A stretch of DNA of 64,000 nucleotides from Candidatus Iainarchaeum sp. (lineage in GTDB: Archaea > Iainarchaeota > Iainarchaeia > Iainarchaeales > DTGL01). The stretch covers positions 1 to 64,000 of the forward strand of contig JAOAJX010000003.1 in assembly GCA_026413945.1 (NCBI GenBank), given 5' to 3'. Of the stretch, positions 1 through 64,000 are shown piece by piece. The notes beneath the pieces are model-generated. The model was not told the origin of the DNA. It made no database searches and saw only the letters and a program-made list of their open reading frames with translations. A program made the translations under genes and the position numbers. Positions within the stretch are counted from its first letter, which is position 1; each line of letters opens with the position of its first letter.

Positions 1-1
1 G

Positions 2-412
2 GCGCTCGCTTGTATGGGGTCCCAAGGATCACTTCAAAATTGGTCTTTTTGGAACTCCTATCCACAAGATTTGAATTTAGTTAGAATGAAGGTATCCTTT
101 ACAAGTAATGCTAAAATAAGCTCAGTATCTGTTAACACTAGAGGTAACACCGAGAAAATTTATGATGGTAAAAATTACTTTGATGATAATGGTATCTTGA
201 GAAACGGTAAAGCCCCAGCAGGCAAATGGTTCCCTATATTAGATGGTAAGGGCTTTGTAATAAAAGCTGGTGAAGCTACCAGAACCGGAACATCAAAAAT
301 AGATTTTGAAGGAAGCATCAATTCCAATGACAAATTTGTAATCGAATTTATGTTCTCAGATGGCAGCATACTAACAACGCCATCGTGGCCTGTTGGTAAA
401 CCTTGTAATTAA
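2..412 (+). CDS. C-terminal part of an exported or pilin-like protein (cut by left edge)
   Basis: The frame is open to the first bases of the window (it reads A-L-A-C before the first Met), so the amino terminus lies outside. The 136 visible codons encode a polar, glycine-, serine- and asparagine-rich segment without a membrane helix. One cysteine sits near the left edge and one just before the last residue (ending P-C-N), which could form a disulfide. It ends 22 bases before the TTG start of the next pilin-like gene, so it is probably the first or an upstream member of the same operon. The context suggests the globular domain of a pilin or another secreted protein, but no family was recognised. 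Confidence 0.6.
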   Translation, partial: ALACMGSQGSLQNWSFWNSYPQDLNLVRMKVSFTSNAKISSVSVNTRGNTEKIYDGKNYFDDNGILRNGKAPAGKWFPILDGKGFVIKAGEATRTGTSKIDFEGSINSNDKFVIEFMFSDGSILTTPSWPVGKPCN

Positions 413-434
413 TGGAGATGAAGGTGGCTTTTTG

Positions 435-824
435 TTGAAGGCACAGGCCTCTGTTGAATTTATGGTTCTTCTTTCGTTTTTGTTAGTGATTTTTGTTTTT
501 TCAATTTCCATAGCGACAGGCCAGCATGAGGTTTTTCTTAGTTCAAAAAAGACCAGCGAAGCAAAGCTTCTCGCAAGAACGCTTGCATCAGAAATAAATG
601 CTGTTTTTCTTGCTGGAAATGGCGCTGAAAAGTCGCTCTTTCTCAGGAATTTTGGCGATTATAATGTTGCTTTTGGCAAGCACAGGGTTTTCGTTGAATG
701 GGGTGGCTCATATGTTAGCGAGTTTATAATAGCCAATGATGTTAATGCGCCCTCCGCAATGCAGGGCAAAGAGCTTCTCTTAAAAAACATAAGCGGAGGA
801 GTTAAAATTGAGGTCAAGCAATGA
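435..824 (+). CDS. Class III signal peptide pilin-like protein
   Basis: The product of 129 residues starts M-K-A-Q-A-S-V-E-F and continues directly into a hydrophobic helix of about 20 residues. This is the archaeal class III signal peptide: prepilin peptidase cuts before the glutamine, and Glu sits at mature position 5. The TTG at 435 is chosen because AAGGTGG (421-427) lies 7 bases upstream; an in-frame TTG at 393 would add residues with no such site and would bury the signal. The remainder is a small polar domain without cysteines. It is the first of four overlapping or abutting pilin-like genes ahead of a secretion ATPase. Probably a pilin or minor pilin subunit of a type IV pilus-like system. 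Confidence 0.75.
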   Translation: MKAQASVEFMVLLSFLLVIFVFSISIATGQHEVFLSSKKTSEAKLLARTLASEINAVFLAGNGAEKSLFLRNFGDYNVAFGKHRVFVEWGGSYVSEFIIANDVNAPSAMQGKELLLKNISGGVKIEVKQ

Positions 825-1311
825 AAAAGGCCAGCTTTTCACCACGGATTTTGTTTTTGCTTCAGCAATGTTTTTGGCAGCGCTTATTATTGTTTACGGC
901 TATTCGAACTTGGCTTCCATGCGAATTAACGAATTACAAATAATTCAGGATAGGGAATATGCTGCAAGGCGCACGGCACAAATGCTTGTTACCTCTGAAG
1001 GAATTCCTCGTAATTGGCATGCGCTTGCAGATGAAAATATAAAGTCAATAGGCTTTGCTTTAGAGCCAAACATACTTTCAGAAGAAAAGATAAAGCGCTT
1101 CAAAAAGCTTTCTGACGAGAATTATGCCTTCCTAAGAGACATATTGGGGCTGCAAAAATATGGCATCTCGATTAAGGTTATTTCAACTTCAGGCAATACT
1201 CTTTATTCAGTCGGCCCACAAAAAACGCAGGAGTCAGCGATTGCAAAGGTTAGCAGGGCAGGCCTTTTGAACAATGCCATTGTTTTCCTCGATGTGGAGG
1301 TTTTCGAGTGA
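808..1311 (+). CDS. Pilin-like protein with shifted acidic residue
   Basis: Product of 167 residues with a TTG start at 808, supported by GGAGG at 796-800. The start overlaps the previous gene by 17 bases. The amino terminus has K-G at residues 7-8, then Q-L-F-T-T-D and a hydrophobic helix. This looks like a type IV prepilin cleavage site, but the acidic residue falls at mature position 6 (Asp) instead of Glu5. The rest is a soluble helical or mixed domain. The gene at 13119-13580 has the same layout (R-G-M-L-F-A-L-D), suggesting paralogues. Likely a minor pilin made with its neighbours by coupled translation; the exact role is unknown. Confidence 0.65.
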   Translation: MRSSNEKGQLFTTDFVFASAMFLAALIIVYGYSNLASMRINELQIIQDREYAARRTAQMLVTSEGIPRNWHALADENIKSIGFALEPNILSEEKIKRFKKLSDENYAFLRDILGLQKYGISIKVISTSGNTLYSVGPQKTQESAIAKVSRAGLLNNAIVFLDVEVFE

Positions 1312-1721
1312 AAGGCTTTATTTTGTCCATGGATGCTTTATTCTCACTTACTGTTCTCATAATACTCCTCGGCATAGTAACCTTTTATTTTTCAGGCATG
1401 AGCTTTGGAGCTTTTCAAAGCACTGCTTTATATGATTTTGCTTCAGATCTCGGCGCAGCTCTTGAGAAAGGCGGATATTTTGAGAAAGCCATCGACGAAA
1501 ATGAGATGACTGAGCTTAGCACAATACTTAATGTTTCTCCGCAGAAGCTTTGCCTTGAACTCAGGATTTACAGCTCTGAAGACATCAACTCAGTGCTTTT
1601 CAGTACCTACAAAGTTGGCTGTGTTTCAAAATATTCTGAAAGGGCTTCATATAAGAGAAGCTTCTTCTCGAATAAGGCAGGTAAGGCATACCTTGCAGAG
1701 GTGCTTGCCTGGTACAGGTGA
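1308..1721 (+). CDS. Pilin-like protein (KGFILSMD type)
   Basis: Product of 137 residues. The GTG start at 1308 is preceded by GGAGG at 1296-1300 and overlaps the previous stop codon by 4 bases. It begins M-K-G-F-I-L-S-M-D-A-L and runs into a single amino-terminal membrane helix followed by a soluble domain with two cysteines. The K-G pair followed by Asp at position 6 is shared with the protein encoded at 12773-13135 (K-G-Y-I-F-T-M-D), so these are probably paralogous pseudopilins. Cleavage by an archaeal prepilin peptidase after Gly is plausible but unproven. No family name can be assigned beyond type IV pilin-like. Confidence 0.65.
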   Translation: MKGFILSMDALFSLTVLIILLGIVTFYFSGMSFGAFQSTALYDFASDLGAALEKGGYFEKAIDENEMTELSTILNVSPQKLCLELRIYSSEDINSVLFSTYKVGCVSKYSERASYKRSFFSNKAGKAYLAEVLAWYR

Positions 1722-1725
1722 TTTT

Positions 1726-2568
1726 TTGAATAAGGGCTTTGTTGTCACAATTTCAGTTGCAATACTGCTTTCAGTGCTTCTCATAGCTTCATTGTATTAT
1801 CTCAGGGCAAACCAGGCAGAGCAGAAGCTCATTCTTGAAAGCGCCTCTCCCTTAAAGGTTTCCGACATCGCTTCGGATGTTGCTGAAGACACTAAAAGCG
1901 CCATGGGCTTCAAAATACTTGCAGAAGGCTCAGCTAACTCATATTCAATAAAAATACAGGATTCAATACCAATAAAGACCTCACAAAGCAGCCTAACTTC
2001 CTGGAAATCATTCATAGAAGGCCCATACTCACAAAAGAAGAACGCAAAAATTTCACTTTGCAATCTAACCCCAACGGATGAGTTGCAGTTTTCAAATGGC
2101 ATCGGTTATAAGAGAAGCATTTCAGGGAACTATGTAATTTTCTATGCCCCAAATTCCGACACCAACGCTTACACATATGACTTAAACCTCTCTATAAAGG
2201 GCAGCTATTACAATGATGAAAATTCAATTGAATGGTCTTGCAGCTCAGGATCTACAAAGGTTACTTTGAGGCTAAAAGATGACTTAGGGCCTGCTTTTGA
2301 AAGTGTATGCAATGCATCAAACTCCGATTACAAGGAGTACATAATAAAATTCAAGGATTCAAGCGGAGACCTCAATATCGCATTTGGAAGCATAGGTACA
2401 AGCCGTGGTGCAATAAAAATTCAAAACAATTTAGATAAAAATTTAGACATAAATTTTGGCGCTTCAATCAACACAGCGAGCCCAATTAGAATATTCTGGC
2501 CCTGCGACCTCAATATTTATATGGGCAACTCAAAGCAAATTTCTAAGATCACTCTTTTCAGCGGATAA
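1726..2568 (+). CDS. Pilin-like protein, larger, beta-rich domain
   Basis: Product of 280 residues. The TTG at 1726 is chosen because AGGTGAT (1716-1722) lies just upstream and the product then begins M-N-K-G-F-V-V-T followed directly by a hydrophobic helix (about residues 6-26). An upstream in-frame ATG would place an arginine-rich out-of-context segment before the helix and overlap the previous gene. The large extracellular part has regularly spaced Ser, Asn and Thr and several cysteines, and probably folds as a beta-sandwich. It follows the previous stop by 4 bases and closes the four-gene pilin set. Likely an accessory or minor pilin. Confidence 0.65.
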   Translation: MNKGFVVTISVAILLSVLLIASLYYLRANQAEQKLILESASPLKVSDIASDVAEDTKSAMGFKILAEGSANSYSIKIQDSIPIKTSQSSLTSWKSFIEGPYSQKKNAKISLCNLTPTDELQFSNGIGYKRSISGNYVIFYAPNSDTNAYTYDLNLSIKGSYYNDENSIEWSCSSGSTKVTLRLKDDLGPAFESVCNASNSDYKEYIIKFKDSSGDLNIAFGSIGTSRGAIKIQNNLDKNLDINFGASINTASPIRIFWPCDLNIYMGNSKQISKITLFSG

Positions 2569-2569
2569 G

Positions 2570-2581
2570 TTTATTAATATA
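2570..2581 (+). promoter_or_regulatory. Probable TATA box for the first secretion ATPase
   Basis: The run TTTATTAATATA lies 34 bases before the TTG at 2615. An archaeal start site about 25 bases downstream would give a short leader containing AAAAGGTG (2601-2608). It suggests that the ATPase and platform genes can be transcribed separately from the four pilin-like genes. Confidence 0.35.
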
Positions 2582-2614
2582 ATATGAGATATATTGTGAC
2601 AAAAGGTGTTTTAA

Positions 2615-4522
2615 TTGAGGAAAAAGGAAATAAAAAAAAGCCAGGAGGAAGAACCAAGCATTATTCTTCCACTGAAGCCAAAAGAAGAATCGTCAACAGA
2701 AGAAAAACCTCACGTTACTCTAACCCATCAACTTGAAACGAAAGAGCAAAAGAAAAAGAATTACTCTGAGAACATGCGCGAGCTCATCACCACGCCGGTT
2801 GACTCTTTAATTGATATTCTCAAGGTTAAAAAAACCGCATCCTTAAATGAACTTTCAGCTAAGTTAGGCCTTAGCATTGATGCCGTTGAAAGCATAGGCA
2901 GAATTCTTGAGAGATCCAGCGTTGTGAAGCTTATTTACCCAACTTCGGTTATAAAGCGCCCAAAAATTGTGCTTCTCACCCTTATAACTGAACAAAAAAT
3001 CTTTACATTTGATGGCAAAAAAGTTGAGGAAAAAAAGCTTTTAGTTGATAATGTGCCGGTTCTCGTTGAAATAGTGCGTTCCAATGAAGATCGTATGCTT
3101 TACTACAACCTACTTCCGCCAACCTTCAGGCCTTATACAAAAATCTTTCTTGAGGAAATAAAGAACAAGATTGTTGAGCACGTGCCTGTTGAGGTTTCCG
3201 AGATAACAGATACTAAGAAAAGCATAGAACTTAAGAAAAGATACTTTGATGAAGCCAAAAAGGTTCTCCGAGAATACTTTGGCTCAGATACTACACTTCA
3301 GGACATCCTTGCAGGTTTGCTGCTGCATGAGATGTATGGCCTTGGCATAATTGAGCTAATAATGGGTGACAATGATCTCGAAGAGGTTGCAATAAACTCT
3401 TCTAAAACACAAATTACTGTTTACCACAAAGAATATGGCTGGATGAGGACAAACATCATGCCAATTTCCGAAGAAGCAATAGCTAACTATGCTTCCCAAA
3501 TTGCAAGAAAGGTTGGCAGGGAAATAACAACACTAAATCCTTTGTTAGATGCGCACATAATCACTGGCGACAGAGTGCATGCTTCTTTATTCCCAATATC
3601 CTCTTTTGGAAATACAATAACAATAAGGCGTTTTGCTAGAAGGCCTTGGACTATAGTTGATTTAATTGGCGTAAGGCATACGCTCAGCATAGAAATGGCA
3701 TCTTTGCTTTGGCTCGCCATGCAATACGAGATGAGCATGCTTGTTGCAGGTGGCACTGCTTCAGGAAAGACTGCTATGCTCAATGCACTTTGCGTTTTCA
3801 TGCCACCATATCATAGAATTATTTCAATAGAAGATGTTCGGGAAATAATGCTTCCAAGCTACCTCCAGTGGAATTGGGTGCCAATGACAACAAGAAACCC
3901 AAACCCAGAAGGGCTCGGAGAAGTTAAGATGCTTGACTTGATGCATGCCTCGCTTAGAATGAGACCTGATCGAATAATCCTCGGCGAAATAAGAAAAAAG
4001 AAGGAAGCAGAGGTTTTATTTGAAGCGTTGCACACAGGCCATAGTGTTTACAGCACACTACACGCAAACTCAGGTCAACAGGTGCTAAGGCGTTTGCTTG
4101 AGCCACCAATATCATTACCACCGCTTGAAGTTGAAGGCCTTGATCTTATCCTTGTGCAGTACAGGGACAGAAAAACTAACAGAAGGCGCAGCTATGAGAT
4201 CTGCGAGATTGAAACAGGAACAACAGGAGCACAATTGCGCATAAACACAATATTCAAATGGTCTCCGAGGACTGACAAATGGGATATGCTTAACAAGCCC
4301 ACAAAACTTGTAGGAAACATTAACTTGCACACAGGCCTGACAGAGCAAGAGATTGCTGAAGACCTTGATGGGAGAGCTCATATTTTGGAATGGATGTTAA
4401 ACCACAATATAAGCGACATAAACCAAGTTGGAAACATAATGAAAGCATTTTACGCTAACCCCGAAGAGATTTTAGAGGCAGCGAAGCAGAATAAAAAACC
4501 AGCAATTTTTTTGGAGGCGTAA
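2615..4522 (+). CDS. Type II/IV secretion system ATPase (TadA/GspE/ArlI family), locus 1
   Basis: Product of 635 residues; the TTG start at 2615 has AAAAGGTG at 2601-2608. The first 50 residues are charged and probably disordered. Residues about 60-115 look like a winged helix-turn-helix. The ATPase core follows, with Walker A G-G-T-A-S-G-K-T at 379-386, a Walker B-like R-I-I-L-G-E-I near 452, and a histidine box T-G-H-S...T-L-H-A-N near 475. These are the hallmarks of the PilT/VirB11-like ATPases that power pilus assembly or archaellum rotation in the cytoplasm. It directly precedes two membrane platform genes with which it should form the motor. It differs from the second ATPase (20944) in its amino-terminal region. 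Confidence 0.93.
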   Translation: MRKKEIKKSQEEEPSIILPLKPKEESSTEEKPHVTLTHQLETKEQKKKNYSENMRELITTPVDSLIDILKVKKTASLNELSAKLGLSIDAVESIGRILERSSVVKLIYPTSVIKRPKIVLLTLITEQKIFTFDGKKVEEKKLLVDNVPVLVEIVRSNEDRMLYYNLLPPTFRPYTKIFLEEIKNKIVEHVPVEVSEITDTKKSIELKKRYFDEAKKVLREYFGSDTTLQDILAGLLLHEMYGLGIIELIMGDNDLEEVAINSSKTQITVYHKEYGWMRTNIMPISEEAIANYASQIARKVGREITTLNPLLDAHIITGDRVHASLFPISSFGNTITIRRFARRPWTIVDLIGVRHTLSIEMASLLWLAMQYEMSMLVAGGTASGKTAMLNALCVFMPPYHRIISIEDVREIMLPSYLQWNWVPMTTRNPNPEGLGEVKMLDLMHASLRMRPDRIILGEIRKKKEAEVLFEALHTGHSVYSTLHANSGQQVLRRLLEPPISLPPLEVEGLDLILVQYRDRKTNRRRSYEICEIETGTTGAQLRINTIFKWSPRTDKWDMLNKPTKLVGNINLHTGLTEQEIAEDLDGRAHILEWMLNHNISDINQVGNIMKAFYANPEEILEAAKQNKKPAIFLEA

Positions 4523-4523
4523 G

Positions 4524-5414
4524 ATGCGTGTAAAGTTCATGCTTTTCTCGATTGAGCGCGCAAACAGGATTAATAGGCGTTTTCTATGGATTGGTGAAAA
4601 GCTCAGCGACCTTTTTTATTCCCTCAAATATGATTTGCACCTTGCTGGCATCAAAATTGATCCAGAAAAATATTTGACCGCGGCTTTTTTTTCCGCACTC
4701 ACTTATTTTGCAATATTCTTTGCACTTTTTTCAGCACTCTTCTTTGCAAGATCGCAGCAGCTTGATGGCTCATTGTTTCTAAATGCACTTTTCTTTGGAC
4801 TCATCTTTGGTTTTGTATTCTTTTTATTGCATGTTTTCTACCCGCGAATAATAGCAAAAAACCTCGCAAGAACTATTGATAACAACCTCCTTTTTGCAGT
4901 AAAATCCATGTATGTCCAAGTTTGCTCAGGTATAAGCCTTTATAACACCTTGGTTTACGTTGCAAAGTCCGGTTATGTTGGTGTCTCAGAAGAATTTGAA
5001 TATGTTGTGAAAGAGATCAATTCCGGTGAGTCAGAGGCAAAAGCACTTGAAAAAATGGCTATAAAGACGAGCTCTGAGCATCTCAAAAAAACCTGTTGGC
5101 AGCTGCTTAGTGCAATAAGAAGCGGTGCCTCTGTTAAAGGTGCTTTGCAATCAATTGTTGCAATGCTTGTAAAAGAGCAAGAAAGAGCAATTAGAGACTA
5201 TTCCTCTGAACTTAATGTTTGGGTTTTAATGTATATGCTATTCGCAGCAGCAATACCAAGCTTAGGCCTTACCTTCATAGTGATACTTTCTTCACTTGCG
5301 GGTGCTTCAATAGGCCAACACACAATCGTATTTATAATAATGGTTTCATTTGCGATACAGCTCTCTATAATCGGCTTTGTTAAAAGTCGTATTCCGAAGG
5401 TGTTTTTAACTTGA
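4524..5414 (+). CDS. Type IV pilus platform protein, TadC/GspF-like (first of two)
   Basis: Product of 296 residues; the ATG at 4524 follows GGAGG and sits 1 base after the ATPase stop. There is a paired hydrophobic segment at about residues 50-115 and another near 235-290, separated by a cytoplasmic helical region containing the G-I-S-L-Y-N-T-L and A-L-E-K-M-A stretches typical of GspF/TadC domains. The family sits in the membrane under the pilus and is driven by the TadA-type ATPase. In locus 1 the two platform halves are separate genes; in locus 2 they are fused. Confidence 0.85.
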   Translation: MRVKFMLFSIERANRINRRFLWIGEKLSDLFYSLKYDLHLAGIKIDPEKYLTAAFFSALTYFAIFFALFSALFFARSQQLDGSLFLNALFFGLIFGFVFFLLHVFYPRIIAKNLARTIDNNLLFAVKSMYVQVCSGISLYNTLVYVAKSGYVGVSEEFEYVVKEINSGESEAKALEKMAIKTSSEHLKKTCWQLLSAIRSGASVKGALQSIVAMLVKEQERAIRDYSSELNVWVLMYMLFAAAIPSLGLTFIVILSSLAGASIGQHTIVFIIMVSFAIQLSIIGFVKSRIPKVFLT

Positions 5415-6463
5415 ATGGAAATATTTCAAAATCCATTGAGCGCCTATACAAGAGGATTTGCTTAGGTCTAAGCCGAACTATTCCTCTAAAAACTAGGCAA
5501 AGGGTATTATATCAAATGCTAACTTATGCAGGAATAAAAGGCGACTTCGACTTTTACATTGGGAGAAAGCTCTTTCTTGCAATACTTCTATCACTTATCT
5601 CCTTCCTTTTACCCATAACTGTTTTGAGCGGGATTTTTTTAACAATGTTTCCGCATGAGCTTATCTACCCAACCGCTTTGCTTATTGGCATAATTTCCTT
5701 TTGCATCATAGCAGTTATATATCAATTAATGCTATATTATAAGATAGATTCAAGGGCAAACCTCGTTGACAAAATTCTGCCAGATTTCCTCCTTCTTGTA
5801 TCAAATAACATAAGGGCAGGCATGGTGCCTTTTTTCGCATTTAGGAGTGCGGCAAGAGAAGAATTTGGCCCTTTAGCTGAAGAAATCAAAATTGCCACTT
5901 CAAAATCACTTGGTACTGAATCATTTACTGAAGCTCTAAAGACACTTTCTGAGAGGATTGATTCAGAGAATCTTAAGCAAATGGTGCCTTTCATGATACA
6001 ATCACTTCGTGCTGGGGGCAAAATTGCTGAGCTTCTTGAGACCTCTGCAGAAGATATGAGAGAGACGCAAGAACTTAAAAAGGCACTTATATCCGGCACA
6101 AAAATGTACGAGATGTTTCTCCTTTTCATCGTTGTTATCATGACACCTTTGCTTCTTTCCGTTTCCGTTATTTTCCTCGAACTTCTTTCCAATATGCAGA
6201 CAGATATAGCACGAGACACAAGCGGTTCATTTAATCTTGGCTTTCTTTCTTCAAGCATAAGCATTCAGCCGGCTTTTATGAATATTGCAGCATACCTGCT
6301 AATATTTGGAAATTCGCTCTTTGCAGGTGCATTCATAGGTGTGATTTCAAGAGGCAAGGCAAAATTTGGCCTTAAATATTTCCCTGCAATATTTTTGGTT
6401 TCAGCAGTGATTTTCTTCTTCGCAAGAATTTTCCTTAGAGGCCTTCTTTTAGCATCGTATTAG
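5411..6463 (+). CDS. Type IV pilus platform protein, TadC/GspF-like (second of two)
   Basis: Product of 350 residues. The TTG start at 5411 overlaps the previous stop by 4 bases, with AAGGTG at 5397-5402. It has paired membrane helices near residues 50-115 and two or three near 230-350, around a cytoplasmic domain with the typical G-M-V-P-F-F-A-F and S-L-R-A-G-G-K-I-A-E-L-L stretches of the GspF/TadC fold. With the preceding gene and the ATPase it forms the core of pilus machine 1. Its 3' end overlaps the convergent KaiC-like gene by 4 bases. Confidence 0.85.
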   Translation: MNGNISKSIERLYKRICLGLSRTIPLKTRQRVLYQMLTYAGIKGDFDFYIGRKLFLAILLSLISFLLPITVLSGIFLTMFPHELIYPTALLIGIISFCIIAVIYQLMLYYKIDSRANLVDKILPDFLLLVSNNIRAGMVPFFAFRSAAREEFGPLAEEIKIATSKSLGTESFTEALKTLSERIDSENLKQMVPFMIQSLRAGGKIAELLETSAEDMRETQELKKALISGTKMYEMFLLFIVVIMTPLLLSVSVIFLELLSNMQTDIARDTSGSFNLGFLSSSISIQPAFMNIAAYLLIFGNSLFAGAFIGVISRGKAKFGLKYFPAIFLVSAVIFFFARIFLRGLLLASY

Positions 6464-7014
6464 AGCTTTATAACCTTGTCCACAATTATAGAGATCTTGT
6501 TTATAAGCTCAGCTTCAGCTTCTTCCTCAATAGATATTAAGGCCATTGATATGCCCCAATTCCTTGCTTGGTTTATTATGAAATGAGTAAACTTAGCGAT
6601 TGTGCTTATGTCGTTGTGTATCGTGAGTGTAGTCAAGCTATCCACAAAAAGCATTTTGCTTTTTTCAGGCATATTCTTTACAAAATTCGTTATTGCTATG
6701 CTCATGTTTGTAAGATCTCTGGGTGTCTCAAGAAAAATAACCTTTTCAATCCTCTGTGGCGAAGAAACCCTTCCAGAAACGCAGTCAATATACCAAATCT
6801 TTTCGGTTTTTACTTTTGCGTTTTCTAGTATCTTATTTACAAGACGTGCCGGCTTGTTTGCTGCGACATATATGCAGCCCATCTTATTCATGTTTATGAA
6901 ATAATAAAGAATTTCATTATTTATATCAACGTAGTCTTTGGCAGGCACTATAAATAACGTTATCTGGTCTTCAGCTATTGAAGAAAAGTCGATCTTTTTT
7001 GCCACCAAAACCAC
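6460..7014 (-). CDS. Degenerate KaiC/RecA-fold protein lacking Walker A
   Basis: Product of 184 residues. The overall pattern resembles KaiC/RadA-like proteins (DUF835/DUF7504-like): an I-Y-V-A-A-N-K-P strand, W-Y-I-D-C-V-S-G, a Walker B-like M-L-F-V-D-S-L-T-T-L near residue 120, and a final I-S-I-I-V-D-K-V-I-K-L strand. The place of the P-loop reads F-I-V-P-A-K-D-Y with no G-K-S/T, so ATP hydrolysis is unlikely. The GTG at 7014 is used; an in-frame GTG at 7005 is also possible. It lies tail-to-tail with the second platform gene of pilus machine 1 and 3 bases after two small membrane protein genes. A regulatory role analogous to ArlH/FlaH is conceivable but unproven. Confidence 0.6.
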   Translation of the reverse strand: MVLVAKKIDFSSIAEDQITLFIVPAKDYVDINNEILYYFINMNKMGCIYVAANKPARLVNKILENAKVKTEKIWYIDCVSGRVSSPQRIEKVIFLETPRDLTNMSIAITNFVKNMPEKSKMLFVDSLTTLTIHNDISTIAKFTHFIINQARNWGISMALISIEEEAEAELINKISIIVDKVIKL

Positions 7015-7017
7015 GAC

Positions 7018-7332
7018 TTATTTCCACTTCTTTATGTCTTTATTAATCCATAGCAAAGTCCAGATAATGCCCAAAGCAGCAATTGCATCAAGAAAAAGTG
7101 CACTGTACAAAACAAACTGTTCTTGCATAGAACTTGCCACTTTGCCAAAGTGTTGATAAATGTAAGTTAGCTCTATGATTGCAATTAACACATATATAAA
7201 GCTTATTGAAATTAAAAGTTCTAACTCTTTCAGTTTGGCAAACCTAGCGACTATTATTGAATGAAAAAAAGCTATTAAGAAAACCCCGAGCTTTATGCTG
7301 GCCATAAGTGAAAATAACATCGGCTCAATCAT
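7018..7332 (-). CDS. Small membrane protein, unknown
   Basis: Product of 104 residues with three or four predicted membrane helices and a positively charged end (I-N-K-D-I-K-K-W-K). The ATG at 7332 is preceded by GGAGGAGTG and overlaps the upstream stop as ATGA, so the two small membrane proteins are translationally coupled; a longer reading upstream would only overlap that gene. No motif was recognised. Its position between a second membrane protein and the KaiC-like gene suggests a three-gene operon, perhaps a membrane sensor or anchor for the KaiC-like protein. Confidence 0.6.
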   Translation of the reverse strand: MIEPMLFSLMASIKLGVFLIAFFHSIIVARFAKLKELELLISISFIYVLIAIIELTYIYQHFGKVASSMQEQFVLYSALFLDAIAALGIIWTLLWINKDIKKWK

Positions 7333-7649
7333 TTGCACTCCTCCCAGCCACGGGTTACATAGCTCGTGTGGTAGAATTGATACAAAGTTGCAACAAACAT
7401 CATGCCTGCAAGAATATATAATATTTCTATGCTGACCCAAAGCTCCGGTGCACCGATTATAGTGTAAGAGATACCATAGATGCTCAAAAATAGCTTTATT
7501 ATGTTCAGCACTGTGAAAAGACCCACAGTTGATATTAAATATGGCAAGGCCATTGAAAAGCCGCCACCGTACAATTTCCTACATATCGCAAGCGCTATAA
7601 CGAAAGCCAGAACATAAAGGAGTGCCACAAATGCGTGCAAAAGAATCAT
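7329..7649 (-). CDS. Small membrane protein, unknown
   Basis: Product of 106 residues with about three hydrophobic helices and G-G-G-F near the end of the first loop. The ATG at 7649 is chosen because a TATA-like GATTATAAAG (7678-7687, minus strand) sits about 30 bases upstream, leaving almost no leader; a TTG at 7658 is the alternative. It is coupled by an ATGA overlap to the next membrane protein. No catalytic motif or recognised family. First gene of the small operon that ends with the KaiC-like protein. Confidence 0.6.
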   Translation of the reverse strand: MILLHAFVALLYVLAFVIALAICRKLYGGGFSMALPYLISTVGLFTVLNIIKLFLSIYGISYTIIGAPELWVSIEILYILAGMMFVATLYQFYHTSYVTRGWEECK

Positions 7650-7701
7650 AGATATCAAAAATATATTGTTTGAACTGCTTTATAATCTTTATCTGGGCTT
7701 T

Positions 7702-8508
7702 TTATTGACTTCTTTGAATTTCCATCTTGTCAGCAGGTAACATTTGCATTATTTCATCAATGCTTATCGGACAATTCGTAGCTTTTTCAAAAGCCGCCTT
7801 GAGTTGCTTCGCAACTTCACTTTTCTTCTTTTTTCCTTGAACAATCCTAAATGAAGTTAGCGCTTTTTTTTCTATTGCCTCAGGTGGCCCTGAAATTACC
7901 CTGTAATGCTCTCCTGCTTTTTCTATGCCTATCGCAAATTTTAGCGGAGTGTTCTTGAACCAATTTCTTTTTCCATAAATCACATATGCACCAAAGCCAA
8001 GAGATTCTCCACTGGGGGCTTTTTTTGAGACTTGTTCTGGTTTTACAGAGTAAACATCTACAGAGTTTAAGCCATCTTGCCATGCCTTGCTGAATACCGC
8101 TGCAAATACTGCGGCTTCTTTTAGTGTATTTTCTCCAGGGTTATTTCCATTGGTTTTGATGATGCAATGCGCTGCACCATAAACATCCGCATGGAAATAC
8201 AAATCTTTCGGCTCCATATATTTGCTAATCAGAAGCTCGTTTGTGTTTGCATCTCTGCCAGCCAAAATGAGAAAGCCATCGCTCGAGAAAGACCAGCGGA
8301 ATTTTTCGTACCATTCGCGAGGTCTTTTTGAAATGGGTGTTTTTTTCTGCTCATTCTGTGCTTTGCTTTCAAGCTTTTTTATCTTCTGCTCAACAACTTT
8401 CATGGCTTCTCTTATCTTCTCTGCTTTTGCCTCTGCTTTCTTCGCTTTTTCAAAGTAATTTCCTATGTTCTTGTGTATGCTTTCATCAAGATTAAGCTCA
8501 ATTTCCAA
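7702..8508 (-). CDS. NFACT-R domain protein (RqcH/NEMF C-terminal half only)
   Basis: Product of 268 residues. Residues about 15-65 form a charged coiled coil. Residues about 68-180 match the NFACT-R (DUF814) domain, with the hallmark D-L-Y-F-H-A-D-V-Y-G-A-A-H near 102-114. A lysine-rich tail follows. Full-length archaeal RqcH/NEMF, which recruits alanyl-tRNA to stalled 60S/50S peptidyl-tRNA complexes, is more than twice as long and carries NFACT-N and HhH domains; both are absent. The short start (TTG at 8508 after GTGATC) is real: an in-frame TAA lies only 25 bases upstream (8533-8535). It resembles stand-alone NFACT-R proteins such as CCDC25 in layout. Probably RNA- or ribosome-binding. 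Confidence 0.8.
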   Translation of the reverse strand: MEIELNLDESIHKNIGNYFEKAKKAEAKAEKIREAMKVVEQKIKKLESKAQNEQKKTPISKRPREWYEKFRWSFSSDGFLILAGRDANTNELLISKYMEPKDLYFHADVYGAAHCIIKTNGNNPGENTLKEAAVFAAVFSKAWQDGLNSVDVYSVKPEQVSKKAPSGESLGFGAYVIYGKRNWFKNTPLKFAIGIEKAGEHYRVISGPPEAIEKKALTSFRIVQGKKKKSEVAKQLKAAFEKATNCPISIDEIMQMLPADKMEIQRSQ

Positions 8509-8602
8509 AAGATCACGCTCTGCTAAATTATATTAGCCTGCTTACCAATAAAAACAAAGCGCTTTTTTTGCAAAATTTAATTGAAAATTGAAAGAGCAAG
8601 TA

Positions 8603-8611
8603 TTTTAAATA
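8603..8611 (+). promoter_or_regulatory. TATA box of the major pilin gene
   Basis: TTTTAAATA lies about 55 bases before the ATG at 8661. A start site near 8632 would give a leader of about 30 bases ending in the strong AAGGAGGT site at 8647-8654. A box this close to consensus together with a near-perfect Shine-Dalgarno fits a highly expressed structural protein. Confidence 0.55.
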
Positions 8612-8660
8612 TAGACGCATCAATAAATATTACTTAAACTATACTTAAGGAGGTAATTTG

Positions 8661-9107
8661 ATGAAAAATAAGGCACAAGGAACAACAGAATACCTGATTA
8701 TTTTGGCAGTAATTATAATTATTGCCTTGGTTGTTGCGGGAGTGATGGGTTGGTTCCCAGGCCTCGGCGGGGCAATAACTGAGCAGCAGAGCAAGGCCTA
8801 CTGGCAAGGAACCTCACCTTTGGCAGTAACGGATTGGAAGATAGGATCTACAGGAGCAAGGTTTACATTGAAGAACGTAAGCACAGATAAAATAGAACTA
8901 ACGGATATTGGCGTAAGTGGTACTGCACTTGGGCTAGCTGATGTTAATATAAATGCAGGAGAAACCTATACTACTGATTTAGATAACAGTGTTACTTGTA
9001 CATCTGGAACTTATCAGCATAATTTAGAGATAAGCTACAACGTTGTTGGTGGCATCTCTGGAAAGAAGCTTGTCGGTGCAAAGCCAATAGTTGGAACATG
9101 CGGCTAA
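8661..9107 (+). CDS. Class III signal peptide pilin, probable major pilin
   Basis: Product of 148 residues: M-K-N-K-A-Q-G-T-T-E-Y-L-I-I followed by a long hydrophobic helix, the standard archaeal class III signal peptide with Glu at mature position 5. A short Gly-rich turn and a Ser/Thr/Gly-rich beta domain follow, with two cysteines near the end that may form a disulfide. The ATG at 8661 is 6 bases after AAGGAGGT; a TTG at 8658 is less well placed. The gene stands alone between its own TATA box and a hairpin terminator, unlike the operon-encoded pilin-like genes. This arrangement suggests the abundant pilus filament subunit. Confidence 0.8.
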   Translation: MKNKAQGTTEYLIILAVIIIIALVVAGVMGWFPGLGGAITEQQSKAYWQGTSPLAVTDWKIGSTGARFTLKNVSTDKIELTDIGVSGTALGLADVNINAGETYTTDLDNSVTCTSGTYQHNLEISYNVVGGISGKKLVGAKPIVGTCG

Positions 9108-9129
9108 ACCTTAAGAGTTAGTTTAATGT

Positions 9130-9152
9130 AAAAGGTGCTTTTTGCACCTTTT
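9130..9152 (+). terminator. Hairpin terminator after the major pilin
   Basis: AAAAGGTGC (9130-9138) and GCACCTTTT (9144-9152) form a perfect 9-base stem with a five-T loop, followed by a T-rich stretch up to about 9167. This is the clearest intrinsic-type terminator in the window. The rest of 9153-9270 is AT-rich with no gene. Confidence 0.7.
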
Positions 9153-9270
9153 CTTTTAATTTTTTTGCTTATTTTTGTCTCACTTATTTTTTAATTTCGT
9201 TTTTTACAATTATCTTTTTTCCATAAATTCAGCTTTTTTCCCAAGTTTCAAGCCGAACTTTAAGGCAACA

Positions 9271-9278
9271 TTTATAAG
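9271..9278 (+). promoter_or_regulatory. TATA box of the CDC48 gene
   Basis: TTTATAAG lies 60 bases before the ATG at 9338; an expected start near 9300 leaves a leader of about 35 bases with TAGGTGG at 9327-9333. Confidence 0.45.
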
Positions 9279-9337
9279 GATTAAAGCAATTCTATATTAG
9301 TGAAAGCAGAATTTTCTTTGAATTAGTAGGTGGAGCT

Positions 9338-11512
9338 ATGCAAAAAAAGGAGCTGAAACTGAGGGTTCAAGATGCGGATCCAGCGCATGTTGGAAGGAAT
9401 ATAGTTACGCTTGATTCAAAACTTAGAGAAGCGCTCGGGATAAGCAGTGGTGACATTGTAGAAATAAAAGGTGCGAGAACTACTGCAGCAATTGTTTGGC
9501 CCGCTCGGGCTGAAGATGAAGGCAAGGAAATAATACGCATGGACGGCTTTATAAGGCATAACGCAGGAATAGGCCTCAATGATACTGTAATTGTGAGAGC
9601 TGCTGATTACAAAGAAGCACAGGAAGTAGTGCTTGCGCCAACACAGCGCATAAGAATTATTGCTTCTAGCTACAACAAGATTCTTAAAAGGACTTTTCTT
9701 GGGAGGCCTCTTTGCCAAGGTGATAGCGTATGGATAAGTGTCTTTGGCTCCGGATTTGTTTATAAGGTAACTGGCACCAAGCCAAGAGGTATTGTGAAAG
9801 TAACAGAGCTCACGGAATTTGTGCTTAAGGAAAAGCCAGCGAAAGAAGTTCCAGAAGGAATACCGACAGTTGCCTATGAAGATATAGGTGGCTTAAAAGA
9901 GCAAGTCATGAAAATAAGGGAAATGGTTGAGCTCCCAATGAGACACCCAGAGCTTTTTAGGCGCCTTGGCATAATACCACCGAAAGGGGTTTTGCTTTAT
10001 GGCCCTCCAGGTACGGGAAAAACTCTTCTGGCAAAAGCGGTTGCAAACGAAACAAACGCAAACTTCATAAGCGTAAATGCTCCAAGCATTATGAGCAAAT
10101 ATGTTGGTGAAGCCGAAGAGCGAATAAGGCGCATATTCAAGGAAGCAGAGGAAAATGCCCCGAGCATAATATTCATAGATGAAATTGATGCAATTGCACC
10201 TAAGAGAGATGAAGTAATAGGTGAAGTCGAAAGAAGAGTTGTTGCGCAGCTTTTGGCAATGATGGATGGCCTTGAAGCAAGAGGCAATGTAATTGTGATG
10301 GCAGCAACAAACCGTGTTAATTCCTTAGATGAAGCATTGCGCAGACCAGGGCGTTTTGATCGTGAGATTGAGTTTGGCATACCTGATAGGATGGAACGCA
10401 AGGAAATATTGCAGATACACACAAGAGGCATGCCTTTGGCAAAAGATGTCGATCTTGAGCAACTAGCTTCAATAACTCACGGTTTTGTCGGTGCCGATTT
10501 AGAAGCGCTTACAAAAGAAGCAGCAATGAAAGCTCTAAGGAGATACTTACCAAAGATAAACCTAGATGAAGATGAGATTCCTGCCGAAATACTCGAAAGC
10601 TTAGAGGTAAGAGCTGAAGATTTTATGGAAGCCCTTAAGGATGTACAGCCAAGTGCTTTGAGAGAAATTGCTGTGCAAATACCTAAGGTAAAATGGAGTG
10701 ATATTGGTGGCCTAGAAAACGTAAAAGAAGAACTTAAACAAGCAGTTGAATGGCCTCTTAAATATCCTGACCTTTTCAAAGAAATGGGCATAAAGCCAGC
10801 AAAAGGAATATTGCTTTACGGTCCTCCGGGCACGGGAAAAACTCTTCTGGCAAAGGCTGTTGCAAATGAGAGCGAAGCAAACTTCATTGCAGTGAAAGGC
10901 CCTGAGCTTCTCTCCATGTATGTTGGTGAAAGTGAGCGCGGTATAAGAAAAATCTTCAGGAAAGCGAGGCAGGTTGCTCCAGCAATAGTTTTCTTTGATG
11001 AGATTGATGCAATAGCATCAGAACGTGGAGAACATCTAGATTCTGGCGTAAGCAACAGGGTTTTGAATCAATTGCTTACTGAATTAGATGGGACTGAAAT
11101 ACTGCAGAATGTTGTATTCATTTGTGCAACAAATAGGCCCGATCTTGTGGACAAAGCGTTGCTTAGACCTGGGCGCGTAGACCGGCTCATAGAAGTGCCC
11201 GTGCCTGACATCAAAGCAAGGACAAGAATACTTGAAATACATACTAAAGCGGTGCCTCTTGCTCAAGACGTTTCAATCAAGGAGCTTGCAGAGGTAACTG
11301 AAAACTTCAGCGGTGCCGATCTTGAAAACTTAGTTAGGGAGGCAACTCTTATTGCAATAAAAGAAAACAAAATGAAAAAATGCTTAGTATCTATGAAGCA
11401 CTTTGAAAAAGCTTTGGCTAAGGTAAAGCCATCAATAACTGAAAACACAAAGAAAGCTTATGAAGACTTCAAAATAAAGGCATCCGAGTTCTCGCCAAGC
11501 TATGTGCGCTAA
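9338..11512 (+). CDS. cdc48: CDC48/VCP-type AAA+ ATPase
   Basis: Product of 724 residues, the usual length for archaeal CDC48/VAT. The amino-terminal substrate and cofactor domain spans about 1-180 (double-psi barrel start, V-G-R-N-I-V-T-L-D). D1 has Walker A G-P-P-G-T-G-K-T at 222-229 and Walker B I-I-F-I-D-E-I-D near 277; D2 has Walker A at 495-502 and V-F-F-D-E-I-D near 550. Both domains keep the R-P-G-R-F/V-D arginine-finger stretch. It unfolds proteins in the cytoplasm, in archaea often feeding the 20S proteasome. The carboxyl end S-P-S-Y-V-R is not the canonical HbYX but matches the end of the PAC2-family protein at 62002-62787. ATG with TAGGTGG upstream. Confidence 0.97.
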
Positions 11513-11518
11513 TGCTAA

Positions 11519-12100
11519 CTAAAAGAAACCAGAAAGACCAAGTATAGCAAGATTTCCTAATAAAAGCAATAACCAAATGCTTGGGAAATGTGCTAATATT
11601 TTGCTTCCATCAAGTGGCGGAAACGGAATAAGATTAAAGGTTGCAAACCAAAGATTTAGGGTAGCAACCCCAAAAATAAGTTCACCGATGTATGTTTGGC
11701 GATTTCCAATAATGAAAAAGAATATAAAAATGAAAAGCAATCCTATGGCAGTATTCATTAGAGGCCCTGCAAGCGAAATCTTTGCATTTTGCTTCTTAGT
11801 TAGATGGGGGCCGTAAACATAGACTGCCCCCGGAGCAGCAAAGATAAAATTCATAAGAGAAGATATGAGCGCAATGACAAGGCCAGCTGGCCACATCACG
11901 AATTCAGCATGGCAGCCATACCTTCTTGCTACTGCCCTGTGCGCTAGCTCATGCGCTATAAAGCCAGTGCCAACAGCAACTAAACTCATTGGAAATAGGT
12001 ATAGAAAGCTCCCCATATCAACAAGCCGGCCTATTCTGGTGAATGCAATGCTTATTGTAAGCCAGCTTATTATCAGATCTTGAAGCTCGCTTCTCTTCAT
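11519..12100 (-). CDS. Site-2 protease family (M50) membrane metallopeptidase
   Basis: Product of 193 residues with about five membrane helices. It carries the zinc motif H-E-L-A-H near residue 50 and the third ligand region N-L-I-P-F-P-P-L-D-G near 160, together diagnostic of the M50 family, which cuts substrates within the membrane. It is a minimal form without PDZ or CBS domains. It starts at the ATG at 12100, with a TATA-like TTTAAAAAA about 30 bases upstream and no Shine-Dalgarno, suggesting leaderless translation. It converges on CDC48 with 6 bases between stop codons. The substrate is unknown. It is not a prepilin peptidase (no GxGD motif). Confidence 0.88.
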   Translation of the reverse strand: MKRSELQDLIISWLTISIAFTRIGRLVDMGSFLYLFPMSLVAVGTGFIAHELAHRAVARRYGCHAEFVMWPAGLVIALISSLMNFIFAAPGAVYVYGPHLTKKQNAKISLAGPLMNTAIGLLFIFIFFFIIGNRQTYIGELIFGVATLNLWFATFNLIPFPPLDGSKILAHFPSIWLLLLLGNLAILGLSGFF

Positions 12101-12118
12101 ACAAAGCTTTTACAAACA

Positions 12119-12133
12119 TATTTTTTAAACATT
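12119..12133. promoter_or_regulatory. Shared AT-rich promoter element of divergent genes
   Basis: TATTTTTTAAACATT reads as a TATA-like box in both directions. On the minus strand it sits about 25-30 bases before the M50 protease ATG; on the plus strand about 45 bases before the pilin-like ATG at 12171. Only 70 bases separate the two start codons. Confidence 0.35.
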
Positions 12134-12170
12134 TTGCTCAGCAATTAGTTTATGCTGCAAGGGGGTTGGT

Positions 12171-12356
12171 ATGAGAAGGATGGATAGTAAAGCACAGATT
12201 TCTCTTGAAATGATTCTTGTGTTAGCTGCGCTTATAGTGGTAGCGTTGCTTGTTGTTTCAAAGCTTCAGTCATCAGCGACACAGGCAAGCAAATCAATAG
12301 ACAAACGCTCACAGGAGCTTTTCAAAAAAGTAGATGACATAGGAAGCTTGAGCTAG
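12171..12356 (+). CDS. Very short class III signal peptide pilin-like protein
   Basis: Product of 61 residues: M-R-R-M-D-S-K-A-Q-I-S-L-E-M-I-L and a hydrophobic helix, then about 25 polar residues. K-A-Q-I-S-L-E is a textbook archaeal prepilin site with Glu5, but there is almost no globular domain, so the mature protein would be little more than the assembly helix. The ATG at 12171 follows AAGGGGG; an ATG at 12180 is also possible. It is followed 7 bases later by a second class III gene. It may be a filler or initiator subunit. Confidence 0.7.
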   Translation: MRRMDSKAQISLEMILVLAALIVVALLVVSKLQSSATQASKSIDKRSQELFKKVDDIGSLS

Positions 12357-12363
12357 TGATATA

Positions 12364-12771
12364 ATGAGAAAAAAAGCGCAAATTTCCTTGGAGTTTTTGA
12401 TAGTATTTACTATAGCAATCATAACAATGTGCTTTATTTTGCCTTCAGCCAGCAAAGCTTACAATAAATCTCTAAAGGCGATTGATTTGGCAAACGCAAA
12501 GCTTTTTGCCTCAGAGCTTCAAGATTCAATACGACTTATTGCACAGCTCTCAGAAGGTTCCCAGCTTACACTTAAATGTAGCCCTTTTGAGGATTGGAAA
12601 TTTTCAGTAGGGCCAGAAAATATAACTATTTTAGTAAACGAATATAACATTAAAATCAACACTGCAGCAAGAGTAGTTTCAAAAGAGACCAACTTTTCTT
12701 TGAATCAAACCTCGTGCCTTCTGCTTAAGCGTGAAAAAGAAGAAATTTTCTTGGCTATTAATAGATGCTAA
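12364..12771 (+). CDS. Class III signal peptide pilin-like protein
   Basis: Product of 135 residues starting M-R-K-K-A-Q-I-S-L-E-F-L-I-V, the same class III prepilin signal as its upstream partner, then one hydrophobic helix and a small domain with three cysteines. The ATG at 12364 follows GTGAT. The domain after the helix resembles in layout that of the first pilin-like protein of locus 1 (435-824). It is convergent with the minus-strand pilin-like set, 1 base between stop codons. Likely a minor pilin. Confidence 0.72.
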   Translation: MRKKAQISLEFLIVFTIAIITMCFILPSASKAYNKSLKAIDLANAKLFASELQDSIRLIAQLSEGSQLTLKCSPFEDWKFSVGPENITILVNEYNIKINTAARVVSKETNFSLNQTSCLLLKREKEEIFLAINRC

Positions 12772-12772
12772 A

Positions 12773-13135
12773 TTAATGGCATACTGTGAGAATTATTTCT
12801 GTCTCTTCGAGATTTTTGTCTAATGCAATAAGTTTGCTCGATATTGCATTCCTACAGCTTTTGCTGCAATCGAAAACCCTTTTTCCATCAATAGTTAGCG
12901 AGAAACTATCACCAAAAATTTCTTTTGCTTTGTTAACCATAATCTCTTTCGAAGGCCTTTCCAAAAGCCAAATTTTCAGCATATCGTGTTCTTTTTGCAA
13001 TATTATGAGCTCATCAGCTTTAGGTGCTTCACTAAAATAAATTGAGCTTAATGCGAAGAATGCAATTACTGCAAATAACATTGCAGAGACTGAAGAATCC
13101 ATTGTAAATATATAGCCCTTAATTTTTTGCATCAT
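12773..13135 (-). CDS. Pilin-like protein (KGYIFTMD type), paralogue of 1308-1721
   Basis: Product of 120 residues beginning M-M-Q-K-I-K-G-Y-I-F-T-M-D and an amino-terminal hydrophobic helix. K-G followed by Asp at mature position 6 is the same pattern as in the protein at 1308-1721. The soluble part has three cysteines. The ATG at 13135 is chosen because GGAGGTGG lies at 13153-13146; a longer start would add residues in front of the membrane anchor. It overlaps the upstream gene by 17 bases. Last gene of a four-gene minus-strand set of pilin-like proteins. Confidence 0.62.
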   Translation of the reverse strand: MMQKIKGYIFTMDSSVSAMLFAVIAFFALSSIYFSEAPKADELIILQKEHDMLKIWLLERPSKEIMVNKAKEIFGDSFSLTIDGKRVFDCSKSCRNAISSKLIALDKNLEETEIILTVCH

Positions 13136-13580
13136 TGCAGAAGGCCACCTCCATGGTGCTGAATTGTCCATTCACCAGCAATAATCGCAGCAAAACTGCG
13201 GGCTCTTTGCATACGTAGTATTTTTCCTTATCCAGAACAATATCCCTGTTATTTAACTTTATAGCAAACACCTTGTTTTTTAGCAAATTTTGCCTGTTTT
13301 TCTCTAAGACATTTTCAAAGTCAGATATGCGGTTTTCGAGGATACGCTTCTCATCAATGCTTATGTCTGCAAGGCCATTTTCATCTGCACTTCTCTTTAT
13401 CAGCGAGTCCACAAAAAGCGCATTTTGCTCGTTTTCAAAGAATTTCTGGCGCATTAACCTTATCTGAGTTATACGAACAAAAACGAAAAATGCGAGAAAG
13501 CAGACCAGAATTATTATTATGAATGCAACACAAAGATCTAAAGCAAATAGCATGCCTCTTCTACTTATAGTGCGTGCCAT
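13119..13580 (-). CDS. Pilin-like protein (RGMLFALD type), paralogue of 808-1311
   Basis: Product of 153 residues. S-R-R-G at residues 6-9 is followed by M-L-F-A-L-D and a hydrophobic helix of over 20 residues, so again the acidic residue is at mature position 6 rather than 5. The layout matches that of the locus 1 protein at 808-1311 (K-G-Q-L-F-T-T-D). The rest is helical and charged with two cysteines near the end. ATG at 13580 with GAGGT upstream; it overlaps the preceding gene by 20 bases. Likely minor pilin. Confidence 0.62.
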   Translation of the reverse strand: MARTISRRGMLFALDLCVAFIIIILVCFLAFFVFVRITQIRLMRQKFFENEQNALFVDSLIKRSADENGLADISIDEKRILENRISDFENVLEKNRQNLLKNKVFAIKLNNRDIVLDKEKYYVCKEPAVLLRLLLVNGQFSTMEVAFCNDAKN

Positions 13581-13932
13581 AAACTTTTACCTCTGCACCA
13601 TGCTTTTTTGTTACAATAGTTGCTTCAGAAAATATTTCTGAGTATACGAATTTTCCATTATAGTCGCTTGCAACAGCTCCTTCAAAAATTGCACAATCAA
13701 TTTTCAAATCAGAGCTTACTTCAGGACTTGAATAATAAGAATCTAATATCGTGCTGCAACTTTTTGCCTTAGCATATGCCTCCAATCTTCTGTGCTTTTC
13801 ATAAGAAGTTTTTCCAAGACCTTGAATGCTTTCTGCCGCAATAGATATAATTACTATTAGTATCATAAAGCAGATTATGATTTCAAGAGAAGCAAACCCT
13901 TTTTTACTTTTCAATAATATGGTACCACCCAT
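13561..13932 (-). CDS. Type IV prepilin-like protein (KKGFASLE)
   Basis: Product of 123 residues. The segment K-S-K-K-G-F-A-S-L-E-I-I-I-C-F is a near-bacterial type IV prepilin signal: basic leader, Gly at -1, Phe at +1 and Glu at +5, then the hydrophobic assembly helix. A small domain with two cysteines follows. The ATG at 13932 has AAGGTTGG just upstream; a TTG at 13914 would give a shorter leader. It starts 2 bases after the stop of the upstream gene. Of the minus-strand set this one has the most canonical signal. Confidence 0.68.
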   Translation of the reverse strand: MGGTILLKSKKGFASLEIIICFMILIVIISIAAESIQGLGKTSYEKHRRLEAYAKAKSCSTILDSYYSSPEVSSDLKIDCAIFEGAVASDYNGKFVYSEIFSEATIVTKKHGAEVKVYGTHYK

Positions 13933-13933
13933 G

Positions 13934-14470
13934 CTAACCAACCTTTGTTGCTCTTATAGTATAGCCAGGAACCAATGACGCAAAAACGTAAGCCTTGCCT
14001 TTCCGTATTTTGCAGACAACCCTTTTGTTTTTCATGGCACCGCCGGTGTAAGTATATTCAGCAATTTTAAGGCCTGATGATTCGACCACAATTGTTCTGG
14101 ACAAATCGCTGAGGCCTGAAAAACGGTAATTATTTATTCCATCTGTTATGTATAATTCACACCCAAAATGTTTTTTGAATCTTTCATAAGCATTCGCAAT
14201 CTTCTTATTCACAACACTATTTAGAAGAAATGAATCTGTGTTGTTCTTAGAAAGCTCAGATTCTAATGTTTCCTTTATTATTTTAGATAGGTTCTCCTCT
14301 ATCTGGAACCTCTCAAAGCTAGCCCGTTCCATTTCGATAGTTGTTATGTGTGCCTCTCTCAAAATAACAAGCTCGTTTCTATATGATGCAATTGTAGCAA
14401 TTAATAAGGTAGAAAAAACTATCAACAAAATTGCTGAAAAGAAGCCATTTTTATCAAGTTTCAGCAGCAT
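13934..14470 (-). CDS. Pilin-like protein, first gene of a minus-strand set
   Basis: Product of 178 residues: M-L-L-K-L-D-K-N-G-F-F-S-A-I-L-L, a hydrophobic helix, then a helical region and a domain with two cysteines. K-N-G before the helix could be a prepilin cleavage site but there is no Glu5. In size and position it resembles the locus 1 protein at 1726-2568. The ATG at 14470 lies after AAGGGTTG; a GTG at 14473 is the alternative. It heads four tightly packed genes that end at 12773. Probable minor pilin. Confidence 0.6.
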   Translation of the reverse strand: MLLKLDKNGFFSAILLIVFSTLLIATIASYRNELVILREAHITTIEMERASFERFQIEENLSKIIKETLESELSKNNTDSFLLNSVVNKKIANAYERFKKHFGCELYITDGINNYRFSGLSDLSRTIVVESSGLKIAEYTYTGGAMKNKRVVCKIRKGKAYVFASLVPGYTIRATKVG

Positions 14471-14531
14471 CACACAACCCTTAGCAGCAATATATTTGCT
14501 GTAAGGGAATTATTTTAATTTTTTCTTTGTC

Positions 14532-14822
14532 TCAGAGTAGAAGTAACGCACCTATAAAAATCACTGATAGCAAAATTGCATAGCCCCTATTATAATAAGC
14601 TATTATTCCGAGAAGCAGAGGTGCAATGAGAGAAAACTCTATATATTTTGGGTGATAACTTGAAACATACGTTCCTATTAGCATACCAATAAATATTACT
14701 GCAAATATAAATGCTGCAAAGTTGCCGACGCTTTTGCTCACGCTAGCAGAAAGCTTTTTGAATAAGTCATCAATGCTTGGCATAGTTGCCTGTTTTTTTT
14801 CTTCCTTTTTCTCGTCCCCCAT
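14532..14822 (-). CDS. Small membrane protein, unknown
   Basis: Product of 96 residues: a charged, lysine- and glutamate-rich amino terminus (about 30 residues) followed by three hydrophobic helices. No motif or family was recognised. The ATG at 14822 has no Shine-Dalgarno; an ATTAAAAT stretch about 25-30 bases upstream suggests leaderless translation. It lies upstream of the pilin-like set on the same strand, separated by 61 AT-rich bases. Confidence 0.55.
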   Translation of the reverse strand: MGDEKKEEKKQATMPSIDDLFKKLSASVSKSVGNFAAFIFAVIFIGMLIGTYVSSYHPKYIEFSLIAPLLLGIIAYYNRGYAILLSVIFIGALLLL

Positions 14823-14895
14823 AAAATATTCTTCATTCTTTAGATTTTAATACCTTTCGTATATCTTTGCTCTTGGGCTTTCGTTGGGGTGAGGG

Positions 14896-14917
14896 GGCAG
14901 CAGTATGCACTGCTGCC
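14896..14917. repeat. Perfect inverted repeat (hairpin) 3' of a small gene
   Basis: GGCAGCAGT (14896-14904) and ACTGCTGCC (14909-14917) form a 9-base stem around ATGC. It starts 12 bases after the stop of the small minus-strand gene at 14930-15109. There is no T tract on the minus side, so it may be an RNA-stabilising structure or terminator rather than a classic intrinsic terminator. It is more GC-rich than its surroundings. Confidence 0.5.
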
Positions 14918-14929
14918 TCTTTGCAAAAT

Positions 14930-15109
14930 TCAACTTCCGTTTATCTCGAACCTCTTCTTGAAGTCAATAACGCCCAAAAGTTCGTAGAGCATGTTTCTAT
15001 ATTTTTTTGGCTCCTTGTTTTTGAAGAGCTTTTCAAAGAGTTTTTCCTTCTCCAACTCAAGGATTTCAAGGCTCAGATCCTCAAAATCAATCTTTCTTGG
15101 AACCTTCAT
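14930..15109 (-). CDS. Small charged protein of 59 residues, unknown
   Basis: A short gene on the minus strand. ATG at 15109 lies 5 bases after a strong GAGGTGAT (15120-15113) and the frame runs 59 codons to TGA at 14930. The product is rich in Lys, Glu, Leu and Phe, predicted all-helical, beginning M-K-V-P-R-K-I-D-F-E-D-L and with a K-N-K-E-P-K-K-Y-R-N segment. No cysteine, membrane helix or known motif. The strong ribosome-binding site and low-complexity-free sequence make it more credible than the opposite-strand frame over the same bases. It is divergent from orc1/cdc6. Confidence 0.65.
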   Translation of the reverse strand: MKVPRKIDFEDLSLEILELEKEKLFEKLFKNKEPKKYRNMLYELLGVIDFKKRFEINGS

Positions 15110-15155
15110 TTTATCACCTCAACTACCTTAATGCTCTTTTTGATTAATTGCTTTT

Positions 15156-15176
15156 TGACACCACATTTCCACTAAA
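15156..15176. other. Weak candidate origin recognition box
   Basis: ACACCACATTTCCACTAAATG contains a short dyad, CATTT-CCACT-AAATG, in the AT-rich 112 bases between the small minus-strand gene and orc1/cdc6. Archaeal origins often lie beside this gene and use TTCCA-containing boxes with dyad symmetry. Only one such element is visible here, so an origin is only a possibility. Confidence 0.2.
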
Positions 15177-15221
15177 TGCAAAGGTTAATAAATTAAAACA
15201 AATCGCAATAGGTATTTTTTT

Positions 15222-16343
15222 ATGCATAAAAGCGCATTTAGCATCGAAGATGCCTGCATAATAAAAGATGAAAGGTTTTTGTATCCCGACTATGTCCCGG
15301 AGAGGCTGCCATTTAGAGATGCTCAGATAGAGGAAATCGTGAGCTCTTTAAGACCCCTGCTCAGGAATGGAAAGCCACAGAACCTTTTTATTTTCGGACC
15401 AACAGGCACAGGCAAAACAGTAACTGCCAAGTATGTTATAAAAGAGCTTGAGTCAGCTTCCTCAAGAGCAAAAGGGCTTTACATAAATTGCTTTGAAGAC
15501 CACACTAGGAATGCGGTACTTAACAAGCTTTGTATTTCTCTTGGCAATGCAGTGCCGAGACGCGGTCTTGCAGCTGACGAGCTTTACAATGAGCTTTTGC
15601 AGACACTTAAAACTAAGAAAATAAGCCCTGTTATTGTTTTTGATGAAGTAGACCAGCTTATCAAAGATAAAACCTCTTCCATGCTTCTTTACGACTTGCT
15701 AAGGGCAAATGAACAACATGGCCTTCAAATTGGATTAGTTTTAGTTTCAAACCTTTATGAAATACTTTCTTTCCTCGATGGAAGGGTCTTGAGCTCTTTA
15801 TCAGCAAAGAATGTAAAGTTTGAAAGCTATACCCCAGAGCAACTTAAGCAGATACTTAATGATAGAGCAAAAATTGCTTTTTTCAACAATTCTTTAGACC
15901 AAGATGCTATAAACCTAGCAGCAGCATATGGTGCAAAATGCAATGGCGATGCCAGGGTTGCAATAGAAATTCTTCTGTCTGCTGCAAGAATGGCAGAAAA
16001 TGAAGGCGCTAAGAGTGTTAATATTAACCACATCAAAAATGCATTTAAAACTATAAGCCCAAGAGCATTGCAAAAAGCAGCACCCTTTCTAGATGTGCAT
16101 GAGAAGGAACTACTAAAAATTTTGTGCGAGAAAGATGCTCTTTTTTCTGGTGAATTATACAAGCTATATGCGGCAAAATTCAGTAGTCCTTTGACTGAGA
16201 GAAGCTTTCGCGATAAGCTCAACCGATTGGCTGAGCTCAAATTGATAAGTTTAAAGGATGTCAAAGAAGGCATGCGTGGTAGGACACGTGAAATAACTCT
16301 AGCACAGCCAAAAAATGCAATAATGAGGCAAATAATTGAATAA
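15222..16343 (+). CDS. cdc6: Orc1/Cdc6 replication initiator
   Basis: Product of 373 residues. The AAA+ domain has Walker A G-P-T-G-T-G-K-T at 59-66 and Walker B V-I-V-F-D-E-V-D near 138-145. The sensor 1 strand L-V-L-V-S-N-L and a G-D-A-R-V-A-I-E-I-L sensor 2 stretch follow. The last 90 residues form the winged helix that reads origin DNA. The protein marks archaeal origins and loads the MCM helicase. ATG at 15222 with only a weak AGGT upstream and an AT-rich TTAATAAATT about 35 bases before it. Confidence 0.95.
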   Translation: MHKSAFSIEDACIIKDERFLYPDYVPERLPFRDAQIEEIVSSLRPLLRNGKPQNLFIFGPTGTGKTVTAKYVIKELESASSRAKGLYINCFEDHTRNAVLNKLCISLGNAVPRRGLAADELYNELLQTLKTKKISPVIVFDEVDQLIKDKTSSMLLYDLLRANEQHGLQIGLVLVSNLYEILSFLDGRVLSSLSAKNVKFESYTPEQLKQILNDRAKIAFFNNSLDQDAINLAAAYGAKCNGDARVAIEILLSAARMAENEGAKSVNINHIKNAFKTISPRALQKAAPFLDVHEKELLKILCEKDALFSGELYKLYAAKFSSPLTERSFRDKLNRLAELKLISLKDVKEGMRGRTREITLAQPKNAIMRQIIE

Positions 16344-16355
16344 GGAGGTTTTATA

Positions 16356-16592
16356 ATGCGAGACAAAAGGCCCGAGCTTAGCGATGAAGAGATTGCGTTG
16401 AGAATAATAAAGCTTTATTTTGAAGAGATTGCTAGGATTGGAATAAAGAGGAATTTTACTCTTGACTCTATACTGAATGCATATTTTTACACTTTGCATA
16501 AACTAAAAAACAAAAAGAGCGAGATTGCAAGGGTCTGTAAAATGGTTCAGGAAGAGCTTACCGAACAATCAACAAAAGGGCAAAACACTTAG
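16356..16592 (+). CDS. Small helical protein, unknown
   Basis: Product of 78 residues, predicted all-helical and charged, with I-I-K-L-Y-F-E-E-I-A-R-I-G-I-K and a Lys-rich second half. The ATG at 16356 has an excellent AAGGAGG site (16343-16349) and follows orc1/cdc6 by 12 bases, so it is probably co-transcribed with it. No family was recognised. Its stop codon lies inside a hairpin shared with the convergent YchF gene. Confidence 0.65.
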   Translation: MRDKRPELSDEEIALRIIKLYFEEIARIGIKRNFTLDSILNAYFYTLHKLKNKKSEIARVCKMVQEELTEQSTKGQNT

Positions 16593-16598
16593 TGTTTT
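16582..16598. terminator. Bidirectional hairpin across two stop codons
   Basis: AAAACAC (16582-16588) and GTGTTTT (16592-16598) pair around TTA. The TAG of the upstream gene (16590-16592) is in the loop and stem, and the TAA of the convergent YchF gene begins at 16600-16598. T tracts follow in both directions. With only 5 bases between the genes this probably ends both transcripts. Confidence 0.5.
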
Positions 16599-17779
16599 TA
16601 CCTTGCAATTATTTTAACAATGTCACCACTTTTAAGTTCAGTATCTTTGCCTATCTTTTGTCCAGTTTTACAATTTATAGCCGCAACAAAAGAATTACCA
16701 ATGCTTGTGTGAACTTTGTAAGCAAGCTCAATTGCAGTGGAACCTTTTTTTAGTAACATTGCGTCAGGAAGCACATTGCCTTTAGAATCAGAAAGCTTTG
16801 CCTGGTCTTCCACTGGAAAAACAACAATCATCCCAAGAACGTCAAAAGCAACCTTGTTAAGAACCTGCTGTACTCCAGTGCCCCCAAATCTTTTTAGAAT
16901 ATTTTCTCTTATAAACTCGAGAGCCGCCTTCTGTTTTTCAGGAATTTCTTTAAGAATCTTAAATTCAGATTCACCAGGGACATATTCTATAATACCTTGC
17001 TCTGAAGCCTTTCTCAAAGCCAGTTCAGCTTCAGCAGAAACCGGCATTATTGTCTCATCAGGAAATTTTTCCTTTAACTTTCTTATGTTTTCTTCAGATT
17101 CCTTAATGTCTGCCTTGTTTGCTGCAATTATCATTGGTTTGCTCTTCTGTCTTAAAAGCTCTGCAAACTCGAGCTTAAGCTCCTCGTTCCAATCGCATAT
17201 TCTTTGTCCCGAGTTTATTTCTATAAGGCATTTTTTTATATAGTCTTCGCTTATCCCAAGGCCGCTTATCTGCTTTGCAAGAACACTGGCCGCTAATTCA
17301 TTTTTCACATGCCTTAGATTTGGCCATGCTCTATCTATTATGCCTTTTATCCAGTATTGCATCTCTTTTTTTAGAAAAATAACAGTCTCTTCTGGGTTAA
17401 ATTTTCCCACACCAACAACATTTCCGTGCGTATCTGTTGAGCCACTCGCATCTAAAACATGTATCAAGCCGTCTGCAACCATTATATCGTTTAGGAACTG
17501 GTTGCCAAGACCTTTTCCTTGCCAAGCATCAGGCACCAATCCCGCTACATCCCATACCTTTATTGGCACAAAGCGCCAACCATTTTTGCAATAACCGTGC
17601 ACAGGACTACACTTCTGACCTATCTCAGAGTGAGGGCATTTAACCTTGACATACGCAACACCTTGGTTAGGCTTTATAGTTACAAAAGGCCTGTTGCCAG
17701 TTTCAGCATTGCATAGTGTTAAAGCGTTGAAGAATGTACTCTTTCCAGAATTTGGTGCTCCAACAATGCCTATCTCCAT
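16598..17779 (-). CDS. ychF: OBG-family GTPase YchF with TGS domain
   Basis: Product of 393 residues. G1 motif G-A-P-N-S-G-K-S-T at 7-15, switch region T-I-K-P-N-Q-G, G3 D-V-A-G-L-V-P near 75, and an N-K-A-D G4 motif near 243. A TGS domain at the end reads A-Y-K-V-H-T-S-I-G and finishes S-G-D-I-V-K-I-I-A-R. The archaeal type has an insert with two C-containing segments after switch I. The family binds ribosomes and hydrolyses ATP or GTP. Start ATG 17779 puts the P-loop at the expected position; there is no Shine-Dalgarno, and a TATA-like CTTATTTTATG about 30 bases upstream suggests leaderless translation. Confidence 0.93.
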   Translation of the reverse strand: MEIGIVGAPNSGKSTFFNALTLCNAETGNRPFVTIKPNQGVAYVKVKCPHSEIGQKCSPVHGYCKNGWRFVPIKVWDVAGLVPDAWQGKGLGNQFLNDIMVADGLIHVLDASGSTDTHGNVVGVGKFNPEETVIFLKKEMQYWIKGIIDRAWPNLRHVKNELAASVLAKQISGLGISEDYIKKCLIEINSGQRICDWNEELKLEFAELLRQKSKPMIIAANKADIKESEENIRKLKEKFPDETIMPVSAEAELALRKASEQGIIEYVPGESEFKILKEIPEKQKAALEFIRENILKRFGGTGVQQVLNKVAFDVLGMIVVFPVEDQAKLSDSKGNVLPDAMLLKKGSTAIELAYKVHTSIGNSFVAAINCKTGQKIGKDTELKSGDIVKIIAR

Positions 17780-17823
17780 AAAAAATAGCTTAAGGCAAAA
17801 CACATAAAATAAGTGCTGCGTAT

Positions 17824-18228
17824 TTATTGAGTCCAAATTGTAAGAAACTGCGCTTTCTCAAAGATTATATGATTGAAATCCTCTAGCTTAAAGCTTACAT
17901 GAAAATCAGGCCCACAGAGAAGCTTTACACACCGCCTTATGCTTCTATTTTCCATGCATGCAGAATCCTTGTTGAAATCAATCTTGCCCTCTTCTATTAC
18001 TGGGTTGTGGTAAAATAACAAGTAATTAGAGTCGCAATTTTCATTAATCCTTGAAGCAATCTGCATTAAATCATTATCCATCTTCTCAAAAAGCATCTGC
18101 GCGCTAAAAAAATTCTGCAAGAACCAGAACAAAGCTATGCCACAGGCAAGAGCAACGCCTATGTAAATCATAACTTGAATCGAGATACTCCCTTTATGAA
18201 ATCCTTTATTAAGTGCCTCTGCATTCAA
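17824..18228 (-). CDS. Pilin-like protein (HKGSISIQ)
   Basis: Product of 134 residues. H-K-G-S-I-S-I-Q-V-M-I-Y-I near residues 11-23 leads into a hydrophobic helix, so Gln replaces the usual Glu5. The soluble part has four cysteines. TTG at 18228 is preceded by GAGGTTG and overlaps the upstream stop by 20 bases. Last of four co-directed genes, each with one amino-terminal helix and several cysteines, running away from pilus locus 2. Likely minor pilin. Confidence 0.6.
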   Translation of the reverse strand: MNAEALNKGFHKGSISIQVMIYIGVALACGIALFWFLQNFFSAQMLFEKMDNDLMQIASRINENCDSNYLLFYHNPVIEEGKIDFNKDSACMENRSIRRCVKLLCGPDFHVSFKLEDFNHIIFEKAQFLTIWTQ

Positions 18229-18619
18229 TTGCTACAACCTCTATATCTTTTTTTTCAAATATGCACTTGAAATTATGTATATCGTAAGCTTTTATTATGT
18301 CTGGCTCATTAAGGTTAAGCTCTGCAGCATTCACATCACATTTGCAGTGCTCACAATTTTTTATATTCTTGTAATCAACGCAGATTCCTTTTCCATGGCC
18401 ACTTACAACTGCACCTGATGAAATTTCGATCTCTTTGCTTAATCGCGTTTCAACCTCTGAGTTGCATACAAAATTGCACCACTGTGCAAAAGCTTTTACC
18501 GCATTCTCATTTGTTTTTATCTTTGTTTGCTCTCTGTTGTTCTCAACCATTGTGAGCAGTATTCCCATGGCCAAGAAAACTGTTATTATTCCAAAAACTA
18601 CCCAAACAGCATTTTCCAT
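18209..18619 (-). CDS. Pilin-like protein, cysteine-rich
   Basis: Product of 136 residues starting M-E-N-A-V-W-V-V-F-G-I and a hydrophobic helix within the first 25 residues. The leader is too short for a classical signal. The outside domain holds seven or so cysteines, including C-E-H-C-K-C. ATG at 18619 with GGTAGGG just upstream; a TTG at 18631 is possible. It fits the set by size, topology and cysteine content. Function unknown, presumably pilus-associated. Confidence 0.58.
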   Translation of the reverse strand: MENAVWVVFGIITVFLAMGILLTMVENNREQTKIKTNENAVKAFAQWCNFVCNSEVETRLSKEIEISSGAVVSGHGKGICVDYKNIKNCEHCKCDVNAAELNLNEPDIIKAYDIHNFKCIFEKKDIEVVAIECRGT

Positions 18620-18640
18620 TTTCCCTACCAATGACTTTTT

Positions 18641-19201
18641 TTAGCAGACAACTTCATCGTCGCTTGCTTTCCCATCGCGGTTTTTGTCAAAGACCATTGT
18701 AAACCAGTGGTTCGGCTGGTTTTTTGGATCTGAGTAACATTCCCCTGGCTGTATAAACTTTTTTAGGTTTGCGCTTGATTGCTCAGTAGACAAGCCTTGC
18801 ATCTGCCAGTAGTTGCACATTAAGCTCTTGCAAGCGTTCATTTTCAGCAAAGCACCATCAACTTCACAATCAATCAACACAGGACAAGGTATTCGGTTTT
18901 CACAAATACCTATTCCTGCTAATAGGCTTTCATCATAGTCATTCTTTAGTTGGTTCTTTGTTAGGTCTACACCTTGTGTAAAAACATGCTTGCAGAAATT
19001 TACCTTTCCGCTAATGTCTTTTGCCTTAATGCATAAGCTTTGGCATTCTTGCTTCCATTCATCAACGGTTTTCTTTTCGAGTTCACCGCCAACCTTTACT
19101 ACCTGTTGCGAAACCATTTGCAATACAAGCATTGCTACAGCCAAAAGCACAAACAGAATTATAAAAACCTGTATTGCCATTTCCATTCCTTTCTCACTCA
19201 T
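18641..19201 (-). CDS. Pilin-like protein with C-terminal EF-hand loop
   Basis: Product of 186 residues. M-S-E-K-G-M-E-M-A-I-Q-V-F precedes a hydrophobic helix, a K-G site without Glu5. The outside domain carries about ten cysteines and ends D-K-N-R-D-G-K-A-S-D-D-E followed by V-V-C. That twelve-residue loop fits the EF-hand/dockerin calcium pattern (acidic or Asn at 1, 3, 5; Gly at 6; Glu at 12), with Ala instead of a large aliphatic at position 8. ATG at 19201 follows GAGGTGAGG and overlaps the upstream stop. Possibly a calcium-stabilised minor pilin or tip protein. Confidence 0.65.
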   Translation of the reverse strand: MSEKGMEMAIQVFIILFVLLAVAMLVLQMVSQQVVKVGGELEKKTVDEWKQECQSLCIKAKDISGKVNFCKHVFTQGVDLTKNQLKNDYDESLLAGIGICENRIPCPVLIDCEVDGALLKMNACKSLMCNYWQMQGLSTEQSSANLKKFIQPGECYSDPKNQPNHWFTMVFDKNRDGKASDDEVVC

Positions 19202-19596
19202 ACCCTCACCTCCACTTTACTGCTTGGGTAATTCCAGAATATTGTTATGCTTCTTGTAGTGCCACTATCTATATGATATTTGTTAGAGTCAATTCCAGGC
19301 ATCTCTTTTGCAATCTCCGAAGCATCTACTGTTATTGGATTTTCAACTGTTATAGCATAGCAAGTATAATATTCCATTTTTGGTTTTGCATTCATTTCTT
19401 CATAACAGGACTTTAAGAGCTTGCCGATCTGCGAGTTTGTTATGCTTATTTGTTGAATGACTTTAGTATCTGTGCTTCTAGTCTGTGTCCATTGAAGTTC
19501 TAGTCCTGAAAGCCAACCTTGGCTTAATGCCAAAAGCATGGCACCTACTGCCAGAGCCACAAAAATTGTTATAATCACAGATATAGGAAGCTCCAT
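19198..19596 (-). CDS. Pilin-like protein, first of a four-gene set
   Basis: Product of 132 residues: M-E-L-P-I-S-V-I-I-T-I-F and a hydrophobic helix in the first 25 residues, then a beta-rich domain with two cysteines. A TATA-like ATTTAAATA (19634-19642, minus strand) and GAGGGTTG precede the ATG at 19596. It overlaps the next gene as ATGA. It heads the set that is divergent from pilus locus 2, 128 bases between the start codons, suggesting coordinate expression. Confidence 0.6.
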   Translation of the reverse strand: MELPISVIITIFVALAVGAMLLALSQGWLSGLELQWTQTRSTDTKVIQQISITNSQIGKLLKSCYEEMNAKPKMEYYTCYAITVENPITVDASEIAKEMPGIDSNKYHIDSGTTRSITIFWNYPSSKVEVRV

Positions 19597-19682
19597 TTTT
19601 CAACCCTCGCTTATACCTTATTGCTATTTTTGTATTTAAATTTATCCTTAATCAAGGTTGTCAGGAAAAGCTCAAGAAAACA

Positions 19683-19690
19683 TTTATATA
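19683..19690 (+). promoter_or_regulatory. TATA box of pilus locus 2
   Basis: TTTATATA lies 35 bases before the ATG at 19725, so the transcript should begin near 19713 with AGGGA in a very short leader. It is the only clear promoter upstream of the coiled-coil, ATPase and platform genes. Confidence 0.5.
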
Positions 19691-19724
19691 TGGGCAAGCA
19701 CTAAAGATAAGAATAGGGATTGTT

Positions 19725-20354
19725 ATGGACCCAAAGATTGAATCCGTTAAGAATAAGATTGGCGGTGTTGAAAGCTCTCTTGCAATTATATCGCAATCAA
19801 AGCAGAAAAATCTCTCAGAAGTAAATGCCAATCTGAACTTTCTAGTTGGACAACTCGAGAATTTGCGTGTTGAGCTTGATAATCTGGACAAGACAATAGT
19901 GCTTGGCTCACCGCTCACAGAATATAGTGAAAATGTTGAGAAACTCACCTCCATCGAAGAAACAATAAACAGCGTTGAATCAAAGTTCGAATTGGCAATT
20001 GAAAAAATAGCCGAAATCAGAAAGGATCAGGAAGTTCTGAAAAACCTTTTACAGGAAGGTATCTCCGAAAAACAGGTCCAACTTCTTGAATCAAGAATAA
20101 AAAATATTGAAGAGCTTCAAGAGAAACTCATGAGCTCAAAATCAACAAAAATACTTGTAGAGCTTGTGGAAATAATAGATGAGCTTAATCACAGATTAAA
20201 AAGAATAGAAGAGCTTTTCAAGATAGGCAAGATTTCAGAGGCACAAGTAACGCAATATTCACCTCAGTACTCACTGCCTTATCCACAGCAGCCAGTGCCA
20301 CAGCAACAGCCTTCAAAGCCAGTTGGTGGACTTAAATGGATTTTTAAGCGTTAA
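19725..20354 (+). CDS. Cytoplasmic coiled-coil protein of pilus locus 2
   Basis: Product of 209 residues. Residues 1-165 are almost entirely heptad-like coiled coil with no membrane segment. Residues about 170-198 are rich in Pro, Gln, Tyr and Ser. The end is basic, K-W-I-F-K-R. First gene of the second pilus operon, 5 bases before another coiled-coil gene. Archaellum operons place cytoplasmic coiled-coil proteins (ArlC/D/E) before the ATPase in a similar way; this is an analogy of position and shape only, no sequence family was recognised. Confidence 0.65.
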   Translation: MDPKIESVKNKIGGVESSLAIISQSKQKNLSEVNANLNFLVGQLENLRVELDNLDKTIVLGSPLTEYSENVEKLTSIEETINSVESKFELAIEKIAEIRKDQEVLKNLLQEGISEKQVQLLESRIKNIEELQEKLMSSKSTKILVELVEIIDELNHRLKRIEELFKIGKISEAQVTQYSPQYSLPYPQQPVPQQQPSKPVGGLKWIFKR

Positions 20355-20359
20355 AGTGA

Positions 20360-20944
20360 ATGAAAATGTCAGATGAGAAAGCAAGGGTAAAATTTTATAA
20401 TCCCAATATCGCAGACTTTGAGCATGTAAGGTTCGATGGCGACCCCATGGTTCTAGAGAAGTGCAGATACATAAGTGCCCAAGTTATTATGCAAAAAGCA
20501 AGGCTTGAAAAGTTAAGAAACGCAATAATCTCAGGAACATCATACTCTGCCATGGAAGTTGAATCTAAGATAAACGAACTTAGCAAGAGAGCAGAAATAC
20601 TTGCTTCAAAATCAAACCTAATATCAACTTCTATAGAAGAATTAGAAGCTGCTGAAAACGATCTAAAAAAACGTGCCTTGTCAGGTGAATTATTACAAAG
20701 GTATACTGCTGTCAGAGAGCAAATAATTCAAATTGAAAAAACATTTGGCGGCCTTGCATCAATACGCGCACCAGATCTCTTTGAATCCATGATGCACGAC
20801 CTTGAAAACATGAACGCAAGGGTAAGGAAAATTGAAGATATCGTGGGAGCAACCGTTGACATTGCTTTAAAAGACCGCTTGGAGCGTGCAAAGAGATATA
20901 TTGATTATTATGGCAAAGAGATTTCTGAAAGAGGTGCACCTTAA
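20360..20944 (+). CDS. Coiled-coil protein preceding the second pilus ATPase
   Basis: Product of 194 residues: a 35-residue amino terminus with K-F-Y-N-P-N-I-A-D-F, then long charged helices predicted as coiled coil, no membrane segment and one cysteine near residue 35. It overlaps the ATPase start by 1 base (TAATG), so translation is coupled. Probably a cytoplasmic partner of the motor; no family was recognised. ATG at 20366 is an alternative start. Confidence 0.65.
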   Translation: MKMSDEKARVKFYNPNIADFEHVRFDGDPMVLEKCRYISAQVIMQKARLEKLRNAIISGTSYSAMEVESKINELSKRAEILASKSNLISTSIEELEAAENDLKKRALSGELLQRYTAVREQIIQIEKTFGGLASIRAPDLFESMMHDLENMNARVRKIEDIVGATVDIALKDRLERAKRYIDYYGKEISERGAP

Positions 20945-22608
20945 TGAAATATATTATCAAAGATTGTAGCAATTGCATAGGCCTCGGAGATAAAAGTTTT
21001 CCAATGTGTGCGCAATGTATCAAGCCACAGAAAGATCTAGAGTTGATAGTTTATAAAAACAAAATTTTTACAAAGCAACAATATCTCAAGGATAATTCTT
21101 ATGTCATATACCCATTTTTTGTTGATTGTCTAATAAAGCCAATTCGCGGCAAAGTGCTCAAGTCTTACAAGATAAAAGATGCGAATGTTAAAATAGTTCA
21201 AGAAGAAGAAAACTTAGAACCAACCTATACTATAACAATACCACATTTGGAGCCAAACATGGAACAGTTACTTTACCTTTATAGGGAATATGAGAGCCAC
21301 GAACTTAAAGATCCTCTTCTTGTGCGTTGGATAAAACAGCATGGCATTCTTGACTATCTTATGTGTGATCCTAAAGTGCAGGAGATAAATATAAACCCAC
21401 CGGAATTTCAAAGCCCTTTTAGAATTGTACATGATGATTTTGATGAGTGCAGGACAAATCTTTATCCTTCAATCGACTTCTTGAATTACCTTGCAACTTA
21501 TTTGAAAATAAACTCTGGTAGGCCTCTTAATAAGGCACAGCCACAGCTTGACGCAGAACTTATCGTTGAAAACCAACGCGCAAGGGTTGCTGCTGTAGTG
21601 CAGCCATTTTCAATTCATGGCATTGGCTATTCAATAAGGCGCCATAGGGAAAAGCCATGGACATTGCCTCTTTTCATAGCTAACAAAACCATAAGCCCAC
21701 TTTTCGCCGGTTTCATGTCATTCATGATCACACATGGAAGAACATTTCTAACAGCTGGGCCTCGTGGCTCCGGAAAAACTTCCTTGCTAAGCGCATGTAT
21801 GCTTGAAATACTTCCAAAGTATAGAATTATAACAATCGAAGATACGCAAGAGCTCCCGATCAACTTCTACAAAGAATATGGCTATGACATACTTTCTTTC
21901 AAGGTTCGCTCAGCATTATCACCTGAAGGCCTTGAGATACCTTTTGAGAAAGGTCTTAGAACATGCTTAAGATTAGGCAATTCATGCTTAATACTTGGCG
22001 AAGTTCGTTCGCAAGAAGCAAAAGTTCTTTACGAAGCGATGCGTGTTGGCGCAATGGCTAATACAGTGGCAGGAACAATACATGCAGACAATCCATATGG
22101 TGTTTTTGACCGTGTTGTTAATGACTTAGGTGTGCCAAAAGGCTCGTTCAAGGTCACAGACTTGATTATAATAATAAAGCAGATTAAATCTCCAACCGGT
22201 CTTTATCATGTTAGGCGTGTTACTCAGGTTGTTGAAGTGCTAAAAGACTGGCAAGATGAGCCAGTTTTCAGAACACTCATGACCTACGACAAAAAAGAAG
22301 ATTCTTTGGTTCCGACACAAGCATTGATTAAAGGAAATTCAGTTACGATTCAGAACATAATGGAAACAAGTATGGAATATGACTCTTATGATAAGGTTTG
22401 GCGCGATATCACGTTGAGAGCCTGGGCAAAGCAGCGCTTTGTTGAGACACTCTCCGTTTTCAAAGAAAAGCTTGAAGGCCCATATGTGCTCAAAGCAAAC
22501 AAATGGTTTGCTGAAGCATTTGAAAAAATAAAGCCATTGCAAAGTGAAGAAGCAGAAAATAAGTTTAAGGAAGAGTATGAGAAACGTCTGCAATTGCTTT
22601 GGAAGTGA
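20944..22608 (+). CDS. Type II/IV secretion system ATPase with N-terminal Cys4 motif, locus 2
   Basis: Product of 554 residues. It opens with C8-x2-C11-x10-C22-x2-C25, a probable zinc-binding knuckle not seen in the locus 1 ATPase. The ATPase core has Walker A G-P-R-G-S-G-K-T at 272-279, the Asp-box I-I-T-I-E-D-T-Q-E-L near 300, Walker B S-C-L-I-L-G-E-V-R near 345, and a histidine box G-T-I-H-A-D-N near 380. It lacks the long charged amino-terminal tail of the other ATPase. It powers the second pilus-like machine together with the fused platform encoded next. ATG at 20944 overlaps the previous stop. Confidence 0.92.
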   Translation: MKYIIKDCSNCIGLGDKSFPMCAQCIKPQKDLELIVYKNKIFTKQQYLKDNSYVIYPFFVDCLIKPIRGKVLKSYKIKDANVKIVQEEENLEPTYTITIPHLEPNMEQLLYLYREYESHELKDPLLVRWIKQHGILDYLMCDPKVQEININPPEFQSPFRIVHDDFDECRTNLYPSIDFLNYLATYLKINSGRPLNKAQPQLDAELIVENQRARVAAVVQPFSIHGIGYSIRRHREKPWTLPLFIANKTISPLFAGFMSFMITHGRTFLTAGPRGSGKTSLLSACMLEILPKYRIITIEDTQELPINFYKEYGYDILSFKVRSALSPEGLEIPFEKGLRTCLRLGNSCLILGEVRSQEAKVLYEAMRVGAMANTVAGTIHADNPYGVFDRVVNDLGVPKGSFKVTDLIIIIKQIKSPTGLYHVRRVTQVVEVLKDWQDEPVFRTLMTYDKKEDSLVPTQALIKGNSVTIQNIMETSMEYDSYDKVWRDITLRAWAKQRFVETLSVFKEKLEGPYVLKANKWFAEAFEKIKPLQSEEAENKFKEEYEKRLQLLWK

Positions 22609-22630
22609 GTTTATTATAGGATGATTAGCA

Positions 22631-24523
22631 ATGTATTTTGATTTTGTTTATAATACTGGAAAGAAAATAAAAATTTTTCCTAAGTCCTCATCTCTTGAAA
22701 ATAAGTTCAAACAAGTCGAATTTCCGTATACTTCAGCGGAGTTTCTTTCAGGGATATTCATTTGGTTTATCATACCTGCTTTTGTTGGAATCTTCTTTTT
22801 TATCATCGGTGCAGCTTCAAAACTTTGGCTTTTTGAGCTTTTTGGATATATTTTCATTTTCACATCAGTTCTTCTTGCAATATCATCTTATCTTTATGGC
22901 GCAAGCATATACTACACCCAAGGCATCATACAACAAAAAGAAGAGATGCTACAAGCATTACTTGAGATGGCGAATTATATAAGCCTAAATACAAGCATAG
23001 AGTTTGCCTTTACTGAGACAGCAAAAGGCCTTACAGGAGTTCTCGGTAAGCAATTTAAGAACATAGTGACAAAATTAGAGCTTCAGCAGTATGCTACACT
23101 TGGTGATGCATTTGAGGATTACATTCCTGTATGGATGGAAATAAATCCCGATTTTGTAAAAGGCCTTACAATTCTTCAGACCGCAAGCTTGGCACCCCTA
23201 AGCGAAAGAGACAACATGCTGAAAGAAGGCATAAAGACAATAATGCAGGGTTATTACACGATGGGCAAGAGAACAACAGAAACGCTTTCAAATCAAGCAA
23301 AGAATCTAGTTTCAGTTGGAGTTATGCTGCCAATGATGTCATTAATACTTTTGCCAATGATGTCAATATTTTTGCCAAACATGATAAATGTCCCTTTGCT
23401 AATATTCATTTATGATATTCTTTGCCCCGCCTTGCTATTGCTGTTTGCAATGAACTTTGCTCTCAATCGTGTGCAAGTAAACACAATTGATTTGTCTTTG
23501 TCCCCTAAATTCAAAAAGATGCCGCAAACAATATACCTATTGTGTATATTGGTTGCGATTATTGTTACCGCATTTGGCTTTAGCCACCTTTTTACAATCG
23601 ACATGAGTTCAAAAGAAGGCATAGAAAGAGAATATAAACTTGAGAGTTTGCTGTATGTATGGCTAATTCCTCTCGGAATCTTTTTAGCAGTTGAGTTATA
23701 TCTTTTTTGTTATATCAAGCTCAATGAAAAAATATGGCTTGAAATGCGCGAAGTTGAAGATGATATACCACACCTTCTTCAGGTGGTTAGTAGTTACCTT
23801 GTCCTTAACAGACCTATGGAAAGCATAATCGAGGATGTAAAAGAAGATTACATTAGGCATGGCTTTAAGAGGCATGCTGTTGTTAAAATATTTAGTGAAA
23901 TAACTGATGCACTTTACAATACAAAGAAGACGCTTATTGATTTTGTAAACACTACTCTGCCAGAAATAGTTGCTTCGAAACGTCTCATCCAGATATTTAG
24001 GCGCTTAATACATTTCTCAGAAACAGATATAAAAAATGCAGCAAAGGCAGCAAAGATGATAAGAAGCCACACCCTTTCAATCTTCAGACTTGATAATTAT
24101 ATGCAGACGCTTCTGAGCGATACAAGTGCAACCATCGAATTATCAGGTAAAATACTCGCCCCAATACTCGCGGCAACCGCAATAATAATGGCAGTAGCAA
24201 TTGTGATGGCTTTGGAATATATAATAGGACTTATTGAAGGTGTTGGAAAAGCTTTTGGTATACAAATTTCTTTGCAGCTTGTTGATGTTTCAGCCATAAT
24301 ACCACCAACTGTTGTTTTGGTTATAGTTGGCATATACTTAATACTTACAATGATAGTTTTGAGCTTATTTCTCGCAAATGTTAAATATGGTACAGATCGC
24401 TACAAAATAGGTAAGACAATCTTCAATAATCTACTTGTCGGCTTTTTGATATTCAGTGCGCTTTTCTTTATTGGTGTTATGTTGTTTACAACCTTTATAT
24501 TTAAGGGGGTGCTTGTAAAATGA
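22631..24523 (+). CDS. Fused double TadC/GspF-like platform protein
   Basis: Product of 630 residues with two consecutive platform units: helices near 45-95 and 220-285, then again near 300-320, 335-360, 520-560 and 570-625, with two cytoplasmic helical regions between. Its length equals the sum of the two separate platform proteins of locus 1 (296 and 350 residues), so this is a fusion of the same pair. Conserved-looking stretches include L-L-E-M-A-N-Y-I-S-L-N-T-S and P-H-L-L-Q-V-V-S-S-Y-L. It would form the membrane base for machine 2. ATG at 22631; the stop overlaps a 30-residue peptide gene. Confidence 0.85.
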   Translation: MYFDFVYNTGKKIKIFPKSSSLENKFKQVEFPYTSAEFLSGIFIWFIIPAFVGIFFFIIGAASKLWLFELFGYIFIFTSVLLAISSYLYGASIYYTQGIIQQKEEMLQALLEMANYISLNTSIEFAFTETAKGLTGVLGKQFKNIVTKLELQQYATLGDAFEDYIPVWMEINPDFVKGLTILQTASLAPLSERDNMLKEGIKTIMQGYYTMGKRTTETLSNQAKNLVSVGVMLPMMSLILLPMMSIFLPNMINVPLLIFIYDILCPALLLLFAMNFALNRVQVNTIDLSLSPKFKKMPQTIYLLCILVAIIVTAFGFSHLFTIDMSSKEGIEREYKLESLLYVWLIPLGIFLAVELYLFCYIKLNEKIWLEMREVEDDIPHLLQVVSSYLVLNRPMESIIEDVKEDYIRHGFKRHAVVKIFSEITDALYNTKKTLIDFVNTTLPEIVASKRLIQIFRRLIHFSETDIKNAAKAAKMIRSHTLSIFRLDNYMQTLLSDTSATIELSGKILAPILAATAIIMAVAIVMALEYIIGLIEGVGKAFGIQISLQLVDVSAIIPPTVVLVIVGIYLILTMIVLSLFLANVKYGTDRYKIGKTIFNNLLVGFLIFSALFFIGVMLFTTFIFKGVLVK

Positions 24524-24612
24524 GCAAGACAAGCTGGCAAATAATTGAGGTTATATTGGGCCTTGCCGCAATAGGTATCATACTTATGTATGTTTTTTCA
24601 GCATTGAAGTAG
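24520..24612 (+). CDS. 30-residue single-helix membrane peptide
   Basis: The ATG at 24520 overlaps the platform stop as ATGA, and the frame runs M-S-K-T-S-W-Q-I-I-E-V-I followed by a hydrophobic stretch to S-A-L-K and TAG. The platform gene's last codons hold AAGGGGGTG at the right distance (24503-24511). The peptide is one membrane helix with Glu near the start, similar to a bare class III pilin helix without a leader. The next gene begins 8 bases later. Its coupling to both neighbours argues that it is translated. Confidence 0.6.
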   Translation: MSKTSWQIIEVILGLAAIGIILMYVFSALK

Positions 24613-24620
24613 GTGTTTTT

Positions 24621-25043
24621 ATGCAAGCGATAGAAGTTGTAATATTTTTTATTTTTGCCTTTTCAGTAGGTATGCTGGTGTTAGCATATATTGTGGGCAT
24701 TGATTTCACAGGTCTCCAAAAATCAATCACTTGCCTTTTCATACCTGATAGCTGCAAAGAAGCAATCCATAGCATTCAATATCAGCAGTTTTTCATTGAA
24801 ATTTCTAAATGCTGGAGATCATGTGCTTTCGGAGCCAGGGATGTCAATTGTGGGGTTTACAATGTAAAAACCGAAAAAGTAACGGGCGAAACATTTGACC
24901 TGAATGCTTTAAGAGCATACTTTAAAAAGAACAAGGTTTGTGAGGATTGCAACATACTTATAAAGAATGAGCCATTGGTTTTTCCAGCAATTGTTGAGCT
25001 TTCATGCTCAGATGACCTAAACAGCATATTTATTTCAAACTGA
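24621..25043 (+). CDS. Pilin-like cysteine-rich protein of locus 2
   Basis: Product of 140 residues: M-Q-A-I-E-V-V-I-F and a hydrophobic helix in the first 27 residues, then an outside domain with about eight cysteines (S-K-C-W-R-S-C, V-C-E-D-C among them). ATG at 24621 follows AGGTG. Same architecture as the four minus-strand proteins at 17824-19596. Last gene before the AT-rich gap that precedes the surface-protein genes. Likely minor pilin or pilus accessory protein. Confidence 0.62.
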   Translation: MQAIEVVIFFIFAFSVGMLVLAYIVGIDFTGLQKSITCLFIPDSCKEAIHSIQYQQFFIEISKCWRSCAFGARDVNCGVYNVKTEKVTGETFDLNALRAYFKKNKVCEDCNILIKNEPLVFPAIVELSCSDDLNSIFISN

Positions 25044-25084
25044 AGCAAAAAAATCTCAGGCAAAGTATTAAATTTTAAAAATTC

Positions 25085-25099
25085 ATTATAAAATATAAA
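25085..25099 (+). promoter_or_regulatory. Probable TATA region of the surface-protein operon
   Basis: An ATTATAAAATATAAA run lies about 25-35 bases before the ATG at 25121, in a 77-base AT-rich gap after the pilus locus 2 genes. A start near 25115 would leave little or no leader. Confidence 0.35.
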
Positions 25100-25120
25100 A
25101 AAAATAGTTGCAGGGATATC

Positions 25121-25870
25121 ATGAATAAGAAAAAAAATATGCTTATTTTTCTCATAGCAGTGTTTTTAATTAGCCAGGCATATTCGGAGGATATAAAAGT
25201 AATAAGCGCCTCAATCTATTATGATGCCAATTGTGTGACTGTTAAACTAGTTGAGTTAAAGGCAATTTATGGTTATGTCAGTGCTGAAGAGTTTCCAGGT
25301 AATGCCACACTTTTTCTCTTGGCTGATAATGGGCAAGAACTTTATAAAGGTAGGTTTGGCTTTATAGAGCCAATGCTTGTAGTAAGCCCACCAAGGGCAG
25401 ATGTTGACCCTAAAGCAAATGTTAGCAGCGGAGTGATTTATGCAAACGATACGATAAAGCAAATATTCTTGCCCTACTTTGAACAAGCGTCTAAGATTAA
25501 AATTGTTTTTGATAGCAACAAGGAGTTTGTTTTTGATATAAAAGAGCGTCTCTGTAACAAAAATTCGATATGTGAAAAAGAAGAAAGCGCAATATCTTGT
25601 TCAGATTGCAAGCCAAATGAGAAAGATGATTTTTGTGTTTTTTATTCTGATGGCATATGCGATCCCGATTGCTTAATAGGTGTTGACTCTGATTGCCTAA
25701 AAACTACTCCTAAAAAAACTCCAACCATACAAGAGACACCAGCACAATCACCTAAAGTGCGCACTGATGAGCATAGCTATAGCTCGATAACAATTATATA
25801 CGTTTTTATAGCGGCATTAGTGCTAATAGTAGTTGCTGTGCTATATATAAAAAGAAAAAAGGGTGATTAG
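25121..25870 (+). CDS. Cys-rich cell-surface protein, membrane anchored
   Basis: Product of 249 residues. A signal peptide covers about 1-22 (basic start, hydrophobic core, S-Q-A-Y-S-E). A beta-rich domain to about 140 follows. Then an eight-cysteine module contains S-I-C-E-K-E-E...S-C-S-D-C and D-G-I-C-D-P-D-C, a pattern common in archaeal surface proteins. A Thr/Pro-rich stalk and a carboxyl-terminal membrane helix with K-R-K-K-G-D complete it. It is coupled to the VWA protein gene by an 8-base overlap. Function unknown; probably displayed with its neighbours. Confidence 0.68.
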   Translation: MNKKKNMLIFLIAVFLISQAYSEDIKVISASIYYDANCVTVKLVELKAIYGYVSAEEFPGNATLFLLADNGQELYKGRFGFIEPMLVVSPPRADVDPKANVSSGVIYANDTIKQIFLPYFEQASKIKIVFDSNKEFVFDIKERLCNKNSICEKEESAISCSDCKPNEKDDFCVFYSDGICDPDCLIGVDSDCLKTTPKKTPTIQETPAQSPKVRTDEHSYSSITIIYVFIAALVLIVVAVLYIKRKKGD

Positions 25871-28034
25871 AATAGCCGACACCTCACAAGTGGTATCTGC
25901 TGCAATCGTAGTTGGACTTTTCTTTGTTGCACTTTTTGCCGTTGAAATAAGCAGATACCAACATGTTGCTCAACAGACAAAAGAAATGGAAACTTATTCT
26001 GAAGAAAAGCGCTTTGAAGAAAGCTTTGATGCTCTGCTTAAAATGACAGAGCCAAGGACAAAGGAAACTATAGGCGAGTTATTTGCAAACTGCGCTTACT
26101 ATGGCGCTGATGATAGAAACTATGGGGGAATAATTGTTAATTGCCGCGATGTGTTAGAAGAGCTTTTCGATAGCTTTTATGGGCGTGAAAATTATTACGC
26201 AAAAATTCCGCAGCACAGCAGTGAGATAACGAAGGGGATTGAAATTTACTTCATCGTTGATACTTCAAAAAGTATGACTGATGACATTAGCAAGATAGGT
26301 CAATCAGTTATTTACATAAAAAATAATTTTACAGGTGACGTTAACTTTCACATATATACACTTGCATCTGTAATGACTGTCCCACAGTGTTCAATGCCAA
26401 ATGTCGAATGCAAGGTAATTCCAGCTTCCGATCTAAGTGAGCTTTGCAAGCAGGCAGGAATACCACCAGAGCACTGTGTTCTTCAGGAAGCTTATGGTTT
26501 GGGGGTTGCATGGGTTGCTCAAAATATTCCAATTGATTCAAATAACATTCGCATTTTAATTCCGCTTTCTGATGAACTTTCTTGCTCTGACGAGTTTATA
26601 TCTCAAGGCACTTCTTATGGTGGTAAAGCTTATGCTGACAAGAGCATTGATTTTGGGATAAGTGTAGCAAAAAACCACAAAAACTTTTATGTTTATCCAA
26701 TCCTATGTGACCCCTTAAATGTTAACAACCCAGGTCAAATTCGACAAATTCACGATGAAAATGCAATAATTGAAGATATGAATAGGTTGGCAAATTCACT
26801 CAAAGGTGAGTTTATTGACTTTTCTAAGGGTTACTCGCAGGCGAAACTCGATATATTGCTTGAAAAAATAATTTTTGGCTCAACCACCAAGCGAGAAGGC
26901 CTTATCGAAATTGGTACAAAAAAAGAACGTGCTGAGCGCTACTCATATGACCGCACAGTAATAATGCCTAGCAAAAAACCAGCTCATTTTACATTATGGG
27001 TTTACAAAGAACGTGTTCCACATCAGATGAAGACTGTTGTTGTCAAGATGCCACCGATAGCCATAATAAATGCAGATCCCAGAGTTTTAGCTCAAGAGCC
27101 TTATACTACAACCCTTGATGGTTCAGCATCTTATGACCCAGATGGTGGCACAATAGTATCATATGAATGGGATTTAAATGGTAAAATTCTGAGTACACAA
27201 CCAAAATTTACACATACTTTTTCGGAGCCGGGGCAATATAAAATTAAGCTAACTGTTACAGATGACGAAGGGCAAAAGGGTTCTACAACCATTACAATAT
27301 TTGTTGGCAAAAAACCAACTTTTAATTTCATCTTTGTTCCGGTAAACTGGTCAGGTTCAAATGCAAGTTTCGAATCTACTGCGATGGCACATTTCAATTT
27401 CTTCGTTAAAGGCGCAAAACTCGATGATTGTAAGGATAATTACTCCATTATTATAATGTCTCCAGAATCTCATAATTGCCAGGTTTCGTTGCTAAACAAT
27501 TGCATGAGGGAAGGAATGCGCTTCGATGTCTTCAACCAAATTGTTAAATGCGTACAAAACGCTGGTTACAGTATAAATTGGACAAGCATGCGCATAGTCG
27601 CAATTACGAAAAGCGATATATGTTTCTATATTCCACATGCTGAATATGCAATAATTGGCTTTACTGAGTTTGGATCCTATCCTACAGTTTGCGAAGCTCG
27701 TTATAATGAATGTTCTGCTCATGAATTAGGTCATCAATTCTACTTTTGTGAGCAGTATTATCAGAATTCATGGCTGTCTCAGAATTCCCGGCTTTCTTCA
27801 ATAGGGGGATGCAAAAACAAATATCCTGATGGTACAAACCATTGTCAACAATATGGTTCTCTTACAACAAATTGTCCTGAATATCTTGGCAGAATACCTG
27901 ATTGTCTAGGTAGGAAAATACCTGTTGGTGGCTCGGTTGGAAGGAGCCTAATGGGTCCAGGCGGTATCTCAGCACCAAGGCTCTTTGACTGCTTTGAAGA
28001 ACCAGTTATAAGGAGTGCATTGAAATGTCAGTAA
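25863..28034 (+). CDS. VWA-PKD-metalloprotease surface protein, possible pilus tip protein
   Basis: Product of about 720 residues. A single hydrophobic helix lies near residues 8-28 with no cleavable leader. A von Willebrand A region starts near 125 with the metal site D-T-S-K-S (D133) and a later I-P-L-S-D-E strand. A PKD domain at about 398-483 has D-G-S-A-S-Y-D-P-D-G-G and Y-E-W-D. A zinc protease motif H-E-L-G-H (620-624) with Cys residues around it follows. The GTG at 25863 lies inside GGGTGAT, and an in-frame ATA at 25872 is better spaced; see findings. VWA plus an amino-terminal anchor next to pilus genes recalls PilY1/PilC-type tip adhesins, an inference. Confidence 0.72.
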   Translation: MIRIADTSQVVSAAIVVGLFFVALFAVEISRYQHVAQQTKEMETYSEEKRFEESFDALLKMTEPRTKETIGELFANCAYYGADDRNYGGIIVNCRDVLEELFDSFYGRENYYAKIPQHSSEITKGIEIYFIVDTSKSMTDDISKIGQSVIYIKNNFTGDVNFHIYTLASVMTVPQCSMPNVECKVIPASDLSELCKQAGIPPEHCVLQEAYGLGVAWVAQNIPIDSNNIRILIPLSDELSCSDEFISQGTSYGGKAYADKSIDFGISVAKNHKNFYVYPILCDPLNVNNPGQIRQIHDENAIIEDMNRLANSLKGEFIDFSKGYSQAKLDILLEKIIFGSTTKREGLIEIGTKKERAERYSYDRTVIMPSKKPAHFTLWVYKERVPHQMKTVVVKMPPIAIINADPRVLAQEPYTTTLDGSASYDPDGGTIVSYEWDLNGKILSTQPKFTHTFSEPGQYKIKLTVTDDEGQKGSTTITIFVGKKPTFNFIFVPVNWSGSNASFESTAMAHFNFFVKGAKLDDCKDNYSIIIMSPESHNCQVSLLNNCMREGMRFDVFNQIVKCVQNAGYSINWTSMRIVAITKSDICFYIPHAEYAIIGFTEFGSYPTVCEARYNECSAHELGHQFYFCEQYYQNSWLSQNSRLSSIGGCKNKYPDGTNHCQQYGSLTTNCPEYLGRIPDCLGRKIPVGGSVGRSLMGPGGISAPRLFDCFEEPVIRSALKCQ

Positions 28035-29248
28035 GTTTTTTGAATTTTAAAATAGGCCAAAAAGGAAATATTTTGGCTTTTATTGTAATTGCCATACTCT
28101 CACTTGTTTTTATACTTGTGCTTACAAGGCATGAGCCTCTAAGAATTCCGAAGGACATAAACACTGAAACAAAAGTGGAAACCATAACAATGGAAAACAT
28201 AGTTCGTTCGGTAAGGCAAAGCATACAAAACTTTTCAAAAGAGGGCCTCTCTACGCAATCAAGTCTTTGGGTTTGCAATATTTTTATGCCACCGGTTGCA
28301 AACGAAATTGATACCAATGGATCTTTTTTTATAAGCAAAGAACTTGGTGGTTGCTTAAGAAGAATAACCGAAGATCTTGGATATGGATATAATACCGATT
28401 TCAATGTATCACTCGGCTTGTATGATGGCAATAGTATGCAAGAACAACTTGACAAAATGATGTCTCTCCCAAACGATCGCGTTGATGTGAATGTTTCTTT
28501 TGTTGTAGCCGGAGCCAAAATTGAAAGCGGTGAAAGAAGGTTTTCAAATAACTATGCTCTATCTTACCCCTATCGAACATGGCATGCTTACAAAAAATAC
28601 CTTGAGTGGGGGCAGAATTACTTATCAATACTTGGCCTAGATATCTGCGAAGAATTAAGGAAAGCAAAAGGGCCTTGCCTGTTTGTCGGCAAAGCGGATC
28701 CAACATATCACATACTCACAACCGATGACTATGTTAGATCTAAAATAGATCTCAACGATGTGAATATTGACAACGCACTTAATAAGCAGCTCGACTATCT
28801 GAACCAAATAATGAACCCAATAAGTTTTGAGTGCGAATACGAAAAGATTTCTGAAAAGAAAGACCTTGCGATAAGCAGGGATCAGAATTGTGTTACTCCA
28901 CGTTGTTCAGGTATCCAAATTATTGAGTATGATGTTCCGGGAGCCTGCGGAACACAAGAAGAAAGACATGGCACAGCATGTCCACCAAGAGAAGCTCTCG
29001 GTCCATGGGTGGCACCGCCAATGGGCACAGTTGAGCGCAATTACACGAAGTCCTGCACTGCAGGACAATGCAAAATAGAAATAGTTGGTGCAAACCCATA
29101 CGTAGCCTTTAGTGTAAAATTCAGATGCAAAGATACAACTAGAAGCATTTCCATGGAGCAAGGCGTGGAACCTTACACCTTACAAATAGGCGTTTATGCT
29201 AATATTGTGCGTGTTTGCCCACCAGTTTCAATACCTCTTGAAAAATAA
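28025..29248 (+). CDS. Membrane-anchored surface protein, unknown
   Basis: Product of 407 residues. G-Q-K-G-N-I-L-A-F near residues 11-19 precedes one hydrophobic helix, so it may be processed like a pilin or act as a signal anchor. The outside part is over 350 residues with about twelve cysteines, including two long C-x-G-T and C-P-P-R segments. No enzyme motif was seen. It overlaps the VWA gene by 10 bases and ends the surface operon. Presumably it works with the VWA protein. Confidence 0.65.
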   Translation: MSVSFLNFKIGQKGNILAFIVIAILSLVFILVLTRHEPLRIPKDINTETKVETITMENIVRSVRQSIQNFSKEGLSTQSSLWVCNIFMPPVANEIDTNGSFFISKELGGCLRRITEDLGYGYNTDFNVSLGLYDGNSMQEQLDKMMSLPNDRVDVNVSFVVAGAKIESGERRFSNNYALSYPYRTWHAYKKYLEWGQNYLSILGLDICEELRKAKGPCLFVGKADPTYHILTTDDYVRSKIDLNDVNIDNALNKQLDYLNQIMNPISFECEYEKISEKKDLAISRDQNCVTPRCSGIQIIEYDVPGACGTQEERHGTACPPREALGPWVAPPMGTVERNYTKSCTAGQCKIEIVGANPYVAFSVKFRCKDTTRSISMEQGVEPYTLQIGVYANIVRVCPPVSIPLEK

Positions 29249-29291
29249 TTTATGATGTATTTTTAAATTCCAAAGATATATATTTATTAAG

Positions 29292-29699
29292 GTGGTTAAA
29301 ATAAAGCTGCCTTTTTTTAGTAAGAAAAAAGAGGAAGAAGAAGTTTCAATTGATTTGGGCAGAAGCACCTTTCCAGGCCTCGAAAGTAATATTGAGTCGC
29401 CCTCTCCATTTATCAAAGATATTAAAGATGAGGAGCAGCAAGACATATTTTCGGAGCTCGAATCCCAATTAGAAGAAGACTTCTCTGATACCAAACCGAA
29501 GGAGAGAAAAGAGATATCCAAAGTAAAAGAGGAATTAAAAGAAGCACTTGAACATCCAATCAGCCAAGAGAAAAGCACGGAATCTGATAAAGTTCAGCAA
29601 AAGACACCAACTAGTGCTACTATAAGCTCTTTAAGCAGAAGCCAAAATTCATTGGATGAAAGAATTGCATCAATAAAGAAAGAACTTGGGCTTCTGTAA
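29292..29699 (+). CDS. Highly charged, probably disordered cytoplasmic protein
   Basis: Product of about 135 residues, dominated by Glu, Lys, Ser and Asp. After L-P-F-F-S-K-K-K-E-E-E-E it is low in hydrophobic residues, with a predicted short helix at the end (S-L-D-E-R-I-A-S-I-K-K-E-L-G). The GTG at 29292 lies within AAGGTGGT, and an in-frame ATA at 29301 has the usual spacing from it. A TTTTTAAAT box at 29260-29268 would start the transcript close to 29290. No family was recognised. It precedes RfcL by 38 bases. Confidence 0.55.
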   Translation: MVKIKLPFFSKKKEEEEVSIDLGRSTFPGLESNIESPSPFIKDIKDEEQQDIFSELESQLEEDFSDTKPKERKEISKVKEELKEALEHPISQEKSTESDKVQQKTPTSATISSLSRSQNSLDERIASIKKELGLL

Positions 29700-29737
29700 A
29701 GAGAACTAATTTAACCTTTTTCAGCAATATTATTTTA

Positions 29738-31048
29738 ATGGTCGAACTGTGGACTGAAAAGTATGCACCTAAAAAATGGTGTGATTTTATAGGAAATAGC
29801 CAAGCAGTGGCACAAATCAAAGAGTGGGCTGAATCCTGGCAGAAAGGAATTCCGCAAAAGCCAATTATATTGCATGGTCCTGTTGGCAACGGCAAAACAA
29901 CGCTTGCCTCCTTATGTGCCAAAGAGATGGGTTGGCAACTTTTTGAAATGAACGCCAGCGACTTTCGCACCAAGGAACTTATAGAGAAATTTGCAGGCAA
30001 TGCTGCGCAAGGTGCTTCGCTTTTCGGCTCTTTGCGCCTCATATTGCTAGATGAAGTTGATGGTCTACAGGCACAAGATAAAGGGGGTGCTGAAGCAATC
30101 GCAAAACTAATTAAAGATTCAAAAAATCCAATTATGCTTACGGCAAATGACATATATGAAAATAAGAAGCTTCTGCCAATCAGGGCAGGATGCGAAATAA
30201 TAAAAATGGATAGAGTTGCCCACCCACAAATATTTGCTTTACTTAAGAAGATTTGCATATCGGAAAAACTTGCTTTTGAGGAAGCAGCGCTTGAGCTTTT
30301 GGCAAAAAATTCCGCTGGAGATATTAGGGCAGCAATACTCGATTTGCAAACACTTTCTTTTTCAGGCCATATTACAGTTGATACAGTTAAACTTCTGAGC
30401 TACAGAGAACGCGGGCAAAACATATTTAACGTTATGGCAATGATACTTAAAGCAAAAAAAATCCAAGAAGTACGCAATTCAAGGGTGCAATCAGATGTTG
30501 ATGATGAGATGCTTATAGCTTGGATATCTGAAAATATACCATTGCAATATGACCCAATTGATACTGCAAGCGCAATGAATCAGCTTTCTTTAGCAGATGT
30601 TTTTGATGGTCGCATACTAAAGAGACAATACTATGGCCTCAAGCGCTATGTTTCAGACTTGGCAACAGCTTGCGCAGCGCTAAGCCGTAGCAAAGAATAC
30701 CGTGGCTGGGTAAAATACCAATTTCCCAAATTTATAAATGAACTCAGCAAAAGCTCAGAGCAAAGAGCCATAAAGAAGAGCATATGCAAAAAAATAGCTG
30801 TTCAAATAAATGAGTCAGCCAAGAGCGTTGCACAGAATGAGCTCCCATTAATAATGCTTCTCTTTTCAGATAAGAAGCATGCAGCCTCACTAACCGCCTT
30901 GTTTGGCTTTGATGAGAAAGAAGTTTCTTTCTTATTACACGATAAAAAGTCAGATGATGTGCTTAAAATAATTGAAAGCGCAGAAGAAATTAAAGCAGAC
31001 CTTCTCAAAGAAAAACTTCCCAAACTCAAAAAACTCAAAACCAAATAA
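29738..31048 (+). CDS. rfcL: Replication factor C large subunit
   Basis: Product of 436 residues. It starts W-T-E-K-Y-A-P-K-K-W-C-D-F-I-G, the typical RFC box, with Walker A G-P-V-G-N-G-K-T-T at 47-55, Walker B L-I-L-L-D-E-V-D-G near 106, and L-T-A-N-D as sensor 1. There is a long helical collar domain and a Lys-rich tail. With the small subunit (not in this window) it loads PCNA onto primed DNA. The large-subunit assignment rests on D-E-V-D and the collar extension. No PIP-box was seen at the very end (K-L-K-K-L-K-T-K). Confidence 0.93.
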   Translation: MVELWTEKYAPKKWCDFIGNSQAVAQIKEWAESWQKGIPQKPIILHGPVGNGKTTLASLCAKEMGWQLFEMNASDFRTKELIEKFAGNAAQGASLFGSLRLILLDEVDGLQAQDKGGAEAIAKLIKDSKNPIMLTANDIYENKKLLPIRAGCEIIKMDRVAHPQIFALLKKICISEKLAFEEAALELLAKNSAGDIRAAILDLQTLSFSGHITVDTVKLLSYRERGQNIFNVMAMILKAKKIQEVRNSRVQSDVDDEMLIAWISENIPLQYDPIDTASAMNQLSLADVFDGRILKRQYYGLKRYVSDLATACAALSRSKEYRGWVKYQFPKFINELSKSSEQRAIKKSICKKIAVQINESAKSVAQNELPLIMLLFSDKKHAASLTALFGFDEKEVSFLLHDKKSDDVLKIIESAEEIKADLLKEKLPKLKKLKTK

Positions 31049-31095
31049 TTCAAACAAAATGGAAAAAACCACTATCCTTCCCTTCGAAAAATTCT

Positions 31096-32058
31096 TTACT
31101 GCTTACCTAGTTTCACTGCAAACGCTTTTAAAAATGCAAGTTTTCTTTCTTTGTTTGCTTCATATCGATAATCCCAACTTATACTTTGACCCAAAGGATC
31201 CGAAACAAAGAAAGAGATTATGCTATCGTGCTTTATACAAATACCACTCAAGCAGCATTTTGGCTTTTCTCCAATATCGCAGTTCCAATCTTCAGCAACT
31301 TTTTTGCGTATGCCTTCAAAACTTATATTATTCAAGCCAGAAACGTTTAGGAAGTTCTTGTGTGCAGTGAGCTCATAAATATTGAATTCTGTATAGGCAA
31401 GACTTATAGAATCCGGTTTTTCTCTCTTGAAAGTTATTTCTGTTAATTTTGCACTCTTTACCGAAGTTGGGATTTTTTCAAAAACTGAATTTTCAAAGTT
31501 TTTGCCTTCCATATATCTTATGCTTTTTACTGTTTCAAAGTAGGGCTCACAGAGAAACCCTGTGTTTAAGTCAGATTTTATTTTGTAGCCTCTTATGCAC
31601 TCTTTTCCAGTCGCAACCATTCTTGAGTTACTGTCAAATCCACTAACTTGTCCATGAAGCAATATGCTTATCCCGCAACTTGCATCTTCTCCTGTTTCAA
31701 GGAGTAGCTCAACATTACAATCTTTTAAAGATCCGCTTCCTTTCCTTTCTGGTTTCCTTAAGGCAAAAACCATCATAATGTTCGAATCTTCCACCACTTC
31801 CGAGAAATATAAATCACATGAAACACCACTTTTTTCAATTATCCCCCTATCTTTATAACAAATTATTTCTTTTGCGTCAAAGAGTAAAATTCCACTCTCT
31901 TTAATCCTGTTTAGGTCTTCTGCCAACAGCGGCAATCCAACATTTTTGTTTTTTGAGAGCTCTTCAAATGGTGCAATGTAAAAAAGGTTATTAAAAAAGC
32001 AAAACAGGAAAAAAGCAAAAACAAATACCATAACAACTGAACCAAAATATTCTTTCAT
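31096..32058 (-). CDS. Membrane-anchored protein, unknown
   Basis: Product of 320 residues: M-K-E-Y-F-G-S-V-V-M-V-F and a hydrophobic helix (about 6-25), then an outside domain of nearly 300 residues with about eleven cysteines (K-C-C-L-S-G-I-C near the end). The ATG at 32058 overlaps the upstream CPBP protease stop as ATGA. No family was recognised. The coupling suggests membership in the pheS-pheT-protease transcript, though a functional link is not evident. Confidence 0.6.
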   Translation of the reverse strand: MKEYFGSVVMVFVFAFFLFCFFNNLFYIAPFEELSKNKNVGLPLLAEDLNRIKESGILLFDAKEIICYKDRGIIEKSGVSCDLYFSEVVEDSNIMMVFALRKPERKGSGSLKDCNVELLLETGEDASCGISILLHGQVSGFDSNSRMVATGKECIRGYKIKSDLNTGFLCEPYFETVKSIRYMEGKNFENSVFEKIPTSVKSAKLTEITFKREKPDSISLAYTEFNIYELTAHKNFLNVSGLNNISFEGIRKKVAEDWNCDIGEKPKCCLSGICIKHDSIISFFVSDPLGQSISWDYRYEANKERKLAFLKAFAVKLGKQ

Positions 32059-32717
32059 AACGATACCCAAAAATGGTTGTACAATGCAAGAAAGAGAATT
32101 AGGTTATATGTGCCATGCAGCCACATCGCAGAAATAAGGCCTTCCTTTAAGAAATGTTTACCTATTATTGTGCCAACCAAAAAAGTTGCAATTATAATAC
32201 CAAAATCTCTATATGATGAAACCACGCCCAGAGTATGCGAAATTCCAAAAGCTATAGAGCTGAATAACAAAGCTGTTGCTGTGGAATGCTTAAAATTGAA
32301 AAGCTCAAGTATTTTTTTTGTCTTATCAAGCAAAAACCATCTAAATATAAATTCCTCCAAAATGGGTGCAGTAAGCAATATAATGAATATAGACTTGCTA
32401 TCATACCTAAAATCACTTATATTCTCAACCTCTGCGCCAAAAACATAGTAAAAAAATAGGCTTACAATAAATACTACAAAGAAGCAAATTAGCAATGGTC
32501 TGCCCATTTTCGAAAAAAAGCCAAATATTTTTAAAGCGGCCTCATTTGAATTTCCTACATTGTTTTTTTCAAATATAAAAATTACTATAAGACTACCCCA
32601 AAAACTCAAAAACATTGCAATGCCAAAGTAGCCACCTAAGAATGAGAGATAAAGAAATACAAGGGCTAATAAGAAGAATGTTTTTTGAAAATTGTCAAAC
32701 CCTTGCCGATGGCTCAT
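32055..32717 (-). CDS. CPBP-family intramembrane protease
   Basis: Product of 220 residues with six to eight membrane helices. The three family motifs are present: E-E-F-I-F-R-W (EExxxR) near residue 119, F-G-I-S-H near 158, and W-L-H-G-T-Y-N (HxxxN) near 200. These mark the glutamic CAAX/Abi-type intramembrane peptidases. ATG at 32717 after AGGGATCG; it lies 9 bases after PheT and is coupled to the next gene. The target is unknown. Confidence 0.88.
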   Translation of the reverse strand: MSHRQGFDNFQKTFFLLALVFLYLSFLGGYFGIAMFLSFWGSLIVIFIFEKNNVGNSNEAALKIFGFFSKMGRPLLICFFVVFIVSLFFYYVFGAEVENISDFRYDSKSIFIILLTAPILEEFIFRWFLLDKTKKILELFNFKHSTATALLFSSIAFGISHTLGVVSSYRDFGIIIATFLVGTIIGKHFLKEGLISAMWLHGTYNLILFLALYNHFWVSL

Positions 32718-32726
32718 CAACGATCC

Positions 32727-34370
32727 CTATAGCTCCATTTCCAGTGCAACTACTGGCACATCTAAGTTGAAGTTTTTCATAACTTCTTTACTAACAACTC
32801 CAAAAATTGCACCTTTATTGTCTATTAATGCTCTTGCGCAAAGACCCTTTTCGAAAGATGGGTGTTCTACTTTTTCAACAACAGACTTATAACCCATAGC
32901 GCAGCATATTGCATCAAATATTGCTTTAATCTCATTGAAGTCAGCTTTTCTGTGCGAGACTATTACCGAAACAAGCTCTTTTTCTTCAACAAATTCTTCA
33001 TTGCTAGAGCGTTTCTTCAAGGCCACTTTTCCAACTTCAAATATCTTTTGCGGATATTCACGATGCTTATTTTTTGCAAGAACAGATAGTAACTCTGGCA
33101 TTAAGCTTCTCCTAAATATAGAATACTCATTAGATAGTGGGTTTTCAAGCTCAACAATATTTTCTTCTGAAAGTAACATATTTCTGCACTGCCTTTCTTT
33201 TGAGGTCAGTGTGAACGTAAGCACCTCCTGAATTCCAAGACCAATGCAAGCTTCTCTCATGGTTTTTGTATAATTGTGCAAAGGTAATTCAGCTCCTTTT
33301 GAAGGCACTTGTGCTTTCTCTAGCCTTAACTTGTTATAATCAGCAGCTATAAGAATATCTTCAACTATATCAACTGCATGCATTATATCTGCCCGGTACG
33401 AGCAATATTTGAATTCAAAACATTTTTTCTTTGGGCGGCAATACATTCTTTTCATGTTTGCATACTTTTTAATCTCATCTCTCTTGAAATTCAGGCCGGC
33501 TATGTTTTCAATAAGCTCAGTTGAAACAATTATCTTTTTTGGCTCAAGCATTGGCGTAATGATTTGTTTGTCTTTGTACTCAACAGTCACGCTTTCGATT
33601 TTAGCGCCCCTATCGTGTAATGCGGCACAAACTATGTCTAATGCAGTATTTATTACTTTCTGATCAAAACCAGTTACGTCAACGAAAAGATTTCTTGTGT
33701 GAATAGTAACTTTGCCGGAGTATTCTGAATTTATTACCGGTGGCATTGAAAGCACTTCGCCTTTTTCATCTACTAGCAAAGGATACTTTTCAAAACCACT
33801 CAATAATTTACCATATTCCTGCCCTTTTGGGTGCTTTTTGAGGATTTCTTCCAAGCTTAATTCTTCATTAAAATCCAATGGTATGAAACTTGTTTTTGGA
33901 TTTGCAGCATAATACCTTAAATTTCCAGATACTTTATCATAATCAAATAGCCCTATTGCTATCTCTTTTCTTTTTCTGCCAAACGTTTCACATATCTTTT
34001 CCTGAAGCTGGATCATCTGCTTAAGTAAATGTTCTGTAACTTTTACATTTTTTGCAATTGCATATGCCCCTCTAGGTCTTATGTTCAAGAGATTTGGATC
34101 TACTTTAACTTTAACATTGCTTCTTTTAATTTTGAATTTAGGCAAACCTATTTTTATACCATAAAAGCCTTGAAGTTCCCGTACAATACCTTCAACACTA
34201 AGCAGATCTGGTCTATTAGTATCTTTTATCTCTATTTTAAGCAGATCCCCCTGCATATCTTCAATATCTGCCTTTACAAAAGGCATTGCTCTGTCTTTAA
34301 GCTCATCTGCACCAAGCTTTTTACCCAATAACATTTCAAGATCTTTTTTGCTAATCTCTATTGTTGGCAT
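32727..34370 (-). CDS. pheT: Phenylalanine--tRNA ligase beta subunit, archaeal type
   Basis: Product of 547 residues, the short archaeal/eukaryotic beta subunit. It begins M-P-T-I-E-I-S-K-K-D-L and includes a B3/4 editing domain, B5 domain (N-R-P-D-L-L-S-V-E-G early and D-I-V-E-D-I-L-I-A-A-D-Y later) and a catalytic-like core ending in the V-V-S-K-E-V-M-K stretch. ATG at 34370 lies 1 base after the pheS stop, with GAGGTTG overlapping the end of pheS. It pairs with PheS to charge tRNA-Phe. Confidence 0.95.
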   Translation of the reverse strand: MPTIEISKKDLEMLLGKKLGADELKDRAMPFVKADIEDMQGDLLKIEIKDTNRPDLLSVEGIVRELQGFYGIKIGLPKFKIKRSNVKVKVDPNLLNIRPRGAYAIAKNVKVTEHLLKQMIQLQEKICETFGRKRKEIAIGLFDYDKVSGNLRYYAANPKTSFIPLDFNEELSLEEILKKHPKGQEYGKLLSGFEKYPLLVDEKGEVLSMPPVINSEYSGKVTIHTRNLFVDVTGFDQKVINTALDIVCAALHDRGAKIESVTVEYKDKQIITPMLEPKKIIVSTELIENIAGLNFKRDEIKKYANMKRMYCRPKKKCFEFKYCSYRADIMHAVDIVEDILIAADYNKLRLEKAQVPSKGAELPLHNYTKTMREACIGLGIQEVLTFTLTSKERQCRNMLLSEENIVELENPLSNEYSIFRRSLMPELLSVLAKNKHREYPQKIFEVGKVALKKRSSNEEFVEEKELVSVIVSHRKADFNEIKAIFDAICCAMGYKSVVEKVEHPSFEKGLCARALIDNKGAIFGVVSKEVMKNFNLDVPVVALEMEL

Positions 34371-34371
34371 T

Positions 34372-35829
34372 TCACAACCTCACGATCTCATGGTTTCTGA
34401 GCCAATCAAGATCTGTGCTGAATAAATCTCGCATGTCATCAATCCCAAGCTTAAACATAGCTAACCTATCAATTCCAAGACCCCACGCAAGCACATTACA
34501 TTTTATTCCTAAAGGCCTTACCACTTCAGGCCTAAAAAGGCCGGCACCACCAAACTCAATCCATCCAAGTATAGGGTGCCTTGCTGATAACTCAACACTT
34601 GGCTCAGTGAAAGGATAATAATCTGGCTTGAATCTTACTTCGCTAGCTCCGGCTATTTCCTCCGCAAACTCTTTAAGTATTCCAAGCAGATGCCTGAAAC
34701 TAAGATTAGCAACTATTATGCCTTCAAGCTGGTTGAATTCCATCAAGTGTGTTTTGTCTATTTTATCAGGCCTATAGCATCTCGCTATAGCGAAGTATTT
34801 TTGTGGAATTTCAACACCTTTTACCATTTGCCTTGCGCTATGTGCAGTACCATGTGCTGCTGGCATTAAACGCATCGCGAGTTCAGCATTCCATCTATAG
34901 CCCCAACCAATGCTGCCTGTGCTGGCACCATTTTCATGTGCTTCCTTGATTGCTTCCACTATTTCAGGAGCCGGAAGTTTTCCATATCTTGGACTTTTAA
35001 GGCGAAAAGTGCTAGCCCAATCCCTTGCCGGATGATTTTGTGGCTGAAAAAGCACGTCAAAGTTGTAAAATTCTTCCACTATTAGTGGGCTTTCCATCTC
35101 CTTAAAACCCATTGCAACAAGCTTAGACCTTACTTCATCAAGAAATCTTGCATATGGCTGTTTCTTGCCTAAAAAAATCCTTTGGACTGCAACATTTAGA
35201 TTATATTCTCTCACATCAACTTTCTTTGAGATTTCAAGTGCCTTTAAACCTCTTTCATTTATTTTTGCACACAAAATCGCTTTATTTTTCCTTTCCAAAA
35301 GGCCTCTTTTTAAGGCATCTGCAAACTCAAAGCTATTTTCATCAACTTTAAAACCACTTTTTATATCATTCAAAAGCAGCTTTGTTTTGTCACTTGCAAA
35401 AAAGCTGCTTTCAATTCCTGTTAGCACTATATTTTTCTCTTCATCAAGTACAACAATACTGTTGCGCTTTGCTTTTCCGAATGCAGCATCAAACTCAATC
35501 TTGCTTAAGCCACTCTCTTTAAGCAAAGAACCAAAATTAGCTTTTCCACCCAGTTTTTTGAGCGCTTCTATAAGCTTTTCTTCTGGCAATCCTTCTGAAA
35601 GCGCTTTAATGCCTTTTTCAGTAAGCGCTGGTTGTTTCTCCTCCATCTTTTCAAGCTCAACAAGTCCTTTTTCGCTCAGCCATGCAATAGCTCTCCTCAC
35701 AGAATCGATGTTCAGCGAAGCTCTTTCAGCAATCTGATACTCATCAGATAAGTCGCCTTCTTTTAGTGCCTCAAGTGTGCTGACTTCTATTTTGCTTAGC
35801 GCTTTTGCAATATCTTCAATGTTTTTCAT
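34372..35829 (-). CDS. pheS: Phenylalanine--tRNA ligase alpha subunit
   Basis: Product of 485 residues. The first 150 residues form tandem winged helices typical of the archaeal/eukaryotic alpha subunit. The class II catalytic core carries motif 2-like F-A-I-A-R-C-Y-R-P-D and motif 3 G-L-G-I-D-R-L-A-M-F-K-L-G near the end. ATG at 35829 is chosen because the product then begins M-K-N-I-E-D-I-A-K; the longer reading adds 8 unlikely residues. First gene of a four-gene unit (pheS, pheT, CPBP protease, membrane protein). Confidence 0.95.
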   Translation of the reverse strand: MKNIEDIAKALSKIEVSTLEALKEGDLSDEYQIAERASLNIDSVRRAIAWLSEKGLVELEKMEEKQPALTEKGIKALSEGLPEEKLIEALKKLGGKANFGSLLKESGLSKIEFDAAFGKAKRNSIVVLDEEKNIVLTGIESSFFASDKTKLLLNDIKSGFKVDENSFEFADALKRGLLERKNKAILCAKINERGLKALEISKKVDVREYNLNVAVQRIFLGKKQPYARFLDEVRSKLVAMGFKEMESPLIVEEFYNFDVLFQPQNHPARDWASTFRLKSPRYGKLPAPEIVEAIKEAHENGASTGSIGWGYRWNAELAMRLMPAAHGTAHSARQMVKGVEIPQKYFAIARCYRPDKIDKTHLMEFNQLEGIIVANLSFRHLLGILKEFAEEIAGASEVRFKPDYYPFTEPSVELSARHPILGWIEFGGAGLFRPEVVRPLGIKCNVLAWGLGIDRLAMFKLGIDDMRDLFSTDLDWLRNHEIVRL

Positions 35830-35960
35830 GTTAAACCAACACACAACACTCAAATGTTGCTTTCACATATATCTAAACGATTGAATGTTTATAATCTTTT
35901 TCTGTCAGTAGAAAACATTTAAAAGCAGAAAATATGGTGCCCTATGCATTAGCTAGTTTT

Positions 35961-37880
35961 CTAAGTTGCAGTAACTTTTCCTTTTATTCCTTTGGCTATC
36001 TCTATCTTTGGGAGGCCAACTATCATTTTTCTTAGCGAACTCATAAGCTTTTTCTTCGCACCTGTTTTTACGAGTGCGTTTTCAAGAACATCGTTAAGGG
36101 TTAAAACAGGTATTACTTTTATTTTCTTTAAATCTTCTTGTGGTATTACAATATCGGCAAGGTTTGCCTTAGGTATTATAACTTCCTTGAAACCAGCTTT
36201 TATGGCTGCTTCAATTTTTGGTGTTATGCCACCCACTGGAAGAACTTCGCCACGAACTGATAAGGAGCCAGTCATTGCTAGACCTTGCTTAACTGGTATC
36301 CCCTCGAGCGCAGAGATGACTGCTGTCGCAACACTCACAGAAGCAGAATCACCTTCTACACCTTCATATGTCTGTATGAACTGTATGTGCAAATCATGTT
36401 TGCTTATGTCTTTGCCACTTACTTTTTTAATTATCGCTGAGACATTTTGGACAGCTTCTCTAGCAATTTCTCCAAGCTTTCCTGTTGCTATTATCTTGCC
36501 CTCTTCCTTCGAAGCCGCGGGTGCTATCTCTGCTTCTATTGGCAATACAAGGCCAGCGGAACCGTCTGGGCTAACCGCTAATCCATTCACCCGGCCCACT
36601 GCAAAACCACCAGTTATATATACCTCATAGTCTTTGCGGAACTCTATCAACTTCTCCATTATCTGCTGTTCGAGGGTTACCGCGGAATTCTTTGCTTCAA
36701 TTATATCTGATTTTTCAACAAATTCTTTGCCTTTGCTTTTGGCAATGTCACCAGCTGCCCTAACTAAACCTCCAAGATCTCTAAGTTTCAAAGTAAGTCT
36801 ATCTTTCCTGTGTGCTCTCTTCTTAGCTTCAAGTATTATTTCCTCAACAGCTTCTCTAGTGAAATGAGGTATCTTTCTATCTTTCTTAATCTCCTGAGCA
36901 ACAAACCTTACAAGCTTTGCTCTGTTTTCTGGTGTATCAGGCATGTCAAGGTTTAGGTAAATCTCATATCCATAGCCCCTTATTCTTGATCTAAGCGCAG
37001 GATGTACTCTTGCTAAATCTTCATAGTTGCCAGCTGCTACAAGAACAAAATCACAAGGCACAGGATCTGTTCTAACCATTGATCCAGAGCTTAACTCGCT
37101 TTGCCCTGTTATCGCATATTTTTTCTCTTGCATAGCAGTTAGCAATTCCTGCTGTGACTTCATCGAAAGTGAGGCAATTTCATCTATAAAAAGCACACCT
37201 TTATGTGTTCTATGAATCATGCCTGGCTCCACGCGAAGATGTGCAGGCGTTCCTAAGCCACCGCTTTGCAATGGATCATGCCTCACGTCTCCAAGCAATG
37301 CGCCTGCTTTTGCGCCTGTTGCTTCTATGAAAGGCGCCATTGTTTTTCCAGAGTTATCAATTAGAAGCTTTGGTGTTGTTATTGCTTCCCTTGATTTCAT
37401 CTGGGAGCTTAAAGCAGCAGCTATAAGGATAAAACCACCCAGAATCAATAATGCCGCATAAACAACATCAGGTATCCACTTAAGCTGCCATATTACAAAG
37501 CTGAAAATAAACCAAAGCAGTGGCAGAAGCAAAGAAAAAAGGCGCATTGAACTATCAGCTCGCATTGCCTCTATGCGCTCTTCATTGACAATTTCCTTGC
37601 CTTGGCCAGCCTTTACAACTCTTATTTTTGGGTTATTGGAGTCAACAGGATTTGGGTAAACGAGTATATCTTCAAGCTGCTCTACAGGCATTATTTCAGC
37701 CATTGCTTGCGCAAGCATGCTTTTTCCAGTGCCAGGTTGACCTATGAGCAACACATTTCTGCGCTGTGCCGCAGCTTTTTTTATGATTTCTACTGCTTTC
37801 TCTTGCCCTATGACTTGCTCATAAAGATTATCTGGCACAGGTATTTCTGCCGTAGTCTTGTAGTTTTCAGGAATCTCCAT
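35961..37880 (-). CDS. lonB: Archaeal membrane-bound Lon protease (LonB)
   Basis: Product of 639 residues. AAA+ Walker A G-Q-P-G-T-G-K-S at 47-54. Two membrane helices lie at about 115-160, inserted within the ATPase domain as in other LonB enzymes. Walker B G-V-L-F-I-D-E-I-A-S follows. The protease domain has catalytic Ser512 in E-G-D-S-A-S and Lys555 in T-P-K-I-E-A-A-I-K. It degrades unfolded or regulatory proteins at the inner face of the membrane. ATG at 37880. It is divergent from the methyltransferase gene. Confidence 0.96.
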   Translation of the reverse strand: MEIPENYKTTAEIPVPDNLYEQVIGQEKAVEIIKKAAAQRRNVLLIGQPGTGKSMLAQAMAEIMPVEQLEDILVYPNPVDSNNPKIRVVKAGQGKEIVNEERIEAMRADSSMRLFSLLLPLLWFIFSFVIWQLKWIPDVVYAALLILGGFILIAAALSSQMKSREAITTPKLLIDNSGKTMAPFIEATGAKAGALLGDVRHDPLQSGGLGTPAHLRVEPGMIHRTHKGVLFIDEIASLSMKSQQELLTAMQEKKYAITGQSELSSGSMVRTDPVPCDFVLVAAGNYEDLARVHPALRSRIRGYGYEIYLNLDMPDTPENRAKLVRFVAQEIKKDRKIPHFTREAVEEIILEAKKRAHRKDRLTLKLRDLGGLVRAAGDIAKSKGKEFVEKSDIIEAKNSAVTLEQQIMEKLIEFRKDYEVYITGGFAVGRVNGLAVSPDGSAGLVLPIEAEIAPAASKEEGKIIATGKLGEIAREAVQNVSAIIKKVSGKDISKHDLHIQFIQTYEGVEGDSASVSVATAVISALEGIPVKQGLAMTGSLSVRGEVLPVGGITPKIEAAIKAGFKEVIIPKANLADIVIPQEDLKKIKVIPVLTLNDVLENALVKTGAKKKLMSSLRKMIVGLPKIEIAKGIKGKVTAT

Positions 37881-37949
37881 AGAGAATCAAACTCGTAATA
37901 CATTTTAGTATTGAAAAGTTAAAAAGGTTATCATTATGCAACTTTTTAA

Positions 37950-39005
37950 ATGAGGCAAAGGTTTTTTTCGGCACAAAAAAACTATGGGAGACATAGCTTT
38001 GATCTAGCAAGAAAAAAATTTTCCAAAGATTGTTTATGTTGGCCAAGCCACGAAGCTTTAGAGCAAGCAACTCCTGAGCAAATCGCATTTTATAGGGCTT
38101 CAAGGCTTAAATGCGATGTTGCAGTTGATTTATGCTGTGGCATAGGCATGGATTCAATTGCTCTTGCAAAATACTGCAAAAAAGTCTATGCTGTTGATAT
38201 TGATAATAAAGCTTTGATTTGCGCTAAAAATAATGCAAAATGCTGTGGTGTTGAAAATATAGAATTCATCCATGCCGATTGCTTTTCTCTAAATTTGAGA
38301 AAACTTAATGCTGATATCGTATTTGCTGATCCTTCGAGGCGTCTTGCAGGAAGGCGTGTAAAAAACCTCATGGAGACAAAACCAAGTGTAACTGAGTTAG
38401 TGAGATTCATAAATAAGCAGCGAATAAATGATTTTTGCATAGAGGTTTCGAGAGAGCTTGAGCCGGAAGAAATACCTTATGATTGCGAGATTGAATACAT
38501 TTCTTTGAACAAGGAGCTTAACTGTGCAACACTTTACTTCGGTGCTTTGGCAAAATGCAAGCGCTCTGCTGTTTTGCTTCCTTCGCAAAAATGTTTATCC
38601 TCTGATTCAAAATTAAAGGAAAAAGCTGTTTTTCGTGAAGCACCAGACGAGTTCATTTATAGAATTGATGAAGGCATCATTAAAGCAGGCCTTTGGAAAG
38701 AACTTCTAAAAGCTCTTGAAGTAAAAGCAAACCTTATCTCAGAGAATTATGCCACTTCAGGGAAATTCGTTCAAAGCGATTTTTTCAATAGCTCTTTTAG
38801 GGTATTGAGAAAAACAAGTGCAAAATTTCTTGTTTCTGAGCTAAACTCATTAAATGCTGGAAAGGCAGTATTCCACGGAAGGTTTTTGCCAGAGCTTCAT
38901 GCACTATTGAAAGAAGATATGAAATCAAAGCTAAAAGGCACAAAAAAACTTCATGTGCTTTGTTTTAACAAAGACAATTATTTTCTCTGTGAAAAGCTTT
39001 ATTAA
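37950..39005 (+). CDS. SAM-dependent methyltransferase with THUMP-like domain
   Basis: Product of 351 residues. SAM motif I V-D-L-C-C-G-I-G-M-D near residue 60, motif II V-Y-A-V-D-I-D, and F-A-D-P-S-R-R in place of D-P-A-R-R. This combination with a carboxyl-terminal V-S-E-L-N domain resembles the PG_1098/THUMP-like class I methyltransferases. The substrate is probably RNA but unknown. The ATG at 37950 has a TTTTTAA run immediately upstream and no Shine-Dalgarno. Confidence 0.8.
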   Translation: MRQRFFSAQKNYGRHSFDLARKKFSKDCLCWPSHEALEQATPEQIAFYRASRLKCDVAVDLCCGIGMDSIALAKYCKKVYAVDIDNKALICAKNNAKCCGVENIEFIHADCFSLNLRKLNADIVFADPSRRLAGRRVKNLMETKPSVTELVRFINKQRINDFCIEVSRELEPEEIPYDCEIEYISLNKELNCATLYFGALAKCKRSAVLLPSQKCLSSDSKLKEKAVFREAPDEFIYRIDEGIIKAGLWKELLKALEVKANLISENYATSGKFVQSDFFNSSFRVLRKTSAKFLVSELNSLNAGKAVFHGRFLPELHALLKEDMKSKLKGTKKLHVLCFNKDNYFLCEKLY

Positions 39006-39074
39006 ATTCAAAAGAAAGACGAATTGTTTTCTGAAAACAAAAGGTTAAAGTATTAACTTTGCATAACTGTTTTA

Positions 39075-40016
39075 ATGGAGCTAAAAATATTTTTTCTCGG
39101 TTCAGGTTGCTCTGCACCCACAAAAGCTAGAAACCTGACAAGCATAGCTATGCAATATTCTGGCAAGGTTTTTCTTTTTGATTGTGCAGAAGGCACACAA
39201 CAACAGATGATGCGTGCCAATGTAAGCTACATGAAATTGGATAGCATATTTTTTAGTCATTTTCATGCAGACCACTTTTTAGGCCTTCCAGGGCTTTTAG
39301 CAACGATGACTATGTATGAGCGCGACATGCCTCTAAACATCTATGGGCCCAAAAGCGTTGAAAAAAAGGTTGCGCTTGCAATAGAAATTGCAGGCATAAT
39401 GCCATGCTTTAAAATAAATACTTTTGAAATAAAGAAAGGTTTTTTGCTCAGAGGCGATAATTTTACAATAAGCGCCTTTCCACTAAAGCACAACACTTCT
39501 TGTTATGGCTTCACTTTTAAAGAAAACGATAAAATAGCAGAGTTTGTAAAGGAAAAAGCCATTGCTTTGGGTATTCCCGAAGGGCCTTTGTTTGCCAAAT
39601 TACAGCATGGTGAAGCAGTGAAATTTGGCTCAAAAACAATTAAGCCGGAAGAAGTTCTTGATTACTCAAAAGGCCGCCGAGGAAGAAAGGTAAGCATTGT
39701 GCTTGATACAAGGCCTCACGAGTCATATATTGAGAATATTGCTGCTAGCGATATTCTTATACATGAGTCAGTTTTTGCAAGCATCGATATGGATCGCGCT
39801 CTAGATACAGCACATAGCACTGCTTTAGAGGTTGCAGAATTGGCAAATAAGGCGAAATGCAAAAAGCTTTACCTTACGCATTTCTCAACAAGATATGAAA
39901 AGCTTGATGCTTTGCTTAAAGAAGCACGCGAAGTTTTTCCCGAAACCCACATTGGTAAAGATCTCCTCATAGTGAATTTGCCTCTTAACCCAAAAGAGCG
40001 AGTAGTTGATAACTGA
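39075..40016 (+). CDS. rnz: Ribonuclease Z
   Basis: Product of 313 residues. The metallo-beta-lactamase core has L-G-S-G-C-S-A-P-T at the start, H-F-H-A-D-H at 62-67, an H-N-T-S-C-Y-G-F exosite-like region, H-E-S-V-F near 230 and a final T-H-F-S-T-R-Y. This is the standard long tRNase Z signature, cutting the 3' trailer of tRNA precursors. ATG at 39075; the stop overlaps the next start as TGATG. Confidence 0.94.
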   Translation: MELKIFFLGSGCSAPTKARNLTSIAMQYSGKVFLFDCAEGTQQQMMRANVSYMKLDSIFFSHFHADHFLGLPGLLATMTMYERDMPLNIYGPKSVEKKVALAIEIAGIMPCFKINTFEIKKGFLLRGDNFTISAFPLKHNTSCYGFTFKENDKIAEFVKEKAIALGIPEGPLFAKLQHGEAVKFGSKTIKPEEVLDYSKGRRGRKVSIVLDTRPHESYIENIAASDILIHESVFASIDMDRALDTAHSTALEVAELANKAKCKKLYLTHFSTRYEKLDALLKEAREVFPETHIGKDLLIVNLPLNPKERVVDN

Positions 40017-40702
40017 TGCTAGCCGTGATTCTCGCAGGTGGCAAAGGCATTCGCATGATGCCTTTAACCAAGGACAAACCAAAGGCTATGATTGCCTTTA
40101 AAGGCAAGCCGATCCTTGAGCATCTTCTGGATGCATTGGTTTTTGCTGGCATTAATAGTTTTGTTATTGTTGTTGGCTATAAGAAGGAAAAAATAATTGG
40201 GTATTTCGGCAACAAATATAAAGGCATACCAATAAGGTATGTTGCGCAAAAAAAGCCTCTTGGTACTGCTCACGCCCTTCTTCAAGCAAAGAAGTTGGCT
40301 GAAGATAAAGAAAATTTTATTGTTTGCAATGCTGATGTCATTCCTTCAGTGAATGACATAAAGAGAATGTTGATAGCCAAGAGTAAAAATATATTGGCTA
40401 TAAGGCAAGAAGATCATCCTGAGAATTTTGGCGTTGTTAGTTTTAATGGAAACAAAGTGGTTTCTATAGCTGAAAAACCAAAGGAAGCAAAAAGCCCTTC
40501 TTATGTAAATGTTGGCCTCTATAAATTTTCACCAGAAATCTTCGAGATTATCCCCAAGCTTAAAAAGAGCAGGCGCAATGAATATGAGCTTACAGATGCG
40601 CTTAAGGAACTCATTGCAAGAAAAAAGCTTAAATGCTTGAAGATGAAAAATAGGGTTATAGATATAAGCAAAATAGAAGATTTGAATAAATGGGGTGTGT
40701 GA
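40016..40702 (+). CDS. Sugar-phosphate nucleotidyltransferase
   Basis: Product of 228 residues. The nucleotide-binding start is L-A-V-I-L-A-G-G-K-G-I-R-M-M-P-L-T, with K-P-K-A-M and G-T-A-H-A-L and the metal-site N-A-D-V. It makes NDP-sugars, e.g. glucose- or mannose-1-phosphate to dTDP/UDP/GDP sugar; which one cannot be told. There is no carboxyl-terminal left-handed beta-helix. Coupled to RNase Z by TGATG. Sugar activation would suit glycosylation of the surface proteins in this region. Confidence 0.85.
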   Translation: MLAVILAGGKGIRMMPLTKDKPKAMIAFKGKPILEHLLDALVFAGINSFVIVVGYKKEKIIGYFGNKYKGIPIRYVAQKKPLGTAHALLQAKKLAEDKENFIVCNADVIPSVNDIKRMLIAKSKNILAIRQEDHPENFGVVSFNGNKVVSIAEKPKEAKSPSYVNVGLYKFSPEIFEIIPKLKKSRRNEYELTDALKELIARKKLKCLKMKNRVIDISKIEDLNKWGV

Positions 40703-40724
40703 ATTAAAAATCGCTTTTTTAATT
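40702..40724. terminator. Bidirectional hairpin across two stop codons
   Basis: AATTAAAAA (40702-40710) and TTTTTAATT (40716-40724) pair around TCGCT. The stem starts in the TGA of the nucleotidyltransferase (40700-40702) and contains the TAA of the convergent surface protein (40721-40719). The A/T-only stem gives a T tract on both strands. Confidence 0.5.
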
Positions 40725-43700
40725 TGCTCCTGTACCTGTTCTGCGATGCCAAAACCTCAAATAATCTTTGTTTCTTATCTTGTGTTCTAATGCTTTAAGC
40801 TTTCTTTCAGCAGCCTCATATTTCTCCTTAAACTCTCTTTCTGACAGATGCCTCTTGAAATACTCTGCCTTCGTCTTCTTCATAAAGGCAACAATGCTTT
40901 GCTTTTCAGCAACAAGCTTTGCTTTAGCGTCTTTAATCTTGAATGCAACTCTTGTAACCAAATAAAAGCCAATGGCAATGAGAAGCACAGCCAAAAGCAA
41001 AGAACCAATCTCAAAGGCACCAGGAACCCAGCTAAGCTTCACAAATAATTCTCCCGAGCCTTTAAGTGGTGACTCAATGCTGACAACAATATTGTGGGCA
41101 TTAAAGTCAAGAGGTCTTTCAAGCTCGGCAACATAAAGACCGTTATCTCTTCTAAAAACAGCATCTCTCTGCACACCATCAATGGTGATTTTTCCCTTAA
41201 GTTCGCTCCAACCTATTTTGGCACCGTCGGCATATGAAACTTCAATAACTATTTTCTCAGGTCTAAAGCTAAAGCCCGAGTTCTGCTTGCTCGGGCTTAT
41301 AAAGTCAATCTTTAAAGTAGAAACAACATGGAACCTATGCGTGAGCAAATCAACCGCATTTCTATCATTTGCATAAGCGTAAAACTCACAGTCAAGCACA
41401 TTCCCAGAGAAATCAGCAGGCAGCAAAATAACATAAGAATGCAAATCATTGTCTTGGTCATATTTCATGATCTCATCAATGGTGCTTTTGCTGTTAGAGC
41501 ACTTTATGCTTATTGTGCCTTTCAAATATTTTGCTGAACCAATCTTTAGAATTATTTTCTCTTCTCTTAGCAAATAGAGCTTTTCAGGCAAGGCAAATGG
41601 CTCAATATAAAAGTCGGGGTTTCTTGGCTCAACCTTAATCGGAACAATATCATTTGCTTCATTTCCAAATACATCATTGCCAAAAACATGAATGCTTAAG
41701 CCGTTTATATCCTTAAAAGAAACCTTATGGTTAATTTCAACAGAGGCAGAGTTTCTGAAAAGGTTAAAATCAAGAACTTTAGAAAAGGAACTTCCAACAA
41801 GCTTTGCCCTCAAATAGCTTATTGGATACTCTGCCTTGGAGCCTTCAATTGCAAATGCTAATGCGCCATTGGCAATAGAATCACCAATATAAAATGTCTT
41901 TCTGCCAAAGCCACTCACTGTTTTTAGCTTGCAAGGCTCAAACCTAACAAGAAAAACCCTGCTGTAATGCTTCGGCCTTCCATTTTCAGGGACAATTAGC
42001 TTCAAAGAAATAAATTCAGCATTTTTGACAGCGCATTTCTGTGGAACAAATGTAGCAGTTACTATTCCATCTTTTAATACTCCGCCTATATTTTGGCTTC
42101 CGAAGTAAACATTAGCATAAGAACCTTTTAGCTCATTGCCATTTGCATCTCTTAAGCTAATCTTTATCTGAAACTTATCGCTCTTGTTTAAAACACCTTT
42201 GGGCTCCAAAAGCACAAAAGAGATAAGAGATTTTCGAACATTAATAGAAACAACCTTATCGCCTATGATTTCATTGCTGACAGGCTCATACAATGAAAGC
42301 TTTACTTCAAATTCACCCTCCTTCGCAAAAGAATAGTAGGCTTCAATCTGCTTTACTCCCAAAAAGCCTTTTTCAGAGTCTTCAATAAAACCATCCACAG
42401 CAACCCCATCTCCAAAATCCCATACATAGCGCTTTCCAGAGCCACCGACAATTGTTGCAACAAATTTCAACAGCTCTCCTTCTTCTACGGAATAAGTGTA
42501 AGGTTCAATAGTCTCATCTGGCATCACCTTAAATACCTCAATCTTCACAATGCTAGGCTTTGCTGACGAAAGCGTATAAAACTCTCCCGAAAGCCCAGCG
42601 CTTTCCTTTCCTGATGAGCATTTTATCTCAAACACGTATCTTTTGTTTGGCTCAAGCCCAAGCAAGTTAGTTTCATGCATGAGCCCAGCCTTCGAATTCG
42701 CCATTGCTATGCTCAAAGCCATGTCAATTCCATAGGAAAACTGGCAATTTGCCTCAATGCTAGTAGACCAGCTAATAAGCGCAGAGTCATAGCTGCTCCA
42801 AACATTCTGGAGCTTAATGCCGAGCAAAGAGCCAATCGTTGAGAATTCACCATCAAATGAAATAGTTTTTCCAAACGCAGAAGCAACTATCTTATAATAA
42901 TATGTAGTTCCTGAATCAAGCTTTGAAAGCAAAATATCATGCAATAAACCAGAGCTCTTCACTGAGCTTCCTAAAGAGCCTTTGGCAGTGCCATAATAAA
43001 GCATAACCTCCGCATTTGTGCCTGTTTCAAATGCAATCTTTGCCGAATTCTGTGTAATATCCTTAACTTTGACATTTCTTATTGCAAAGATCTGATCTGC
43101 ATTTGAAACAGTAAACCTGATAAACTTTCCAAGCTCTTCATTGCCAGCATTATCAACAGAATAAAATCCAATCTCATGTGTGCCTTCTGCAGAGATAACA
43201 ATCTTCTCAGAATAGACACGAACGCTGCTGCCATCAACAGAATACCTTATTTCCTTGCAACCAGAGCCCTCATCAGTGCATGAAAGCGTAATCTCTGCTT
43301 TTCCCTGAACAATGCTTCCACTGCTAGGACCTAAATAAGAAGTGGTTGGGGCTTTACCGTCAACTCTAAGAAACACAGCGCCAACATTACCTTTGTTATT
43401 AGCAGAATCCTCAGAATAATACCTTATGTAAAAGGAGCATATGAATTCGGGGCAATCATTCGCTCTAATAGAAAAATAGTTTCCTCTTTTTTCAGGAGTG
43501 CAAGTATTGGCCTTATCATAACAATAATAAGTAGCAGCGCAGCCAGACTCGTCTACACAACTAAGCTCCACACCCACCGGAATTTTATACCATAGTGAGG
43601 GATTTATGTTTATTGTAGTGATTGGCGGATTTTTGTCAGTATTAGCGCCACCTGAAGGGCGAGTATTAGTGTCTCGCGTGGTAGTGCCTGGAGTGGGAGT

Positions 43701-43910
43701 AACTTGGCCAGTGTCGGCCCTACCTGAAGGGGGGCTATTAGGATCTTGCGTGTTATTTGTACCTCCCCTAGGGCCATCTTGGCCAGTATCGCCACACCCC
43801 GCAGGACCACAATTAGCATTAACTAGTCTAAAAATGTTTGGCTCGAAAATAAGCGTTAAAAACAGCATCACAAAAAAAATTTTCCAGAGCTTTCCCGAAC
43901 AAATAAACAT
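40719..43910 (-). CDS. Large surface protein with Ig-like, FN3-like and PKD domains
   Basis: Product of 1063 residues. Signal peptide at about 1-32. A Gly/Pro/Thr/Asn-rich segment at about 35-95 has two imperfect 25-residue repeats starting D-T-G-Q. Then come Cys-containing Ig-like domains (V-D-G-K-A-P-T-T, S-V-D-N-A-G-N-E), fibronectin-III-like domains (A-E-V-M-L-Y-Y-G, S-W-S-T-S-I-E-A) and a PKD-like domain (Y-V-W-D-F-G-D-G near 490). More beta domains lead to a membrane helix near 985-1005. A cytoplasmic, charged coiled coil (residues 1010-1063) ends R-T-G-T-G-A-N. Probably an S-layer-associated or adhesive protein. Divergent from the Tyr-rich protein gene. Confidence 0.75.
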   Translation of the reverse strand: MFICSGKLWKIFFVMLFLTLIFEPNIFRLVNANCGPAGCGDTGQDGPRGGTNNTQDPNSPPSGRADTGQVTPTPGTTTRDTNTRPSGGANTDKNPPITTININPSLWYKIPVGVELSCVDESGCAATYYCYDKANTCTPEKRGNYFSIRANDCPEFICSFYIRYYSEDSANNKGNVGAVFLRVDGKAPTTSYLGPSSGSIVQGKAEITLSCTDEGSGCKEIRYSVDGSSVRVYSEKIVISAEGTHEIGFYSVDNAGNEELGKFIRFTVSNADQIFAIRNVKVKDITQNSAKIAFETGTNAEVMLYYGTAKGSLGSSVKSSGLLHDILLSKLDSGTTYYYKIVASAFGKTISFDGEFSTIGSLLGIKLQNVWSSYDSALISWSTSIEANCQFSYGIDMALSIAMANSKAGLMHETNLLGLEPNKRYVFEIKCSSGKESAGLSGEFYTLSSAKPSIVKIEVFKVMPDETIEPYTYSVEEGELLKFVATIVGGSGKRYVWDFGDGVAVDGFIEDSEKGFLGVKQIEAYYSFAKEGEFEVKLSLYEPVSNEIIGDKVVSINVRKSLISFVLLEPKGVLNKSDKFQIKISLRDANGNELKGSYANVYFGSQNIGGVLKDGIVTATFVPQKCAVKNAEFISLKLIVPENGRPKHYSRVFLVRFEPCKLKTVSGFGRKTFYIGDSIANGALAFAIEGSKAEYPISYLRAKLVGSSFSKVLDFNLFRNSASVEINHKVSFKDINGLSIHVFGNDVFGNEANDIVPIKVEPRNPDFYIEPFALPEKLYLLREEKIILKIGSAKYLKGTISIKCSNSKSTIDEIMKYDQDNDLHSYVILLPADFSGNVLDCEFYAYANDRNAVDLLTHRFHVVSTLKIDFISPSKQNSGFSFRPEKIVIEVSYADGAKIGWSELKGKITIDGVQRDAVFRRDNGLYVAELERPLDFNAHNIVVSIESPLKGSGELFVKLSWVPGAFEIGSLLLAVLLIAIGFYLVTRVAFKIKDAKAKLVAEKQSIVAFMKKTKAEYFKRHLSEREFKEKYEAAERKLKALEHKIRNKDYLRFWHRRTGTGAN
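43630..43815. repeat. Imperfect 75-base tandem repeat inside the surface-protein gene
   Basis: Two full units and part of a third share TTGGCCAGT-TCG...ACCTGAAGGG and encode the D-T-G-Q...P-S-G-R/G-A repeat of 25 residues. The block is visibly more GC-rich than its surroundings. Confidence 0.5.
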
Positions 43911-44146
43911 AAAAAAATTAAATCTTTTCAGGTTTATAATACTTTTCTCTTCTTTTATGCTAAATTTGATTTGCTTAATAATAAGGATTTTTGTTTTTTT
44001 TCAATTAAAGAAAAAAGGACCTTATTTGTTTTTATGTTGTGTTGGCCAAAGATTACCCGGCATAGAATACATATATTGCTTTGTTAGACTTTTTAAATCA
44101 AAAAACTAAACTTTTTAGGTGGATAGTAAGCATATTTAAGAGTTTC

Positions 44147-44154
44147 TATATAAA
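44147..44154 (+). promoter_or_regulatory. TATA box before the Tyr-rich protein gene
   Basis: TATATAAA, within a CTATATA-AACTA-TATATAG dyad (44146-44164), lies 25 bases before the ATG at 44172, consistent with a leaderless transcript. GTGAT (44164-44168) is also close to the start. The rest of the 261-base divergent region (43911-44171) is AT-rich; no further gene is credible there. Confidence 0.45.
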
Positions 44155-44171
44155 CTATATATAGTGATCAG

Positions 44172-45557
44172 ATGAAGTCTACCATCTTTTTTCATATGTG
44201 CCTTTTTTTAATATTTGTTAGTCTCTTAAACAATGTTGCCTCTCAGTCAACCGCTCCTTGCAGAAGCGATTGGGACTGCAGGAGCTTAGAATATTTTGTA
44301 AAATTAGATAAGAATCTATGCATAGGTGACAGAAAGTTCTATGATATGCGCACTGATCCTCTACTCCCGTGGGCACCATCAGCTATTCAGGACTTAATCG
44401 GCAAAAGGTACACAATGTATATACAAGTAGGTTATATAGTGCCTTACGTATGTAACATAACGAAAGGGATCTGTGAAATGGGCCAAATAAAAATTTTTGA
44501 TGAGTCTCTCATAGGAAAAACTTACTTCGGTTGTAAGTATGGTTGTCTAGACACCCCTGTTGAAAAAAGTGGCAAAGTGTGGTCTAACTTCTGCGTGTGT
44601 ATGCCGGGGCAAGGCAGAACTTTTTGTGATCCGGAAAAGAGTCGGCACATCTATTATGAACAGCATTTGTGGAATTGTGAAAAGGAAATTGATATCGCAA
44701 CCAGATGTGCTATTGGTTCACAATGTGGTAGAACTCCGACTGGTGGTTTTACTTGCACAGAGATAAAAGGAATTGATCCAATGAAAAGTGATGACCCAAG
44801 ACTTTATAACTTAATTGTTCCAGAGAATTTGTCTAGCGGACCAATAAAGGTTGCTATAATAAAAAATAATCAAATTATTGCAGAAAAACCAATAAGTGAA
44901 CTAAGCGCTTTAGAATATATCAGCAAATATGGCCCATTAGATAGCTCACAAGCATACGCATTTGCCCAGCAAACAGGCTTAACAAGCATTGCAGAAAACT
45001 CTGCAAACTATGGTTCAATCAGCACATCAACAAGCAGCATGGGCAATACAGCGAATGTTAGCTCAAGCAGCTCCTCATCTGGCTCAAGTTGGCTCTCTAA
45101 AATAGCTTCTTTCTTCGGCTTCGGAAGAAAAAGCACAAATACAGCAAGCTCAACAGCAAGCCAATACGCTAACACCTACTCAACTTCTTACTCAACCACA
45201 TCATCTTATGCAAACACTTACTCAGCAACAAGCACATATAGTTCTTACCCGAGAACATATTCTGCTTACACAACTAATTACTCTAACTATGCAACCAGCT
45301 ACACAGGCAATTATGGTTATTCTGCTTACTCTACTACATATCCAACATATTACTCAAGCTACTCAGCACCAAGTTACTCAGCCACAACTTACTCCACTTA
45401 TTCACCCTATAAAACTTACTCTTACCCAAGCTATAATTATTCTAATTACGCAAGCACTTACTCAAACTACAGTTATCCCAGTTATAGTTACTCTTACAGC
45501 AACTATAGTAACCCATACCTGAAATATTCTTACAATAGCTACTCTTATCCTAGCTAA
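44172..45557 (+). CDS. Secreted Cys-rich protein with Tyr/Ser/Thr-rich tail
   Basis: Product of 461 residues. Signal peptide at about 1-24. A cysteine-rich domain (about 15 cysteines, residues 29-200) includes C-R-S-D-W-D-C and C-V-C-M-P-G. A globular linker follows to about 275, then Ser/Thr/Asn-rich low complexity with one F-G-F-G-R-K. The last 135 or so residues consist almost only of Tyr, Ser, Thr, Asn, Ala and Pro with Tyr about every third residue (e.g. S-Y-P-S-Y-S-Y-S-Y-S-N-Y-S) and several N-Y-S glycosylation sequons. There is no membrane anchor. Adhesive, glycan-bearing or fibre-forming roles are possible; none is proven. Confidence 0.7.
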   Translation: MKSTIFFHMCLFLIFVSLLNNVASQSTAPCRSDWDCRSLEYFVKLDKNLCIGDRKFYDMRTDPLLPWAPSAIQDLIGKRYTMYIQVGYIVPYVCNITKGICEMGQIKIFDESLIGKTYFGCKYGCLDTPVEKSGKVWSNFCVCMPGQGRTFCDPEKSRHIYYEQHLWNCEKEIDIATRCAIGSQCGRTPTGGFTCTEIKGIDPMKSDDPRLYNLIVPENLSSGPIKVAIIKNNQIIAEKPISELSALEYISKYGPLDSSQAYAFAQQTGLTSIAENSANYGSISTSTSSMGNTANVSSSSSSSGSSWLSKIASFFGFGRKSTNTASSTASQYANTYSTSYSTTSSYANTYSATSTYSSYPRTYSAYTTNYSNYATSYTGNYGYSAYSTTYPTYYSSYSAPSYSATTYSTYSPYKTYSYPSYNYSNYASTYSNYSYPSYSYSYSNYSNPYLKYSYNSYSYPS

Positions 45558-45599
45558 AGCAAGAATAAAACCAGTTTTCAAAAACTTTTTATCTTTTTA

Positions 45600-46283
45600 T
45601 TATAATTTTATAGTTTCGCCAAACTTTAGGTTTTTTGCCTTTGAATTAACTACGCTGTCTTCAATTTTCTCCTTGAATTCTTTTGGTGAGGCCTTAATAA
45701 AATCAAATGTGTTATAGTGCATAGGAATAGCTATGTCCGGCTCAATAGTTTTGACGAGCCTCACTGCATCTACTACATCAAGCGTCATTTGGCCGCCAAT
45801 GGGCAAAATCAAAACATCTGCCTTTATCTTGTTGAATGAATCCATCAAGAATGTATCGCCCATATGAACAATCGTAGTATCTGGTGATTCTATTTTGAAT
45901 CCCAATGGGTAAAAGGAGTTGGGGTGGTGCACATGAAATGCTTCTATGCTTATATCATCTAAAATAATCTTTTTGCTTGGAGCTATTGCTTGTTTGCAGG
46001 TAAGCGGCGCTTTTATTTCATTGAGCAAACTGTCGTGCGCAACGATTTTGCAGTTTTTATTTCCAACAACGCTTTCTATAAAGTCCTTATCGAAGTGATC
46101 AAAATGCTCGTGTGAGATAAGTATTATATCAACGTTCTTTAAAGTTTTCTCAGAGATTGGGCATTTTGTTTTTGCATTTATCTTTATTCCTTTAGGTATG
46201 TTAAAAAAAGGGTCTATAAGAATTTTACGATCTGAACAACTAAGTTCGAAGAATGAATGGTGAAGATATCTCAGCCGAATCAT
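45600..46283 (-). CDS. MBL-fold metal-dependent hydrolase (UPF0173-like)
   Basis: Product of 227 residues: L-H-H-S-F-F-E at the start, I-S-H-E-H-F-D-H-F near 62, H-V-H-H-P near 125, H-M-G-D-T-F near 148 and a final I-P-M-H-Y-N-T-F-D. This is the short metallo-beta-lactamase hydrolase family related to UlaG/UPF0173; substrate unknown. ATG at 46283 fits the family start; upstream sequence would only add a hydrophobic run. Confidence 0.85.
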   Translation of the reverse strand: MIRLRYLHHSFFELSCSDRKILIDPFFNIPKGIKINAKTKCPISEKTLKNVDIILISHEHFDHFDKDFIESVVGNKNCKIVAHDSLLNEIKAPLTCKQAIAPSKKIILDDISIEAFHVHHPNSFYPLGFKIESPDTTIVHMGDTFLMDSFNKIKADVLILPIGGQMTLDVVDAVRLVKTIEPDIAIPMHYNTFDFIKASPKEFKEKIEDSVVNSKAKNLKFGETIKL

Positions 46284-46405
46284 TGGTACCAAAACATAGA
46301 AAGAAAAAAGGATTTTTAAGTTTGTCGCCAAAAAAAGCGGAAAATACCTGAAAAAACCCCATTATCCGAAAGTATTATAATTTTAGGATCAGTTATTATA
46401 ATATT

Positions 46406-47224
46406 ATGCGCGCACTCGCAGCTGTCTTTTTAAGCGCTTTTCTGATAATGCCTTTCGCGATCAGCGCATCTGTGCTCCGTTATTCTGTTGGAGATCACTA
46501 TATTTCAGTAAATCTTGACGAGGAAGGCAATGCAAAAATTACAGAACGTTTTTACTTGGCTTTTAAGACTCAAGAAGATATTGATGCCTTTACAGCAAAA
46601 AAGACTTTGCTTGGAAATGATATCAGTGAGTGGCGTAAGTTTGACCCGAATTTCACATTCCATATCGGCGGCGAGTCTTATGTTAAAAAAGAAAGTGTTT
46701 CTGTTTTTCTGAACAAGGAACAGCAGGACCATGTTCTAGAGATTTACTATGAGCTAAAAAACAAAGCTGTTGGCATTGTTTCAGAGGAAAGCAGAATCAT
46801 AACATATAAAACAAGCAATTGGATTTTCAATCCTTTCATTAAGGGGGCTGATTATGTAATTCCAGAAGGCACTTTCATAACTATAAACCTTCCAAGGGAT
46901 GCTGAAATAATTGAAAGTGATGAAATATTCAAATATGCGCTAGTTGAGAAATCCCCCCCAAAAGTGAAGCTTCAAGGCCTTATTTCAACAGGAAATTTAA
47001 GCTTTAGATATGTTGTGATTAAAGGAATTGCACCACAAATAAGCGTTTCCATATTCGTAAAAGGCCTAGCCGATATTATAAAGGAAAACGCATATATTTT
47101 TGGCTCTTTTGTAATAGCACTATTGGTGATTTCTTACCTGCTAAAAGATAAAATAAGCAATTCACTAATTGGTTTTCTGGTTAAGTATACTGATTTCTCG
47201 ACAGATGAGGCCGAGCAAGACTAA
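46406..47224 (+). CDS. Exported membrane-anchored protein, unknown
   Basis: Product of 272 residues: a signal peptide (about 1-20), a beta-rich outside domain with V-N-L-D-E-E-G-N-A-K-I-T-E-R-F near residue 40, and one membrane helix near 233-252, followed by a short acidic cytoplasmic end. No cysteines. The domain start loosely recalls DUF2207-type proteins but the match is too weak to name. It is a single-gene unit with an AT-rich upstream region. Confidence 0.6.
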   Translation: MRALAAVFLSAFLIMPFAISASVLRYSVGDHYISVNLDEEGNAKITERFYLAFKTQEDIDAFTAKKTLLGNDISEWRKFDPNFTFHIGGESYVKKESVSVFLNKEQQDHVLEIYYELKNKAVGIVSEESRIITYKTSNWIFNPFIKGADYVIPEGTFITINLPRDAEIIESDEIFKYALVEKSPPKVKLQGLISTGNLSFRYVVIKGIAPQISVSIFVKGLADIIKENAYIFGSFVIALLVISYLLKDKISNSLIGFLVKYTDFSTDEAEQD

Positions 47225-47232
47225 ATCTTGTC

Positions 47233-47745
47233 TTAATTATGTTCACTAAGTTTCACTCTGCGTGAACTAAGCCTTATTCCACAATCAGGGCACTCATTGT
47301 TTCGTTGCTTTTCAAAGAATTTTTTTTTGCAAACAGGACAAAACCTTTCAAAAGAGATGCTTTCCTTAATTTTTCCTTGCACCGGTGCCAAATATTCAAC
47401 ACTTTCAGTAAGCAGAAAATTTTGTATTGAATAGTCATCGGTTACAACGAGAAATTGCTTACCTTCGTTTTTAAACTGCAGCGCCAGAGCAATTACGCTA
47501 AGGTCTGCTTTGCTTAACCTTTCAAATCCATGCCTTTTTGCCATTTTCTCCGCATCTTTAATGTATTTGTGCTTTGGCCTGTAAACTCTGAGTATCTTCA
47601 TTTTAAGGGCATTTTCAGCCAAAGCCTTTACCTCAAAACTCTTCAACTCGTGCAGAACCTCTAATGTACACGCATACTTATCTTTTTTCGAAAAAGAAAA
47701 ATACGGGTTATTTATAATTGCAGAAGCATCTAAAAGATAAAGCAA
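47233..47745 (-). CDS. nob1: Nob1-like PIN endonuclease with zinc ribbon
   Basis: Product of 170 residues. The PIN domain has D-A-S-A-I at the first strand, E-V-L-H-E-L, S-K-A-D-L-S-V-I-A-L-A and V-T-D-D-Y-S-I-Q-N. A zinc ribbon follows with C-P-V-C...C-P-D-C near 135-155. This is the archaeal Nob1 layout, which trims the 3' end of 16S rRNA. TTG at 47745 with ATATGGTG upstream. It is followed on the same strand by nothing else; DUF373 lies 17 bases upstream in the transcript. Confidence 0.9.
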   Translation of the reverse strand: MLYLLDASAIINNPYFSFSKKDKYACTLEVLHELKSFEVKALAENALKMKILRVYRPKHKYIKDAEKMAKRHGFERLSKADLSVIALALQFKNEGKQFLVVTDDYSIQNFLLTESVEYLAPVQGKIKESISFERFCPVCKKKFFEKQRNNECPDCGIRLSSRRVKLSEHN

Positions 47746-47762
47746 ATCAATGCACCATATTT

Positions 47763-49010
47763 TTAACTGCTAAAAACTAAAACTTTGCCACGCGAAAGCT
47801 TGAATTTTTCAGAGCTTTTCTTTTCGTTTTCATTTTTCTCAAATTTTATTGTATTCCTTTTTGGATCAACTTCCACAATCTTTCCAAGCCATTTTCCAGA
47901 AGTATCATAAGCAGGCAAACCTATCATGATTTTTGTTGCCTTTCTTGTAATGTCTAAAACATCAGCCAACTTAAAAGCTATGAGCAAGAGAACAAAACAA
48001 GCCATTATTGATAGAAGCATAAAATTAAGGTCTTCATTTCCAGCTATGACCAAAGTTGCTGCGTCCGCAATTATCCAGACTACTAGCACAGATGCGATAT
48101 ATAGTGTGTCCATTCTAAGCATGTATGCTTTTTTGAGATGTAAGTGATCCGCAATTCTACCCAAGCCAACGCAAATAGCAGCTATAGCAAAGAAAAGATA
48201 AGAGCCTTGAACAGCTTTTAAGTACTTGCCGCTATCAAAGAATGCAATTGGGTCAGAAATTGCTGCCTGGGCTATAGTATATATGCCCAGAATAGCTATT
48301 ACCAAGCTTCCAAGATAAAAAAGAAAAGATGTTCTTTGCGGAGATAAACTTCTGATAAGTTCCCTGTTCCACTTTGCAATCTTTACTTCTATGCCAAGCC
48401 CTTTCATAACTAAATAAATGCCAACGATGAAGAAAACACCTCTAATAAATAGGCCTTCAATTTCAAGCGCCAGAGTTATTGCATAGAATAAAAATATTAG
48501 GCCAGGTATGCCAAACACAATTCTTGCAATATACGGGTCGCTTAAGGCCTCTTTTATTGTATAGTATGCTGACTCAACTTGCTTTGCCTGCTTAACGATA
48601 ACAACTTCCTTTGAAATTATTTTTGAGCGCGAATTAAGTATTGGAATAACCTGATCATCTTCGGCCCCATCTGTTACCAATATAATGCCTTCAAAGGAAT
48701 ATTGTTTCTCAAGCTCATCAAGCTGCTCATTTAGCTTCTGATCTGATTTAATGCCAGATTTACCGTGACCTGTTATTGTCACAACCTCAAGATTTTCAAA
48801 GTCTTTTTTAATTTCATCATACATTTTTACAGCTGCAAAGATGCAATTTGCATCACTCTCAGTTGGATCTGCAAGAAGAAGCTTCTGTGCAGCTTCTATA
48901 TTTTTATCTCTGCCTATGACAGGCCCTTCCACGCGTGCCTTTCTTCCTAAGTCATTGTCTCGGTCAACACAGAGAATGATTGTAGAAGGTTTCTTTGACA
49001 TTACCACCAC
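47763..49010 (-). CDS. DUF373 family membrane protein
   Basis: Product of about 415 residues. The cytoplasmic amino-terminal domain starts I-I-L-C-V-D-R-D-N-D-L-G-R and contains A-D-P-T-E-S-D-A-N and V-T-D-G-A-E-D, hallmarks of the archaeal DUF373 family. Six or so membrane helices lie at about 165-345, and a small beta domain ends the protein. Biochemical role unknown. AAGGAG favours a GTG at 49010 or 49007; an ATG at 49001 is also possible. Probably co-transcribed with nob1. Confidence 0.85.
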   Translation of the reverse strand: MVVMSKKPSTIILCVDRDNDLGRKARVEGPVIGRDKNIEAAQKLLLADPTESDANCIFAAVKMYDEIKKDFENLEVVTITGHGKSGIKSDQKLNEQLDELEKQYSFEGIILVTDGAEDDQVIPILNSRSKIISKEVVIVKQAKQVESAYYTIKEALSDPYIARIVFGIPGLIFLFYAITLALEIEGLFIRGVFFIVGIYLVMKGLGIEVKIAKWNRELIRSLSPQRTSFLFYLGSLVIAILGIYTIAQAAISDPIAFFDSGKYLKAVQGSYLFFAIAAICVGLGRIADHLHLKKAYMLRMDTLYIASVLVVWIIADAATLVIAGNEDLNFMLLSIMACFVLLLIAFKLADVLDITRKATKIMIGLPAYDTSGKWLGKIVEVDPKRNTIKFEKNENEKKSSEKFKLSRGKVLVFSS

Positions 49011-49106
49011 ATTAACTCCTTAATTTTTAAAGATTACTTATTTAAACATTCCACTTCTAAAATAATAGTAGGTGCACTATTATTTATTTTTTGCCCCCGT
49101 GATATT

Positions 49107-50081
49107 ATGGAAGGGAAAGAACGAAAAAAAGAGCGTTCTTATGCTTTAATTGCGTTTATTCTGCTTTTAGCCTTCATAATATATGCTAACAGAACTTCCT
49201 TAAGCGAATATTATCATGAGTTTCCCTGGCTTTTTGTTGTTTTATTTGTGCTTTTCTTGTTTTTTATGGCAGGCCTATTCGGGAAAGCTTTGATAGAGCT
49301 TAGGGAATACGAGCGTGCCGTGATACTTAGATTTGGTAAGTTCAATAGGGTTGGGGGCCCAGGCTGGACATTGGTGTTGCCTTTTATAGAGTCTCACATA
49401 CTAGTTGACCTTAGGACAAAAACTCTAGATGTTGAAAAGCAAGATGTCATAACGAAGGACTCTATAGAGGTAAAGATCGACGCAGTTATCTATTTGCGTG
49501 TTAAGAAAGACAAAGAAAGTGTTGCAAAATCAGTTCTTGAAGTTCAAAACCTAGAGCAAGCTTCACGCACATATATAATGGCTGCGCTCCGTGATGTCAT
49601 CGGAGCAATGGATTGTGCAGATCTAATCTCAAACATAGAAGCAGTGAACACCTATCTGCATGAAACGCTATCTGAAATAACAAAGCAATGGGGGGTTGAG
49701 GTTGTGGCAGTGCAGATAAAAGACCTAGATTTACCAGAACCGATACTAAAGGCAATGCATGAGCAAAAAGCAGCAGTGCAAGAAAAACTCGCTAGGCAGC
49801 AACGCGCAGAAGCACAAAAGATTGAAGTTGAAACAATAAATCAGGCTGCATGCAGACTTAACGAAAATGTTCTTAACTACCTCTATATAAAAGCCTTAGA
49901 AAAGATTTCTGATGGGCAAAGCACAAAAATTTTCTTCCCAGTGCAATTCACGGAGCTTGCACAGGCAATTTCAAACAGCATCGGCTCGAAAAACTCTAAC
50001 ATTGAGCCCCTGCTGAAAAAGGCAATTCAGCTTAATCTGGAGAAAGCAATAAAAAAGGCAAAAAGAAAAGGCAAAAAGTAA
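49107..50081 (+). CDS. SPFH/Band 7 (stomatin-like) membrane protein
   Basis: Product of 324 residues. Two hydrophobic segments (about 12-27 and 40-62) are followed by the Band 7 domain: E-Y-E-R-A-V-I-L-R-F-G-K near 70, G-P-G-W-T-L-V-L-P-F-I, D-L-R-T-K-T-L-D-V and the Q-A-S-R-T-Y stretch. It continues as a charged coiled coil and a Lys-rich end. Stomatin-like proteins form oligomeric rings at membranes, often with a protease partner; a NfeD-type partner is not adjacent here. Confidence 0.92.
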   Translation: MEGKERKKERSYALIAFILLLAFIIYANRTSLSEYYHEFPWLFVVLFVLFLFFMAGLFGKALIELREYERAVILRFGKFNRVGGPGWTLVLPFIESHILVDLRTKTLDVEKQDVITKDSIEVKIDAVIYLRVKKDKESVAKSVLEVQNLEQASRTYIMAALRDVIGAMDCADLISNIEAVNTYLHETLSEITKQWGVEVVAVQIKDLDLPEPILKAMHEQKAAVQEKLARQQRAEAQKIEVETINQAACRLNENVLNYLYIKALEKISDGQSTKIFFPVQFTELAQAISNSIGSKNSNIEPLLKKAIQLNLEKAIKKAKRKGKK

Positions 50082-50088
50082 GTATAAA

Positions 50089-51027
50089 CTACATGCGAAT
50101 TATCATAAATGCAAGCACCAAAAGATAAATGAGCGAAAGAGAAAAAGCAAAAAGATCATAACCCACTTTAGAGGCGGCTTCTATTGCTGCACCTACAAGA
50201 AGCGAAATGACTGCTGCTGCAATTATTATAAAAGAGTCGATCGTTATGCGTTCAATCTCCTTTGTGAAAAGCTTTTTTCTCGTAACTGCAACAGATATTA
50301 AGGCCCCGCCTATTGCTCCTAAAAAGTAGCCCATAAATTCAGGGACACCATGCGGTATAAGTCCCAAAAACTTGAAATGGTCTTTTGCCATAATTGTTTG
50401 GCCAACCCATGTTCCAACAACGCTTGCGTTCCAGCCTATTAGGAAAATAGCGCCCGCGCCAAAGACAAAAGACATTATGAGCGCCACAACCAAGACCCCA
50501 AAGTTGTTTTCAAATATCAAGGAAAACCAATAAAAGAACTCACCAAAAGTCGCCTCTTCAGAATCAACAGCTTTTCCTGTTTTGGCAGCAACGTTTGCAA
50601 CATAATCAAGCGCTTTTTGCTGTTCGCTAAAAATATATCCCTTGTTGGGTAGATAAATGCAACTTTTTGAGCTACACACTAAAGCATAATCACTCTCAGG
50701 AAGCGTCAAATACAGAATCACATACCCCGCAATTACGCCCATGGTCATATAGGAGTAAACTTGTATTAGCTCAACGTTTCTCTCAAAGAATTTCTCACAA
50801 AGCACAGGCACACGAGCTTCAGCTTTTTCTTCTCTTAAAAGGACATTGTGTATCAAAGGCATAGAGGCTATTGTTATGAATGCAATTGCAAGAAGACCGG
50901 CATTTTCACCCCTAAAAAAAGGATATATTATAAGATTGGAGCAAACGCTTACCACTAACCCAAAAAAAAGCATCAGGTAAGGTTTCTTTATTACCTGCTT
51001 GCCGCCAAGTAGCGCTTCTAAAACCAT
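50089..51027 (-). CDS. Stage II sporulation protein M (SpoIIM/DUF95) family membrane protein
   Basis: Product of 312 residues with six or seven membrane helices. The family-typical stretch F-F-Y-W-F-S-L-I-F-E-N-N-F-G and the later L-I-P-H-G-V-P-E-F-M-G-Y-F are clear, and a loop between helices holds two cysteines. In bacteria SpoIIM scaffolds peptidoglycan hydrolases; the archaeal role is unknown. ATG at 51027; convergent with the stomatin gene. Confidence 0.88.
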   Translation of the reverse strand: MVLEALLGGKQVIKKPYLMLFFGLVVSVCSNLIIYPFFRGENAGLLAIAFITIASMPLIHNVLLREEKAEARVPVLCEKFFERNVELIQVYSYMTMGVIAGYVILYLTLPESDYALVCSSKSCIYLPNKGYIFSEQQKALDYVANVAAKTGKAVDSEEATFGEFFYWFSLIFENNFGVLVVALIMSFVFGAGAIFLIGWNASVVGTWVGQTIMAKDHFKFLGLIPHGVPEFMGYFLGAIGGALISVAVTRKKLFTKEIERITIDSFIIIAAAVISLLVGAAIEAASKVGYDLFAFSLSLIYLLVLAFMIIRM

Positions 51028-51130
51028 TATGGCACCTTAGAATATTTTAAATATCTTTGCAATGCTATATTGAATATAACATTGTTAATTTATTAGGTTT
51101 ATGCTTTTTTTATTTCTTATGGCGATAAAA

Positions 51131-51688
51131 ATGAAGCGCATTGTTGTGCCAGGGGAAGACCTAGCAGAAGTTGAAGAATTTATCGAAGGCGAAAATACTT
51201 ATCAAGAGGGTGAAAAAGTTCGTTCCGCTGTGGTGGGATTTGCAACTTATGACAGCAAAAGCCACGAGGTTAAGGTTGTGCCCGACAAAAGGGTAAAAGT
51301 TTTCGAGATAGGCACAAAAGTTATTGGGCAGGTTGTTGCCTCCAGAAAGACACGCATACTTGTGAATATAGCCCCAATAGAATGCAATGATGAAAGAATT
51401 GTTCTGCCAAAAACGAAGGCAACTCTTTTTGTTTCAAAGATTGCTGACAGGTTTGTTAAGGAAATTAGTGAAGAGTACAAGATAGGCGATATTATTGTTG
51501 CTGAAATAGATGACATAAAGCCATATGGGCTTTACCTTCGCACCAACAAACCCAACCTTGGTGTTTTGAAAGCTTTTTGTTCGCGTTGTAGGTCACCTTT
51601 ACACTACAATAATGCTAAGCTTTTGTGCAAGAAATGCGGCTCAATAGAGCATAGAAAAATAAGTTCGGAATATTCTATTAGGGATTAA
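51131..51688 (+). CDS. csl4: Exosome RNA-binding subunit Csl4
   Basis: Product of 185 residues: amino-terminal domain beginning K-R-I-V-V-P-G-E-D-L, a central S1 domain (G-D-I-I-V-A-E-I-D-D-I-K-P-Y-G), and a zinc ribbon C-S-R-C...C-K-K-C near 155-172. It caps the archaeal RNA exosome. The ATG at 51131 (after GGCGAT) gives the family-like start; ATGs at 51119 and 51101 would add a few residues. Confidence 0.93.
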   Translation: MKRIVVPGEDLAEVEEFIEGENTYQEGEKVRSAVVGFATYDSKSHEVKVVPDKRVKVFEIGTKVIGQVVASRKTRILVNIAPIECNDERIVLPKTKATLFVSKIADRFVKEISEEYKIGDIIVAEIDDIKPYGLYLRTNKPNLGVLKAFCSRCRSPLHYNNAKLLCKKCGSIEHRKISSEYSIRD

Positions 51689-51711
51689 TATATGTTGCAT
51701 GAGGTGTTTTG

Positions 51712-51987
51712 ATGGAGATTGAAATTTTGAGGATGGAGAAAGATTTGCTCGAATTCAAAATGAAAGGTGAAAGGCACACTTATCCACAGCTTCTGAAACA
51801 TTATCTTTTGAAGAATCCAGACGTCGCTTTTGCAGCTTATAAACTTGAGCATCCTCTTAACAAAGATAGCCTATTCATAGTGAAAGTAAAGAAAGGCAAT
51901 CCACTTCAAGCACTAAAAGATGCAAATAAAGAGATAATCGCTGAGATTGATGAGTTTGAGCAGAAGCTTAAGGAAGCCCTTAAATAA
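51712..51987 (+). CDS. rpoL: RNA polymerase subunit L (Rpb11-like)
   Basis: Product of 91 residues with the RpoL signature: E-H-T-like start region replaced by E-R-H-T-Y-P-Q-L-L-K-H-Y-L-L, then A-A-Y-K-L-E-H-P-L and a final helix. It dimerises with RpoD in the archaeal polymerase. ATG at 51712, 5 bases after GAGGTG. It follows csl4 by 23 bases and overlaps the DUF99 reading frame at its end. Confidence 0.92.
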   Translation: MEIEILRMEKDLLEFKMKGERHTYPQLLKHYLLKNPDVAFAAYKLEHPLNKDSLFIVKVKKGNPLQALKDANKEIIAEIDEFEQKLKEALK

Positions 51988-52561
51988 TAGCGCCTGTGAA
52001 AAAAACATCAGGGCTATTGGCATAGATGATGGCTTTTTCAAACAAAAGCAGACCAGAAGCACAAGAATAGTTGCCGTTTTAATGAGAGTCGATTCTCGAA
52101 TAGAAGGAATACTTTTTTCAGATGCGGCAGTTGATGGTCTAGATTCAACACAAAAAATTGTTGAAATGCTTTCCAGCAATAGGCGTAAATTCATTGGACA
52201 AGCAAAGGCGATTTTCCTTAGCGGAATAAACTTTGCCGGATTCAACATAGTCGATACAAATGAACTTTATTCTGTGCTTAAGGTTCCTATAATTGTAGTT
52301 TTTAGAAAAAGGCCAAGAATGCAAAAAATAGCAGGAGCACTAAAACACTTTAATGACTTTGAAATAAGGGCACAGCTTATAAAAAATGCAGGCAGAATTT
52401 ATAAGGCCGAGAAAATATTTTTCCAATGTAAAGGCATAAAGCCAAAAGAAGCTTCAACTCTTATAAAGCTTTTCTCTTTGCACTCAAATCTTCCTGAGCC
52501 GGTTAGAATTGCACATCTCGTTGCAAGCGCATCCACACTTGGAAGAAGCACTTCGCCTTAA
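51950..52561 (+). CDS. DUF99 (UPF0215) family protein
   Basis: Product of 203 residues. I-R-A-I-G-I-D-D-G-F-F near residue 20, V-D-G-L-D-S-T and F-L-S-G-I-N-F-A-G-F-N, P-I-I-V-V-F-R-K-R-P and R-I-A-H-L-V-A-S-A are the family landmarks. Distantly related to endonuclease V-like folds; function unproven. The ATG at 51950 lies inside rpoL (38-base overlap) and has no good ribosome-binding site; the family usually starts closer to the IRAIGIDDG segment, so the true start is uncertain. Confidence 0.85.
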   Translation: MSLSRSLRKPLNNSACEKNIRAIGIDDGFFKQKQTRSTRIVAVLMRVDSRIEGILFSDAAVDGLDSTQKIVEMLSSNRRKFIGQAKAIFLSGINFAGFNIVDTNELYSVLKVPIIVVFRKRPRMQKIAGALKHFNDFEIRAQLIKNAGRIYKAEKIFFQCKGIKPKEASTLIKLFSLHSNLPEPVRIAHLVASASTLGRSTSP

Positions 52562-52594
52562 ATTTTTGATGTTATAATTATTTGCTGTGATTGT

Positions 52595-53464
52595 ATGTCC
52601 TCGAGGGAAAAGATTAGGCCTGGAAGGAAATTAAAAAAAGAGAAGGGCAAAAGCAGAATATTGCTTGAAAGAATTACTAATAAGTTGAAATGGATTGATC
52701 CTTTCACTTATACTGATATATTTCTAGAGAAAATTGGACATAAGAAAAATAAGCTCGTTGCATGGCCTGTTGAGATCTTGGTTGCTTTCATTACCGCTTG
52801 GCTTTTATACCTAATATTCGGCTTTTTGCTTGGCACAAAGACACCCGCTGTGGTAGTGGTAAGCGGCTCAATGATACCAACCTTCTACAGGGGTGATATA
52901 ATGGTTTTGCAAGGTGCCACTTATAATTCCTTAAAAGCACCTGAAATTATTATCAACGAGAATATTGCTGGAAAACGCATCCGTGAATACGCTGTTTCAT
53001 ACTGTTCTCTTAGCAATAGCGATGAGCTTGTTGAATGCTCAAAATACTTTTTGCAAAGATGCAAAAGTGGGATTAAAACAAAAAAAGTTTGCATTATAAA
53101 CACAGGCGAATGCGTTGAAATTGGCAAAGATGGGGATATTGTTGTTTATTTTTCTGATACGCTTCGCGAGCCAATAATACATCGCGTTGTTGTCAAGATT
53201 AAAGCAAAGGATGGCAATTTTGTTCTTACGAAAGGCGATAACGCCAACACAAATTGTTTCCTTGACCAAGATGGCGGCATAGCAAGTAGTGCTGTTCCTA
53301 TCGAATTACTTGATGGCAAAACTGTTTTTATGGTGCCTTACCTCGGCTATATCAAGCTTTTACTCATGGATGATCTCCCTTGCGTAATAAGCAACCTTAT
53401 AAAGTCAGGCAAATATGATATTTGCACAAGATACTGGCCTGATGGCCGTCTTGGCTTTGGTTAA
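52595..53464 (+). CDS. Type I signal peptidase (archaeal/Sec11-like)
   Basis: Product of 289 residues. A basic, charged first 50 residues precede a membrane helix at about 58-80. Catalytic Ser92 is in V-S-G-S-M-I-P-T-F, and I-I-H-R-V-V near 190 shows His in place of the bacterial Lys. G-D-N-A-N follows. It cuts secretory signal peptides on the outer face. A cysteine-containing insert (residues 125-165) is larger than usual. ATG at 52595 after GTGATTGT. Class III pilins need a different peptidase. Confidence 0.92.
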   Translation: MSSREKIRPGRKLKKEKGKSRILLERITNKLKWIDPFTYTDIFLEKIGHKKNKLVAWPVEILVAFITAWLLYLIFGFLLGTKTPAVVVVSGSMIPTFYRGDIMVLQGATYNSLKAPEIIINENIAGKRIREYAVSYCSLSNSDELVECSKYFLQRCKSGIKTKKVCIINTGECVEIGKDGDIVVYFSDTLREPIIHRVVVKIKAKDGNFVLTKGDNANTNCFLDQDGGIASSAVPIELLDGKTVFMVPYLGYIKLLLMDDLPCVISNLIKSGKYDICTRYWPDGRLGFG

Positions 53465-53476
53465 GAAAAATGCTAC

Positions 53477-53485
53477 TTTTTTAAA
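53477..53485 (+). promoter_or_regulatory. TATA box giving a leaderless transcript
   Basis: TTTTTTAAA is centred 26 bases before the ATG at 53508, the exact distance expected for an archaeal start site at the A of the start codon. No Shine-Dalgarno is present. Confidence 0.55.
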
Positions 53486-53507
53486 CCTAAACTTTGTATT
53501 TTTTTAC

Positions 53508-54191
53508 ATGGTTACTGCTAGTGAGCTCATGGAGATTGGCTTTACTGAAGAACAGGCAAAATCACTTCTAGAAAATGATTACTTCAAGAAGCAGTATTGT
53601 CCATGGACAAAGGAGCGCCTAACAGTCAAAATAAATCTCATAATTTCATTTTATGGAATAAAAAATGCACAAAAAGTTTTTAGCGCAGTTTCACAATATC
53701 CGCAATTCCTTAGCACCGATCATGAAAAAGCACTCCTAAAAATCAATGAATTTATACCACAGCTCAAAAAAAACAAAATAGCGGAGCTTATTCTGGCAAA
53801 CCCTTACTTAGTTTCAATGGACTGCAAGAAAGCATTTTCGTCAGCTTTAAAGGTTTATGGCAAGGAAAATGCCCCTGATGTTTTGCTATCTCTCCTTACG
53901 TTTCCTGGCTTCTCAAGGAAAAACCATAAAAAGAATCTCCAGAAGCTTCTTAAGATTTATGGTGATGAGTACAAACAAAGCATAATTCAAGCAATGCTTC
54001 GCGTTCCAGATTTTCCAAACTTCAATCACAAAGAAGCTATAAAAAAAGTCTTTAGGGAAGGCAAGGCAGCCGGGCTAACTGATAAGCAGTGTGTTGAGAT
54101 TCTTCTTAATATTGGTGCAAAGGCTGATTTTTCGCTAAAGAGTGCAAAAGAAGCAAAAGCAGCATTTGAAAAGATTGTTTCAGCGGAATGA
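53508..54191 (+). CDS. mTERF-like helical-repeat protein
   Basis: Product of 227 residues, all-helical, without membrane segment. After an amino-terminal helix with P-W-T-K-E-R-L it has four repeats of about 34 residues of the form Y-G-x-E-x-A...L-L-x-x-P-x-F-x-x-x-N-H-K-K-A (clearest at residues about 115-185). The pattern of paired helices with a central Pro resembles mTERF repeats, which bind nucleic acid in organelles. Leaderless start at 53508. It is joined by ATGA to an OB-fold gene and then PCNA1, so a DNA-linked role is plausible but inferred. Confidence 0.6.
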   Translation: MVTASELMEIGFTEEQAKSLLENDYFKKQYCPWTKERLTVKINLIISFYGIKNAQKVFSAVSQYPQFLSTDHEKALLKINEFIPQLKKNKIAELILANPYLVSMDCKKAFSSALKVYGKENAPDVLLSLLTFPGFSRKNHKKNLQKLLKIYGDEYKQSIIQAMLRVPDFPNFNHKEAIKKVFREGKAAGLTDKQCVEILLNIGAKADFSLKSAKEAKAAFEKIVSAE

Positions 54192-54622
54192 AGCTTAGCA
54201 ATCCCTTTTTAAAAGAATTTAGCGAACCACTTTTTATGGCTCAACAGGATCCATTGGCAGATTTTGAGGAAAATTTTGAGATTGGTACTGAAAAGCAATT
54301 TAAGAGAACTCCCGCAAAGGAATGCTACTTAAATGAGATAACAGGCAGCGAGCGCAGGATTGCGGCAATTGTTAGTATTATTTCTCTGAACCCCGAAGCA
54401 AAAACCGTGCTTGTATCTGATGGTACTGCAGAAGCAATTGCAATTTGCGAAAGATCTGAAATTTTTAGCCGCTTTAAAAAAGGAGCCATCATGCGGATAA
54501 TTGCAAACCCATTGAGCACAGCACCCATAAAGCTGAACCTCGAGATAGCACAAGAATTAAAAGATTTTGATGCTAATCTATTCAGAAAAGTAAAACAAGA
54601 GTGGGGAAAATTAAGGCAATGA
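54188..54622 (+). CDS. OB-fold nucleic-acid-binding protein, RPA-like
   Basis: Product of 144 residues. The central part, R-I-A-A-I-V-S-I-I-S-L-N followed by T-V-L-V-S-D-G-T-A-E-A-I-A-I, has the beta-strand and D-G-T turn pattern of RPA-type OB folds. The ends are charged and helical. No zinc finger. Coupled to the helical-repeat gene by ATGA and to PCNA1 by a stop that overlaps the PCNA1 ribosome-binding site. A single-strand-binding or accessory replication role is likely; the exact RPA subunit cannot be named. Confidence 0.62.
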   Translation: MKLSNPFLKEFSEPLFMAQQDPLADFEENFEIGTEKQFKRTPAKECYLNEITGSERRIAAIVSIISLNPEAKTVLVSDGTAEAIAICERSEIFSRFKKGAIMRIIANPLSTAPIKLNLEIAQELKDFDANLFRKVKQEWGKLRQ

Positions 54623-54623
54623 G

Positions 54624-55379
54624 GTGATTTATATAAGACTTGTATTTGAGAATGCAAATGCATTCAGGAAGAACATCGAGGCAATAGCAGCCTTGATTGA
54701 TGAAGCCGAGTTTATCGTAAGTGAAAAAGGCTTAACACTCAAAGCAACGGACCCGAGCCAAATAGCAATGGTTGACTTTGAAATGCCTAAAAACTCATTT
54801 AAGGAATTTCAAGTTGATAAGGAATTAAAGCTCGGGGCTGATATGGACTACTTCAGGCAGATAATGTCAAGGGCAAAGGCAGATGATGTTATCGTGCTTG
54901 AAATTGGTGCAGATAAAGCCGCCCTTTCTATAAAATTTCTAGGTAAATCCTCAAGAAGTTTTTCAATGCCTTTGATTGACGTTTCAAAAGGCCAAATCCC
55001 AAATCCAAAAATAGAGTTTGAAGCTGAGCTTTCTTTGAAAGCCGGGCTCATTCAAGACTCTTTGAAGGACGCAGAAATACTCTCAGCCCACATAATCTTT
55101 GGAGTTAGAAACGGAATCTTTTATGTATCTGCAAACAGCAGCAGAGGAACATTTGCCCACGAGGTTCAAAAAAACGATAGCTCAATTAAAAAGTTTGAAG
55201 CGACTAAAGATTGTAAAGCAATGTTTCCGCTTGACTATCTCAAAAATATGCTGAAAGTCCTTTCTAGCGAAGACGAGCTGAAACTTTTTCTAAAAAGTGA
55301 TGCGCCACTCAAGCTCGAGTTTATGAATGAAAAGGCAAGAATAACGTATTATCTCGCGCCAAGGATTGATGTTGAGTAG
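54624..55379 (+). CDS. pcna: PCNA sliding clamp, first copy
   Basis: Product of about 250 residues with the clamp pattern: F-E-N-A-N-A-F-R-K-N-I-E-A-I, then L-K-A-T-D-P-S-Q-I-A-M-V-D-F near residue 40, P-L-I-D-V at the interdomain connector, and A-P-R-I-D-V-E at the end. The GTG at 54624 is inside GAGGTGAT (54621-54628); the in-frame ATA at 54633 sits at normal spacing and would give M-R-L-V-F-E-N-A, matching the usual PCNA start. A second PCNA is encoded 1 kb downstream. Confidence 0.93.
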   Translation: MIYIRLVFENANAFRKNIEAIAALIDEAEFIVSEKGLTLKATDPSQIAMVDFEMPKNSFKEFQVDKELKLGADMDYFRQIMSRAKADDVIVLEIGADKAALSIKFLGKSSRSFSMPLIDVSKGQIPNPKIEFEAELSLKAGLIQDSLKDAEILSAHIIFGVRNGIFYVSANSSRGTFAHEVQKNDSSIKKFEATKDCKAMFPLDYLKNMLKVLSSEDELKLFLKSDAPLKLEFMNEKARITYYLAPRIDVE

Positions 55380-55396
55380 CTTTCAGTTGAATGCAA

Positions 55397-56275
55397 TCAG
55401 AGTGCTATTAATGCTACTCCCACGGCGGCAAGTAATGCACCCAATGCTTTTAATTTGAGGCTTTCTTTGCTAAAATCCTCTTTAAAAAAATTTGGCAATA
55501 AGCTGCTTAAAGCATAAGATAAACTAAAAACTATGATGGGTTGTATGCCGCCAACAGCACCTATGAGAGCTGCTTCTGCCATATGCAATGAATTTAATCT
55601 GAGAATGTGCCCAAATAAAAAGCAAACTTGGCTTGCAAATGCAATTTTTATTAGTTTTGGCTTTTCCCTAAAATTTTCAAAAAGTTTTTTCAGATAAATT
55701 GGCGAAAATGCTGTTATCGCCAAAACAGCAATTATCATATTCCATAAGAAAACACTCCATGCATCATATTTTTGAAGCACGGACTTAAGAGTTATGAAAT
55801 ATATTGCAAAAATAAATGAGCTTGCTGTAGCAGCGATTGACCAGCGATCAAACTTTAGCCCACTTTTTTTTGAAACAAGCAGTGAAGCCGTAACTATGCT
55901 AATTACACCTAAAACTTTAACTGCACTTGGCCTTTCTCCTAGAAAAATTATGGCTAATATCATTATGAATACTGGTGCAGTTTGCAGCACAACAATAATG
56001 CGAGAGGCTTCAGATTTTTGCATTATCTTGTAATAAAGAGCACCACCCACCATGCCAAGAAGAGTTGCGATTGATAGTGCTAAAAATGACTCTCCATCCA
56101 ACATTGCTGGCGGCCATATAATAGTTAAAATTGCCAGAATTGGGGCCATAAGAATATTACATGCAGCAATGCTCAAAAGTGGGTTTTTAGTGTATCTGTC
56201 AACAAGAATTTTATCAAATATGTTTGCAAATGAGAAGAAAAATATTGCGGAAATAATAAGTAATAGCCAAAGCAT
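55397..56275 (-). CDS. EamA/DMT-family transporter
   Basis: Product of 292 residues with ten hydrophobic helices in two five-helix halves. Typical DMT stretches include A-I-I-F-L-G-E-R-P-S-A-V-K-V-L-G near residue 110. The substrate is unknown (small metabolite, sugar or amine). ATG at 56275 with a TTTAAAATATATAAA element about 30 bases upstream on this strand (56295-56311). It interrupts the two PCNA genes on the opposite strand. Confidence 0.88.
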   Translation of the reverse strand: MLWLLLIISAIFFFSFANIFDKILVDRYTKNPLLSIAACNILMAPILAILTIIWPPAMLDGESFLALSIATLLGMVGGALYYKIMQKSEASRIIVVLQTAPVFIMILAIIFLGERPSAVKVLGVISIVTASLLVSKKSGLKFDRWSIAATASSFIFAIYFITLKSVLQKYDAWSVFLWNMIIAVLAITAFSPIYLKKLFENFREKPKLIKIAFASQVCFLFGHILRLNSLHMAEAALIGAVGGIQPIIVFSLSYALSSLLPNFFKEDFSKESLKLKALGALLAAVGVALIAL

Positions 56276-56342
56276 TATTCTTGCTATAATGGAAAGGTTT
56301 ATATATTTTAAAGCCGTTGCTATTTTTCAAAAGCAGGGAAAC

Positions 56343-56350
56343 AATTTAAA
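56343..56350 (+). promoter_or_regulatory. Probable TATA box of the second PCNA gene
   Basis: AATTTAAA (56342-56350 region) lies about 40 bases before the ATG at 56386, placing the start of transcription near 56372, within the palindrome at 56361-56375. Confidence 0.4.
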
Positions 56351-56360
56351 TTCTTCTCAC

Positions 56361-56375
56361 CCTATTCTTAATAGG
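56361..56375. promoter_or_regulatory. Palindrome at the PCNA2 transcription start, candidate operator
   Basis: CCTATT-CTT-AATAGG is a perfect 6-base inverted repeat around a 3-base centre. It overlaps the predicted transcription start and ends just before GGTG (56377-56380). It could be a repressor site or a 5' hairpin that masks the ribosome-binding site. Confidence 0.4.
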
Positions 56376-56385
56376 CGGTGTTGGG

Positions 56386-57108
56386 ATGATACAGGTTTCG
56401 AAAGTCCAGCCTTTTCAAGCAGCAATTCGTGCAGTTGCAAGCTTTATATCTGAAGCGAATTTCAGGTTCAACGAAAATGGTCTTTCTCTAAAAGCCATAG
56501 ATCCAAGCCAGATAGTGCTAGTAAGCTATACTGCGCCAAAGGATTTTTTCAGCAAGTTTTCCGTTGAACCAGCGCTAATCGGCTTAGATATGGAAGAGCT
56601 CAATAAGGTTGTAAAAAGGGCATCATTAACAGATACCCTTTCCATAAGCATTGAAGACTCCTTCTTGAGCATTTCTGTTTCTGGGACGCTTGAAAGGACA
56701 TTTAAGTTGCCGCTTATTGATGTGCTTGAAGAAGATCCAGAAATACCAGAAATACAGCACGATGCGAAGATTGAAATACAGGCACGCCTTCTTCAAGAAG
56801 CTCTGAAGGATGCTGCGCTTTTCGAGAGTAGCGTTGTTTTGCGGGTTGAGAACTCAAAGCTTTTCATTGAAGCGAGAGGATCTCACGGAATGCTTAAAAC
56901 AGAAGCAAAGCATCAGGATCTTGTGAAAGTAAAGGCAAAAGCAAACGTTGTTGGAAAATATTCCCTTAATTTCCTTGAAAACATTGTAAGGGAAGCTGAT
57001 CCGAACGAAATGATAACAATGGAGCTCAAAAACGAGACACCAATGAAAATAAGCTACAATATAGGCTCAACCAAAATACAATTTTACCTAGCACACATGA
57101 TTTTGTAG
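56386..57108 (+). CDS. pcna: PCNA sliding clamp, second copy
   Basis: Product of 240 residues: V-S-K-V-Q-P-F-Q-A-A-I-R-A-V at the start, L-K-A-I-D-P-S-Q-I-V-L-V-S near 40, P-L-I-D-V-L-E at the connector and a shorter end (F-Y-L-A-H-M-I-L). It is clearly homologous to but diverged from the copy at 54624-55379. Two clamps could form a heterotrimer or serve different partners. ATG at 56386 follows GGTGTTGGG. It lies upstream of the primase genes, though a divergent nucleotidyltransferase intervenes. Confidence 0.93.
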   Translation: MIQVSKVQPFQAAIRAVASFISEANFRFNENGLSLKAIDPSQIVLVSYTAPKDFFSKFSVEPALIGLDMEELNKVVKRASLTDTLSISIEDSFLSISVSGTLERTFKLPLIDVLEEDPEIPEIQHDAKIEIQARLLQEALKDAALFESSVVLRVENSKLFIEARGSHGMLKTEAKHQDLVKVKAKANVVGKYSLNFLENIVREADPNEMITMELKNETPMKISYNIGSTKIQFYLAHMIL

Positions 57109-57111
57109 TTT

Positions 57112-58059
57112 CTAATGCAAGCGGCGGATTCTTTTGCCCAATTGCCTCTGTGTTCTTCCTGCAAAGAAACTCTTTTCTTCGGCACTCATTCCCTTGATTT
57201 TTGATAGGAGTCCACTCCATATGATGCCTTCCGAACATTTTAGGCCTAATCTTTTAGCAATTTCTTTTTTTGTTTGTTCAGTAGCATGATGTATTTTTCT
57301 TGAAATCTCTATTTCTTGGTCTGGTGTGCCACTGCTGCCATATGCCGCACTAATTCTTTGCATGACTTTACCAAAATCAAAAGTTGCTGCTGTCCTTACG
57401 TTTGCTGTCCTTTTTACAATCTCGTCTGGCCTCATTAACGTGAGCACATGGCGAAGATTTGCCCGTGTTTTAGCTGCTTTTTTGCCGCCACCACAGAGTT
57501 TCCTCAAAAATAGCAGTACTTTATCTTTTGAGACATGCCTTTCCTGGAAATGCAACAAATGACTTAAATAAGCAATATCGTCAATTCTTCTATGCCATGG
57601 CCTTGTTGGCGAAGCTGCGCCAAAAATCAGCTTTGCAACAAGGAAGTTTATATCTGGCAATATTACTATAAACTTGCCTGCGCTTTTTGTTTCAACAGGC
57701 ACCCTTAAGACAGGCACTTTGACGTCAGTAGCTTCAACATGTATGTAAATAGCTTCTTTGCCACCAATTTTGCACTCGAAAACGCACCTTCTTGGCTGCG
57801 TGTCAGAATGCCCTTTCAGCTCCCTGAATTTTGGCAAGCCTATTGTTCTTGCAATCTCATTCAAAACTTTTAATGCTTCATCTGGTTTGCCACTATAAAA
57901 CATAGTGAAATCGAGGTCGTTTTCCCTTCTTTTTCTAAATTGCTCTGGCAGGTAAAGACCTATTGCAAGACCACCGCTTAACGCTAACCCCTTGTTTGAT
58001 GCTGCTTTGACTAACAATGCAACTTCTTCCAGACTTATGCTCTTTGGTTGGGTTTCCAT
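57112..58059 (-). CDS. Nucleotidyltransferase-fold protein (AbiEii-like)
   Basis: Product of 315 residues. G-G-L-A-I-G-L-Y-L near residue 29 and R-R-E-N-D-L-D-F-T near 44-52 match the G-G...R-x-x-D-L-D-F core of the AbiEii/MNT-type nucleotidyltransferases. The second half is basic and helical. No partner antitoxin (AbiEi-type winged helix) is adjacent; the neighbours are PCNA2 and PriL. It could be an orphan toxin, a nucleotide-modifying enzyme or a housekeeping protein. ATG at 58059. Confidence 0.7.
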   Translation of the reverse strand: METQPKSISLEEVALLVKAASNKGLALSGGLAIGLYLPEQFRKRRENDLDFTMFYSGKPDEALKVLNEIARTIGLPKFRELKGHSDTQPRRCVFECKIGGKEAIYIHVEATDVKVPVLRVPVETKSAGKFIVILPDINFLVAKLIFGAASPTRPWHRRIDDIAYLSHLLHFQERHVSKDKVLLFLRKLCGGGKKAAKTRANLRHVLTLMRPDEIVKRTANVRTAATFDFGKVMQRISAAYGSSGTPDQEIEISRKIHHATEQTKKEIAKRLGLKCSEGIIWSGLLSKIKGMSAEEKSFFAGRTQRQLGKRIRRLH

Positions 58060-58153
58060 AGGTAAGAATTACTTTGCTACCACTTAAATTTTTTTTGTTT
58101 ATCTTCTTAACATCAAACCTCTGCGGAAGTTAGAGGAAGCTAAGCCTAAAAGC

Positions 58154-58161
58154 TTTTAAAA
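58154..58161 (+). promoter_or_regulatory. TATA box of the primase operon
   Basis: TTTTAAAA is centred about 27 bases before the ATG at 58185, so the PriL message is probably leaderless. It would drive the priL-priS-GINS-S27e-aIF2-alpha-PAC2 series. Confidence 0.5.
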
Positions 58162-58184
58162 CAAGTTTGTTGGTGAAGCTTTTT

Positions 58185-59207
58185 ATGGTAGATTTCCCCC
58201 TGGAGGAACTATTTTTCTGTGCTCGTTATCCATATTCCGAGAGAGCAAAGAAAATTGTCAAACGCTTGAACCCATCTCTTGATGAGCTCGACTCAGCAAC
58301 AAAAGGGCTTGCTAAGTCAATCCTACAAAAAGCTCTAATTGGTAAACCATACGATGTGCCTTTTCAAGACCGCGAGTCATTAAAGAGTGCTGTGATTGCG
58401 TATCATGTTGCCAAGATAATGGTTTCAACTCTGGGAAATCACAAGTATTATTTCTACTTTTCACGCTCTATGCAGAGAGGCACGCTGAACTTTATAGAAA
58501 AATCAAAAAAAGCTTCAGCTATAAGCCCTGACATAGAGGAGCTTGCAGATGATTTTGGCTTGAAATTTTATACAAAAGAAATGTCTGGCAAAACTTATTT
58601 TGAGCTCTCCGTCGTTGATTTCTTGAGTGCGCCTAGCAAAGAAGAGTCGCTTAAGCTAATAAATCAAAACATTTTTCAAGGAAAGATATGGCTGGATGAA
58701 AACCGATTTTCAAGGTTTCTCTCTGAGAAAGCAATGAGCACAGTTTTATCCTCCCTTCCGGTAAGTAGTGTTGCAACAAAAGAAATACAAGAACTTGCTG
58801 TTGAAGCGCTAAAAGATTCAGTAATTAGCAGAAAGGAATCTTCCGCACTTGGCACGGATCTTCAGGCAATGCCGCCCTGCATGGAGCGTCTTTATTCAGA
58901 TCTTACTTCAGGGAATAAGCTTTCACATATGGAAAACTTTGCTCTTGCAGCATTTCTTGCAGCCATAGGTCTTTCTGAGGAAAAGATTTTGCAAGCATTT
59001 TCCCATGCGCCAAACTACGATGAAAAGGTTGCAAGGTATCATATTTCAAGAATTTTACGCGGAAAGCAAGGTAGAAATTATTTGCCTTTATCTTGTGCCA
59101 AGATGCAAAGCTATGGCTTCTGCATCGCAAACTGCAATGTCAAGAACCCACTGAATTATTACCGCAATGCCCTCAAATCAAAAGGTGGTGCTGTTGGCAG
59201 AACTTAG
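58185..59207 (+). CDS. priL: DNA primase large subunit PriL
   Basis: Product of 340 residues. The helical amino-terminal domain begins M-V-D-F-P-L-E-E-L-F-F-C-A-R-Y-P-Y-S. The carboxyl-terminal iron-sulfur domain has cysteines in M-P-P-C-M-E-R, L-S-C-A-K-M, Y-G-F-C and A-N-C, the four expected cluster ligands. It holds the template-primer junction and helps initiation by PriS. ATG at 58185 preferred over an upstream TTG or ATG because of the TATA spacing. It overlaps priS by 14 bases. Confidence 0.92.
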   Translation: MVDFPLEELFFCARYPYSERAKKIVKRLNPSLDELDSATKGLAKSILQKALIGKPYDVPFQDRESLKSAVIAYHVAKIMVSTLGNHKYYFYFSRSMQRGTLNFIEKSKKASAISPDIEELADDFGLKFYTKEMSGKTYFELSVVDFLSAPSKEESLKLINQNIFQGKIWLDENRFSRFLSEKAMSTVLSSLPVSSVATKEIQELAVEALKDSVISRKESSALGTDLQAMPPCMERLYSDLTSGNKLSHMENFALAAFLAAIGLSEEKILQAFSHAPNYDEKVARYHISRILRGKQGRNYLPLSCAKMQSYGFCIANCNVKNPLNYYRNALKSKGGAVGRT

Positions 59208-60438
59208 AGAAGAAGATTTTCTTAGAGAGCACTTTAGGCGCTTTTACGCTTCAAATGAGATAAAAAGCGTTCCAAGTGTTGAGATGCGTGAATTCGGCAT
59301 AGGTGCTTTTGGAAAGAAAATAGCGAGGAGGCATATAAGTTTCTCCACAAATAAAGACCTTAATTTTTTCCTAAGGACTGAGGTTCCATTGTTCATATCG
59401 TGCTCAGCCGCTTACTATAAGGATCCAGCAGCAAGGCCTATGGAGAGCAAAGGCCTTATTGGTTCTGACCTAGTGTATGAGTTTGATGCATCTGATGTTG
59501 ATTCCGACTGCAAACAGAAGCATGATTTCTGGATGTGCGAAAAATGTGGGAAAACATATAAGTTTGTTGCAGATAATTGCGACAATTGTGGTGGAAAACT
59601 TAGTCAGTTCAAATTTCCGTGTGAAAAGTGCATTGGCGAGACAAAGAAACAAACATTCCGCCTTATAAATATTTTGGTTGACGAGCTCGGCTTCAGCAAT
59701 ATCTACTTAAATTTCTCCGGCAATGCCGGTTATCACGTGCACGTTCGTGATGCCGGAATAAAAGGACTTTCTCAAGATGCCCGCTTGGCAATAGTTGATT
59801 ATCTTACAGGGGAAGGATTTTCTTTCGAGAAGAGCGGCTTTGATTTTGAAAACTTGCTTTGCCCAAAAATTAATGAAGCAAAAGGCCTTCGGAAAAGGAT
59901 TTTGGATCGCATGATTTTTTTTGTGTGTGAAAGCAGCTCTGATTGGTTGTTCCAATTTGGCAGTATTTCTTTGAGCACAAGCCAAAAGCGTTCTGCAAAG
60001 GTATTTGTTAGAAATATTGTTGAGAACCGCCAAAAGGCAGTTTTGCAGATTCAGAGCGGAGTGCTTCCTTTATTTGGCTCTAAAAGCATAGCTGCTTCTT
60101 TCTGGAAGGCCATTGCCGAAAACTCCTTGAGGCTGGAATCTTTTCCAATAGATAGGCAAACATCAGCAGATATTTATAAAATTGTTAGGGTGCCGGATAC
60201 TTTGCATGGCTCTACTGGCTTTATTGCAAAGACAATAAGCGTTGACTTACTCAATGATTTTGATCCTTTTGAGCATGCTTTGGCTTTTGGAAATGGCCAA
60301 ATAAAGGTTTTTATTAGTAAGGCACCAGAATTTAAAATACAAGGCGCCAAATTTGGCCCTTTTGAAAAAGAGGAAGTGCAGCTTCCAGAAAATGCTGCGA
60401 TTTACCTCTTAGCAAAAGGTGTTGGGAAATTAGCTTAG
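59194..60438 (+). CDS. priS: DNA primase small (catalytic) subunit PriS
   Basis: Product of 414 residues. R-R-H-I-S-F near 45 and Y-E-F-D-A-S-D near 95-101 form the catalytic acidic site, with Glu where Asp is common. The zinc region is C-E-K-C...C-D-N-C...C-E-K-C, followed by S-G-N-A-G-Y-H-V-H-V. A carboxyl-terminal 45-residue tail (K-F-G-P-F-E-K-E-E-V-Q-L-P-E-N-A) resembles the end of the adjacent GINS protein, as reported for archaeal PriS and Gins51. TTG at 59194 lies 6 bases after AAAGGTG; an earlier ATG at 59167 lacks such a site. Confidence 0.93.
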   Translation: MAELREEDFLREHFRRFYASNEIKSVPSVEMREFGIGAFGKKIARRHISFSTNKDLNFFLRTEVPLFISCSAAYYKDPAARPMESKGLIGSDLVYEFDASDVDSDCKQKHDFWMCEKCGKTYKFVADNCDNCGGKLSQFKFPCEKCIGETKKQTFRLINILVDELGFSNIYLNFSGNAGYHVHVRDAGIKGLSQDARLAIVDYLTGEGFSFEKSGFDFENLLCPKINEAKGLRKRILDRMIFFVCESSSDWLFQFGSISLSTSQKRSAKVFVRNIVENRQKAVLQIQSGVLPLFGSKSIAASFWKAIAENSLRLESFPIDRQTSADIYKIVRVPDTLHGSTGFIAKTISVDLLNDFDPFEHALAFGNGQIKVFISKAPEFKIQGAKFGPFEKEEVQLPENAAIYLLAKGVGKLA

Positions 60439-60440
60439 GG

Positions 60441-60995
60441 GTGTTGCTTATAGATTTTGATGAGCTTCGTAGGATTCACAGGCAGGAAAAAAGCAGCCAG
60501 CAGCTTTCAGAGATCGGAGAAGATTTTATGGTTGAGCTTAAAGCATACCTTGAAGAGAAAAAGGAGGAATATGTTAAGCATTTATCTGCTGGCGAAACAC
60601 CTAGCGAGGATTTTTTTAATGTGCAGCGCATGGCAAAAGAGATACTTGAAATAAGGCAGAAGAAGATAATAAAAAAAGCCTTCCACGCTGCAGTTAGTGA
60701 AGATGAATTTGAAGATGAAAAGCTTACTGGGGAAGAGAAAAAACTTTTCTGCAATATATGCAAAATCGTTTCTGAATATCAGAAGTCAATAGACAAGCTT
60801 TTCTACGCAGAATCAAAAAAGAGGAAAAAGGATAGCAATTTAAATACAATTTCAGTCCAAATTATAGAAGAAGTGCCTGCTTTTGTTGGGCCCAATATGA
60901 AAGAATTTGGCCCTTACAAAAAAGGGCAGGTTGTTGAACTTCCCGAGGATGTTGCTGATATTTTGCTTTCGAGAAAAATTGCTGTAAAGGAGTAG
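60441..60995 (+). CDS. GINS complex subunit (Gins51-like)
   Basis: Product of about 184 residues: helical A domain (L-R-R-I-H-R-Q-E-K-S-S, Y-F...R-M-A-K-E-I-L-E-I-R) to about 125 and a small B domain at the end, P-A-F-V-G-P-N-M...F-G-P-Y-K-K-G-Q-V-V-E-L-P-E. It is part of the CMG replicative helicase. The GTG at 60441 and TTG at 60444 sit within or against the GGGGTG site; an in-frame ATA at 60450 has the correct spacing and would give M-D-F-D-E-L-R-R-I-H. It follows priS by 2 bases. Confidence 0.88.
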   Translation: MLLIDFDELRRIHRQEKSSQQLSEIGEDFMVELKAYLEEKKEEYVKHLSAGETPSEDFFNVQRMAKEILEIRQKKIIKKAFHAAVSEDEFEDEKLTGEEKKLFCNICKIVSEYQKSIDKLFYAESKKRKKDSNLNTISVQIIEEVPAFVGPNMKEFGPYKKGQVVELPEDVADILLSRKIAVKE

Positions 60996-61003
60996 TGATT
61001 TTT

Positions 61004-61192
61004 GTGACTGAATACGCGCAAAAAAAACATGCGCCTTTTTGGCGAATAAAATGTAATGCTTGTGGAAACGAGCAGGTTGTTTACTCCTGTGCTACCAGAA
61101 AAATAAAGTGCAATGTATGTAGTGCAATCTTAGCTGAAAGCACAGCACACAGAATAAAACTTACCGAAGCAAAAAAGCTTAGGGACTATTAG
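61004..61192 (+). CDS. rps27e: Small ribosomal subunit protein S27e
   Basis: Product of 62 residues with a zinc ribbon C-N-A-C-G...C-N-V-C and the S27e landmarks W-R-I-K-C and A-T-R-K-I-K-C. The GTG at 61004 is chosen (6 bases after GTG of AGTAGTGAT) over a GTG at 60995 that overlaps the GINS stop. Part of the archaeal replication-translation cluster. Confidence 0.93.
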   Translation: MTEYAQKKHAPFWRIKCNACGNEQVVYSCATRKIKCNVCSAILAESTAHRIKLTEAKKLRDY

Positions 61193-61223
61193 GTAGAACG
61201 GCAATAGTAAATGTGGTGATTCT

Positions 61224-61988
61224 TTGGATAAATGGCCCGAGCCAAATGAAATTGTAGTAATAAAAATAACTAAAGTTTTGCCTTATGGGGCTTTTGCTGA
61301 TCTCTTAGACTATCCAAATGTCCAGGGCTTTGTGCACATTTCACAAGTTGCTTCGCGCTGGATAAAGAACATAAGAAATCATGTAAGGCCAAATCAGCTA
61401 AGGGCTGCACAAGTGATAAGGGCTGACAAAGAAAAGCTTCAAGTAGACCTTTCTTTGGTAAAAGTGTCTGAATCACAACAAAAGGCCAAAATTGAAGAAT
61501 GGGAGCAGTCGAAAAGAGCGAAAAAGATACTTGAAATATTTGCAAAGCAGAGAAAAATGAGTTTTGATATTGCGTGGAAAAAAATAGCAGAACCCCTCGA
61601 ATCGAGGCACGGAAGCCTAATGAATGCCTTTCAAGAGGCACTTATCACAGGGAAAAGCGCACTTGAAGGCATACCCGAAGAGCTTGTCGAACCATTTGCT
61701 GAGCATATTAAAAAAAGCATAACCGTGCCAGAAAAAGAAGTTTCAAAAGTTGTAAAAATAAAGAGCTATGAAGCTGATGCTATATTAAAAATAAAGAATG
61801 CATTTAGAGAGTTGCTTAAACAAAAAGAATACTCAAAGATAAAGGCTACATATATTGGTGGTGGCAAATATCATCTTTCCAGTAAGGCCCCAGATTACAA
61901 GAGCGCAGATAAAGTGCTTTCATCTTTTGCGGAGGAACTAATAAAGAGCATCAAAAAGAATGGTGGCACAGCTTCTATAGAGAAATAA
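61224..61988 (+). CDS. eif2a: Translation initiation factor aIF2 alpha subunit
   Basis: Product of 254 residues. The S1 domain at about 10-85 has L-P-Y-G-A-F-A-D-L-L-D-Y and V-H-I-S-Q-V-A-S-R-W-I. A central helical domain and an alpha-beta carboxyl-terminal domain (Y-I-G-G-G-K-Y-H-L-S) follow. It joins beta and gamma subunits to deliver initiator tRNA. TTG at 61224 with GTGGTGAT upstream. Nop10 normally follows in this cluster, but only 13 bases separate it from the PAC2 gene. Confidence 0.95.
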   Translation: MDKWPEPNEIVVIKITKVLPYGAFADLLDYPNVQGFVHISQVASRWIKNIRNHVRPNQLRAAQVIRADKEKLQVDLSLVKVSESQQKAKIEEWEQSKRAKKILEIFAKQRKMSFDIAWKKIAEPLESRHGSLMNAFQEALITGKSALEGIPEELVEPFAEHIKKSITVPEKEVSKVVKIKSYEADAILKIKNAFRELLKQKEYSKIKATYIGGGKYHLSSKAPDYKSADKVLSSFAEELIKSIKKNGGTASIEK

Positions 61989-62001
61989 CTAAGGTTTTAT
62001 T

Positions 62002-62787
62002 ATGAACACCAAGGTTGAGTTTGTCTGGAAGAAAAGAAAACTAACTGATGCTGTCCTTTTCACAGGTTTGCCTGGCATAGGGCTTGTTGGCAAAATAGCG
62101 ACTGACTATGCGTTAAAAAAGCTCGGTGCTGAAAAAATAGCCAATGTTTATTCCGATTCTTTTCCACCAAGTGTTTATATAAACAACGGAATAGCTGATC
62201 TTATAAAAGACGAAATTTTCCTTTACACGATGAAGAAACGCGACTTCTTGTTTTTGGCTGGGCCTGTGCAACCAGCTTTAGATCCAAGGATAACAAATGT
62301 TCAAGATCATTATGAATTTGCAGAAGCAATAGTAAAAACCGCAAAGGACCTCGGTGTTAAAGAAGTTTATACGTTGGCTGGCATTAACATAGGCGATGCA
62401 AGACTTAAGCACGAACCAAAAGTAGTGGTTGCAGCCACTGATAAGAAGACGCTTGAAAGCTTTAAGAAGCTCGGCGCAAAGACAGGCATGAACAATGGCT
62501 TAGTATCAGGTGCCGCTGGGCTTATATTGGGTATTGCTGCTAAAAATGGCATGAAAGGCGCTTGCCTAATGGGGGAAACTAGTAGTAAGCTTATTTATGG
62601 AGACCATGGCGCAGCGGAGAAGCTTCTTGAACTACTTATAAAGCGATATGGCTTCAAGATAGATATGAAAGAAATCGCAAAAGAGTCTAAAAGCATTAAT
62701 ACTGCCTTCAAGCAAATAATGAATGAGCTTTCAGCAAAAAGTGTTGGTGAAACTGAGAGAGAAGAGAATCCAACCTATGTAAGGTGA
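62002..62787 (+). CDS. PAC2-family protein (proteasome assembly chaperone-like)
   Basis: Product of 261 residues. The PAC2 fold landmarks are L-F-T-G-L-P-G-I-G-L-V-G near residue 19, V-Y-S-D-S-F-P-P near 48, E-V-Y-T-L-A-G near 124 and G-M-N-N-G-L-V-S-G-A-A-G near 168. Archaeal homologues (PbaA/PbaB) bind or activate the 20S proteasome. The carboxyl end is N-P-T-Y-V-R, matching the S-P-S-Y-V-R end of CDC48 in this window. ATG at 62002 with AAGGTTTT upstream. Last gene of the replication-translation series. Confidence 0.9.
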   Translation: MNTKVEFVWKKRKLTDAVLFTGLPGIGLVGKIATDYALKKLGAEKIANVYSDSFPPSVYINNGIADLIKDEIFLYTMKKRDFLFLAGPVQPALDPRITNVQDHYEFAEAIVKTAKDLGVKEVYTLAGINIGDARLKHEPKVVVAATDKKTLESFKKLGAKTGMNNGLVSGAAGLILGIAAKNGMKGACLMGETSSKLIYGDHGAAEKLLELLIKRYGFKIDMKEIAKESKSINTAFKQIMNELSAKSVGETEREENPTYVR

Positions 62788-62795
62788 AAGATACT

Positions 62796-64000
62796 TTAAA
62801 ATTCTGCAAGTGTTTTTTGGCCCTTAAAAGTGCTGTTGCACTCCAGAACATCTCTTAACTCCAGTTTTTTCAGTTCAAGCTCCTCTTGTGAGGCACAAAT
62901 TATTGGTTCTCCGTACTTTCCACCACCGCCGCTTATGTAAAGCACATTTCCTTGCCTAAAGGCACCAATATGCCTTGCAACCTTTTCATCAATTTTCTGT
63001 ATCTCTGAAAGCTCTACATCTAAAAGCACTTTTATCTCAGAACCGAATTTACTCACAAGCTCATGCCATGTTGATTGCACAGCTTCACTATTTATATCCT
63101 TTGCTTTTGTTGCCATTAATATTATTTCAGCAAGCGGTATTATGTGCAAATATGGTGCTCTAAATTCAGGGTGTACTTCTTCCTTGAAGTCTGCAAGCTC
63201 CATTATCCTATCCCTAACACCTTTTTTTATCGTGCCTTTGCATCTTGGGCATCTCCAATTTAAGCCTTTAGCGCTTTCAATGGAGTACTTTGAGTAGCAC
63301 CTGTTGCATGCTGTGCAATGATATTTTCCTTCTCTCGGGTCAAGGCCAACATTAAGCTTTATCCTTTCGCGCTCTTCCATGAAAACTTTTTTGAGGTCTT
63401 CAAAGCAAGGTTTTTTTAGCTCGATCCTCGTGAATTCTCTGCCAAGGCGGTGAGGCCATGGTGAATGGGCATCGCTGCATGTGATAAAAGCTAAACCATG
63501 GTTTCCTGAAATAAGATCTGCAAAATATGAATCAGCACTGAGGCCTAGCTCCATGAAGAAAACATTTTTTACTTGTGCCCCATAGCAGCTTTGTAGTGAA
63601 CTGAAATGAGAATACATGGAATAGTAAGGTGTGAACGCATGTGCCGGCCCTATTATTCCATTGGCTTCTTCTATAATACAAGCAAGTTTCTCTGCATTTA
63701 AACTAATGGAAGGCCTTCCAAATCCATAGCCATCGAGTCTTCCATAAGAAGAGAGCTTTTTTCTTAAAATCTCCGCGCTTTCAAAGTTTGGAAGAAAAAA
63801 TAGGTGGTGGACATTTGAAACATCGTTTATTTCACCGCCAAGTATATAAAAGACATCAATTTTTTTGTCTCTAAAGCAGCCGTTTTCTTCGCAAAGGTTT
63901 TCCTTAAGGTGCCTAAGCCATTCTTTGTTAAGTATATCTCCACTTGCAATTATGTCAAGGCCTTTTAGTTTCGCTTGCATTGAAATCTCAGGAATAAGCA
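62796..64000 (-). CDS. endoQ: Endonuclease Q family protein (cut by right edge)
   Basis: At least 400 residues are visible. The frame stays open to the right edge (L-I-P-E-I-S precedes the first Met), so the amino terminus with the first H-x-H motif of the PHP domain lies outside. Visible landmarks are G-L-D-I-I-A-S-G-D-I, P-A-H-A-F-T-P-Y-Y, T-C-S-D-A-H-S, a zinc finger C-T-A-C...C-P-R-C near 230-255 from the first Met, and G-G-G-G-K-Y-G-E-P-I near 350. EndoQ nicks DNA 5' of deaminated bases such as deoxyuridine or hypoxanthine. The window neighbours PCNA and primase genes, which suits a repair role. Confidence 0.92.
   Translation of the reverse strand, partial: LIPEISMQAKLKGLDIIASGDILNKEWLRHLKENLCEENGCFRDKKIDVFYILGGEINDVSNVHHLFFLPNFESAEILRKKLSSYGRLDGYGFGRPSISLNAEKLACIIEEANGIIGPAHAFTPYYSMYSHFSSLQSCYGAQVKNVFFMELGLSADSYFADLISGNHGLAFITCSDAHSPWPHRLGREFTRIELKKPCFEDLKKVFMEERERIKLNVGLDPREGKYHCTACNRCYSKYSIESAKGLNWRCPRCKGTIKKGVRDRIMELADFKEEVHPEFRAPYLHIIPLAEIILMATKAKDINSEAVQSTWHELVSKFGSEIKVLLDVELSEIQKIDEKVARHIGAFRQGNVLYISGGGGKYGEPIICASQEELELKKLELRDVLECNSTFKGQKTLAEF

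Follow-up and report, generated by a model that had tools for sequence, protein, structure and literature searches.

Two loci in the window, the 64,000-nucleotide stretch of DNA analysed here, probably encode separate machines for the assembly of archaeal type IV filaments, and in the second (locus 2) a vWA-PKD protein would serve as the contact part. The window opens contig C15 in the assembly of a Candidatus Diapherotrites archaeon, a member of a DPANN lineage, and all named relatives of its locus 2 ATPase (58-89% identity) come from Candidatus Diapherotrites MAGs. It should be noted that the assembly (948,649 bases, ~0.95 Mb) is 92% complete, and absences in this genome are therefore provisional. 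The presence of two distinct machines is supported by an identity of ~30% between their ATPases, the placement of these ATPases in different clades, and different distributions of the two loci. For both loci the gene order, lengths and motifs given in the initial annotation, which described two machines of different architecture within 25 kb, agree with the sequence and its open reading frames. Locus 2 is larger than described, a pilin cluster lying between the two is independent, and the genome encodes five more ATPases. The phrase "two machines" understates this genome, because a genome search recovered seven T2SSE-type ATPases and three A24 prepilin peptidases (PF01478, above cut-off), the latter all on contig C11. 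No A24 peptidase was found on C15 in the same PF01478 search, as had been stated for the window, and processing of the prepilins of both loci would fall to peptidases whose genes lie elsewhere in the genome.

Gene content of the two loci

Locus 1 lies on the forward strand and has genes for four complete pilin-like proteins, one T2SSE ATPase and a pair of platform proteins. The contig start cuts a preceding gene of the locus, of which the C-terminal part remains (14-412, forward strand); its product resembles a 697-aa pilin-like protein encoded upstream of locus 1 in genome G005 (29% identity over 127 aa, E 1.5e-9). The four pilin-like proteins all have orthologues in G005. The first (393-824) has a class III-like N-terminus, KAQASVEFMV, and matches its G005 locus 1 orthologue with E 1e-22; the second and third (808-1311 and 1308-1721) each have a single N-terminal hydrophobic segment, and the fourth (1726-2568) likely starts at the TTG at 1726 (NKGFVVTISV) rather than at 1531. 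These are followed by the assembly ATPase (2615-4522, 635 aa, Pfam T2SSE 2.2e-32) and the platform proteins of 296 aa (4524-5414, Pfam T2SSF 4.9e-13) and 350 aa (5411-6463, T2SSF 2e-14). Convergent with the locus is a reverse-strand gene (6460-7014) for a KaiC-like protein (Pfam DUF7504, 6.9e-07) in which no Walker A was seen, and a relative of this protein is encoded near the locus 1-like operon of G016 (L158 4145-4765, E 5e-21).

Locus 2 was initially described as two coiled-coil genes, an ATPase and a single large platform. All of these genes are present, but the description was incomplete, and the locus has about 13 genes at 17824-29699. These limits are taken from G055, in which homologues of the 17824-19596 genes lie on the same strand and in series with homologues of the ATPase, the platform, the 24621 protein, the vWA protein and the 28025 product. 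In the window, four divergent pilin-like genes with G055 homologues lie on the reverse strand (17824-18228, 18209-18631, 18641-19201 and 19198-19596), and homologues of the 17824 and 18641 genes are present in G006 too. All of the remaining genes are on the forward strand. The first two encode the predicted cytoplasmic helical proteins cc1 (19725-20354, 209 aa), a relative of which precedes the ATPase in each of the six locus 2 loci, and cc2 (20360-20944, 194 aa). Judging from sequence comparison, cc2 is probably a relative of cc1, as both match one single gene in G055 and in G016. Next come the ATPase (20944-22608, 554 aa, Pfam T2SSE 2.9e-16), with a CxxC-x10-CxxC N-terminus, and the 630-aa platform (22631-24523). 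A small Cys-rich pilin-like protein (24621-25043), which begins with MQAIE and a hydrophobic helix, is kept in all six loci, head cysteines included; its model (pLDDT 71) had no fold match in the PDB.

The distal part of locus 2 encodes proteins predicted to be secreted or membrane-anchored. Hydropathy indicates a C-terminal membrane anchor in the first of these (25121-25870), which has relatives in G004 and G006. The second (25863-28034) is a surface protein with an N-terminal hydrophobic helix, a PKD domain (6e-15) and a HELGH motif. Its vWA domain falls below the Pfam cut-off, and the vWA call rests on a conserved DxSxS MIDAS motif that is kept in G004 and, as DGSSS, in G055. The HExxH motif is kept in G004 and G006, both of the same taxonomic family. 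A zincin identity was considered for the HExxH domain and rejected, since the domain has no Pfam match in the window protein and a weak Reprolysin_5 match (0.0035) appears in the G006 relative only. The locus ends with a membrane-anchored secreted protein (28025-29248; relatives in G004, G006, G016 and G055) and a predicted cytoplasmic acidic protein (29292-29699; match in G004).

The N-terminal sequences of the locus 2 pilin-like proteins have no canonical class III signal, which, together with the lack of a PDB fold match for the 24621 protein, counts against a filament model. Could locus 2 instead be a pseudopilus-type secretion machine, whose short pistons expel the vWA-PKD-HExxH protein and other products of the locus with no long filament? 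The non-canonical N-termini are in keeping with such a machine, as are the several secreted or membrane-anchored locus 2 proteins, one of them with HExxH. However, an N-terminal hydrophobic helix would keep both the vWA protein and the 28025 product anchored, and about five pilin-like genes stay together in the locus. We consider secretion unlikely, and an adhesive filament carrying the vWA protein is the likeliest function that we would assign to locus 2. The earlier proposal of one perhaps adhesive and one structural appendage is conjectural for both, and only locus 2 has an adhesin-like component, the vWA protein.

ATPases and platforms

Both ATPases possess the paired Walker A and histidine-box motifs noted at the outset: GGTASGKT (379) and TLHA (481) in locus 1, and GPRGSGKT (272) and TIHA (378) in locus 2. 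The GEIR/GEVR motif is likewise present in both. Their N-termini are of different kinds. The winged helix described for the locus 1 ATPase is supported through its relatives by HTH_24, found in the G005 orthologue (19.0 bits, under the cut-off of 21.9) and in a gene of its own that immediately precedes the G033 ATPase (23 bits, over the cut-off), but the window copy by itself gives no significant Pfam match. In the G005 orthologue (L155 5848-6250) the HTH_24 is preceded by a C2H2 zinc finger (zf-C2H2_6, over cut-off), a surprising feature in an ATPase of this kind. The locus 2 ATPase has its cysteines at positions 8, 11, 22 and 25, of which the first three are invariant in four orthologues; the fourth is displaced in the G016 and G055 orthologues. 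An order-wide Diapherotrites paralogue locus (C18, L047) encodes an ATPase with a CxxC-x11-CxxH N-terminus, and the two patterns together suggest a metal-binding module common to both.

A maximum-likelihood tree, a kind of check that the initial annotation had proposed, places the ATPases of loci 1 and 2 in different clades. The locus 2 orthologues form a monophyletic group with the order-wide paralogue (support 100) and locus 1 groups elsewhere; the rooting of this tree is to be ignored, and a long outlying branch, L016 (477 aa), reflects a wrong reading frame and lies outside the clades cited here. The core regions of the two ATPases share ~30% identity over 282 residues, so that they are not the near-identical copies that a recent duplication would leave, and such a duplication is ruled out. 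The well-supported clade of locus 2 and its paralogue has Cys-rich, probably metal-binding N-termini in common. Within the archaeal type IV filament family, this clade is a lineage-specific variant. A bolder proposal would place it in a class of its own among archaeal type IV filaments, marked by metal binding at the N-terminus of the ATPase and by a fused platform that has diverged strongly, with the vWA-PKD/zincin-like protein of locus 2 binding and cleaving partner-surface proteins at cell contacts; taken as a whole, this seems quite improbable.

Neither locus is an archaellum. Scores against the NCBIfam FlaI (ArlI) equivalog are 262 bits for locus 1 and 113 bits for locus 2, compared to a cut-off of 550, and profile searches of the 92% complete assembly gave no match to FlaD/E (PF04659) and only below-cut-off matches to archaellin (PF01917). 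The genome-wide search for a peptidase and an archaellum suggested earlier thus recovered the three A24 peptidases and no archaellum. The same results bear on the idea that locus 2 is a motility machine analogous to the archaellum, in which cc1 and cc2 replace ArlC/D/E. Predicted helical cytoplasmic proteins do adjoin its ATPase, but no ArlH was seen in locus 2, and in view of the FlaI score and the missing FlaD/E and archaellin matches we regard this idea as extremely improbable.

Both loci have a T2SSF-type inner-membrane platform, recognised by Pfam in locus 1 and through a structural model, fold comparison and profile alignments in locus 2. The 630-aa platform has no Pfam T2SSF match. Its AlphaFold2 model (pLDDT 82.8, pTM 0.76) resembles EpsF cytoplasmic-domain structures (TM 0.56-0.65 on target, Foldseek probability 0.69-0.93, E > 1), and it aligns with the platform of the order-wide paralogue over 551 columns (hhalign probability 99.2). 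The N-terminal half of the paralogue platform in turn matches the 296-aa locus 1 protein (hhalign, 94.8) and its C-terminal half the 350-aa one (63.1); a column-shuffled control scores 0.1-0.3. Direct comparison of the 630-aa protein with locus 1 is weak, but this indirect evidence supports the claim that it corresponds to both halves joined. The contrast between split and fused platforms is not new, since archaeal pili with one two-domain platform and with two single-domain platforms have both been described, the split form being attributed to gene fission (PMC6668835), and two tadC-like genes have been described for archaeal pili (PMC4858521). Here one small genome holds split and fused platforms together, along with very different ATPase N-termini.

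Distribution and history

Close locus 1 orthologues occur in 29 of the 87 genomes of the phylum and locus 2 in six, locus 1 being a common Diapherotrites type and locus 2 a rare self-contained module. Among the 29, locus 2 is found only in the window's own genome; the other five locus 2 genomes have no close locus 1 orthologue, and three of them have a more distant one. This distribution rules out an obligate pairing. It also argues against the view that loci 1 and 2 form one functional system with exchangeable parts, for which the spacing of ~11 kb (6463 to 17824) and a G033 contig carrying both a locus 1-like and a locus 2 operon could be cited; we hold that view to be very unlikely and treat the loci as two machines.

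The surroundings of locus 2 differ in G006, G016, G033 and G055 while its genes stay together, and in G004 it ends beside RFC, as in the window. In G002 and G005, RFC and an Obg-like GTPase flank only one gene, of 406/409 aa, instead of locus 2. The window lacks this gene, whose two versions are homologous (36% identical to each other); the genes around it are ordered as in the window, in G005 up to the end of a short contig. The occupant of the site is a conserved membrane gene of ~400 aa (L152 9529-10749, L153 2788-4017). Identities of the locus 2 ATPase to its counterparts in G004, G006, G033, G055 and G016 are 89, 75, 64, 61 and 58%, respectively. The corresponding values are 85, 69, 63-67 (two longer fragments), 65 and 60% for the order-wide paralogue ATPase and 85, 75, 73, 75 and 65-71% for CDC48. 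Recent horizontal spread of locus 2 is not favoured, because its divergence roughly tracks that of these two proteins; an old gain, relocation and loss would fit the sequences better than recent transfer. A scan of viral contigs found no locus 2 relatives.

Known systems, proposed roles and other filament genes

Both loci share with archaeal type IV pili a VirB11/T2SSE-type ATPase, a TadC/FlaJ-type platform and pilin-like proteins (PMC4858521), although the locus 2 platform differs in being too diverged for Pfam T2SSF. Iainarchaeum is not named in the main text of that census (Makarova et al. 2016, 168 genomes), which reported vWA, coiled-coil and Zn-ribbon accessories for archaeal pilus loci and described TadG-like vWA proteins as pilus components; DPANN loci with diverged pilins have also been noted (PMC6393860). 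Locus 1, and only locus 1, resembles Epd-like archaeal pili and bacterial Tad systems (PMC6668835) in having two contiguous single-T2SSF platform genes beside the ATPase. Its ATPase lies outside the CpaF group in our tree, which includes one Tad reference and no Epd sequence; another ATPase of this genome, on C11, groups with CpaF (support 85). No TadZ was found beside the locus 1 ATPase, and the one candidate for a TadZ or FlaH homologue there is the KaiC-like gene, with no Walker A seen, on the opposite strand. The best solved relatives of both window ATPases are Archaeoglobus GspE (2OAP) and Sulfolobus FlaI (4II7), but their N-terminal domains differ from those of the window proteins, both of which fall below the archaellum equivalog cut-off. 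The order-wide paralogue locus is like locus 2 in its Cys-containing ATPase N-terminus, fused platform and pilin-like genes of its own, but its ATPase is longer (759 aa, ~42% identical) and its pilin-like genes are different. A giant protein of >2,000 aa follows (L047 7235-19998), and several relatives have a similar layout. By domain layout, the vWA-PKD protein resembles Streptococcus sanguinis PilB, a modular pilin that owes its adhesive function to a grafted vWA domain (PMC8179133); both have an N-terminal hydrophobic helix followed by vWA, but the locus 2 protein has an extra PKD domain and the HExxH region.

On this basis, we propose that in locus 1 a hexameric winged-helix ATPase and a two-subunit membrane platform would polymerise the locus's own pilins. 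In locus 2, the fused platform may be driven by an ATPase whose N-terminus probably binds metal and is zinc-ribbon-like, cc1 and cc2 perhaps tying this ATPase to the cell interior, and the platform would assemble the small Cys-rich pilin-like subunits. The vWA-PKD protein could then be displayed on or near the filament, via its N-terminal membrane or pilin-like helix, as a contact or adhesion part. Cell contact is a requirement for those DPANN archaea that have been cultivated (PMC11291902), and ultrasmall episymbiotic Saccharibacteria are reported to have two distinct type IV pili (PMC12206443). With seven filament-type ATPases in ~0.95 Mb, and a patchily distributed module that encodes an adhesin-like protein of its own, this genome offers concrete candidates for contact organelles.

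Further pilin-like genes lie between the two loci. A stand-alone gene (KAQGTTEYLIILAV; 8658-9107, forward strand) matches Pfam Class_IIIsignal with 3.6e-04, below cut-off. The middle cluster (12364-14822) has no ATPase of its own and comprises a forward-strand pilin-like gene (12364-12771; Class_IIIsignal 5.1e-04, below cut-off), four more on the reverse strand (12773-13171, 13119-13580, 13561-13941 and 13934-14473) and a reverse-strand membrane protein (14532-14822). The class III signal looks canonical in the 8658 and 12364 proteins and in the 393 protein of locus 1, again below the Pfam cut-off. The middle cluster, including its 12364 and membrane-protein genes, is kept in the same order in G002 (L152), and a relative of the 13934 gene is present in G005. 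Since G002 has neither locus 2 nor a close locus 1 orthologue, the cluster belongs to neither locus. We would guess at a lone ATPase (C11, L042), with no platform in its neighbourhood, as a possible partner.

Two further observations concern other filament ATPases. A third pilus-type ATPase of this genome (L046 8950-10689; G000:C18:16950-18689) starts with a ferredoxin-like domain, for which Pfam Fer4 and Fer4_6 both score above cut-off; the domain contains 16 cysteines, arranged as four [4Fe-4S]-type motifs. Downstream lie genes for a split platform and for large secreted proteins. The seven orthologues examined likewise have 16 cysteines here, and ~20 genomes of the phylum match in this region. 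It would be unusual for a pilus ATPase to sense redox state, and our literature search returned nothing on such a protein. Lastly, ATPase frames of 1,250-1,835 aa occur at L057 9312-13172 (with homologues in G028, G029, G031 and G041) and at L088 10155-14762. In the paralogue ATPases the match to the query breaks near the Asp box (TIEDT), and in a locus 1-like ATPase it breaks around residues 406-438; these long frames of filament ATPases thus probably contain inteins.

What the first reader, a model, noticed from the sequence alone, without database searches (positions are those of the whole stretch)
25863..28034. VWA, PKD and HExxH protease joined in one pilus-linked surface protein
The order is an anchor helix, a VWA region with D-T-S-K-S, a PKD domain and a metalloprotease with H-E-L-G-H, in an operon right after pilus machine 2. 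Bacterial pilus tip proteins PilY1/PilC use VWA domains; a protease at the carboxyl end is unusual. In an episymbiotic archaeon such a protein could bind and open a host surface. The host-attack idea is speculation.
Basis: partly seen in the sequence, partly recalled or inferred. Interest (0 to 1): 0.62.

Follow-up and report, generated by a model that had tools for sequence, protein, structure and literature searches.

The report
Protease grafted onto archaeal pilus protein
In a small-genome archaeon, one gene in a pilus-building operon joins a membrane anchor, an adhesion-type domain, a spacer and a complete-looking zinc protease; relatives show that the protease was added to an older pilus protein together with a separate partner gene, which suggests (but does not prove) a pilus machine that can cut proteins on surfaces it touches.

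Summary
Window 25863-28034 encodes 723 aa: an N-terminal anchor helix and stem, a divergent VWA-like domain (DTSKS 133-137), a clear PKD domain (Pfam E 6e-15) and a C-terminal metzincin-like protease. The domain fits no Pfam or NCBIfam family; weak hits are mostly to metzincins. The gene lies inside pilus operon 2. Across 87 genomes of the phylum, that machine's TadC occurs in six or seven. Where the locus is readable, a VWA-stem gene sits beside the 28025-type subunit without protease (G055, G016), with PKD but no protease (G033), or with PKD and protease (G000, G004). So the protease is a lineage-specific graft on a TadG/CpaL-like subunit, not a PilY1 protein. The gene just upstream (25121-25870) is its partner: the pair recurs with nearly every relative, and a bacterial relative carries both in one polypeptide. 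Protease activity, place on the filament and target are untested; 'host attack' and 'episymbiont' remain speculation. Both AlphaFold jobs failed (no allowed alignment).

The parts
25863..28034 (+). Whole gene: anchor + stem + VWA-like + PKD + metzincin-like protease (723 aa); start may be 25872
25884..25949 (+). N-terminal anchor helix, pilin-like in position, without a class III (K/R)-G cleavage motif
   Evidence: hydropathy; reading of the sequence
25950..26213 (+). Stem region conserved in the VWA proteins of other families (ends ...FDSFYGRENYYAKI)
26232..26897 (+). VWA-like domain; DTSKS at 26259-26273, S-D-E at 26568-26576
27054..27308 (+). PKD domain
   Evidence: Pfam PF18911 E 6e-15
27318..28031 (+). 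Metzincin-like protease domain, no named family
27720..27752 (+). Zinc-binding motif HELGHQFYFCE (His620, Glu621, His624, third ligand Glu630)
27945..27956 (+). Met-turn SLMG (Met697)
25121..25870 (+). Partner gene: signal peptide, beta-domain, Cys-rich stretch (25550-25696), C-terminal TM (from ~25787)
20944..22608 (+). Pilus/archaellum-type ATPase of machine 2
   Evidence: Pfam T2SSE 2.9e-16; NCBIfam archaellum ATPase 1.2e-32, TadA-type 3.1e-30
22631..24523 (+). TadC/FlaJ-like membrane platform of machine 2 (no Pfam hit above cut-off; named from context and TM pattern)
24521..24613 (+). Unannotated 30-aa membrane peptide, same place in six genomes
24621..25043 (+). Small pilin-like subunit (MQAIE...)
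28025..29248 (+). Large pilin-like subunit with QKG class III-like motif
19725..20354 (+). Coiled-coil protein at the head of the operon
20360..20944 (+). Second coiled-coil protein of the operon

Best explanation
The protein is a TadG/CpaL-like, N-terminally anchored VWA subunit of an archaeal type IV pilus-like machine onto which a PKD spacer and a zinc metzincin protease were grafted in this lineage. Shown: domain order, complete metzincin signature, conserved place in the machine-2 locus, protease-free homologues in the same locus of other families, and a conserved adjacent partner that is fused to the protease in other lineages. Inferred: the anchor sits in the membrane or is taken into the filament; the VWA-like domain binds or senses a surface; the PKD holds the protease away from the cell; the partner is a constitutive second half of the enzyme (split-off C-terminal domain) that folds or anchors it; and the zinc protease cuts proteins at the contact site. 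The substrate (own S-layer or pilins, environmental protein, another cell) is unknown.
For: Third ligand and Met-turn conserved across paralogues, with Asp/Glu/His exchange in the ligand column. Machine-2 TadC in 6-7 of 87 phylum genomes, not in same-genus G001-G003, which also lack the VWA-stem part and 28025. Syntenic VWA-stem + 28025 pair in G055, G016 and G033; G033 ends after a PKD-like domain (contig ends overlap by 150 bases). In G006 one copy lies on stem+PKD and a second lies downstream of the 28025-like subunit and a Pro-rich linker. In G050 (another family) the protease is on a KRG pilin-like stalk beside its partner and two VWA proteins. The four pilus-linked protease domains group together, moderate support 80/96. 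Partner adjacent in nearly every case; single polypeptide in Chloroflexota G187; hhalign of the partner beta-domain against the fused domain of other families E 7.8e-9, controls 0.03.
Against: No activity or localisation data. The anchor lacks a prepilin cleavage motif and the partner has its own TM anchor, which favours a membrane-bound complex over a pilus tip. The VWA call is sub-threshold in Pfam. The Gly of HExxHxxG is Tyr here. Neither AlphaFold job gave a usable model (pLDDT 31 and 34).
Confidence: 0.6

Rival explanations
1. A cell-surface protease that merely shares the operon: it stays in the membrane with its partner and works in nutrition or envelope turnover, without entering a filament.
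For: Partner with its own C-terminal TM; sister genomes keep paralogues on other scaffolds in loci without pilus genes in view, some next to a Glucosaminidase-like region (sub-threshold E 8e-5).
Against: The N-terminal half is a conserved subunit of the machine-2 locus in other families, and the protease joined pilin-like scaffolds in three arrangements (G000/G004, G006, G050).
Confidence: 0.25
2. A processing protease of the machine: it trims or releases pilins or S-layer so that the filament can emerge.
For: Encoded within the operon, with start and stop codons overlapping those of its neighbours.
Against: The same machine in G055, G016 and G033 has the VWA subunit without a protease, so assembly does not need it.
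Confidence: 0.1
3. A catalytically dead protease domain used only as an adhesin.
For: The Gly after HExxH is replaced by Tyr; Glu as third ligand is less usual than His or Asp.
Against: All catalytic and structural signature residues are kept, and relatives use Asp, Glu or His at the ligand position. D-to-E exchange at that position is also described in another zincin family (PMC3890501), though without shown activity.
Confidence: 0.05

Closest known systems
TadG/CpaL VWA minor pilins of bacterial Tad pili (PMC12607857)
   Same: N-terminal membrane helix carrying an extracellular VWA domain, encoded with a TadA/TadC-type machine; proposed place at the pilus tip
   Different: CpaL ends with the VWA domain and has a predicted prepilin cleavage site; here PKD and a zinc protease follow and no such site is seen
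Modular pilins of bacterial type IV pili (PMC8179133)
   Same: A functional module grafted on a pilin; VWA is one of the common modules, and one listed architecture has a predicted peptidase module (IPR030392)
   Different: Bacterial survey; IPR030392 is, from memory, an intramolecular-chaperone (S74-type) autoprotease, not a metzincin; no VWA + PKD + metzincin is mentioned in the passages read
Metzincins: M7 snapalysin, M12B reprolysin-like, M6
   Same: HExxHxxGxxD/H pattern and Met-turn; nearest sub-threshold profiles
   Different: No hit reaches any curated cut-off; own conserved C-terminal motif (Phe-Asp-Cys-Phe-Glu) and own partner protein
PilY1/PilC pilus tip adhesins
   Different: No PilC beta-propeller profile hit; anchored by an N-terminal helix
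Kil (Tad) pili with exchangeable tips of Myxococcus (PMC12075869)
   Same: Analogy only: variable modules on minor pilins of a Tad-type machine serve contact-dependent action on other cells
   Different: No homology tested; no protease module reported in the passages read

Membership tests
Metzincin (Met-zincin) metallopeptidases | HExxH with catalytic Glu | tested here: met
   HELGH 620-624, invariant in the aligned homologues apart from the third, variable position
Metzincin (Met-zincin) metallopeptidases | Third zinc ligand at HExxHxxGxx(H/D) | tested here: met
   Glu630; Asp, Glu or His in relatives; some paralogues have one more residue of spacing. The Gly is Tyr in this protein.
Metzincin (Met-zincin) metallopeptidases | Met-turn downstream | tested here: met
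   SLMG, Met697; S-x-M invariant in 8 homologues
Metzincin (Met-zincin) metallopeptidases | Metzincin fold | tested here: inconclusive
   AlphaFold model pLDDT 31
Metzincin (Met-zincin) metallopeptidases | Zinc-dependent proteolysis | not testable with these tools
   no experiment
Named families M6, M7, M12B, M64, M8 | Profile match at curated cut-off | tested here: not met
   best E about 1e-4, all below cut-off
TadG/CpaL VWA minor pilins | N-terminal membrane helix with VWA on the outside | tested here: met
   helix; VWA-like domain sub-threshold but consistent; topology inferred
TadG/CpaL VWA minor pilins | Genetic linkage to TadA/TadC-type machine | tested here: met
TadG/CpaL VWA minor pilins | Sequence match to the family (TadE/Tad/TadG profiles) | tested here: not met
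   no such profile hit; so 'works like', not 'is'
Type IV pilins | Class III signal peptide (K/R-G cleavage site) | tested here: not met
   absent in this protein, present in 28025 and in the nearby pilins
PilY1/PilC | C-terminal PilC beta-propeller | tested here: not met
   no such Pfam hit
VWA domain | Metal site DxSxS...T...D | tested here: inconclusive
   DTSKS and S-D-E present, Thr not evident; DxSxS degenerate in some homologues

The most novel reading that the evidence does not exclude
A contact protease system: in this archaeal family a T4P-like machine carries an interchangeable metzincin warhead with a dedicated membrane partner, grafted on more than one pilus subunit, to cut the surface proteins of neighbouring cells during attachment.
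Probability: 0.25. Interest if true: 0.8.

Novelty: new variant of a known kind. Interest (0 to 1): 0.52.

Why it matters
How small-genome archaea attach to and act on other surfaces is largely unknown. Here the series of relatives (VWA; VWA+PKD; VWA+PKD+protease) gives a concrete case of an enzyme being recruited to an archaeal pilus machine, with a single residue (Glu621) whose change would test whether cutting matters. The protease-partner pair is an undescribed two-part surface enzyme, shared with Chloroflexota, that annotation libraries miss.

Tried and rejected
Structure prediction: protease domain with one bacterial homologue (pLDDT 31) and VWA alone (pLDDT 34) were both unusable; no fold search was made on them. 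Homologues from whole-genome loci were not sent to the folding tool because its stated rule lists other sources. Viral contigs and plasmids gave nothing useful. The scan of named genomes gave only one Anaerolineales MAG, so the organism could not be named. PilY1/PilC membership rejected. The idea that the protease is a core part of the pilus machine was rejected, because the machine has it only in one family. The idea that the Cys-rich tail alone marks the partner was rejected: G000:C15 114 kb and G011 have the tail on another domain, without a metzincin neighbour. No paper describing this fusion was found in the held library; that library lacks most subscription journals.

Full report
1. The observation. 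The frame from 25863 to 28034 gives 723 residues. The N-terminus holds the only strong hydrophobic stretch. Residues 124-345 look like a divergent VWA domain: DTSKS at 133-137, a later S-D-E at 236, Pfam hits below cut-off, but when five homologues are scanned the families that appear are all VWA types. A profile of these homologues against solved structures has mostly integrin beta VWA domains at its head, not significant (E 0.1). PKD at 398-482 is certain (E 6e-15). The last 240 residues form one conserved domain.

2. The protease. In eight homologues the invariant columns include His-Glu-x-Gly-His, a later Asn-x-Tyr-Pro, Ser-x-Met and Phe-Asp-Cys-Phe-Glu. The third-ligand position is Glu630 here and in several relatives, Asp in most, His in G050. 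A Met-turn (SLMG) follows 75 residues after the first His. Some paralogues have one more residue between the second His and the Asp. Weak profile hits are mostly metzincins: M12B, M7, M8, M64, M6, M66, and snapalysin among solved structures at E 0.25, behind an unrelated hit at 0.03. None reaches a curated cut-off. I read it as a metzincin-like family without a name. D-to-E exchange at the same position is described for another zincin family (PMC3890501).

3. The surroundings. The operon runs from coiled-coil genes (19725, 20360) through an ATPase of the archaellum/TadA type (20944), a TadC-like platform (22631), a 30-aa membrane peptide (24521), a small pilin-like protein (24621), the partner (25121), this gene, and a large pilin-like protein (28025). 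Start and stop codons overlap from 25121 to 28025.

4. Distribution. The TadC of this machine is found in 6 of 87 genomes of the phylum, plus one weak hit. G001-G003, of the same genus, lack it, lack 28025 and show no match to the anchor/VWA part, but they do have the protease on other scaffolds. G055 has the full locus with an anchored VWA protein of 647 aa and no HExxH. G016 has an anchored VWA protein of 645 aa beside the 28025 homologue, with the ATPase and TadC further along the same contig. In G033 the gene lies across two contig ends that overlap by 150 bases; it runs VWA, PKD-like, stop. G004 has the complete fusion at 59% identity. G006 has stem, PKD and protease without most of the VWA, and a second protease behind the 28025 homologue and a Pro-rich linker, in another frame. 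The ATPase and partner genes of that contig are frame-broken too, so sequence error is as likely as decay. The order VWA, VWA+PKD, VWA+PKD+protease is a reading of present-day genomes, not a dated history. A tree groups the four pilus-linked protease domains with moderate support (80/96); long branches make its deeper parts unreliable.

5. The partner. The gene at 25121 codes for a signal peptide, a beta-domain, a Cys-rich stretch and a C-terminal membrane helix. Homologues lie next to the protease gene in nearly all cases seen in the window's family, and in G050, G032, G038 and G058. In G187 (Chloroflexota) protease, beta-domain and Cys-rich stretch are one polypeptide. In the proteins of G052, G055, G057, G019, G029 and G035 a domain behind the protease matches the partner beta-domain (hhalign E 7.8e-9, probability 96; unrelated control 0.03). 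In an Anaerolineales MAG a small lipoprotein gene next to the protease matches weakly (E 8e-4). The partner is therefore best seen as a split-off domain of the enzyme rather than an inhibitor. This is inference.

6. Mechanism. Best model: an anchored VWA subunit presents a zinc protease at the cell surface or on the filament, with the partner as its second half. Shown are the anatomy, conservation and genetic linkage. Not shown are activity, place and target. The second membrane anchor on the partner argues for the base or envelope; the VWA minor-pilin analogy (CpaL, PMC12607857; PilB, PMC8179133) argues for the tip. I cannot decide.

7. Known kinds. Modular pilins with VWA domains are well known in bacteria, and one survey lists a peptidase module (PMC8179133). 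VWA proteins near archaeal T4P loci are known, discussed mainly as possible regulators (PMC4858521). Highly divergent pilus loci in DPANN archaea have been noted (PMC6393860). I found no description of a VWA-PKD-metzincin fusion or of the protease-partner pair. Hence: new variant of a known kind.

8. Limits. Genomes are mostly draft, so absence of a gene is weak evidence for any single genome. Counts depend on the 87 genomes held.

Noticed in passing
window 24521-24613 (+): Conserved 30-aa membrane peptide (MSKTSWQIIEVILGLAAIGIILMYVFSALK) between TadC and 24621, same place in G004, G006, G033, G055 and G016; possibly a mini-pilin.
   Followed up: partly
window 25863-25875: The start codon may be ATA at 25872: homologues begin at that codon and a GGTGATT ribosome-binding-type motif lies over the GTG at 25863.
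   Followed up: partly
L039:5114-8161, L040:9692-12664, L041:7941-10937: In sister genomes the same protease domain follows a Glucosaminidase-like region (Pfam E 8e-5 in one, 1.8e-4 in another, below cut-off; third by sequence likeness), suggesting a two-enzyme surface protein.
   Followed up: partly
L038:1649-3035, 5701-6600, 9451-9800: G006 contig C76 has reading-frame breaks in ATPase, partner and the 28025-protease junction; probably sequence errors.
   Followed up: partly
G000:C15:114017-114268 (L093:5940-6695): A second Cys-rich-tailed membrane protein in the window's genome, beside an 800-aa surface protein, without metzincin; same pair in G011.
   Followed up: no
window 2615-6463 (+): A separate TadA/TadB/TadC-type pilus machine with its own pilin-like genes upstream.
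   Followed up: no
L077:8911-10518: Chloroflexota relative: protease followed by a TolB-like beta-propeller in one secreted protein, next to a small lipoprotein.
   Followed up: partly
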